Source: a virus. Taken from it: 31,400 nt of DNA. Location of the stretch: the IMG/VR virus record IMGVR_UViG_3300025102_000154, positions 1 to 31,400 of that record; one strand, 5' to 3'. How positions within the stretch are numbered: position 1 is the first letter of the stretch; every line of letters begins with the position of its first letter. Positions 1-31,400 of the stretch are shown piece after piece. Both the position numbers and the translations under genes were made by a program. The notes beneath the pieces were generated by a model. It made no database searches. It was given only the letters and a program-made list of their open reading frames with translations, and was not told the origin of the DNA.

Positions 1-596
1 CTAGAGGAACTAGCCAAGATGTAGCTTGTGGAATAATAGGTAGTCCTGTAGATGAAATAACAGTTAGCTTACTACACTCAGGTCAAACTATATTACCTAC
101 TTTTAGAACATTAACGTCAGGTATAGCAGCAAACGGTGCTTTAACAACTAACGATGTATCTTTAGATTACACCTATACTGCTCAACTTTCAGGTCAAATG
201 ACACCTTCTATAGATGTAGGAGATATTTTAACTACTACAGAAATTACCTCTTCTTTATTTGAGGGGAACTTTGAATTAATGAGAGTTTTAGAACACAATA
301 TATCAACTCAAAAAATAATATTACAAAGAAGGTACTTTAGCGGATCTAATCCTCAATTAGGAGGTTCAGGTACTATATCCGATGGTACTGAATTTTTTAA
401 GGTTGATAAAGTAGATGTAGTACAAGTAGACGAATTTGATACAAAATTAGATAGCGTAGGTTCGTCTATAGTATTTGTAAGAAATGGAAATTACCTAATT
501 CATACAGATGAATTTGGAACTGTTTTTAGTTCTTCAATATGTCCACCGCCTCTATTATTAGGTATAGATGATGATACTCCGGGAGGTAATGATTAA
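1..596 (+). CDS. C-terminal part of a phage structural protein (5' end outside window)
   Basis: An open frame enters from the left edge (first complete codon at base 3) and ends with TAA at 594-596, giving about 197 residues. The first internal ATG is at 198, but upstream codons are open and coding-like (rich in T, S, G and V), so the gene almost certainly starts before the window. The visible part is beta-rich and threonine/serine-rich, has no membrane segment, and ends in a proline-rich and acidic tail (PPPLLLGIDDDTPGG). I do not recognise a family. Its place directly before several structural genes, in the same orientation, suggests a virion or baseplate-type protein; this is inference from position and composition only. 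Confidence 0.65.
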   Translation, partial: RGTSQDVACGIIGSPVDEITVSLLHSGQTILPTFRTLTSGIAANGALTTNDVSLDYTYTAQLSGQMTPSIDVGDILTTTEITSSLFEGNFELMRVLEHNISTQKIILQRRYFSGSNPQLGGSGTISDGTEFFKVDKVDVVQVDEFDTKLDSVGSSIVFVRNGNYLIHTDEFGTVFSSSICPPPLLLGIDDDTPGGND

Positions 597-608
597 AACT
601 ATAAAACA

Positions 609-620
609 AGATATTTATAT
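609..620 (+). promoter_or_regulatory. Candidate phage promoter, TATTTATA class
   Basis: The gap before the gene at 640 contains AAGATATTTATA. The same core occurs in three other intergenic gaps (6210, 21986, 25747), each 21-37 bases before a start codon. The reverse complement of TATTTATA is TATAAATA, the T4 late -10 box, so orientation is ambiguous. All genes here are on the + strand, which favours a + strand element. Confidence 0.3.
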
Positions 621-639
621 AATATATAATAAATAAGAT

Positions 640-1299
640 ATGGGATACTTAGATAATTCAATAGTAACAGTTGATGCAATATTAACTAAAAAAGGTAGAG
701 AACTGCTCGCAAGAGGAGATGGTTCTTTCAAAATTACTCAATTTGCACTTTCAGATGATGAGATAGATTATACTTTATATAATCCTAACCATCCTTTAGG
801 TTCGCAGTACTACGGTCAAGCTATAGAAAACTTACCTCTGTTAGAAGCCTTTCCAGATGAAACTCAAATAATGAAATATAAACTGACTACCTTACCTAGA
901 GGTACTGCTAAACTTCCTGTATTAGATGTAGGCTTTACTTCAATAAGATTAAAACAAGGAGCTGCTCTTGCTATTACTCCTCAAACTCTTAATTACTTAG
1001 GTTCTTCTCAAACTTTCGAAACAGGAGGGTATGTAGCTACAATAGCAGATGCTAGGGTATTATCTACATATAACGGTGTAGGAATTAATACTCCCGAGGC
1101 TGAAAGATTAAATTCTACTACAACTTTAGGTACAAATGTATCTAAAACAGTTATAGGAACGTCTATCAACCTAACCGGAACAACAGTAAATACTTTATTT
1201 GCTGGTCAAACAACTTTACAAACAACCATAACAATCATAGGTAGAGATTCTGGAGCCAGAGTAACAGTACCGGTAACTATTGTTAGAGTAAATAATTAA
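640..1299 (+). CDS. Conserved phage structural protein
   Basis: 219 residues, ATG start after an A/T-rich leader without a Shine-Dalgarno motif. The N-terminal third contains a stretch I recognise from memory in uncultured marine tailed phages (TVDAILTKKGRELLARGDG, then KITQFALSDDEIDYTLYNP), which is polar and mixed alpha/beta. The C-terminal part (about residues 150-219) is a threonine-rich beta domain of Ig-like or fibre character ending VTIVRVNN. No enzyme motif, signal peptide or transmembrane segment is visible. It sits six bases before the next structural gene and is probably translated with it. Role in baseplate or tail is inferred from context; the exact structural position is unknown. 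Confidence 0.7.
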   Translation: MGYLDNSIVTVDAILTKKGRELLARGDGSFKITQFALSDDEIDYTLYNPNHPLGSQYYGQAIENLPLLEAFPDETQIMKYKLTTLPRGTAKLPVLDVGFTSIRLKQGAALAITPQTLNYLGSSQTFETGGYVATIADARVLSTYNGVGINTPEAERLNSTTTLGTNVSKTVIGTSINLTGTTVNTLFAGQTTLQTTITIIGRDSGARVTVPVTIVRVNN

Positions 1300-1305
1300 T
1301 AAGAT

Positions 1306-2349
1306 ATGTCATTTAAAAGATTAGATCCTGAAGATATTTCAATAAGCGCAGAATCAGTTGTCTCCCCAGCATGGAGTACAGGAGCAGTGGAGTTAAAAAC
1401 AGAATCCCCTTTTGGATTTTTTACCAGTGCAGGACAGATAGCTAGTAATACAGGTAATTTCTATACCGAAGTTTCTCATAAAGCAACTGATAATAGTACA
1501 AGTAGAGTACAGTTCGCTATAGCATATGGACACAAGACTGGTTTAGGAACACCTCCTTATAATACGAACGTAGCAGGTAAATCACCTTCTTCTACAATAT
1601 ACGGACAGTATAGAAATTTAGTATTCGGTGATGAAGAAGTAGATTTTACTTTTCAAGGAGGCACCTCAGACGATATCTATGTTATTTCTATTGATAGAGC
1701 AAGATATAAAGAAAAACTTTTCCCAGGTACTTTTAACATTAAACTAACTAGTGGTTCGGGAGCTAATAAAATTACTCTAGATTTAACAGATAATAGTAAC
1801 GATGTATCAACTACTTCTTTCGTAGATGCAGGTAGAGTATTTGATATAATTAGCGGGTCTGATGGAACAGGAGCAAACGTTCCTGGAGGTACAGGTTTAG
1901 TAGATGGAGCTAGTTACGGTAAATTTTTACCTGACGTAGGTGTTATTATTTTTAACGGAGCTTTAATTAATGCTTCTCAAGCTAATAAAGGATTAGATAT
2001 TAAGACTTCTACTAGTGTAGCATCTTCGGCAACTAAAAATACTAATATTTTCTTCGATGCAGTTAAAGCTGGTGATTCATTTAAGTTACAATCTGAAGAA
2101 ACTATATCTTCAAATTTTGTATTCGTTAGGGTAAGAAATAGCGAGTTTAATTATTCTACTAATCCTTCAAATGTTACGTCATCTGGAGAGCTTAGACATA
2201 ACGTAATGATAAATACACCTCAAGCATATATTACAACAGTAGGTCTTTACAATGATGATAACGATTTATTAGGTGTTGCTAAATTATCTAGACCTTTATT
2301 AAAAGATTTTACAAAAGAAGCATTAGTAAGAATTAAGCTTGACTATTAA
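1306..2349 (+). CDS. Phage structural protein, paralogous C-terminus with the next gene
   Basis: 347 residues, starting six bases after the previous stop. It is a beta-rich protein with many S, T, G and N residues. The last ~55 residues contain TTVGLYNDDNDLLGVAKLSRP, which matches the segment TTVGLYNDSNELIAVGKLGRP in the following gene. Both are followed by an I/V-LKLD beta strand. The shared segment suggests a common assembly or docking domain in two proteins of the same substructure (baseplate or tail). The N-terminal parts of the pair differ. No catalytic motif is seen. The stop at 2347-2349 lies three bases from the next ATG, so the two genes are probably translationally coupled. Confidence 0.7.
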   Translation: MSFKRLDPEDISISAESVVSPAWSTGAVELKTESPFGFFTSAGQIASNTGNFYTEVSHKATDNSTSRVQFAIAYGHKTGLGTPPYNTNVAGKSPSSTIYGQYRNLVFGDEEVDFTFQGGTSDDIYVISIDRARYKEKLFPGTFNIKLTSGSGANKITLDLTDNSNDVSTTSFVDAGRVFDIISGSDGTGANVPGGTGLVDGASYGKFLPDVGVIIFNGALINASQANKGLDIKTSTSVASSATKNTNIFFDAVKAGDSFKLQSEETISSNFVFVRVRNSEFNYSTNPSNVTSSGELRHNVMINTPQAYITTVGLYNDDNDLLGVAKLSRPLLKDFTKEALVRIKLDY

Positions 2350-2352
2350 TGA

Positions 2353-4095
2353 ATGAGTGCTTACAAAAAATTAAATCAACAAGATGCATATATATCGACT
2401 TATACCTCACGTAAATCGTGGATAGTAAGTGGAAGTCAATATAGAGAGCTTGGTATAAATAATATCAAAGGAATGGTAGGTTATGAAAACCTATTAGAAT
2501 TTGATTCGGATACTACTATAGCAGGTAATCAAGCTACAACTTCAAGTACTGCATTTAACAGCCAACTTATTTACGATAGTATACATCATCTATACTATAA
2601 TGAATTTCAACAAGGTATTTTAACGACATCGAGTTCTTACGAAAGCTATTTACAATCATCTTTTGAAGTCAGCGGTTCTCGTTACTTAAATAATAGGGTA
2701 GCAATTTTTTCTTTACCAAAAGAAATGTACGGTACTCATATAGAACCTTTTTCTGTATCTATTACTCCTGATCTTTTTAACAGCGGTAGTGAAGGTACTG
2801 GTAGTTTAGACAACTATATGGATAACAACTACTCAACTGATTTAGGAGTCGATTCTATTGACGTCGCAAATAACCTATATATAGAAAATGTAGAGTATTT
2901 ATTCGGCAGCTCAAATCCTAACTGTACCTTAACTGAATTAGATTATTTAGCAGATGAAGATTCATATGTAGATGAAAGCACCAAAGAGTACATAGTTCAT
3001 TCTACCTCAGCAAGATCTTGTAATGATATAGTTGACGATGGTGAAGGTAGACTTTACTTTAAATTTTCAGAACCGAGAAAATATGTAGGTAATGTTATAT
3101 ATACCCACGGACAGTTAATAATTACAGACGAAATAGTAGCTATGTACTATAACAGTTACTTTAACGCAGTACTTAAGTGGAAATCAAATTTACCTATTTT
3201 TACTCATAATTATCACTGTAAATTTAAAACTAATGAATTTAACTACTCTTTGAATAAGACTATATTACAAAATTCTGACGGATTAGCTAAAAGCTTTGTA
3301 ACCGGTTCTTTTTTCCAGCCTTATTTTACAACTGTAGGTTTATACAATGATAGTAATGAATTAATTGCAGTAGGAAAATTAGGAAGACCTACTCCTAAAT
3401 CTACCGATACCGACATGTCAGTAATTTTAAAGTTAGATATGAATTTTGGTTCAGATAGACTTTTAGGTGGTAGAATTGCTGCCGCTGTAACTGGTTCTGA
3501 AAATCCTAATCCATATACTGTATCAGGCCCTCCTTGTAGTATGTTCTTTACTTTTAGAAATTATTATAGAAAAAACGGTCATGGTACTACCTGGAGTAAT
3601 GAACCTAAATCTGGAGACAAAAAATACTTAGATACAGGAGGTTATGAATTATTTAGAAAAAGAACGTTAGCTACAGCCATACCTAAAAATAATAATATTG
3701 AACCAGGAACGGTAGGTAATTTTAGAAAAATTCATCAAAATATTACCAATGAACTTCCTGCCCAGTTTAGAGAGCATTCTAATAGTCCAATAAATAGAGA
3801 AAGTGAAGTACCAAGATGTTATGTAGATGTTAAAGTAGATATTACGTACGACGGTAACAACTCTCTTTTATATACATTTAGTTATTTCCGTACATCAAGT
3901 AGTATCCCAGCTAACACAACTTATTCTCCCAATCCAAATCAACCTTTAGATAGATCAATAGCTTTCTTTAGAGATAAGATAATGAGCTATTTATTAGAAA
4001 GCAATCCAAGTTGCGATTTTGATTTTGAGTACCCAAGTGCTAGCGATGATACAGTTATTGCAAATAGTAGTAACAGTCAAACTAGTAAATATTAA
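2353..4095 (+). CDS. Large phage structural protein, sharing a domain with its upstream neighbour
   Basis: 580 residues, Tyr/Asn/Ser-rich, with no membrane segment or signal peptide. The domain shared with the upstream gene (FTTVGLYNDSNELIAVGKLGRP) lies near residues 325-347 rather than at the C-terminus. About 230 residues follow it, including an aromatic and charged region and an acidic, serine-rich end. I do not recognise the full-length family. Position between structural genes and fibre genes, and the shared domain, argue for a baseplate or tail-periphery protein. The gene ends with TAA at 4093-4095; the next 333 bases contain no gene but a group I intron-like RNA. Confidence 0.7.
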   Translation: MSAYKKLNQQDAYISTYTSRKSWIVSGSQYRELGINNIKGMVGYENLLEFDSDTTIAGNQATTSSTAFNSQLIYDSIHHLYYNEFQQGILTTSSSYESYLQSSFEVSGSRYLNNRVAIFSLPKEMYGTHIEPFSVSITPDLFNSGSEGTGSLDNYMDNNYSTDLGVDSIDVANNLYIENVEYLFGSSNPNCTLTELDYLADEDSYVDESTKEYIVHSTSARSCNDIVDDGEGRLYFKFSEPRKYVGNVIYTHGQLIITDEIVAMYYNSYFNAVLKWKSNLPIFTHNYHCKFKTNEFNYSLNKTILQNSDGLAKSFVTGSFFQPYFTTVGLYNDSNELIAVGKLGRPTPKSTDTDMSVILKLDMNFGSDRLLGGRIAAAVTGSENPNPYTVSGPPCSMFFTFRNYYRKNGHGTTWSNEPKSGDKKYLDTGGYELFRKRTLATAIPKNNNIEPGTVGNFRKIHQNITNELPAQFREHSNSPINRESEVPRCYVDVKVDITYDGNNSLLYTFSYFRTSSSIPANTTYSPNPNQPLDRSIAFFRDKIMSYLLESNPSCDFDFEYPSASDDTVIANSSNSQTSKY

Positions 4096-4127
4096 TTAAA
4101 AAATAAAAATATAAGAAAAAAATAAGT

Positions 4128-4354
4128 CCTCATTAAACTGGGTGAATTGCTGGAAACTCCTTAGAGCTTTAACTACCGAAGCGTAACAATGTTAAAGATT
4201 GGACAATCAGCAGCCAAGCTATAAGCCATCTTATAGAAGGTTCAGAGACTACTGGAGAGAAAAAGGGTTCTCTTAATAACCAGAATTAGCGCCCAGCAGA
4301 ATTTATTCTGATGATATAGTCCGATCTTTATGGAAACATAAAGTTAACATAATG
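4128..4354 (+). ncRNA. Group IA self-splicing intron core, without ORF, in an intergenic gap
   Basis: Conserved core elements appear in the correct order. P3 is CTGGGT (4138-4143) with GCCCAG (4291-4296). P4 is GCTG (4149-4152) with CAGC (around 4209-4214). J4/5 is GAAA. P5 is extended by the perfect CTTTAAC/GTTAAAG stem (4167-4173/4191-4197). P6a is CTATAA/TTATAG (4219-4224/4231-4236). P7 is GACTA (4247-4251) with TAGTC (4317-4321). A P7.1/P7.2-type hairpin lies at 4252-4284, P8 is CAGAA/TTCTG (4297-4310), and P9 is CTTTATG-GAAA-CATAAAG with a GNRA loop. The 3' end GTTAACATAATG resembles phage introns, so the terminal G is probably 4354. I could not find a convincing P1, so the 5' splice site is uncertain. 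No endonuclease gene is inside. Confidence 0.8.
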
Positions 4355-4357
4355 TTG

Positions 4358-4405
4358 GTTGATGTATACCGGGGTCATCGGGCTCCTTGTCGGCCGAGGA
4401 TTAAC
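4358..4405 (+). other. GC-rich hairpin downstream of the intron core
   Basis: GTTGAT (4358-4363) can pair with ATTAAC (4400-4405), enclosing a GC-rich stretch (4368-4399, 23 of 32 bases G or C) that itself contains TCGG/CCGA pairing. The window is otherwise about one third GC. There is no U-run directly after it, so it is not a standard intrinsic terminator. It may be a P9.2-like extension of the ribozyme, a 3' exon remnant, or a leader structure for the fibre gene at 4429. Confidence 0.45.
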
Positions 4406-4428
4406 ATAAAAATTTTAAAAAAAATAAA

Positions 4429-6195
4429 ATGAGTATAGTTCTTAGAGTAAACAAAGGCTCAGCCTTGACCTACCACGAAATGGATAGAAACCAATCTTCG
4501 TTTTTCTATTCTAGTTCTTTGGATCCTACAGGTACTAAAATGAGATTATTCTATACCGGTAGTTCTGCATTAAATGAAAGCGGTTTAGATTTTGCTCCTG
4601 ATAGGTATCAAGAAATCCCATTTCCAACAGCCCCAGAAATAAATATACCGGAAGCAGTAGCAGCTGGTTCTAACTCACAGATTCAGTTTAACGATGACGG
4701 TTCCTTTGGAGCTGATACTCTTTTTACTTTTAATAAAGATAAAAATGCAATGGGCATCGGGGGTAATCCTGATAACGGCTATAAGATAACAGTAACAGCT
4801 GAACAAAGCCGACCTGCAAATATAGGACTAAGAGGTTTAAGCACAGTTGAATCTGCACAAAAAGCTAACTTAGAGTTTATTGAAGATTCCAATGTATTAG
4901 GTTCTATAGGTAGAACTAATATTAATGATCAACATATATACTTTGGTCATACTTTTAAATTAAACGGAGGTACCGAGTTTGGTAAAATAAATATATCAAT
5001 TACTGATGATCAAATCCTATCTACCTCAGATGCAATAGTAGGTACTTTTACTAAATTAAATAATGGAGATAAAACATTTGGCGTAGGAACTCAAAGTCCT
5101 AACAGAAATATATCAGTAGCTGGAACACCCGGTTTAGGAATATCTGTAGCGGGTATAGCAGAAAATGAAAGTTACTTACAGCCTCTTTATGGAGACATTC
5201 TAAATGCTACTGACTCAGTAGGATCTTTCTTTATACCTGCTTCATCAAACCCAGCAGGCCTTTTAATTTCTTCACCTAACGGCAACGAAGGAGGAAATGT
5301 AGTATTAAATGTTAATACAGATACTAGCAAAAAAGAAGCATTTAATATAGTTAGTACTCAACAATCAGATTTTTCTACTGATAGAGTAACTGACAATACA
5401 GCTTGTATGTTAGCATCTTTTAGAGTAGATGGTAAACACGGAATTAATACTCAAAGAGGATCAGTTACTGGATTAAATATTGTAGGTAACGTATCGAGTT
5501 CAGGATATGTTTCTATAGGAACTGTACCGGACGAAGAAACCGTAGGCGATGTAACCGTTATCGGTGTAGATGCTGTAGGTAAAGTACATAAGTCTAAGGC
5601 AGCACCAGTACCGATCGGAGGTATTATAATGTGGTCAGGAGCAGTTGATGCTCTACCTGCAGGTTTTTATTTATGTGACGGTGATAACGGTACTCCTGAT
5701 TTAAGAGACCGATTTATAGCAGGAGCTAGTAATACTTCAGGTGCCCCTACAACAACAGTATCAGGATCAAGCGCAGTAACATCAGCATCACCAACATTTA
5801 CTCCAAGCGGTATTTTAACTATAACCAAGCTTACTAAAGAAAATATTCCTCCTCACCATCACTTCTTTGTAGGAGATGATAATCTATACAATGGTATGAG
5901 TCCTGCAAACAGCAGTGGTGGTACTAATTCCTATGACAATGTCGGCGGAACTGGAGCAACCGGTACTCAATCTGGCTTGAGACAAATATTTGGGTATGAT
6001 GCTGATAGCTCTAATAGTAGCGGGGATAAAAGAAGACTATTTAGAACAAGTGATAATAATGCAAGTAGTTTAGGAACTAGCGACGCAGTAATGACTATAG
6101 CTACAACTGTTGCACCATCTGGTTCTCTAACTATGAATGCAGCAACTGTGATACCACCGTATTATGCATTAGCATTTATAATGTATAAAGGATAA
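4429..6195 (+). CDS. Tail fibre protein with phage tail collar domain
   Basis: 588 residues. The N-terminus (VNKGSALTYHEMDRN, residues 7-21, followed by FFYSSS) matches the N-terminus of the next fibre gene and is probably a virion-docking segment. The middle is a beta-rich fibre shaft. At about residues 390-435 comes a phage tail collar domain (PIGGIIMWSG, LPAGFYLCDG, GTPDLRDRFIAGA), then NIPPHHH and a glycine/serine-rich tip, ending IPPYYALAFIMYKG as collar-domain tips usually do. T4 gp12 (short tail fibre) is the best-known member of the family. Expected to trimerise and contact the host surface. The unusual leader upstream holds the intron and GC hairpin; the ATG is preceded by an A/T-rich run with no Shine-Dalgarno. 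Confidence 0.85.
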   Translation: MSIVLRVNKGSALTYHEMDRNQSSFFYSSSLDPTGTKMRLFYTGSSALNESGLDFAPDRYQEIPFPTAPEINIPEAVAAGSNSQIQFNDDGSFGADTLFTFNKDKNAMGIGGNPDNGYKITVTAEQSRPANIGLRGLSTVESAQKANLEFIEDSNVLGSIGRTNINDQHIYFGHTFKLNGGTEFGKINISITDDQILSTSDAIVGTFTKLNNGDKTFGVGTQSPNRNISVAGTPGLGISVAGIAENESYLQPLYGDILNATDSVGSFFIPASSNPAGLLISSPNGNEGGNVVLNVNTDTSKKEAFNIVSTQQSDFSTDRVTDNTACMLASFRVDGKHGINTQRGSVTGLNIVGNVSSSGYVSIGTVPDEETVGDVTVIGVDAVGKVHKSKAAPVPIGGIIMWSGAVDALPAGFYLCDGDNGTPDLRDRFIAGASNTSGAPTTTVSGSSAVTSASPTFTPSGILTITKLTKENIPPHHHFFVGDDNLYNGMSPANSSGGTNSYDNVGGTGATGTQSGLRQIFGYDADSSNSSGDKRRLFRTSDNNASSLGTSDAVMTIATTVAPSGSLTMNAATVIPPYYALAFIMYKG

Positions 6196-6209
6196 TAAAG
6201 AATTAAAAA

Positions 6210-6221
6210 AAGATATTTATA
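6210..6221 (+). promoter_or_regulatory. Candidate phage promoter, TATTTATA class
   Basis: AAGATATTTATA in the 39-base gap before the fibre gene at 6235, identical over 12 bases to the site at 609-620. Placed about 21 bases before the ATG. Motif is inferred from recurrence only. Confidence 0.3.
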
Positions 6222-6234
6222 ATAAAAATATAAA

Positions 6235-8733
6235 ATGGCGATACCAGGATTAACTTATAGACTCGTAAAAGGTAGTGCTCTGACCCATCAAGAGATGGAC
6301 AATAATTTCAGATCTCTAATCTATTCAAGTTCTATAGAAGACGGTGGAGATACTCTTCATTTACATTTCGACACTTTAACCGGAACTGATAAGCATATTA
6401 TCCCTCTAAGTGGAGGTTCAGGAGGTTTAACCATATCTGGTAATAGCAATAATAGGGTAGTTACGGCAACAGGAACATCCGGTCTTATACAGGGAGAAAG
6501 TAATTTTACTTTTGACGGTGATGTACTAACAGTAACCGGTAGGTTAGTCTTAGGTGACAGTGATGATAATACCTTAGTTGGTTCTCTAGCAGGCTCTTCA
6601 CCTGGATCAGCTGAATGCAACGTATTAATAGGTAAATCAGTAGCAACTAATATAGCCGGTAATAATAACGTAGGTATAGGAGGAAGCTCTTTAGTAGCAG
6701 GTGTTAGTATAAGTAATAACGTATCTCTTGGACATTCTACCTTATCTACTATGACTACAGGTATTAAAAATGTAGCAGTAGGAGATACAGCAGGTCAAAA
6801 CAATACCAATGGTAATTGTAATATCTACATAGGATACGGAGCAGGACCTAGCTCAACTACTACGCAGTCTAAAAAATTATACATAAATAACCAAGCAACA
6901 GATACTCCTTTAATATTAGGAGATTTTCAAACTGGTCAGGTAACTATTAATTCTCAAGTATCTGCTTCAATATTTAGCGGTTCATTCGTAGGAGATGGAA
7001 GCGGTATAACAGGAGTAACTACATCAGCTGAATGGGATGGGACTTTAGATGGCAATGCGCAGATAAGCGGTTCTCTCATAGTATCCGGATCATCAATTAA
7101 TGTTGATTTCATAAATACAACTGCTATATCAGGTTCAATCTTTTCCGGTTCATTTGTTGGAAACGGATCAGGCCTAACAGGCATTACAGCTACTGGATTT
7201 CCTTTTTCAGGTTCAGCTGAAATAACCGGCAGCTTAAGAGTACAAGGCCCTACTGTAATTACAGGTTCCACATTAATTACCGGTTCATTAGAAGTATCTG
7301 GGAGTACTTTCCCATCTGGCTCTTCTATTAATTTAATAGGTAAAACTATCATAGATGGTGATATAGAAATTTTTAATCCTTCTAATAACACCATAGCTAT
7401 AGGTAAAGATATACTCCTCGGTCAAGGTGACTGTCCAACTAATGTTAGTAGTACTACAAATAGTGTATTTATAGGACATGGCGCAGCTACACATACTATT
7501 ACGGGGGATCAAGTAGTTATAGGTAAGTCGGCAGCTACATGTGGAATTCAAAGAGGTGTAGCAGTAGGGTATCAAGCTAGTAGAGTTGCAAGAGGTAGAG
7601 GTGGAGTAGCAATAGGGTATAGAGCTTTAGGCTCTTTTAATCCTGCATTAGGATGTAATAATATAGCTATAGGATGCAAAGCAATGTCTGGAAATCCTCA
7701 CCACGGTAATAATAATGTAGGTATAGGTGAATGTAGCTTATACGTAAATCAATGCGGAAGAGATAATACAGCTGTAGGTGGATGTAGTTTACGTTGTTCA
7801 ATAGGGATAAACTCCTCGGACGGTGTTGGAAATACTGCTTTAGGATTTGGTGCAGGAGCTGAAGCTAAATTTGGTAATTGCAATGTGTACATAGGAAGAT
7901 GTGCTGGACCTAGTGTTGCTTTTGACAACATGCCCAATACTGAATCTAATAAATTATATATTAGTAACGATAGAGGTTACCCACTTATAGGAGGTTCCTT
8001 CGCTAAATCAAAACCTTTTGTTACTATAAGCGGTTCGTTACACGTAAGTCACTCAGTTGAAGCACGCTCTTTCACAGGGTCATTCCAAGGAGATGGTTCA
8101 GGTATAACAGGTATTACAGTTTCTGCTTTTCCTCTTAATGGAGATGCAGTAATAACAGGTTCCTTATTAGTTTCTGGATCTAATCAAAATATAGACTTTA
8201 CTTTAGCTGAAGCAGGAGTAAGTGGATCGTTTAGCGGTTCATACGTAGGTAACGGCTCAGGGCTTACAGGAGTTACTTCAGAATGGGACGGTTCAAGAAA
8301 CGGTAATTCAAGCATAACAGGATCATTGATAGTATCTGGAGCCTTAGACGTATCTAGTACAGTAACATTAGGTTCATCTGGATATCCAGGAGGACCAGGA
8401 GTTGAAATGATACATTTTCATTCTGCAAGTTTATCCGGTATTCATAATATACAGAGTTTTGCTATATCTTCAACCGGTTATACTGGTTTTAAAGCAGACT
8501 ATTCTCTATTCGATAACGATGAAGATGAGAAAAAAATAGGTACACTATTAGGTGCTTGGGATCAAGCAGGAGGAGAAACTCTGAACGATTCTCATACAAT
8601 TGCAACAGGAAATATAGTAGGTACATCATTTAGTATAGATTCAGACGGATCAACAGCAATATTAAAACTTAACGCTGGTAGCGGTACATATCACATTAAT
8701 ATGTTAATTACAGCATTTAAACGACAAGTATAA
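6235..8733 (+). CDS. Long tail fibre / YadA-like adhesin A
   Basis: 832 residues. Residues 8-30 repeat the docking motif of the preceding gene (VKGSALTHQEMDNNFRSL, then IYSSS). Two blocks of YadA-head-type beta-roll repeats follow (NNVGIG, NVAVGDTA, NTAVGG, NTALGFGAGA), at about residues 120-225 and 385-590. Each ends in a NCN-I/V-YIG..AGP segment and a KLYI-N/S-N..PLI.G-S/D-F module. Between and after them are four copies of a short GDGSG-I/L-TG repeat and 'VITGSLLVSG' strands. The C-terminal ~110 residues are a different beta domain ending MLITAFKRQV. Expected to be a trimeric host-recognition fibre. The LYI..PLI.GDF module is typical of flavobacterial adhesin-like proteins, which supports a Bacteroidetes host. 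No intramolecular chaperone domain is evident. Confidence 0.8.
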   Translation: MAIPGLTYRLVKGSALTHQEMDNNFRSLIYSSSIEDGGDTLHLHFDTLTGTDKHIIPLSGGSGGLTISGNSNNRVVTATGTSGLIQGESNFTFDGDVLTVTGRLVLGDSDDNTLVGSLAGSSPGSAECNVLIGKSVATNIAGNNNVGIGGSSLVAGVSISNNVSLGHSTLSTMTTGIKNVAVGDTAGQNNTNGNCNIYIGYGAGPSSTTTQSKKLYINNQATDTPLILGDFQTGQVTINSQVSASIFSGSFVGDGSGITGVTTSAEWDGTLDGNAQISGSLIVSGSSINVDFINTTAISGSIFSGSFVGNGSGLTGITATGFPFSGSAEITGSLRVQGPTVITGSTLITGSLEVSGSTFPSGSSINLIGKTIIDGDIEIFNPSNNTIAIGKDILLGQGDCPTNVSSTTNSVFIGHGAATHTITGDQVVIGKSAATCGIQRGVAVGYQASRVARGRGGVAIGYRALGSFNPALGCNNIAIGCKAMSGNPHHGNNNVGIGECSLYVNQCGRDNTAVGGCSLRCSIGINSSDGVGNTALGFGAGAEAKFGNCNVYIGRCAGPSVAFDNMPNTESNKLYISNDRGYPLIGGSFAKSKPFVTISGSLHVSHSVEARSFTGSFQGDGSGITGITVSAFPLNGDAVITGSLLVSGSNQNIDFTLAEAGVSGSFSGSYVGNGSGLTGVTSEWDGSRNGNSSITGSLIVSGALDVSSTVTLGSSGYPGGPGVEMIHFHSASLSGIHNIQSFAISSTGYTGFKADYSLFDNDEDEKKIGTLLGAWDQAGGETLNDSHTIATGNIVGTSFSIDSDGSTAILKLNAGSGTYHINMLITAFKRQV

Positions 8734-11700
8734 ATTTTTAAAGCATGGCTAACGAACATATCATAAATAATAATATAGTAATAAGCGGAAGCATATCCTC
8801 ATCAGTAGGATTTTTCGGAGATGGGTCAGGTCTTACAAGTATTACTTCTACTGCTGAATGGGATGGTAGTAGAAATGGAAATGCTAGTATTACTGGTTCG
8901 TTTGTAGTATCAGGCTCGAATGTAAGTGTAGACTTTTCTAACGCAGTTGCTGTAACTGGTTCATTTAGCGGTTCGATGGAAGGAAACGGATCAGGTTTAA
9001 CTAATCTAAATATTAATGGAGCTCAAGCTTCAGGAAGTATACTTTCAGGATCATTTTCAGGTTCATATATAGGAGATGGTAGCGGGCTTACAGGTTTAAG
9101 TAATTTCCCTTTTGCAGGGACTGCAGTCATTTCAGGCTCTTTGATAGTTAGCGGTGGTTTAGTAGATTTAACTAATTCAACAGCAATTTCAGGATCGTCT
9201 TTCAGCGGTTCTTTCTCGGGTGATGGATCTGGATTAACAGGTATTACTGCAGGAGAATGGGATGGTAGTAGGAATGGAGATTCAAGTATAACAGGATCAT
9301 TAGTAGTTTCTGGTTCTAGTCCTTCTATTTCGTTACTAGGAGAAACTACCATAGATAAAAATATTTTAATATCTAATAGAGGTCAATTATTAGATATATC
9401 AATAGGAAGCGGTTCGTTACCTAATTCAACCGTTTCTAGAAATACCTTAACTATCGGAGTAGCAGCAGGAGCTAGTTTAATTTCTGGATCTGAGAATGTA
9501 TACTTAGGTAATAACGCAGGTAAAAAAGGAGTAGGTACTAACGAAGATGTAGCTGTAGGAACAAATGCCTTGTGTAACAACACTGGATTAGAAATAGGAG
9601 ATTCTATTTGTAGCGGTAACACAGCGGTAGGGCATAATGCTATGAAAGTAGCTAATAATGCTAGACAAAACGTTGCATTAGGTTATCAAGCTCTATATGC
9701 AGGATCCCCAACCGCACAAGTTGCTATTGGTTATGATGCAGCAAGAATGGGTGCTGGTATTTACGGAGTATTTATTGGTTACCAAGCAGGAATTACTAAT
9801 CAGGGTAGTTATAATGTTGTAGTAGGATCTAAAGCTCTTACAGGAACTTCTAATAACTCGGTAGCTATCGGTAGATGTGCATTAGGATTTAAAACAGGCG
9901 TTTCTAATAACGTAGCTGTAGGTCATTTTGCAGGAAGGAAAGCAGATACTAATTCACGATGTAACGTATATATAGGGCATTGTGCTGGACCTGCAACATT
10001 AACTCAAGAAGATCATCAGCTATATATAGGAAATGCTGCTAGTGATAACTCAGGTTCACTAATAAGAGGAGATTTTAGAACCGGTCAATTAACGGTACAC
10101 AGTCAAGTATCTGCTTCGTTATTTAGCGGTTCATTCGTAGGAGATGGTTCTGGACTATCAGGAATATCAGGTGCTGGATTTCCATTTAATGGAGACGCTG
10201 TTATTACAGGTTCATTACTAGTTACTCAAAGTAATGCAGCATCTACATCAGTAACTATAGAAGGAGGCCATGTAATATTAACTCAAGTATCTTCTTCTTT
10301 AGATTTTGCAGGTGATACAGAAGCAGCAGCCGGAGGTGTACCTTTAGGAGGTATATATAGATCAGGTAACGTATTAGCAATCAGAATTCAATAAATTATG
10401 GCATTAAATTTAAATAGCAGTTTAATATTATCAGGATCACTTGAAATAACAGGTTCATTTGAAACTAGTGGTTCTTCAACTTTCAACGGTACCTTTATAG
10501 GAGACGGTTCATCGTTAACTAGAGTAACCGGTTCATGGGATGGAAATTTTAGCGGTAGCGCTGTAATGACCGGTTCTGTAGATATGACAGGATCTATATC
10601 AGCTACTTCTTTTTCAGGAGATGGTTCTTCTTTGACAGGAGTCACCGCAGAATTTGACGGTTCTCATACAGGTTCTGCTTCTTTTTCAGGTTCTTTAGAA
10701 ATACAGGGTAGAGTAACTCAAACAGGTTTAGGGGAAAGTACATATTTTGGAGATCAAGCAGGTGAAGATGACGATATAACTACTAATAAAAATACTGGTT
10801 TTGGATTTGCAGCTTTGAAAGAAAATACGGCAGGATGTAGAAATGTAGGTATAGGGCATAACGCTTTTAAAACTAATACTGGAGGTGATAGTAATACTGC
10901 AGTTGGTTTTGGAGCTTTAGCTTTAAATAATAACGGTGATAATAATGTTGCAATCGGAGCTAGCGCTCTAAGTAATGATAACTCAGGAGATGAAAATACT
11001 ATAGTAGGAGCAATGGCAGCAGTAGCAAACGATACAGGAGATAGAAATACTGCTCTTGGTTTCTGTGCCCTATTTGGTACCCATACAGGAAACTGTAATA
11101 CTGCTATAGGACACTGTGCTGGTAGATTTGCTACCGGAAGCTCAGCTGGTAATGTCTTTTTAGGACATATGGCAGGACCATCAGTTTTATCAGGAGATAT
11201 AAATAATAGATTATACATTAATAATACAACAGGTAGTGCATTAATAGAAGGAGATTTTTCTATAGATCAAGTTACTATAAACGGTAGTTTAACAGCCTCA
11301 GGAGTTTCTATTCCTGCTAGCAAGAATATAGTAATGACTGATACTTCTAAAATTATTATGGATAGTGATTTCCAAATATATAAAAATATAGGAAATAACT
11401 CTATAATACAAGAAGGTGGTTCAGGAGACTTGATGTTATTATCTAATAATGAAATAGAAATAAAATCCGGTGAAGCAGGTGAAACTTTTGCAAGATTTAC
11501 TAAAGATGCAGGTATAGAATTATATACCGATAATGTAAAAAAATTCGAAACAACTGCAGGTGGAGTAATAATTACTGGATCAATAACAGCTTCTGGTGAT
11601 ATTACAGGTAGTCAATTTATTCATGCAACCGAATTTGTAGCTTCAGGAGAAGATGCAAACTCAGGTTATACTTTTGGCACTTCAGGTAACAAACCTGATC

Positions 11701-11855
11701 TATTTGTAGTAAATAATATTCTTAATGTTGGTCAAGAAATTGCCCCAAAAGCTGGTATTAATTTAAATGCTAATGTTACAGCATCAGCTAACGTAAGTGC
11801 TAGTGGTAATATTACAGCAGCATCATTTACTGGTGATGGTACAGGTCTTACTAAT
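6991..11855 (+). repeat. Dispersed GDGSGLTG-coding repeats in three fibre genes
   Basis: About twelve copies of a ~24-base unit encoding G-D/N-G-S-G-L/I-T-G occur across the three fibre genes. Approximate starts are 6991, 7159, 8089, 8248, 8817, 8982, 9070, 9219, 10139, 10500, 10618 and 11831. They usually follow an SGSF-S/V-G strand and precede EWDGSRNG or FPFNGDAVITGS segments. Protein identity is higher than nucleotide identity. They separate shaft segments from beta-roll blocks and are potential sites of recombination between genes. Confidence 0.7.
8745..10394 (+). CDS. Tail fibre / YadA-like adhesin B
   Basis: 549 residues. It lacks the KGSALT docking motif and begins directly with shaft strands (VISGSISS). 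Five GDGSGLTG-type repeats are separated by EWDGSRNG..SITGS and FPFAGTAVISGS units. A YadA-head-like beta-roll (residues about 230-420: NVYLGNNAG, NTAVGHNAM, NVALGYQAL, NVAVGHFAG) ends in CNVYIGHCAGP, QLYIGN and LIRGDFRTGQL. The C-terminus ends GGVPLGGIYRSGNVLAIRIQ, an ending I recall from other phage fibre-like proteins. It is likely a fibre segment or tip that assembles with fibres A and C. Only four bases separate its stop from the next ATG, so co-translation is likely. Confidence 0.75.
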   Translation: MANEHIINNNIVISGSISSSVGFFGDGSGLTSITSTAEWDGSRNGNASITGSFVVSGSNVSVDFSNAVAVTGSFSGSMEGNGSGLTNLNINGAQASGSILSGSFSGSYIGDGSGLTGLSNFPFAGTAVISGSLIVSGGLVDLTNSTAISGSSFSGSFSGDGSGLTGITAGEWDGSRNGDSSITGSLVVSGSSPSISLLGETTIDKNILISNRGQLLDISIGSGSLPNSTVSRNTLTIGVAAGASLISGSENVYLGNNAGKKGVGTNEDVAVGTNALCNNTGLEIGDSICSGNTAVGHNAMKVANNARQNVALGYQALYAGSPTAQVAIGYDAARMGAGIYGVFIGYQAGITNQGSYNVVVGSKALTGTSNNSVAIGRCALGFKTGVSNNVAVGHFAGRKADTNSRCNVYIGHCAGPATLTQEDHQLYIGNAASDNSGSLIRGDFRTGQLTVHSQVSASLFSGSFVGDGSGLSGISGAGFPFNGDAVITGSLLVTQSNAASTSVTIEGGHVILTQVSSSLDFAGDTEAAAGGVPLGGIYRSGNVLAIRIQ

Positions 11856-12878
11856 GTAGGAGTTGATACTAAATTCCAAGTTTTTGTAACCGGTAGTAAC
11901 GGTACTTCTGGACTTGCAGATACTAGAATGCCTGCTACAGGTTCGAATACTATTGATCACCAACCATTTTCTAGCATACTAGGAGGTAGAACAAATAGTA
12001 TATCTGGTTCTTCTACTGAAGGAAATAGCGTTATAGCAGGTGGTCAAGGAAATGTAATAATAGGTTCTGGTGAATCAGTAATTGTTGGTGGAAATAATAA
12101 TAAGATAAGCGGATCTGCTGTATGTGCAGATTTTTGGAATTTTATTGGAGGAGGTCAAGGTAATGAAATTGCATACAGCGGTTCACTATTTGATTCTGGC
12201 TCAGGTGTAAATACCATTGCTGGTAAGTATGCTACGATAGTAGGAGGATCTAATAATAAAGCTCGAGGAATTTACACAGTTATAGGCGGGGGAGCTGCTA
12301 ATATTGCAGGTGGTACTTCGGTGATTGCCGGAGGATTTAAAAACTATGCAAATGCAGCCTACACTTCTCGAGCATTTATAGGCGGTGGCACGTGTAACTC
12401 AGCTTCAGCTTGTACTACAGTAATAGCAGGAGGTTCTTGTAATGAAGTACTGTCTCAATTTAGTGTTATAGGTGGAGGGTTAAATAACTGTATAGCTGCA
12501 TCATCTGGACAATCTGTTTTAGTAGGAGGGCAGTATAATACCGGTTCAGGAGATTGGAGTTTTGTAGGTGGAGGTCGTCTAAATGCGGCAGGTGGTAATT
12601 ATTCATCAGTTGTTGGTGGAAGGAGTAACATTGTTACGAAGGATTACACAGGTATATTAGGAGGATGTAATAATACAGTAGCTCATACAGGTTCGTTTGC
12701 AATTGGTAAAGATATTACATCAACAGCAGCTAATACTACATTTGTAAATAATTTCTACTCTACAGGTTCAAGTGGATTAAATAACGTAGTCATTTTAGCT
12801 AACTTACCTACTTCTGACCCATCTAACGCAGGTCAATTGTGGAATGATAGTGGAACATTAAAAGTATCTGCTGGATAA
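10398..12878 (+). CDS. Tail fibre / YadA-like adhesin C with two beta-roll blocks
   Basis: 826 residues. The N-terminal shaft has the same GDGSSLTG/SGSFETSG units as fibre B. A first beta-roll block (residues about 115-260: NTGFGFAAL, NVGIGHNAF, NTAVGFGAL, NTALGFCAL) ends in NVFLGHMAGP, RLYINN and LIEGDFSIDQ. A central coiled or mixed region (about 300-490) holds one more GDGTGLTN unit. A second, different beta-roll (about 540-780) uses VIAGG-, FIGGG- and VVGGRSN-type repeats. The C-terminus reads NLPTSDPSNAGQLWNDSG then TLKVSAG, a terminal segment I recall from other marine phage proteins. Expected role is host adhesion. It is the last gene before a promoter-like site and a change of gene class. 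Confidence 0.75.
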   Translation: MALNLNSSLILSGSLEITGSFETSGSSTFNGTFIGDGSSLTRVTGSWDGNFSGSAVMTGSVDMTGSISATSFSGDGSSLTGVTAEFDGSHTGSASFSGSLEIQGRVTQTGLGESTYFGDQAGEDDDITTNKNTGFGFAALKENTAGCRNVGIGHNAFKTNTGGDSNTAVGFGALALNNNGDNNVAIGASALSNDNSGDENTIVGAMAAVANDTGDRNTALGFCALFGTHTGNCNTAIGHCAGRFATGSSAGNVFLGHMAGPSVLSGDINNRLYINNTTGSALIEGDFSIDQVTINGSLTASGVSIPASKNIVMTDTSKIIMDSDFQIYKNIGNNSIIQEGGSGDLMLLSNNEIEIKSGEAGETFARFTKDAGIELYTDNVKKFETTAGGVIITGSITASGDITGSQFIHATEFVASGEDANSGYTFGTSGNKPDLFVVNNILNVGQEIAPKAGINLNANVTASANVSASGNITAASFTGDGTGLTNVGVDTKFQVFVTGSNGTSGLADTRMPATGSNTIDHQPFSSILGGRTNSISGSSTEGNSVIAGGQGNVIIGSGESVIVGGNNNKISGSAVCADFWNFIGGGQGNEIAYSGSLFDSGSGVNTIAGKYATIVGGSNNKARGIYTVIGGGAANIAGGTSVIAGGFKNYANAAYTSRAFIGGGTCNSASACTTVIAGGSCNEVLSQFSVIGGGLNNCIAASSGQSVLVGGQYNTGSGDWSFVGGGRLNAAGGNYSSVVGGRSNIVTKDYTGILGGCNNTVAHTGSFAIGKDITSTAANTTFVNNFYSTGSSGLNNVVILANLPTSDPSNAGQLWNDSGTLKVSAG

Positions 12879-12896
12879 AATAGTAATATGCTATAA

Positions 12897-12927
12897 GTTG
12901 TTAATTAATAATTTTTTAACTATATTA
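12897..12927 (+). promoter_or_regulatory. Candidate promoter GTTG-N20-TATATTA (site 1)
   Basis: GTTG at 12897-12900, exactly 20 bases, then TATATTA at 12921-12927, 25 bases before the ATG at 12953. The same pair with the same spacing occurs in two other intergenic gaps (16292 and 20809). It resembles the Bacteroidetes housekeeping layout (TTG at about -33 and a TA-rich -7 box). It would start the operon 12953-16292. Confidence 0.6.
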
Positions 12928-12952
12928 TATAAAACTAAATAAATTTTTAACT

Positions 12953-13267
12953 ATGATTCATAGATGGTATATAAATGATTTAACAAGGAATACAGCAGAC
13001 GGCCTGATAACAACTGCTTCTTACTACTGCAAAAGCAGAGAAGATGATATGTTTGCTGAAATAACATCAGGAGAGGTTAACCTACCTCCTAAAGAGGCTT
13101 CAGATGCAGATTTTGTACAGTACGAAAATTTAACTCAAGATACAGTATTAGGATGGATTACAGGTAGTTTAGATACAAACGCTATACAAACTGCTAATTC
13201 AGCTTCAGTGGCAGTAAAAATAGCAGAGTACAATGCTAGAACTGAGGCAATTGGACTTCCTTGGTAG
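12953..13267 (+). CDS. Small conserved phage protein, function unknown
   Basis: 104 residues. N-terminal beta strands (HRWYINDLTRNTADGLITTASYYCKS) are followed by a central acidic region, a motif LGWITGSLDTNAIQ and a C-terminal helix ending GLPW. Proteins of this size and layout, with a 'W.I..L' start and terminal tryptophan, are frequent next to fibre genes in T4-like marine phages. I recall no function for them. First gene after promoter-like site 1, 75 bases after the last fibre gene. Could be a fibre-associated accessory protein; that is a guess from position. Confidence 0.65.
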   Translation: MIHRWYINDLTRNTADGLITTASYYCKSREDDMFAEITSGEVNLPPKEASDADFVQYENLTQDTVLGWITGSLDTNAIQTANSASVAVKIAEYNARTEAIGLPW

Positions 13268-13288
13268 TCTATAAATTTAATTAATATT

Positions 13289-14164
13289 ATGGTTATATTC
13301 CACGTAGAAGGCGGTTTAGGCAAACATATTATGTCTACTGCTATTTTAAAAGTTATTGCAAAACAATACCCCGAATCAAAAATTAATGTAGTATGTTCTT
13401 ATCCTGAAGTTTTTAAACATAATCCTCTAGTTAATAACGTAACTGCAAACGGTCAGCATGGACCATATTACGAGACTTATATCAAGGGTAAAGAAGATAG
13501 CGTAAAAATTTTATTTTCAGACCCTTATACACATTCCGATTTTATTTTAGAACAGGATCATTTATTTAACATCTGGGCTAAGCAATGGGGTTTTACTTAC
13601 AACGGTGAAACACCTCAAATATACCTAACCGAATCAGAGGTAGAATATTTTAAACCGTTTTATAAGACTCCTAAACCTATTTTAGCGATACAACCTAACG
13701 GTGGACCTAGTAATTTAAATTATAATTACTCTTGGACTAGAGATATACCTGAACCTACAGTATTAAAGATAATAGAAGAATTTAAAAACGATTATACTAT
13801 AGTACATATTAAAAGAGAAAATCAAAAAGTATATCCCGATACCTTACATGCTTTGGATAATTTTAGAAGTATAGCCATACTACTACAATTAGCTTCAAAA
13901 AGATTACTAATAGACTCATTCACGCAGCATTTATCTGCTGCTTTTGACTTACCCTCTACAGTATGTTGGGTAACTACTAAACCTGAATGTTTTGGTTATG
14001 AAATGCATGATAATATTTTAGCAAATAAATTTACCTTAACTCCTTCATTTCCTAATAATTTATATCAGCCATTTAATTTAGCACAAGATGTTACTTCTTG
14101 TCCTTATAAAAATTTAGATGAGGTTTTCGATGTAGACAAAATTATTAATTCAATAAAAAAATGA
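13289..14164 (+). CDS. Glycosyltransferase family 9-like protein
   Basis: 291 residues. The N-terminus HVEGGLGKHIMSTAILKVIA (residues 4-23) followed by INVVC fits the first Rossmann domain of GT9/heptosyltransferase-like enzymes. The second half has ILAIQPNGG (about 130), then SIAILLQLASKRLLIDSFTQ and HLSAAFDLPSTVCW, which matches the GT9 C-terminal pattern of a D-S/G-..-H-..-A motif followed by a P..-V..W strand. The family transfers sugars from nucleotide-diphosphate donors. In a phage it could modify host surface glycan, DNA or virion protein; nothing here decides which. The stop overlaps the next ATG as ATGA (14161-14164). Confidence 0.65.
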   Translation: MVIFHVEGGLGKHIMSTAILKVIAKQYPESKINVVCSYPEVFKHNPLVNNVTANGQHGPYYETYIKGKEDSVKILFSDPYTHSDFILEQDHLFNIWAKQWGFTYNGETPQIYLTESEVEYFKPFYKTPKPILAIQPNGGPSNLNYNYSWTRDIPEPTVLKIIEEFKNDYTIVHIKRENQKVYPDTLHALDNFRSIAILLQLASKRLLIDSFTQHLSAAFDLPSTVCWVTTKPECFGYEMHDNILANKFTLTPSFPNNLYQPFNLAQDVTSCPYKNLDEVFDVDKIINSIKK

Positions 14165-14649
14165 TGGTAACAATGCCTGGCTGGACTTATAAAAATACTA
14201 TAATTACAGCTATAAACGATATGCCTAAAGGTACTTATGGATTTATTTACGAAACTACTCATAAACCTACAGGTAGAAAATATATAGGAAAAAAAGTACT
14301 ATATTTTGAACGTAATAAAAAATTAGGGAAAAAAGCATTACAAGCTTTAAAAGAAGAAAGGAAAGCAAAAGGAATAGGAGGAAGAGTACCACTCAAACAG
14401 AAAGTAGTTACCGAATCAGATTGGAAAGATTATTATGGTTCTCATAAAGATATACTAAACATATTAAAGAAAGGAGAACCTACTGATTTCGTTAGAAAAA
14501 TACTTTGTTTTGTTCCTAATAAAAAATTACTTACTTATTACGAGTGTAAATACCTATTTATAAATGAGGTATTAGAACAAGAAGATAGGTATATTAATGA
14601 TAATATCCTCGGTAAATTTTATAGAAAAGATTTTAATGAAACTAAGTAG
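14161..14649 (+). CDS. GIY-YIG nuclease-like protein (Seg-type family)
   Basis: 162 residues. It shows the GIY-YIG signature as YGFIY (26-30) and YIGKK (41-45), followed by a basic linker, SDWKDYYGSHKDI (around 95-107) and YYECKYLF (around 126-133) carrying the likely catalytic Glu. This layout is common in free-standing Seg-like putative endonucleases of T4-like marine phages. It starts by ATGA overlap with the glycosyltransferase gene and its 3' end overlaps the next gene by 14 bases, so it is embedded in the operon rather than inserted in a gap. No DNA-binding module beyond the nuclease core is evident. It might be a mobile element endonuclease or a DNA-processing enzyme of the phage. Confidence 0.75.
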   Translation: MMVTMPGWTYKNTIITAINDMPKGTYGFIYETTHKPTGRKYIGKKVLYFERNKKLGKKALQALKEERKAKGIGGRVPLKQKVVTESDWKDYYGSHKDILNILKKGEPTDFVRKILCFVPNKKLLTYYECKYLFINEVLEQEDRYINDNILGKFYRKDFNETK

Positions 14650-14941
14650 TATAATTCTTAACGAAGAAAATAGGTATAATGACGACGGGTATGACGAAGG
14701 AGATATTAAACTAATGGGTGATATGATTCTACCTACTGATAAAATGGTTGTCCTGCAAGCAGAAGAAGATACATACAACAGAGGACTACTAGTTACTAGT
14801 AATAAAGATAAAAGTTACGATGTAGCATATTGGGCAGATGATAAAACTAAACCTTACCCGATTGGGATAGAAATAGACGGTAAAGAAGTTGCAAAAGATG
14901 CTAAAATCGTTAAGTTCCTTTTCCACCCTGAAATGAAATAA
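14636..14941 (+). CDS. Small protein with capsid-targeting-like leader
   Basis: 101 residues. I place the start at ATG 14636, not the upstream in-frame ATG 14597, because the resulting N-terminus MKLSSIILNEEN matches the leader of the kinase at 15861 (MKLSQIILEG) and others in this region. It also gives the 14-base overlap seen elsewhere. The leader ends in an L-x-E motif of the type cut by the T4 prohead protease. The remainder is a small acidic beta-rich domain (DKMVVLQAEEDTYNRGLLV, YDVAYWADD, IVKFLFHPEM) that I do not recognise. Proposed to be an internal capsid protein; this rests on the leader similarity only. Confidence 0.7.
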   Translation: MKLSSIILNEENRYNDDGYDEGDIKLMGDMILPTDKMVVLQAEEDTYNRGLLVTSNKDKSYDVAYWADDKTKPYPIGIEIDGKEVAKDAKIVKFLFHPEMK

Positions 14942-14942
14942 T

Positions 14943-15491
14943 ATGATAAGAATAAAAAAATTAATAGGATTACCATCCTTACAGTACCATTTAGATAATA
15001 ACCTAACTTTAAAAGAAAATGTCTACCGCTATTCAAGCGATAGCTTTATACAATTATTTTCTGAAGCAAGAGATGCTTGGAGAGACGGTTATATACAGCT
15101 TAATGAAGAAGATGTTGATCTTATAGAAAATACCGACATAGGAGAATATGGAGTTTTTGAAGGCGAAAAAGTTCCTTTAGATCTTCCAATGGTAGGTGAA
15201 GCTGAATACAAAGGTAAAGATGTAGCATTGAATAAACCTAAGAGAGGTGGCCCTAAAAAGTTTTACGTTTATGTTAAAAACCCTAAAACAGGTAACGTTA
15301 AAAAAGTAAATTTCGGTGATAGTGGAAATTTATCCGTTAAACTTAATGAACCAGGAGCAAGAGCTTCATTTGCTGCAAGACATAAATGCGCACAGAAAAA
15401 AGATAAAACAAAACCTGGCTATTGGTCATGTAACATAGGTCGTTATTGGAAATCATTGGGAGGTTCTAAGAATTTTAGTGGATACTGGTAG
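14943..15491 (+). CDS. Conserved phage protein with SFAARHKC..GYWSC C-terminal motif
   Basis: 182 residues, starting one base after the preceding stop. The N-terminal half (about 1-65) is variable, acidic, and contains SFIQLFSEARDAW. After PMVGEAEYKG (around 80) comes a conserved domain: NKPKRGGPKKFYVYVKNP, VKKVNFGDSG, then RASFAARHKCAQKKDKTKPG and YWSCNIGRYWKSLG. I recall this C-terminal domain as frequent in T4-like marine phages and giant phage proteins, with no assigned function. The two Cys and several basic residues could bind metal or nucleic acid. The VGE-A junction before the conserved domain resembles a prohead-protease site, so the N-terminal part may be removed; this is inference. 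Confidence 0.75.
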   Translation: MIRIKKLIGLPSLQYHLDNNLTLKENVYRYSSDSFIQLFSEARDAWRDGYIQLNEEDVDLIENTDIGEYGVFEGEKVPLDLPMVGEAEYKGKDVALNKPKRGGPKKFYVYVKNPKTGNVKKVNFGDSGNLSVKLNEPGARASFAARHKCAQKKDKTKPGYWSCNIGRYWKSLGGSKNFSGYW

Positions 15492-15729
15492 ACCATATAT
15501 AGAAAAAGGGGAAATAAGAACCTTTAGTAAAGACCTTACTGAAGATGATCTAGTTTGGCATCGAGATAGAGAAGATCGTATTATCGAACCACTTCAAGAG
15601 ACTGATTGGAAATTTCAATACGATAATAATAAGCCGGAGAGTCTTAAGCGACTATTTATTAGAAAGGGTGTATACCATAGGTTGATAAAAGGCACCAAAG
15701 ATTTAAAATTAAAAATAATCAAATTATAA
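15478..15729 (+). CDS. Small cupin-like phage protein (GTG start)
   Basis: 83 residues, read from GTG 15478, which overlaps the previous gene by 14 bases, a spacing used repeatedly here. No in-frame ATG exists before the conserved part. The sequence DLVWHRDREDR, then TDWKFQYDNN and LFIRKGVYHRLIKGTKDL, matches from memory a small conserved protein of T4-like marine phages with a cupin-like pattern (H-x-D...PxxxxHxxxxG). The two His clusters could bind a metal. Function unknown. The next small ORF begins at the base after its stop. Confidence 0.65.
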   Translation: MDTGRPYIEKGEIRTFSKDLTEDDLVWHRDREDRIIEPLQETDWKFQYDNNKPESLKRLFIRKGVYHRLIKGTKDLKLKIIKL

Positions 15730-15864
15730 ATGGCAAGAATCATTCTCAATGATTATGTAGGTTCTAAAAGTAAAAAAAGACCCGGTGTTCATGCAAAAAG
15801 CAAAACATCTAAGTTAAAAAATAGTAGAAACTATAAAAAATCTTATAAAGGACAAGGTAGATGA
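15730..15864 (+). CDS. Very small basic conserved phage protein (44 aa)
   Basis: The ATG at 15730 directly follows the stop of the previous gene, and TGA at 15862-15864 overlaps the next ATG (ATGA). The product starts MARIILNDYVGSKSKKRPG and continues VHAKSKTSKLKNSRNYKKSY to KGQGR. It is extremely Lys/Ser/Arg-rich with almost no acidic residues. The GVHAK.K.SK...SRNYKK.Y.GQGR pattern is one I recall from other marine phage genomes. Coupling on both sides argues that it is real. The charge suggests nucleic acid or capsid-interior binding; role unknown. Confidence 0.7.
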   Translation: MARIILNDYVGSKSKKRPGVHAKSKTSKLKNSRNYKKSYKGQGR

Positions 15865-16292
15865 AACTTTCACAAATCATATTAGAGGGCCCGCTTCAAT
15901 ATGATCCTGATTTTAATCGCGAAATAGATAAAATACAAGATCAGGGAGGAAAATACCTAGGTTCAGGAGACTACGGCTCTGTCTACTTACTTAACGGAAA
16001 AGCTGTGAAAGTAACCACAGACTCTATAGAACTAGACCATGCTGAAAAAATTAAAGGTAAAAAAACTAATAATTTTGTTTATATTTTTAATGTAGAAAGA
16101 TTAAACGATAAATTAGGTATCATTACAATGGAGGTTATGGGGGAATACAAAGGAGATATTCCGGAAAAGTTTTTACAAAATCTAGAAAAAGAAGCACTTA
16201 ATTACGGCATTCCCCCTGATGAATTAGATATTAGACCAGATAATTTCATGGTGCATCCTAAATCCGGCAAAATAAAAATGACTGACGTATAG
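15861..16292 (+). CDS. Minimal protein kinase-like protein with capsid-targeting-like leader
   Basis: 143 residues. Leader MKLSQIILEG (1-10). The kinase N-lobe follows: glycine-rich loop YLGSGDYGSVY (32-42), AVKVT lysine (K50), hinge ITMEVM (88-93). A very short C-lobe then has a catalytic-loop-like DIRPDNFM (D123, N128) and a DFG-like TDV (D142) at the C-terminus. The protein ends right after this Asp, so it lacks the activation segment and the rest of the C-lobe. Whether it phosphorylates protein, acts on a small substrate, or is a pseudokinase cannot be told. The leader suggests packaging in the head and delivery with DNA, comparable in idea to T4 Alt. Last gene of its operon; a promoter-like site begins at its stop. 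Confidence 0.75.
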   Translation: MKLSQIILEGPLQYDPDFNREIDKIQDQGGKYLGSGDYGSVYLLNGKAVKVTTDSIELDHAEKIKGKKTNNFVYIFNVERLNDKLGIITMEVMGEYKGDIPEKFLQNLEKEALNYGIPPDELDIRPDNFMVHPKSGKIKMTDV

Positions 16293-16322
16293 TTGTTATT
16301 CTTAATATTTTTTCATATATTA
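16292..16322 (+). promoter_or_regulatory. Candidate promoter GTTG-N20-TATATTA (site 2)
   Basis: GTTG at 16292-16295, 20 bases, TATATTA at 16316-16322, 17 bases before the primase ATG at 16340. Spacing is identical to sites 1 and 3. The GTTG begins at the last base of the kinase stop codon. It would drive the operon 16340-20804. Confidence 0.6.
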
Positions 16323-16339
16323 ATATTTAACTATAAAGT

Positions 16340-17266
16340 ATGGACTATACCTTTTTATTAGGTGCTTTAGAGAATATATTAGGAAGAAGTCATAAAAGAG
16401 CTAGAAATAATCACGCTTTTCATTGTCCTTTTTGCAACCATCGTAAACCTAAGTTAGAAATTAATTTAATTACTAACGATGAAGGTAAGAATTTTTGGGA
16501 ATGTTGGGTGTGTAAAACTAGAGGTCAGAGTATATACTCTCTAGTAAAACAACTTAAACTTCCTAAATTAGAAGGTCAAGAAGTTTTAAAATATGTAAAA
16601 AAAGGTAAAAAGTATAATTACAAAAATGAAGAAGCAGTTGAATTACCAAAAGAATTCCAACCATTAACAACTGCAACTCAAAGTTCTATAATAGCTAATA
16701 AGATTAAAAAATATCTACATGAACGAGGATTTACCAAAAATGATTTTATTAAATATAATGTTGGATACACAACAACTGGAGACTATGGAGGAAGAATCAT
16801 TATCCCAAGCTATTCTTCATCCAATAGGCTCAACTATTTTATTGGAAGAACTTACGAAAACTCTTATTTTAAGTACAAAAATCCGCAATCTACCAAAGAC
16901 ATAATATTTTTCGAAAATTTAATTAATTGGAATCAACCTATAATTCTATGCGAAGGAGTATTTGATGCGATAGCTATTCGTAGGAATGCTATACCTATTT
17001 TAGGAAAGAGTTTATCTCCTTCATTAATAAAAAAAATTATTACATCCAATGTAAAAGACATTTATATAGCTTTAGATAAAGATGCACAAAAAGATGCATT
17101 AGAAATATCTGAAAAACTACTTAACCTAGGTAAGAGGATCTTCCTAGTTGATCTCAAAGAAAAAGACCCCAGCGAGATGGGCTTTAAAGCTTTTACTCGT
17201 CATATACAAACAGCAGAAGAATTAGACTTATCTGGTCTAATGCTGCACAAAATGCAAGCCATATGA
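16340..17266 (+). CDS. DNA primase (T4 gp61-like)
   Basis: 308 residues. An N-terminal CHC2-type zinc finger has C29, C32, C55 and C58 (FHCPFCNH and ECWVCKTRG). A Toprim-type domain follows with LCEGVFDA (E205) and YIALDKDAQK (D246, D248). GGRIIIPSYS and YFIGRTY (around 161-181) match the strand region before Toprim in primases. The length is close to T4 gp61 (about 340). It synthesises RNA primers for lagging-strand replication with a replicative helicase, which is not in this window. The gene is first in its operon and is coupled to the next by an ATGA overlap (17263-17266). A replication gene in the middle of virion-type genes is notable. Confidence 0.9.
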   Translation: MDYTFLLGALENILGRSHKRARNNHAFHCPFCNHRKPKLEINLITNDEGKNFWECWVCKTRGQSIYSLVKQLKLPKLEGQEVLKYVKKGKKYNYKNEEAVELPKEFQPLTTATQSSIIANKIKKYLHERGFTKNDFIKYNVGYTTTGDYGGRIIIPSYSSSNRLNYFIGRTYENSYFKYKNPQSTKDIIFFENLINWNQPIILCEGVFDAIAIRRNAIPILGKSLSPSLIKKIITSNVKDIYIALDKDAQKDALEISEKLLNLGKRIFLVDLKEKDPSEMGFKAFTRHIQTAEELDLSGLMLHKMQAI

Positions 17267-18045
17267 TAAGGCAAGGTACGAATATACTAAAAGAAAATTC
17301 TAAAAATAGATTAAATTTTAAACCTGAACTTAAACAGATTAATTTTCTAGACCGAAGAGTTTACAAAAGAGATGAAGGAGTTTACTACCCATCAGTTACT
17401 ACTATTCTTCAATATATGCCAAAAAACAAATTTTTTGATAACTGGTTAAAAGATGTTGGACACAATGCTGACTTAATAATGAGAAAAGCAGGTAAAGAAG
17501 GTACTCAAGTTCATGAAGCTGCTGAAGCATTAGTTTTAGGTAAAGAAGTTAATTGGATGGACGATTACGGTAATGCTAAATATTCTCAAATAGTTTGGGA
17601 AATGATCTTAAAATTTTATGATTTTTGGTCTACCTGCAAACCTAAACTAATATCTACTGAAGAATTTGTATTTTCAGATAAATTTAAATATGCCGGCACT
17701 GCTGATTTATTAGTAGAAATAGACGGTGAAATTTGGTTATTAGATCTAAAAACATCAAATAATTTACATAGATCATATAACTTACAACTTGCAGCATATG
17801 CTAAAGCAATTGAAGAGACGAAAGGAATAAAAATACAAAGAACAGGAATAATTTGGTTAAAAGCTAGTACTAGGTCTGCTTCTAAAAAGAAAGGAGTATA
17901 TCAGGGAAAAGGATGGCAAATAAAAACTATTGACGAAATAGATTATAATTTTGATTTATTTCAAACTATATATAAACTTTATTTGTTAGATAACCCTAAT
18001 ACTAAACCTATTTATAAGAGTTATCCAACAACTATAAAATTATGA
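17263..18045 (+). CDS. PD-(D/E)XK exonuclease, RecB/Cas4-like
   Basis: 260 residues. Motifs are in the order of the RecB/Cas4-like nuclease family: PSVTTILQYMP near the N-terminus, G-T-QVHEAAE with H84, EE at 133-134, GTADLLVEIDG with D148, LLDLKTS with D161 and K163, and NLQLAAYAKA with Q175 and Y179. All catalytic residues are present. Likely a DNA exonuclease used in recombination, repair or host DNA breakdown. The N-terminus MIRQGTNILKEN loosely resembles the leaders of nearby proteins (I-L-K-E), but less clearly. Joined by ATGA overlaps to the primase upstream and the lipoprotein downstream. Confidence 0.85.
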   Translation: MIRQGTNILKENSKNRLNFKPELKQINFLDRRVYKRDEGVYYPSVTTILQYMPKNKFFDNWLKDVGHNADLIMRKAGKEGTQVHEAAEALVLGKEVNWMDDYGNAKYSQIVWEMILKFYDFWSTCKPKLISTEEFVFSDKFKYAGTADLLVEIDGEIWLLDLKTSNNLHRSYNLQLAAYAKAIEETKGIKIQRTGIIWLKASTRSASKKKGVYQGKGWQIKTIDEIDYNFDLFQTIYKLYLLDNPNTKPIYKSYPTTIKL

Positions 18046-18908
18046 AAAAACTAGCACTACTTCTATTTCTTTTTATTACCTTATCTAGTTGTGGTGTTCA
18101 ATGGCAATATACATCGTTAAGTACCGCAGGACAAGTTAACAGTATATACAGATCATCTAATGTACAAGTTGACACAATTACATCTCTTTCTGATTTAAGA
18201 TGGAAACTTAGAAACGACTTTAATTTCAGATACGATTTTGCAACTTATGCAATGCAACAACCTTATACATGGTATTGGAATAATCCAAGATTAGAAGGTA
18301 TTTGGAGACCGTATAATAGATTTGATATTTACTTTAACAGTAACTGGTTTTGGAATGATTGGGCATTTAACTATCCCTTTCATCATACTTGGGGATGGAA
18401 CAATTGGTATAATTGGAATAGACCATATAACTACTATGGGTGGAATAGACCCTATAGTCCATGGAATAATTGGAATAATAATTGGTATAACGGTCCTTTT
18501 AATAATCAAGGGTATAATGTTGTATGGAATTCAAGTCGAAGAGGCAGCAGTAGATCTTATATTAACGGGTATAGAACTAATATAGTATCCAATAATATAC
18601 AATCTGTGCTCAATACCAATAGGAGAACAAGAAACACTTTAAACACAACTAATTATAATAAACCACTAGTAATAAATAATAATGATCAAGTTATTAAACC
18701 TAATACAAGAACAAATTGGAAACCCCAAAGCAATAGTAATGGCCGGGGGGGGAGGAACAGGCAAGTCTTACCTCCTTCAACAACTAGATCTAACTTCACT
18801 CCAACAGTTCAACCCAGACAAGTACGTGGAGGATCCGGAACATCGATTCCACAACAATCTAGGAGCAGCATCAGCACAAGTAGCCAAAGACGTGGAGGCG
18901 GCAGCTGA
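18042..18908 (+). CDS. Trp/Asn/Tyr-rich lipoprotein overlapping the next gene
   Basis: 288 residues. A signal peptide of Lys-Lys plus a Leu/Phe core ends in the lipobox LSSC (C17), so the mature protein should be lipidated. Residues about 75-170 are very rich in W, N, Y, P and G (WNNWYNWNRPYNYYGWN-type repeats). The remainder is Ser/Arg/Asn-rich and low in complexity. Such WN-rich lipoproteins are common in Bacteroidetes, supporting such a host. In a phage, an envelope lipoprotein could block superinfection or aid lysis, but no homology decides this. The last 227 bases also encode the first 76 residues of the P-loop kinase in another frame. GC content rises to about 49% in 18761-18900 and falls to about 32% right after this stop, consistent with dual coding. 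Confidence 0.75.
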   Translation: MKKLALLLFLFITLSSCGVQWQYTSLSTAGQVNSIYRSSNVQVDTITSLSDLRWKLRNDFNFRYDFATYAMQQPYTWYWNNPRLEGIWRPYNRFDIYFNSNWFWNDWAFNYPFHHTWGWNNWYNWNRPYNYYGWNRPYSPWNNWNNNWYNGPFNNQGYNVVWNSSRRGSSRSYINGYRTNIVSNNIQSVLNTNRRTRNTLNTTNYNKPLVINNNDQVIKPNTRTNWKPQSNSNGRGGRNRQVLPPSTTRSNFTPTVQPRQVRGGSGTSIPQQSRSSISTSSQRRGGGS

Positions 18909-19611
18909 AACAGGAATTAGTTTCGTTTGGGATACTACGGCTTCTAATCCTTCTAAAATACAAGACCTTTTAAATAGAGGGTATGATGTATATATGATTA
19001 TGGTATATGCTCATCCTATGATTTCATATGTATCTAATTTCGGAAGAAAAAGAGCATTACCTGCAGTAGCAGTGTTTTCAACTTGGAGAAACGTATACCA
19101 ACTGATAAGTCAGTATCAAGATATGTTAGGGGATAATCTATCTATTTTTATAAATGATAGAGGAGGTAAATTTAATAAGGAAATTGAAGCTTTTAATAAA
19201 GCAGGCGAAAGAGGAGTTAATGGAATAAAAGAATTCCTTAAATCCTATAACGAAAAAACGGGTACAGGTAAATCATCTTTTTTTACTCCTGTTAATATGA
19301 GTTCTGAAGAAGAGCAAGCTTTTAATAAAGCAGTAGCTGATATAGATTATGATAGAGATCATAGATCTGAAGATAAAGCTATAAAAAAAGAATTTTTAAA
19401 ATTTTACCAAAAAAACGGTGTTGGACCAGGTGATGACCAGTTAATTAAAGCTCGAGATAAATTTAGAGATAGTAAAGCTAAAAGCGAAAAGAGAAGTGAT
19501 GACGTTTTAGAAAATATAGCTGAAATGTTATTTAGCTCTGATTTTCAAAAATTACTTAAATCTTCTTCTGTAGCTGATATTGATAAAAAAGTACAAAAGT
19601 TTTTGACATGA
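18682..19611 (+). CDS. P-loop kinase (zeta-toxin/PNK-like) with leader peptide
   Basis: 309 residues. The start at 18682 is supported by the leader-like N-terminus MIKLLNLIQEQ and by a correct Rossmann strand plus Walker A, AIVMAGGGGTGKSYLL (18-33). It is followed by FNPDKYVED, a helix, and FVWDTTASNPSKIQ (about 81-94), typical of zeta-toxin or polynucleotide-kinase-like P-loop kinases. YDVYMIMVYAHP and R-rich segments come next. The C-terminal third (about 220-309) is charged and helical. The substrate is unknown. The whole nucleotide-binding site lies within the part that overlaps the lipoprotein gene. The stop overlaps the next ATG (ATGA, 19608-19611). The leader ends I-Q-E, fitting prohead-protease specificity, so delivery into the host is plausible. 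Confidence 0.8.
   Translation: MIKLLNLIQEQIGNPKAIVMAGGGGTGKSYLLQQLDLTSLQQFNPDKYVEDPEHRFHNNLGAASAQVAKDVEAAAETGISFVWDTTASNPSKIQDLLNRGYDVYMIMVYAHPMISYVSNFGRKRALPAVAVFSTWRNVYQLISQYQDMLGDNLSIFINDRGGKFNKEIEAFNKAGERGVNGIKEFLKSYNEKTGTGKSSFFTPVNMSSEEEQAFNKAVADIDYDRDHRSEDKAIKKEFLKFYQKNGVGPGDDQLIKARDKFRDSKAKSEKRSDDVLENIAEMLFSSDFQKLLKSSSVADIDKKVQKFLT
18745..18752 (+). repeat. Run of eight G in two overlapping reading frames
   Basis: A G8 tract inside the Walker A codons of the P-loop kinase and in the lipoprotein tail, in an AT-rich genome. Loss of one G would join the lipoprotein frame to the kinase frame. It could be a slippage site or a base-calling risk. Confidence 0.9.
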
Positions 19612-20804
19612 TAGCATTATACCCCGGAGCTTTTAAACCACCTCATAGAGGACACTTTGAAGTAGTAAAAAGCTTACTTAACGGTAATCATAGAGGTAGA
19701 GAATACAGTATTGAAAATTACTTAGATGCTGGTGTTCAAGCACTTAAAGGCTCAGAAGGTAGTGTAAAACCAATTGAAAAGGTAGTAATTTTTGTTAGCG
19801 GTGGGGTAAGAAACGGTATTTCTATAGAAGAATCTATTAAAGTATGGAATATTTATTCTAAATACCTCAGTAATATAGAAATAGTCGATGGAGGTAGTAA
19901 TCCAATGATTACTGCAAAAGATTACGCAAAAAGTAATCAAGATAAAAATTTTTACGCTATAACAGGTATTAGATCAGAAGAGGATTTAGTAGATTTAAAA
20001 AGAGTAACTACTTTTAAAAATAGAAAAAATGTTGAAGGGCTGGTAATACCGGCTAGTACTAATTCAAACGTTAGAGCAACAGACTTTAGAAAAGCACTAC
20101 TTTCAGGTAATCTAGATCAAGTAATTGACTTTTTTCCCAAAGAAATAAGTAGAGATGATATTTTAAAAATAATGAAAATGTTAAAAAGCAGTATTATAGC
20201 TGAAGAAATGGAAAATCAGCTTAACAGTAAACTTAATAGTATATTTGAAACTACAGAAGGCTCCTCAGGTACTCACGTAGCTCATAAAAGCGTACAGAGA
20301 TCTGAAGATAGAGCAAATTTAGTTTCTCTATATAGTAAATTAAGGCATGAATTAGGTGATGATCTTTTTCATATTAATTTTAATCAGGATAATATCACTA
20401 TAACTAATAAAGGAGAAGATTTCAATATAAGTTTTGACTACACTCCTTACATGGGCTCTATATTAGAGTATATGATAGATGAAGGTATTAATATACTCCC
20501 TTTACCTGAAATAAAAATTAAAAAAGATATTAAAGAATCCTCAGATTTTTTTGGTAAAACTGCTTACTATACCCCTGATTCTAAGGAAGTAGTTTTATAC
20601 GTTGAAGGCAGACACCCAAAAGACGTAATGAGATCTTTTGTTCATGAAATGATTCATCATAAACAAAATTTAGAAGGTAGATTAGGTAATATAAACACTA
20701 CTAATACCAACCAAGACGAAAGATTACTAGAGTTGGAAAAAGAAGCTTACCTAGAAGGTAATATAACCTTTAGAAACTGGGAAGATTCAGTAAAAAATAC
20801 TTAA
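19608..20804 (+). CDS. Nucleotidyltransferase fused to a zinc metallopeptidase-like domain
   Basis: 398 residues. Domain 1 (1-180): YPGAFKPPHRGHFEVV with the HxGH motif at 13-16, and VRATDFRKALLSG (165-177), as in cytidylyltransferase/NMN-adenylyltransferase-like enzymes. A linker (188-202) reads IMKMLKSSIIAEEMENQ, resembling the leader of neighbouring proteins (MKLSSIILNEEN). Domain 2 (about 230-398): KTAYYTPDSKEVVLYVEGRHP, then FVHEMIHHKQNLEG with the HExxH zinc motif at 346-350, and a downstream LELEKEAYLEGN helix offering a third ligand. The nucleotide substrate cannot be assigned. The protease may be a gluzincin-type peptidase. The protein could be cut at IAE-E between domains. Coupled by ATGA to the P-loop kinase; last gene of its operon. 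Confidence 0.8.
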   Translation: MIALYPGAFKPPHRGHFEVVKSLLNGNHRGREYSIENYLDAGVQALKGSEGSVKPIEKVVIFVSGGVRNGISIEESIKVWNIYSKYLSNIEIVDGGSNPMITAKDYAKSNQDKNFYAITGIRSEEDLVDLKRVTTFKNRKNVEGLVIPASTNSNVRATDFRKALLSGNLDQVIDFFPKEISRDDILKIMKMLKSSIIAEEMENQLNSKLNSIFETTEGSSGTHVAHKSVQRSEDRANLVSLYSKLRHELGDDLFHINFNQDNITITNKGEDFNISFDYTPYMGSILEYMIDEGINILPLPEIKIKKDIKESSDFFGKTAYYTPDSKEVVLYVEGRHPKDVMRSFVHEMIHHKQNLEGRLGNINTTNTNQDERLLELEKEAYLEGNITFRNWEDSVKNT

Positions 20805-20808
20805 AAAA

Positions 20809-20839
20809 GTTGGATAATTGTATGAAATTTCTTATATTA
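20809..20839 (+). promoter_or_regulatory. Candidate promoter GTTG-N20-TATATTA (site 3)
   Basis: GTTG at 20809-20812, 20 bases, TATATTA at 20833-20839, 30 bases before the ATG at 20870. Same spacing as sites 1 and 2. Confidence 0.6.
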
Positions 20840-20869
20840 CATATTAAACTATATTAAAATAAAGGTTAT

Positions 20870-21415
20870 ATGAATACAAGTATTGTAGATTTATTAGAAG
20901 CATATCCGCTTCCAGAGCAAAAAGAAGTACCGCCATATAAAATATACTGTGATATGGATGGAGTACTTACTGATTTTGAATCAAGATTCGAATATTTTAC
21001 TGGTATGTCCCCTAAGGACTACGAAAAGAAAAATGGAATAGGTGGTTTTTGGAATCTCATCGACGTAGAAGTTGGAGTAAGATTTTGGGTAGGTATGTCA
21101 TGGATGCCTCAAGGGGAAAGATTATGGAATTTTATTTCTCCTTATAAACCTGATTTATTAACTTCTCCTTCTAGAGATAATAATTCGAGATTAGGAAAAA
21201 ACTTATGGGTAAAGAATAATTTAAATCCTAAACCTAAAGTTATATTTGCTTATTCAGCTGATAAACAAAGGTATGCTAATGAAAATAGTATATTAATAGA
21301 TGATAAAAAGTCCAACATTAACGAATGGGCAGCTAAAGGAGGTATAGCTATTAGATGTAAAAATGGTAATGTAGATCACGTAATAGAAAAACTTATGGAA
21401 CTTGGTTATGAATAA
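20870..21415 (+). CDS. HAD-family phosphatase (5'-nucleotidase-like) with leader peptide
   Basis: 181 residues. The N-terminus MNTSIVDLLEAYP is leader-like (L-L-E-A). The HAD core follows: motif I YCDMDGVLTDF with nucleophile D28 and acid/base D30, motif II LLTSPSRD (about 98-105), a Lys-containing segment, and motif IV ILIDDKKSNINEW (about 141-153). The cap is small and helical. Proteins of this layout are annotated as 5'(3')-nucleotidase or 3'-phosphatase-like; substrate is not decided by sequence. First gene of an operon after promoter-like site 3. Its end overlaps the next ATG by eight bases. Confidence 0.8.
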   Translation: MNTSIVDLLEAYPLPEQKEVPPYKIYCDMDGVLTDFESRFEYFTGMSPKDYEKKNGIGGFWNLIDVEVGVRFWVGMSWMPQGERLWNFISPYKPDLLTSPSRDNNSRLGKNLWVKNNLNPKPKVIFAYSADKQRYANENSILIDDKKSNINEWAAKGGIAIRCKNGNVDHVIEKLMELGYE

Positions 21416-21986
21416 CGATTCAGTATTAAAAAAAGAATTTAAAAAATCAGATGTCGAAAGAGTAAGGAACTTAGTAAAAAAAGATTTTTCTTCTTCTACT
21501 AAACAACAGACTGGTTATAAGAAATCGTACAAAAAATATAATGAAGGAGATATCTGGGAAGAAGACGGTCGTAAATGGACTATCAAGAATGGTATTAGAC
21601 AGAATATTACTAAGTTAGATCAGGCTAAAAAATCACTCAGAATACCCTTAAGATGTCCTAAATGTGGTGGTTCTATGAAACATTGGTTAAATAAAAAAAT
21701 GTATAAAATTCATGGTTTTTGTTTTGACCCCTGTACTGTTAAGATGGAAGGACAATTAAGAAAAGCAGGCTTATACGAACAGTATGAAAAGCGTATGATG
21801 CAAGGCAATATCAAAGCTTTCATTAACGATATAGAGGACTGGGCAAAAGAGTTAGTTAACACTAGTGCAACTTTCGTAACTGAAGACGGAGCTATAGAAG
21901 ATTGGAAGTCTAATTCTACTAAAGATATGAATTTTATTAAAAATATGAAAGAGTATATGTCTAATCTCTCAGAACACTTAAAATAA
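21408..21986 (+). CDS. Conserved phage zinc-ribbon protein
   Basis: 192 residues from ATG 21408; an upstream TTG at 21402 would add two residues but is less likely. The N-terminus is basic and low in complexity (VKKDFSSSTKQQTGYKKSYK). A conserved core reads GDIWEEDGRKWTIKNGIRQN, KLDQAKKSLRIPLRCPKCGG, SMKHWLNKKMYKIHGFCFDP and CTVKMEGQLRKAGLYEQYE. The cysteines CPKC and CFDPC form a probable zinc ribbon; in relatives I recall, the second pair is CxxC, so the inserted Pro is slightly unusual. The C-terminus is helical. Seen in T4-like marine phages, function unknown; possibly nucleic-acid binding. Confidence 0.75.
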   Translation: MNNDSVLKKEFKKSDVERVRNLVKKDFSSSTKQQTGYKKSYKKYNEGDIWEEDGRKWTIKNGIRQNITKLDQAKKSLRIPLRCPKCGGSMKHWLNKKMYKIHGFCFDPCTVKMEGQLRKAGLYEQYEKRMMQGNIKAFINDIEDWAKELVNTSATFVTEDGAIEDWKSNSTKDMNFIKNMKEYMSNLSEHLK

Positions 21987-22000
21987 GCTATTTATAAATA
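21986..22000 (+). promoter_or_regulatory. Candidate late promoter, TATTTATAAATA
   Basis: AGCTATTTATAAATA in the 39-base gap before the gene at 22026. Contains both the recurring TATTTATA motif (21989-21996) and an exact T4-type late box TATAAATA (21993-22000) on the coding strand, 25 bases before the ATG. The best candidate of its class in the window. Confidence 0.45.
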
Positions 22001-22025
22001 AACTATTTTAACAGAGAGTTTTATA

Positions 22026-22805
22026 ATGGCAAAAAAAAAGAAAATTTCTTCAGATACATATGCTTTTATGAGAGAACTCATAAGGGAATCTTTAAGAGAC
22101 TGGTTTAAGAAAGAGAAGTGGGTACGCATCTCTTCTTCTGGTAATATAGCTGGCCCTTGCGGTACGTCTAAAGATAAGAAAAATCCCGATAGGTGCCTAC
22201 CAAAAGCAAAAGCTCAAAGTTTAACAAAAGGTCAAAGAGCCGCTACTGCAGCCAAGAAAAAGAAAGCAGGAAGTAAAGGAAAGACAGTCGTGAAAAATAC
22301 AAAAAAAGCAACAGTGAAAAAAGAAAATTTAGATCCTTCATATAAACATGATGGAAAATCAGCACCATTTGGTTCAGGTTATAGACCTGTAACTAAAGAA
22401 GATTTTACTAATTTAGTAGTAGGTATGATTCATGAAATAAAAAATAATAAAGTTACTTTTGGGTACGATTTAGATGCTATTCAAAATGTAGTCGACCACT
22501 TAAGGAGTAATTACAAAGAAGGACAAGATTATGAATTACATATTCAAAGAGGTGATGATCTACCTAATGCTATTACTTTCCCTAAAGGTAAATTCAAAGA
22601 TGATTACGATTTAAATGATATGCTAAATGTAGCACAGAGTGACGAAGATAGGTATGATGCTTATACTGATGATGATTTAAATGAGAAAAAAGATGATAGG
22701 TGTACTCGTATAGCTAAACGCAAATACGATACTTGGCCTTCTGCATATGCTTCAGGAGCAGTAGTTAGATGTAGAAGAGGTGAAATATGGAAAAAAGAAA
22801 AATGA
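22026..22805 (+). CDS. Lys-rich conserved phage protein with DUF5872-like segments
   Basis: 259 residues. After a helical start (YAFMRELIRESLRDWFKKE) comes KWVRISSSGNIAGPCGTSKD, then NPDRCLPKAKAQSLTKGQRA and AATAAKKKKAG, a pattern I associate with DUF5872-like proteins. A Lys-rich linker follows, then YKHDGKSAPFGSGYRPVTKE and a mixed alpha/beta domain (about 125-215). The C-terminus has RIAKRKYDTWPSAYASGAVV and RCRRGEIW, a second short conserved module common in phage and giant-virus proteins. The three segments look like independent modules. Function unknown; the basic character suggests an internal or DNA-associated virion role. The stop overlaps the next start as ATGA (22802-22805). Confidence 0.7.
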   Translation: MAKKKKISSDTYAFMRELIRESLRDWFKKEKWVRISSSGNIAGPCGTSKDKKNPDRCLPKAKAQSLTKGQRAATAAKKKKAGSKGKTVVKNTKKATVKKENLDPSYKHDGKSAPFGSGYRPVTKEDFTNLVVGMIHEIKNNKVTFGYDLDAIQNVVDHLRSNYKEGQDYELHIQRGDDLPNAITFPKGKFKDDYDLNDMLNVAQSDEDRYDAYTDDDLNEKKDDRCTRIAKRKYDTWPSAYASGAVVRCRRGEIWKKEK

Positions 22806-23857
22806 TAAAAATTACAGACATATTGTTAGAAGCAACTTTTGATGATATCAAAAATCTTTCTTACGCTAAAGTTAAAGAAACGTATGCTCTTAGAAAGAAA
22901 ATAAGTCAGGCTATTCTTAATTTTTTTCCTCATGAAGATCATATGGTTAAAGTAGAATACTACGGAGACTATGTAGAGGATGAGGATGAATTAACAGTGA
23001 AAGAGCTTATAGAGTATGTTGATAAAAGAATCGACGATAATGTACTCCTAAATGACGATATTAGCATTGACCCGGCTACTGATAAATCTCCTACACTTTT
23101 TATAGATGTGGGGGAAAATTCTTTCGAAATCACTTCTCTTGATGATGAAGAATTTTTTGCAGAAAATTATGCTGATAGAAAAGTAAAAGTTAATTCTCAA
23201 CTAAGTACGATGAAAATGTCTGACATACTGTTAGAAGCTAAAGGGTTTTCTTTACCCTCATTACCTTATGCTTATAATGCTCTAGAGCCTCATTTTGATG
23301 AAGAAACTATGAGAGAGCATCATACTAAGCACCATAAAGGATACGTAACTAAGCTTAACGATGCTATGAAAGGTAAAGCTAAAAGTATAGAAGAAATCTT
23401 ATCTAATATTAAAAAATATGACGATAAAGTAAGAAACAATGCTGGAGGAGCATATAACCATACCCTCTACTTTAACTTACTATCCCCAGATGCTACAACA
23501 AATCCCGTCGGCCAATTAAAAGAAGATATAGATAAAGCTTTTGGTTCTTATCAAAAGTTTAAAGAAGAGTTTACAAACGCAGGTACAGGACAATTTGGAT
23601 CCGGATGGGCTTGGTTGACTCTTACTAGTAATGGACTAAAGATACATAGTACTCCTAATCAGGACAATCCATTAATGAGCTACTCTGAAATAAAGGGAGA
23701 TCCTATTATAGGTATGGATGTTTGGGAACATGCATACTACCTAAAACATAAAAGTAAAAGAGCTAGCTATATCAAAGATTTTTTTAAAGTATTATGTTGG
23801 AAAACAGCAGAAGAAAATTACCAAAAACTAATTAATAAAGATAATGAAGATAATTAA
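22802..23857 (+). CDS. Two-leader fusion: unknown domain plus Fe/Mn superoxide dismutase
   Basis: 351 residues from ATG 22802; I prefer it to ATG 22787 because it gives the leader MIKITDILLEA and an ATGA overlap. Residues 12-136 form a small acidic domain I do not recognise. At residue 137 a second leader occurs in frame (MKMSDILLEAKG, DNA 23210), followed by a complete Fe/Mn SOD: LPYAYNALEPHFDEETM, REHHTKHHKGY, NNAGGAYNHTLYF, GSGWAWL, GMDVWEHAYYLKHKSKR. All four metal ligands (two His, then Asp and His of DVWEH) are present. From the second Met the SOD would be 215 residues, a normal family length. SOD converts superoxide to peroxide and oxygen. The protein may be cut at both LLE-A sites, or the SOD may also be made from its own start. 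Confidence 0.85.
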   Translation: MIKITDILLEATFDDIKNLSYAKVKETYALRKKISQAILNFFPHEDHMVKVEYYGDYVEDEDELTVKELIEYVDKRIDDNVLLNDDISIDPATDKSPTLFIDVGENSFEITSLDDEEFFAENYADRKVKVNSQLSTMKMSDILLEAKGFSLPSLPYAYNALEPHFDEETMREHHTKHHKGYVTKLNDAMKGKAKSIEEILSNIKKYDDKVRNNAGGAYNHTLYFNLLSPDATTNPVGQLKEDIDKAFGSYQKFKEEFTNAGTGQFGSGWAWLTLTSNGLKIHSTPNQDNPLMSYSEIKGDPIIGMDVWEHAYYLKHKSKRASYIKDFFKVLCWKTAEENYQKLINKDNEDN

Positions 23858-24317
23858 ACTTATTAAAGACTTAGTGCTTGAAGGTAAACTATCAGATTAC
23901 GGTAAAAATAATACTCCAGCAGCATTGAATAAAGAAAAAGCTTTAGGTAGTAAAAAAGTAGATCCAATGGATTCTATTCAAGACCTAGATCTTAATACAT
24001 TAGGTAGAAACGTAACAGTAAAAGAATACAGATACGGTCCTCTTAATCCTAACGACGAAAAAGGTTCTAAAAAATTCTGGGAAGATAAAGCTGAAATGTG
24101 GGATACAACAGTAGAACACGCTAAGACTTCAAGATGTTCTAATTGTTCTGCTTTTAATCAAAAGCCTGCTACTCTTAAAAAAATAGCTAAAGCAATAGGA
24201 GATGAGGGTCAAAAGATAGTTAAACAATCTAATATAGGTTTTTGCGAATTTTTCTGGTTTAAATGTGCAGGTGCTAGATCATGCGATGCATGGGTCGGAG
24301 GCGGTCCTTTAAAATAA
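23844..24317 (+). CDS. Cys-rich conserved phage protein with leader peptide
   Basis: 157 residues, overlapping the SOD gene by 14 bases. Leader MKIIKLIKDLVLEGK (1-15) ends in V-L-E-G. A conserved domain follows: GPLNPNDEKGSKKFWEDKAE, MWDTTVEHAKTSRCSNCSAF, GFCEFFWFKCAGARSCDAW and VGGGP. The Cys at RCSNC, GFC, FKC and SC are spaced like a small metal-binding site (zinc or iron-sulphur). From memory this domain occurs in T4-like marine phages without known function. With the leader it could be an internal capsid protein. The next gene starts seven bases after the stop. Confidence 0.75.
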   Translation: MKIIKLIKDLVLEGKLSDYGKNNTPAALNKEKALGSKKVDPMDSIQDLDLNTLGRNVTVKEYRYGPLNPNDEKGSKKFWEDKAEMWDTTVEHAKTSRCSNCSAFNQKPATLKKIAKAIGDEGQKIVKQSNIGFCEFFWFKCAGARSCDAWVGGGPLK

Positions 24318-24323
24318 TTTATT

Positions 24324-25124
24324 ATGCCATTAGGAAAAAAAGCTGACGCAGGAGATTATATTAAAGACTTTCGAAAATCTGATGCACCTCAATTTAAAGG
24401 TAAGTCTAAAAAAAAGAAAGATCAAATGGCTGTAGCTGCTTATTTAGCTAAAAAAGACGAAATCGTAGATATAGTTAGAGAACTACTACAGGAAGCTGAC
24501 CCAAAAAAAGGTACTGGTAAAAAACCTAAAGGTTCTGACCGTAGGTTATACACCGATGAAAACCCTAAAGATACAGTCTCAGTAAAATTTTCTTCAAGAC
24601 AAGATATAGTAGATACTTTAAATAAAAAATCATTTAAATCTAAATCTCATGCTCGTCAATCTCAAGTAATTAATTTAATTCACCAAAGAGTAAGAGCGGC
24701 ATACGGTAGAGCAAAAGATCCTGCAGTTAAGAAAAGATTAAAAACAGCATTAGATTATGCTGAGCAAAGAAAAGAATCTTCTAAGAAAAAAACTCAAAGA
24801 TTAAAAAAAGCTAAAAACGAAAGTTTATGGGCTAATATTAATGCTAAAAAGAAAAGAGGCGAAAAATCTTCTCATAAAAATTCTAAAGCTTATAAAGCTG
24901 CAAAAAAAGCAGGTACTTCATTAAAGAAATCCAAAATGAAAGAAATAGTTTTAGATGTACTATATGAAAAAAGCGTACATGACCCAGTTAAACCAGGTAT
25001 ACTAAAAAAACGATTAGGTGATCTATCGTGCTCAAAAGTTAGATCAGCAAAAAGTAAACTTAAAAACAAAGGTACACATTACGCTAAAGCTTTACAAAGA
25101 TATTTAAATTACCACTGTCAATGA
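24324..25124 (+). CDS. Modular basic phage protein with two internal leader-like segments
   Basis: 266 residues. Module 1 (1-43): PLGKKADAGDYIKDFRKSDA, PQFKGKSKKKKDQMAVAAYL. Segment EIVDIVRELLQE-A (46-58) resembles a leader with LLQE. Module 2 (59-165): KPKGSDRRLYTDENPKDTVS, VKFSSRQDIVDTLNKKSFKS, SHARQSQVINLIHQRVRAAY, a conserved phage domain (DUF5824-like, from memory). After a Lys-rich linker comes a second leader-like segment MKEIVLDVLYE-K (205-216), and module 3 (217-266): KPGILKKRLGDLSCSKVRSA, KNKGTHYAKALQRYLNYHC. Modules 2 and 3 occur in separate proteins elsewhere, as far as I recall. Strongly basic. The arrangement suggests a polyprotein cut during head maturation, or simple domain shuffling. 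Confidence 0.7.
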   Translation: MPLGKKADAGDYIKDFRKSDAPQFKGKSKKKKDQMAVAAYLAKKDEIVDIVRELLQEADPKKGTGKKPKGSDRRLYTDENPKDTVSVKFSSRQDIVDTLNKKSFKSKSHARQSQVINLIHQRVRAAYGRAKDPAVKKRLKTALDYAEQRKESSKKKTQRLKKAKNESLWANINAKKKRGEKSSHKNSKAYKAAKKAGTSLKKSKMKEIVLDVLYEKSVHDPVKPGILKKRLGDLSCSKVRSAKSKLKNKGTHYAKALQRYLNYHCQ

Positions 25125-25747
25125 TATTAACAAATAATAAACTTAATAAGAAGAGCTATTTTACAGTACCTACTTTAGATATTGATACTTTAATAGATAA
25201 GGATAGCGTAGACTTATTTGATCAGAACGGATATCATTTAACTAAAGCTGAACAAGCATATTTACAGTACAACGGATATAAGCCAATTGAAAGAAGGCAT
25301 GAAGATTGTCTAAGGTACGATTGGTTAGTTTGGGATAAAAGAGAAGGAGCTCATATAAATCATTCTGATCTATTTGAGAGAAAAGGGTTTGATAAAGATG
25401 CTAGAGAACAGTTGTTACAAATAGCTAAAATTAACCCTATGTTGTATAAACTTATCAAAATGAAACCTAAATGGGGTATAGATATTTCTATAGACTACGT
25501 ATCCGAGAACGCAGTATTCGAAGTTTTTCATTATGAATGGGATTCATTTAACTTTAATGCAGTAATAGATAAAAAAGGAGAAATCGAAGAGTTTATGCTT
25601 AAAAATGATTGGGATGATATTGCTAAAACTTTATGGAATAAAAAAGACGAATGGTATAATCTTAATTTTTTTGAGCAAACACAGTGGAGAACTGATTATT
25701 TTGGATTATCTCCAGAAAACTTTAAAAATGTTATTTGGGAAGATTAA
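25121..25747 (+). CDS. Conserved hypothetical phage protein
   Basis: 208 residues, starting by ATGA overlap with the previous gene. Acidic and aromatic-rich, with no Cys pair except one Cys, no signal peptide and no leader. Notable segments: YHLTKAEQAYLQYNGYKPIE, LRYDWLVWDKREGAHINHSD and LFERKGFDKDAREQLLQIA. I do not recognise the family. The lack of the leader, unlike most neighbours, suggests it acts in the infected cell or in virion assembly rather than as capsid cargo. Followed by a 39-base gap with a promoter-like motif. Confidence 0.65.
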   Translation: MILTNNKLNKKSYFTVPTLDIDTLIDKDSVDLFDQNGYHLTKAEQAYLQYNGYKPIERRHEDCLRYDWLVWDKREGAHINHSDLFERKGFDKDAREQLLQIAKINPMLYKLIKMKPKWGIDISIDYVSENAVFEVFHYEWDSFNFNAVIDKKGEIEEFMLKNDWDDIAKTLWNKKDEWYNLNFFEQTQWRTDYFGLSPENFKNVIWED

Positions 25748-25757
25748 TCTATTTATT
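25747..25757 (+). promoter_or_regulatory. Candidate phage promoter, TATTTAT class
   Basis: TCTATTTATTT (TATTTAT at 25750-25756) in the 39-base gap before the 833-residue gene, 37 bases from its ATG, the same distance as the site at 21989. Confidence 0.3.
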
Positions 25758-25786
25758 TATATACCTATATAAAACTTACACATATA

Positions 25787-28288
25787 ATGGCTAAAGATAA
25801 AATTACTATTAAAGAAGAAGAAATGGGAGATGATGGATTCGTTGCGACTGACGATGAAAAAAAAGCTGCTGATCTAGCTAAAGACGGAGTTAAAGTCAAA
25901 CTTACTAGTGAACAAGAAGGAATAACTTTTTCAATTAAAGAAACTAAAGCAATAGCAAAAGAAGTAGGAAAAGCATTAATCGAAGCTTTGAGAGAAGCAG
26001 GTGATGAAATAGAAACAATTAAAGCTCATCATATTCAAGAAAATACTTTTGATGTATATGTAAAATATAAAAACGATTTTGAAGACGAATTTACTTTTGA
26101 TATTAGAGAAGATAGGTTACATTTAGTAGATTTTTCTTTTGATAAAGATTTAGTTGACGTAGGAGTTAAACCCTCAGGAGAGCCTATAGTTAATGTAGAT
26201 GTATTAAAAAATGAATTACTAAAACACTTTAAATCTCTAAACGAAGAAGAAACAGATAGGCAAAAATATCTGAGAATGTTAGATATGTACAAAAAATCTT
26301 CTGGTCAAGATAGAAAAGATTTAAAAGGTAAAGTTGAAAAAGCGGCTAAACAAGTTGGAATTAAATTACAATTATCTGAAGCTCCTGAAGGTATGTATTA
26401 CTTAAAAGTAGACATTAGAGATGCTAGACAGGCTATTGGAATACTTGACGATAAATACAGAAAAGAAGTTGAATTTAGCGGTTCAGATACTTATTACTTT
26501 AATGACGAAACTACTGCCTACGATGCTATGATGGACTTAAAAGCTAACGATATAGTGATAGCTGATACTAATTTAGACCTATTCGCTGAAGGAACAGATA
26601 ACGAAATGGAATTAAAAGGACAAGAATTAGTAGACTATATAATGAACCATTGGAATTGGTCAGAAGAAAAAACATTAAAGTTTCTTGCAGATAAATTCGG
26701 TAATAGTCAAGAAATAAAAGAAGAATCAGACTTAATTAAAAAATATCAACAGAGTATACCTAATTATCCTAGACTGGCTTTAGATATCTTAAATAAAAAT
26801 AAAAAAGAAATAGGTAGTATATACGATAAGTACAAAGGTCAAGGTCAAAATGCTAATATGGCATTAAAAAAAGATTTAATGACATTGCTTCAACCAGACA
26901 TCGATAATGTTGATGTTCCGGAAGATAAAAAAGAACTAGTTATGAAATATATTAAAATGGGACTAGCATCTCATGAAAGAGCATCTATCTACAGAGCAGG
27001 GGGCATCAACCCAGATACTAAGGTAGTAGGGGAAGCTAATATAAATCCTGAAGCAGAAAAATACGTTAAAAGATTTATTTCTGGTGTAGCACAAAAGTAC
27101 GGCTATGATGAAATGGACGCAGTACATCTTATTTATCAAGTACTTGCAAATACAGGTTACCTAGATATGAGATTAGAAAATATTAACGAAAGAGTTGGTG
27201 CTTTACAAGATTTTATTAACCTAATAAGAGATAGAGCTATTGATAGTGAATTCTCAGAACAAGAAGAAGCACTAGAAGTAATAGAAGCTTTAGCAGATCA
27301 TTACGGTATTAAAATACAAACAGGCGGTTTTGTAGGAGAAGGTCAGTTAAAAGAATATACAGACCGTTCATTCACAGGATCAGGAGTAATAGATGATGCT
27401 AATGAAAAAAGTCCAGATATGTTTACTAAAAAGTTATTTGCAGACCTACTACCTAAAGGAGTAGCTAGTGAAAACGATGCCATAGAAGCTTTAAAAGCAC
27501 ATGATAAGAGTGGTATCAAAGCTAGAATGGGGCAATATGCTCCAATGTTTGTTCATCTTCAATATCATAATTTAGAGCATGAAGGTGAAGACTATAGAAT
27601 ACATCAAAAACAGTATTATAATAGCAACTTTAAAGATAAAGATCCAGACTTTAATCCTGAAGTATCTCTATTAACATTAATTAAGATTACTAAGAAAGCA
27701 GCCGATAGACGTGATAGAGAAGAAACTGAGGTGTTAGGTAAAATAGTTGTTAAAACTGATCAATATATACAAGATCTTAGTAACTTACCTGGATTAGGTA
27801 AGGGAGTAAGTGAAGCAATAAATGAAGATGAAAATGCACTAATTATCAACGGTAAAGCAGTTGATATTGGGACTATAGAAGTAGATGGAGTAGATAAATC
27901 TCAAGGATATGATGATGGTACCGCAGATGCATTTGCTGTATATGCTGAATTTGAAGATGGTAGTAAATTAACCGATAGTGAACTAGAAGAACTTACAGAT
28001 GACAACCCTGATTTAATTCATAATCTTGCCATAGATTCTTTTCATGAATCAGCACCAGGTTACAAACACGACTGTGCTGCTCATGTAGTTCACGAAACTT
28101 ACGGCCATGGAATGTGTATACCAGAAAAACATACCTTAATTAAAGAAGGAAATAAGTATGTAGTAACTCATTACGATGTGGTTTTTAAGAAAGATAGAAA
28201 AGTAGTAAGAGATATTCCGGTCAACGAGTTAAAAATAATTACTCAAAACGAACACTGGCATAAAGGGTATAAAAAGAAAAAGAAATAA
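25787..28288 (+). CDS. Large modular acidic protein, possible capsid-interior polyprotein
   Basis: 833 residues, no signal peptide or membrane segment. It reads as a chain of small domains separated by hydrophobic-x-E-A/G junctions: QLSE-A (198), LFAE-G (268), VVGE-A (416), FVGE-G (518), GVSE-A (676). Modules include a beta domain (200-265: GMYYLKVDIRDARQAIG..YYFND), helical regions (270-510), a charged alpha domain (520-670), a beta/acidic domain (684-750: ALIINGKAVDIGTIEVDGVD, GSKLTDSELEELTDDNPDL) and a His/Cys-rich C-terminal module (755-833: APGYKHDCAAHVVHETYGHG, then QNEHWHKGYKKKKK). The last two modules occur in other marine phage proteins as I recall. The junctions fit prohead-protease specificity. 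A scaffold/core protein or internal polyprotein is plausible; function is unknown. Confidence 0.7.
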   Translation: MAKDKITIKEEEMGDDGFVATDDEKKAADLAKDGVKVKLTSEQEGITFSIKETKAIAKEVGKALIEALREAGDEIETIKAHHIQENTFDVYVKYKNDFEDEFTFDIREDRLHLVDFSFDKDLVDVGVKPSGEPIVNVDVLKNELLKHFKSLNEEETDRQKYLRMLDMYKKSSGQDRKDLKGKVEKAAKQVGIKLQLSEAPEGMYYLKVDIRDARQAIGILDDKYRKEVEFSGSDTYYFNDETTAYDAMMDLKANDIVIADTNLDLFAEGTDNEMELKGQELVDYIMNHWNWSEEKTLKFLADKFGNSQEIKEESDLIKKYQQSIPNYPRLALDILNKNKKEIGSIYDKYKGQGQNANMALKKDLMTLLQPDIDNVDVPEDKKELVMKYIKMGLASHERASIYRAGGINPDTKVVGEANINPEAEKYVKRFISGVAQKYGYDEMDAVHLIYQVLANTGYLDMRLENINERVGALQDFINLIRDRAIDSEFSEQEEALEVIEALADHYGIKIQTGGFVGEGQLKEYTDRSFTGSGVIDDANEKSPDMFTKKLFADLLPKGVASENDAIEALKAHDKSGIKARMGQYAPMFVHLQYHNLEHEGEDYRIHQKQYYNSNFKDKDPDFNPEVSLLTLIKITKKAADRRDREETEVLGKIVVKTDQYIQDLSNLPGLGKGVSEAINEDENALIINGKAVDIGTIEVDGVDKSQGYDDGTADAFAVYAEFEDGSKLTDSELEELTDDNPDLIHNLAIDSFHESAPGYKHDCAAHVVHETYGHGMCIPEKHTLIKEGNKYVVTHYDVVFKKDRKVVRDIPVNELKIITQNEHWHKGYKKKKK

Positions 28289-28289
28289 T

Positions 28290-28895
28290 ATGAAAGTAAG
28301 TAGATTTAAATATTTAGTTGAACAAGCTTATTTGGAAGTCTTAAAAGAAGCTGATGAACCTAAACCAGAAGATCCAATAGGGGATGAAAAAGCTAGTGAA
28401 CAGACAGTATTAGAAGATGCTACTGATCAAATGTTAAGCAAATTTCCAACTTTAAAAAATACTTTAGTTAAACTTATGACTGAGGATTTTAAAGAATTTG
28501 TAGATACTATAGATTGGGTATCACCTAAACCTACTACTTTTAAAGTAAATTTAGTAAACGGTCAAGATTTTACGTTAAAATGGACCGGTAAAAATTTCCA
28601 AGCTCAAATATTAGGTAAAAGGTATATGCTTGGAAATATAAGTGATTTTCAACAAGCTTTAGATAAATTATCTAAACTCTATCAACAAGCACCTTTAAAA
28701 GGAGCTGGTGAAGAAGGCGGCGAAGGCGGCGAAGCAGACTTTGGCGGAGGCGGAGGCGGAGCAGACTTCCCCGGTGAAGAAGGTGGAGGCGAAGAAGCAG
28801 CATTTGATGATGCAGGAGCAGCCGGAGGAGAAGAAGGCGGTGGAGAAGACCTAGGCGGAGAAGAAATAGATTTCGAAGCAGGAGAAGAAGGATAA
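28290..28895 (+). CDS. Acidic Gly/Glu-rich tailed protein with leader-like N-terminus
   Basis: 201 residues. N-terminal MKVSRFKYLVEQAYLEVLKE-A is a longer, helical, leader-like segment. A compact alpha/beta domain (about 45-130: TDQMLSKFPTLKNTLVKLMT, FKVNLVNGQDFTLKWTGKNF) is followed by a highly acidic tail of G, E, D and A (about 135-201). The tail is GC-rich (GGCGGA repeats), which stands out from the AT-rich background. Acidic proteins like this occur in T4-like prohead cores (gp67/gp68 type), but sequence similarity is not evident. The tail could mimic DNA or fill the capsid. Two bases separate it from the 833-residue gene; the next ATG follows its stop directly. Confidence 0.7.
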   Translation: MKVSRFKYLVEQAYLEVLKEADEPKPEDPIGDEKASEQTVLEDATDQMLSKFPTLKNTLVKLMTEDFKEFVDTIDWVSPKPTTFKVNLVNGQDFTLKWTGKNFQAQILGKRYMLGNISDFQQALDKLSKLYQQAPLKGAGEEGGEGGEADFGGGGGGADFPGEEGGGEEAAFDDAGAAGGEEGGGEDLGGEEIDFEAGEEG

Positions 28896-30008
28896 ATGAA
28901 TCTTATAGATAAAGTCATATTAGAATGGTCTTATAGGACCAAAAAAGGATACCCTGATATCAACAATAGAGATGATGTAAGGATATTTGAGTCTTTATTT
29001 GGAATTGACTTATTTGAAGGAAAAAAACCTATAGAATACCTTTCACCTGAAGCACAAAAATTAGGTAAAGAACTTATTAAAAAATTAGGTCTTGAAGATG
29101 ATGAAATAAAAGCTCATGCAAAAAATAGAATTATAGTATATACTGATAGACCTAGGCAAGAGGTATTTAATTCACTAAAAGATTTAGGTTACGAAAAAGA
29201 TTTGATCAGAGGCTCCAGTGCAGGAGGTTTTAAAACACCTGAAGGAATTGAAATTATTCATAAAGCTCAAACGTCTGTTGGTGATGCTGGATTGGATAAT
29301 GAGGATATTGTAGTTAGAAAAATAAAAGAAAGAGCTGAACTTGAAAGACAGATTACAGTTATATTTAAAGGTTCAAATAAATCTTTAGAATATAAAGGTG
29401 TTACTGGGGCAGTAGGAGTAGGAAGAGAAAGCGGAGGAAATAAAAAAGCTGATATAAAACTTTTAACATCAGGTGGTGACAAGGGTATTTCCATAAAAAA
29501 AGACGGCCCATTTAGATGGTCTTCAGCAATGAAAACCCATGGAGATATTTTTCATAAAGTAATGGGTGATGCATATAAAGGTAAAAGAAGTGATTTGAAA
29601 TTAATTTCAGATAAAGATAACCCTAGAGTGCTAGTTATGATGAATCCAAAAAATAACTTACCATACGGTAGAATTCATGTAATCAATGCACCAGGATTAG
29701 ATTTTGAAACTATGGCATTCGGATCTGATAAAGTATCAGTAGTACAACGTACTTTTGAGGACGATGATTTTAAATTTAATAAGGGAGTACTAACTATTAC
29801 TTCAACTAAAGTATATAAAGAGGTTAGTGACTTTGACGATGATGATAAACCTATTATACAGTTTGAAAGAAATGCATCAAAAGCATCACAGACAGATGGT
29901 TATGTAGGTAGGGGTATCACTATAAGAACTGTACCTATATCAGTTAAAAATAAAGTAACATCTAGAGCGAATAACCTTACTATAGATTATAATGATCTAG
30001 ATATATAA
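28896..30008 (+). CDS. Possible PD-(D/E)XK nuclease with leader peptide
   Basis: 370 residues. Leader MNLIDKVILEW (1-11) with I-L-E. The segment GGNKKADIKLLTSGGDKGIS, then IKKDGPFRWSSAM (180-213), has the D...(S)xK arrangement of a restriction-endonuclease-like core: D186 at the end of one strand and SIK (199-201) on the next. The second acidic residue of the motif appears replaced by Ser, which occurs in some nuclease families but weakens the call. The remaining C-terminal part is beta-rich (ITSTKVYKEVSDF, ITIRTVPISVKN). If real, it would be a nuclease delivered with the genome or acting on host DNA. The terminase starts five bases after its stop. Confidence 0.6.
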   Translation: MNLIDKVILEWSYRTKKGYPDINNRDDVRIFESLFGIDLFEGKKPIEYLSPEAQKLGKELIKKLGLEDDEIKAHAKNRIIVYTDRPRQEVFNSLKDLGYEKDLIRGSSAGGFKTPEGIEIIHKAQTSVGDAGLDNEDIVVRKIKERAELERQITVIFKGSNKSLEYKGVTGAVGVGRESGGNKKADIKLLTSGGDKGISIKKDGPFRWSSAMKTHGDIFHKVMGDAYKGKRSDLKLISDKDNPRVLVMMNPKNNLPYGRIHVINAPGLDFETMAFGSDKVSVVQRTFEDDDFKFNKGVLTITSTKVYKEVSDFDDDDKPIIQFERNASKASQTDGYVGRGITIRTVPISVKNKVTSRANNLTIDYNDLDI

Positions 30009-30013
30009 AAGTT

Positions 30014-31400
30014 ATGGCACAGAATATTAAAAAAATAATAGCACAAGAGTTTTTAAAATGTGCTAAGGATCCGTCGTACTTTATGAAAAAGTACTGCTAT
30101 ATACAGCATCCTACTAGAGGTAGAATTCTTTTTAATTTATACCCTTTTCAGTCAGAAGTCCTACATTTATTCAGGGATAATGACTATATTATTACTCTTA
30201 AATCTAGACAGTTAGGTATTTCTACTTTAGCAGCAGCATATAGTTTATGGTTAATGCTCTTTCATAAAGATAAAAATGTATTAGCATTAGCAACTACACA
30301 GGCAACAGCAAGAAACTTGGTTTCTAAAACAATGTTTATGTACGACCAGTTACCTAAGTGGTTACGTTTACCTGCCGTAGAAAAGAATAAATTATCATTA
30401 AGACTTAAAAACGGTTCTAAAATTACAGCTAAATCTTCTAACGCAGATGCAGCAAGATCAGAAGCTGTTTCCCTGTTATTAATAGATGAAGCAGCGTTTA
30501 TAGATAATATTGCAGAAACCTTTACAGCTGCGCAACAAACGTTAGCAACGGGTGGACAGTGTATGGCTTTATCAACTCCTAACGGAATTGGAAATTGGTT
30601 TCACCAAACTTGGGAAAAAGCAGAATCAGGGGAAAACAGTTTTTTACCTATAAGATTACCGTGGACCGTTCATCCCGAAAGAAATGATGAATGGCGAGAT
30701 CAGCAAGATCGAGACTTAGGACCTCGAATGGCTGGTCAGGAATGTGATTGCGATTTTCTAGCATCAGGAGATACTGTTTTTGAGCCGGATGATTTACTTT
30801 TTTACGAACAGACTTATCAAAAAGACCCTGTTGAAAAAAGAGGAGTTGATGGTAATTTATGGATTTGGGAACAACCTGATTACTCAAAATCTTATATGGT
30901 AGTAGCCGATGTAGCTAGAGGAGATTCAGCAGATTACTCAGCTTTTCACGTATTTGATATTGAAACCTGTGTACAGGTAGGTGAATATAAAGGTAAATTA
31001 TCTCCTAAAGATTTTGGAAATGTTCTGGTAGCAGTAGCAGCTGAGTATAATGACGCTTTATTAGTTGTAGAAAACGCTAATATAGGATGGGCTACTATAG
31101 AACAAGTAATGGAAAGACAGTACCGTAATCTTTACTACAGTCCTAGAAACCAAATGGATACAGTAGAATCATATATGGCTAAATATGAAAGAGACAAACT
31201 AGTACCAGGCTTCACTATGTCAATGAGAACTAGGCCCTTAGTTATAGCTAAAATGATGGAATATATAAGGGAAAAAGGTGTTACCGTACAGTCAAAGCGA
31301 TTAATGGGTGAAATGAGAGTATTCGTTTGGAAAAATGGTAAAGCTCAAGCACAAACTAGTTACAATGATGACTTACTAATGGCATGTGCAACTGCACTAT
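30014..31400 (+). CDS. Terminase large subunit, partial (3' end outside window)
   Basis: 462 residues visible from ATG 30014, running off the right edge in an open frame. The N-terminal ATPase has Walker A LKSRQLGIST (62-71), Walker B LLLIDEA (154-160) and a coupling motif LSTPNG (186-191). The RNase H-fold nuclease begins with VVADVARGDSADYSAFHV (D299 as first metal ligand) and LLVVENANIGW (E353). The order, spacing and SRQLG form match the T4 gp17 type of large terminase, which packages DNA into proheads and cuts the concatemer. The gene follows the leader-bearing nuclease gene. No small terminase subunit is recognisable upstream. Confidence 0.95.
   Translation, partial: MAQNIKKIIAQEFLKCAKDPSYFMKKYCYIQHPTRGRILFNLYPFQSEVLHLFRDNDYIITLKSRQLGISTLAAAYSLWLMLFHKDKNVLALATTQATARNLVSKTMFMYDQLPKWLRLPAVEKNKLSLRLKNGSKITAKSSNADAARSEAVSLLLIDEAAFIDNIAETFTAAQQTLATGGQCMALSTPNGIGNWFHQTWEKAESGENSFLPIRLPWTVHPERNDEWRDQQDRDLGPRMAGQECDCDFLASGDTVFEPDDLLFYEQTYQKDPVEKRGVDGNLWIWEQPDYSKSYMVVADVARGDSADYSAFHVFDIETCVQVGEYKGKLSPKDFGNVLVAVAAEYNDALLVVENANIGWATIEQVMERQYRNLYYSPRNQMDTVESYMAKYERDKLVPGFTMSMRTRPLVIAKMMEYIREKGVTVQSKRLMGEMRVFVWKNGKAQAQTSYNDDLLMACATAL

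Follow-up and report, generated by a model that had tools for sequence, protein, structure and literature searches.

Tagged Head Proteins in Described Phages

In bacteriophage T4 the internal proteins IPI-IPIII, which are few and small, carry N-terminal tags of about 10 amino acids ending in (L/I)-x-E, with unrelated proteins behind the tag and the gp21 protease encoded in the same genome. This capsid-targeting sequence (CTS) is by itself enough for foreign proteins to be packaged (PMC9026906; PMC5694885). The head also holds the enzyme Alt, a single ADP-ribosyltransferase, while gp24 is a shell protein and no cargo, with the propeptide MAKINELLRE/S (a slash marks a cut or expected cut throughout). 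In the giant phages phiKZ and SPN3US a protease related to gp21 cleaves head proteins behind Glu, and these proteins are ejected with the DNA (PMC5694885). Among cyanophages, SAM hydrolase, a kinase, NMNAT and ORF13 were detected in the published virion proteome of S-CREM2, and the NMNATs of S-SCSM1 and S-SZBM1 were likewise reported in virions by mass spectrometry; according to the authors contamination of the virion preparations could not be excluded, and the text of the S-CREM2 paper makes no mention of an N-terminal signal or cleavage. The open-access literature searched yielded no description of CTS-type tags for marine T4-like phages or for those of Bacteroidetes.

The window, meaning the whole stretch of 31,400 nucleotides analysed here, derives from a marine bacteriophage with kinship to T4. 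It shares with T4 the short (L/I)-x-E leaders on unrelated proteins, but differs from the IPI-IPIII system in having many cargo families including enzymes, several tag classes and internal tags. Its leaders have no similarity to the IPII/IPIII tag MKTYQEFIAE, which the propeptides of T4 gp24 and Alt also lack; MKTYQEFIAE is a T-even tag feature, to which cyanophage tags are nearer, whereas the MKLSxIILE type of the window is nearer to gp24, whose propeptide is nearly in the same style. The phiKZ and SPN3US system differs from the window in its A/S-x-E motif and in propeptides that are mostly at least 100 residues long. What is already known is the T4 case of internal proteins and Alt, and what goes beyond it is the breadth of enzymes, the tag classes and the cargo polyproteins.

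Frequency of the Leaders

The sequence-only reading had proposed that at least seven genes share a short leader, and all seven are present at the positions it gave. The leaders were scored with a rule that demands Glu at residue 8-16, L/I two residues earlier, at least three hydrophobic residues and no Pro, Cys or Gly in the leader. Seven of the 31 window genes are rule-positive, namely six of the proposed seven together with 28290, while shuffling of residues 2-26 (n = 2000) gave 0.90 on average and 5 at most. All lie in the zone from 14.6 to 30 kb (7/20 versus 0/11 elsewhere in the window, p = 0.03). Gene 23844 is missed by the rule only because its leader MKIIKLIKDLVLE/G has V instead of L/I at P3. 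Several genes next to tagged ones lack a tag, including NMNAT 19608, which has cyanophage counterparts reported as packaged.

In T4 as a positive control the rule recovers ipII, ipIII, gp22 and gp24, and also picks several proteins not known as cargo; its background in ordinary phage proteins is about 4-7%. In Flavobacterium phage immuto 28 of 239 proteins are rule-positive against 10.0 in shuffles, with a concentration in the head-gene cluster (13/35 versus 15/204 elsewhere, p = 1.3e-5), while the flavobacterial phages phi38:1 and phi10:1, which lack a T4-type protease, together give 8/178, the same as their own shuffles. A profile built from the leaders, which the earlier reading had suggested as a check, likewise matches control phages less often, its threshold being passed by 8/239 immuto proteins and by 0/178 of phi38:1 and phi10:1. 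The T4 IPs and Alt score low with this window-family profile, indicating that it is clade-specific, and for T4 the simple (L/I)-x-E rule was applied instead.

Proteins Behind the Leaders

All features described here are on the plus strand. The leader MKLSSIILNE (14636..14665; gene 14636-14941) precedes a 91-aa domain without assigned function, whose relatives start with MKLSDIILKE, MKLTDILLE, MKLIEILTE or, in contig L048, a type-C leader; the domain has no leader of its own in L302, L304 and L320, where an NMNAT-like protein without a leader is fused in front of it. MKLSQIILE (15861..15887; gene 15861-16292) precedes a minimal kinase-fold protein. Its AlphaFold model is confident (pLDDT 86; values below 50 are confined to residues 1-12) and matches protein-kinase folds in Foldseek, which supports its modelled assignment as a minimal kinase. 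MIKLLNLIQE (18682..18711; gene 18682-19611) stands before a P-loop kinase of the zeta-toxin family (Pfam Zeta_toxin, 1.6e-10), the relatives of which carry 13 distinct leaders, every one ending in xE. MNTSIVDLLE (20870..20899; gene 20870-21415) is followed by a HAD 5'-3' deoxyribonucleotidase (PHROG 2643, 8.6e-21) with 16 distinct leaders among relatives, two of which have D in place of E. The V-containing leader of 23844 (23844..23882; gene 23844-24317) is carried by a Cys-containing protein, among whose relatives 28 distinct leaders built along the same lines occur, mostly ending in xE/G. A longer leader, MKVSRFKYLVE/QAYLEVLKE/ (28290..28349; gene 28290-28895), belongs to an acidic Gly-rich protein; relatives have the same two-site form, or MHKLEKLILE/SYAELLNE/ on larger proteins.

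The remaining two cases are more complex. Gene 28896-30008 begins with a module of about 42 amino acids (28896..29018) that has two (L/I)-x-E sites, the first after MNLIDKVILE and the second, LFE/G, at residue 41. In relatives this type of module takes 45 different N-terminal forms, which stand before 49 C-terminal parts that fall into 11 BLAST clusters, and the locus lies directly upstream of TerL (gp17; 30014..31400, cut by the window end), after which the head genes follow in contig L001. The identities proposed by the sequence-only reading are supported for the SOD, the P-loop kinase, the HAD protein and the minimal kinase, while the "nuclease-like" protein of 28896 is unproven as a nuclease: searches of Pfam, PHROG, NCBIfam and the PDB gave no nuclease match for the family, visual inspection shows a PD-(D/E)XK-like motif only in several of the clusters, and the AlphaFold model (pLDDT 53) is too poor for a fold search. 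PADLOC gave no match.

The gene read earlier as a tagged SOD does have an N-terminal leader, MIKITDILLE (22802..22831), but it is a two-part ORF (22802-23857), in which about 125 amino acids without assigned function come first and a second, internal leader, MKMSDILLE (23210..23236; in context TMKMSDILLE/A), directly precedes the Fe/Mn superoxide dismutase domain (23237..23854). The C-terminal domain is certainly an SOD (Pfam 8e-36 and 2e-26), and is predicted to be released by a cut after residue 145, close to residues 148-150, where the PDB alignment starts. On contig L115 a free-standing SOD gene begins with MIKMSDILLE, near-identical to the internal leader of the window. Phage SODs keep the leader down to 47% identity, and SODs with cell-like N-termini on five other contigs have none. 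Besides the SOD ORF, leader-like sites within the protein occur in gene 22026-22805 (YAFMRELIRE/S, 22059..22088), twice in gene 24324-25124 (VDIVRELLQE/A, 24465..24494; KEIVLDVLYE/K, 24939..24968) and as the second site of 28896. Relatives of 22026 start directly at MTKNELNIIVKE/SLRDW or MKQSTVRDIVKE/SLRDW, and the 51-aa domain behind the 24939 site is a free gene with its own leader in L028, L048 and L056.

Across relatives the tag is kept on each domain while its letters vary. Six cargo families together have 91 distinct leaders, of which 88 have L/I/V at P3, and P1' is mostly G/Q/A/E/S; Glu at P1 was imposed by the leader search, D being seen only in the two HAD relatives. Homologous domains can carry different tag classes in exchange for one another, and one and the same type of tag occurs on unrelated domains (11 BLAST clusters in one set, 17 in another). 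A longer tag type, NFDLKKFLTENKLTxNSRLLxE, is found in relatives. Judged from these comparisons, the leaders are interchangeable modules.

Protease, Head Genes and Virion Proteins

The gp21-like protease that the proposal calls for was found on contig L001, which overlaps the window with 99.9% identity over 8 kb and carries the head genes. It lies at L001:13761-14339 (PHROG 207, 2e-54), and its motifs GELDHP and GISSRG correspond to the His and Ser site motifs of T4 gp21; given the overlap, the phage of the window has the protease that the idea needs. A search of the window alone with Pfam S77 (gp21), run without a working positive control, gave no match, as expected for a fragment that ends in TerL. 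L001 also encodes a core protein and the major capsid protein (MCP), both of which have a cleavage-like (L/I)-L-E motif: MEINQLLE/G ... SGLLE/G in the MCP, and MKTIQEKYNAILE/G in the core protein (immuto_200 family).

In S-CREM2, whose host, like those of S-SCSM1 and S-SZBM1, is cyanobacterial, unlike that of the window phage, leaders of the kind seen in the window are found on 5 of 13 virion-detected non-structural proteins as against 5 of 93 undetected proteins (p = 0.002). The tagged virion-detected proteins include the SAM hydrolase, the kinase, NMNAT and ORF13; the NMNATs of S-SCSM1 and S-SZBM1 are tagged as well. In these cyanophages the tags have the form F-x-x-F-L-x-E (e.g. MKNFSSFLTE/A).

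A Model for Tagged Cargo and Its Alternatives

We consider it probable (about 0.8), on sequence grounds, that the leaders are T4-type capsid-targeting propeptides on swappable, largely enzymatic cargo that is delivered with the DNA. The tag closes with the motif at which the head-maturation protease is expected to cut, which makes it likely that tagged proteins enter the head and reach the host together with the DNA. The targeting and trimming proposed by the sequence-only reading are well, though indirectly, supported as predictions by the protease, the motif shared with MCP and core protein, the modularity of the leaders and the S-CREM2 enrichment; that the proteins are injected and act before phage transcription is suggested by analogy with T4 only. 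From what sequence comparison provides (sharing, conservation and swapping of tags, the protease, matching capsid and core motifs, and the cyanophage enrichment) we infer the following course of docking, cutting, retention and injection. During head assembly an amphipathic N-terminus of 9-14 amino acids, the 42-aa module of 28896 or the longer tag type of the relatives would dock the protein on the prohead core. The gp21-type protease would then cleave behind the Glu of (L/I/V)-x-E, which is also where it is expected to cut the genome's own capsid and core proteins, and the trimmed proteins, remaining in the head alongside the DNA, would enter the next host. Because the tag alone is proposed to give access, cargo could be swapped freely, covering SOD, the minimal kinase, the zeta-type kinase, the deoxyribonucleotidase, nuclease-like proteins and small basic or Cys-containing domains. 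With tags at internal junctions, some genes would encode polyproteins of cargo, to be split into individual mature proteins; from the 22802 ORF these would be its unassigned part and the SOD.

The leaders could instead be true propeptides of scaffold-like prohead-core proteins, which are afterwards degraded or extruded, or kept without being injected, so that there is no delivered enzyme cargo. The core protein has the same motif in the same gene cluster, T4 gp22, gp67 and gp68 are broken down after being targeted (PMC9958956), and many window proteins have further internal sites; but the cargo includes complete and conserved enzymes (SOD, nucleotidase, kinases) whose presence has no structural explanation, and the tagged cyanophage enzymes are reported from mature virions, which makes this reading unlikely. 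Less probable still are uncut docking helices for another shared partner, such as the replisome, the membrane or the terminase, with (L/I)-x-E as a helix cap. Cleavage of the leaders is a prediction, and some, such as the 42-aa module, are long and conserved beyond the motif. However, the L/I/V-x-E end is preserved among leaders whose other letters differ widely, MCP and core proteins have the same ends, tagged cyanophage proteins have been detected in virions, and primase 16340, exonuclease 17263 and TerL, the replication and packaging genes of the same operon, are untagged. Chance, on the view that AT-rich phages often have short hydrophobic N-termini with E at the end, would fit the rule's background and its T4 non-cargo hits, but is largely refuted by the excess over shuffles and real control phages, the clustering and the conservation and swapping across many contigs. 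A nucleotide-level translational or regulatory signal, to which the position at the start codon in most cases might point, is refuted by synonymous changes of leader codons (11 DNA versions for 3 peptides) and by copies at internal junctions far from the start (SOD 23210, 24939).

Marine T4-like phages may have a general address-label system, a wider proposal on which we would place even odds. Several interchangeable tag classes would load about 10-20 swappable proteins per virion, many of them enzymes, polyproteins with internal tags would be cut into separate enzymes, a locus with constant tag and variable nuclease would lie beside the terminase, and virions would bring in a ready-made set of proteins for metabolism and counter-defence (SOD, kinases, nucleotidase, nuclease), at work before any phage gene expression.

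Implications

The tags provide a sequence test for which "auxiliary" enzymes of phages travel in the virion and which are made during infection, and they predict exact mature N-termini, in immuto for instance right behind the Glu of immuto_184 (NLADLLLE/), immuto_178 (MISIYNILKE/) and immuto_193 (MSVVDKIVIE/), and likewise in immuto_179, immuto_194 and immuto_195. They also offer an explanation for the kinases and NMNATs of cyanophage virions, which their authors could not tell from contamination, and may serve as new loading labels for protein-delivery heads. Large eukaryotic viruses carry enzymes, and a phage SOD delivered as protein would, if true, be the counterpart among viruses of bacteria.

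Leader peptides and a gp21-type protease

The window, 31.4 kb long, comes from a T4-like myophage and covers only part of its genome. From left to right it holds tail-fibre genes, closely packed small genes (14.1-30.0 kb) and the large terminase gene, truncated by the right window end. Among isolates, the Flavobacterium phages "immuto" come closest (TerL identity 80%), and the annotated immuto genome served as full-genome reference. Two environmental contigs overlap the window, L085 at 99.97% over 11.7 kb and L001 at 99.89% over 8.0 kb, and are practically the same phage.

The sequence-only reading had placed short leaders ending in (L/I)-x-E at the start of several unrelated genes, and leaders were indeed found there. 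A fixed rule (Glu at residue 8-16, Leu or Ile at P3, at least three hydrophobic residues, no Pro, Cys or Gly) matches 7/31 window genes versus 0.90 expected from shuffles (maximum 5 in 2000), and 28/239 immuto genes versus 10.0 expected. Within immuto, 13/35 genes match in the cluster that opens at the tail-spike end and closes with the capsid gene, as against 15/204 elsewhere (p=1.3e-5). Two flavobacterial phages that lack a T4-type protease, phi38:1 and phi10:1, served as controls; here 8/178 genes match, which is the shuffle rate. The concern that a leader profile might match other phages equally often was not borne out, since in these controls 0 proteins score above a threshold that 8 immuto proteins pass. 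The rule alone lacks specificity, as it also matches T4 proteins not known as cargo.

A gp21-like protease, which the proposed trimming calls for, is encoded on L001, where the terminase is followed by the portal, a core protein, the protease, a further core-like protein and the major capsid protein. At 2e-54 the protease matches the head maturation protease family PHROG 207, and it carries GELDHP and GISSRG at the positions of GELNHP and GVSSRG in T4 gp21. The leader motif is also present in capsid and core proteins: in this clade the capsid protein opens with ME[IL]N[QSN]L[LF]E[GS] and contains a further site, SGLLEG, while the L001 core protein starts with MKTIQEKYNAILEG. Both are expected substrates of the protease.

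Exchange and internal placement of tags

Relatives of the tagged families were fetched, the HAD family being taken from the other loci, and gave 91 distinct leaders across six families. The last residue is Glu by search design, with Asp seen instead in only two homologues; P3 is Leu, Ile or Val in 88 of the 91, and P1' is mostly Gly, Gln, Ala, Glu or Ser. Many leader starts are not in doubt, because an in-frame stop lies a few codons upstream. Among the relatives, identical leader peptides are encoded by different codons, and homologous domains differ in tag type: many genomes show MKLSDIILNE-like tags on the domain of gene 14636, where contig L048 has MSTFNIKKFLIENQLTTSSKLNE, and in the immuto_176 family the tag is either MKLSELILE or MENSFNLRKFLSENKLTTNSRVLAE. 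The long tag of this second type precedes 17 mutually unrelated C-terminal parts. Two further N-termini, MKKQILSEQFxRMQxLAGIITES (common to immuto_41 and immuto_188; L083, L081) and an MKKSxLxxIIxEEL-like start (immuto_176, 177, 191, 199), are possible additional tag classes.

Tags also occur inside genes. The window SOD gene (22802) is a single ORF with two tags, MIKITDILLE/A and, after ~125 residues, MKMSDILLE/A-SOD (the slash marks the predicted cut), while relatives encode SOD as a separate gene opening with such a tag. The alignment to solved SODs starts at ORF residue 148-150, so that the predicted cut after residue 145 would give an SOD starting where solved SODs start. Likewise, the C-terminal domain of gene 24324 is a free tagged gene in L028, L048 and L056 and is fused in the window with the tag retained at the junction. 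These internal tags lead us to predict cargo polyproteins. A counter-example to tag retention is the 14636 domain, which is sometimes fused behind an NMNAT-like protein without a full tag.

The gene immediately preceding TerL (28896-30008 in the window; also in contigs L001-L080) has a constant 42-aa N-terminal module that carries two (L/I)-x-E sites, whereas the rest falls into 11 BLAST-unrelated C-terminal clusters, a few of them weakly linked by profile comparison. A D...(E/S)xK pattern in several clusters is suggestive of PD-(D/E)XK nucleases; database searches did not confirm this identity for the C-terminal clusters.

Two observations concern neighbouring genes. A lipoprotein-like gene (18042-18908) overlaps the tagged zeta-type kinase gene (18682-19611) by 227 nt on the same strand in another frame; an overlap of 230-239 nt and a similar protein end (PxQxRGG..PxxQQxRSS) are kept together in 7/10 relatives checked, while the other three (L086, L088, L089) do not keep them. 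The best PHROG of 14161-14649 is named "NAD synthetase", which looks like a transferred misannotation; homing-endonuclease families also match.

Tagged proteins detected in cyanophage virions

The virion proteome of the T4-like cyanophage S-CREM2 has been published (PMC10665884, Table 3). Two genome segments with non-structural virion proteins were translated and their five structural virion proteins excluded; in these segments, picked for non-structural virion proteins, the rule matches 5/13 virion-detected versus 5/93 undetected proteins (p=0.002). The five are the SAM hydrolase (MKDFDSFLE/E), ORF13 (MKDLHSFLTE/Q), a kinase (MKRFDAFLTE/E), the NMNAT (MKNFSSFLTE/A) and the short ORF17. In the Cas9-like protein and ORF15, also detected in virions, the motif lies further in (FASFMAE/A and NPLFE/K). 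The NMNATs of S-SCSM1 (MKSFLQFLKE/A) and S-SZBM1 (MRFRQFIIE/A), both reported in virions, are tagged as well. Contamination was left open by the authors themselves. In the window, 19608-20804 encodes an NMNAT/cytidylyltransferase-like protein with a zinc-protease-like motif, VHEMIHH, in its second half; unlike the cyanophage NMNATs found in virions, it has no leader.

Proposed mechanism and cargo

In T4, the first ten residues of IPIII are enough for packaging and are then cut off by gp21 (PMC9026906, PMC9958956). By analogy, the most likely course is that the tags attach their proteins to the prohead core, that the protease trims the docked proteins, and that the trimmed proteins exit with the DNA. 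The principle of tagged head cargo is already known. As far as the open-access literature searched shows, the novelty lies in the extent and form that it takes in marine Flavobacterium-type T4-like phages, with several tag classes, many enzymes and internal tags in fused genes, together with the constant-tag/variable-cargo locus at the terminase and the link to cyanophage virion enzymes. Whereas T4 has few such proteins (the IPs and Alt), the list of candidate cargo in the window phage includes an SOD, a zeta-type kinase, a deoxyribonucleotidase and a minimal kinase (15861). The structure model of the minimal kinase is confident, with disorder confined to the leader, and Foldseek finds kinase folds for it. 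Superoxide detoxification, altered nucleotide pools and modification of host proteins are guesses at what the cargo might do in the host. The immuto annotation (L083, 18.6-37 kb) includes QueC/D/E/F, FolE and a DpdA-like DNA transglycosylase, so that immuto DNA may contain 7-deazaguanine; if true, this would suit packaged nucleases that spare the phage DNA.
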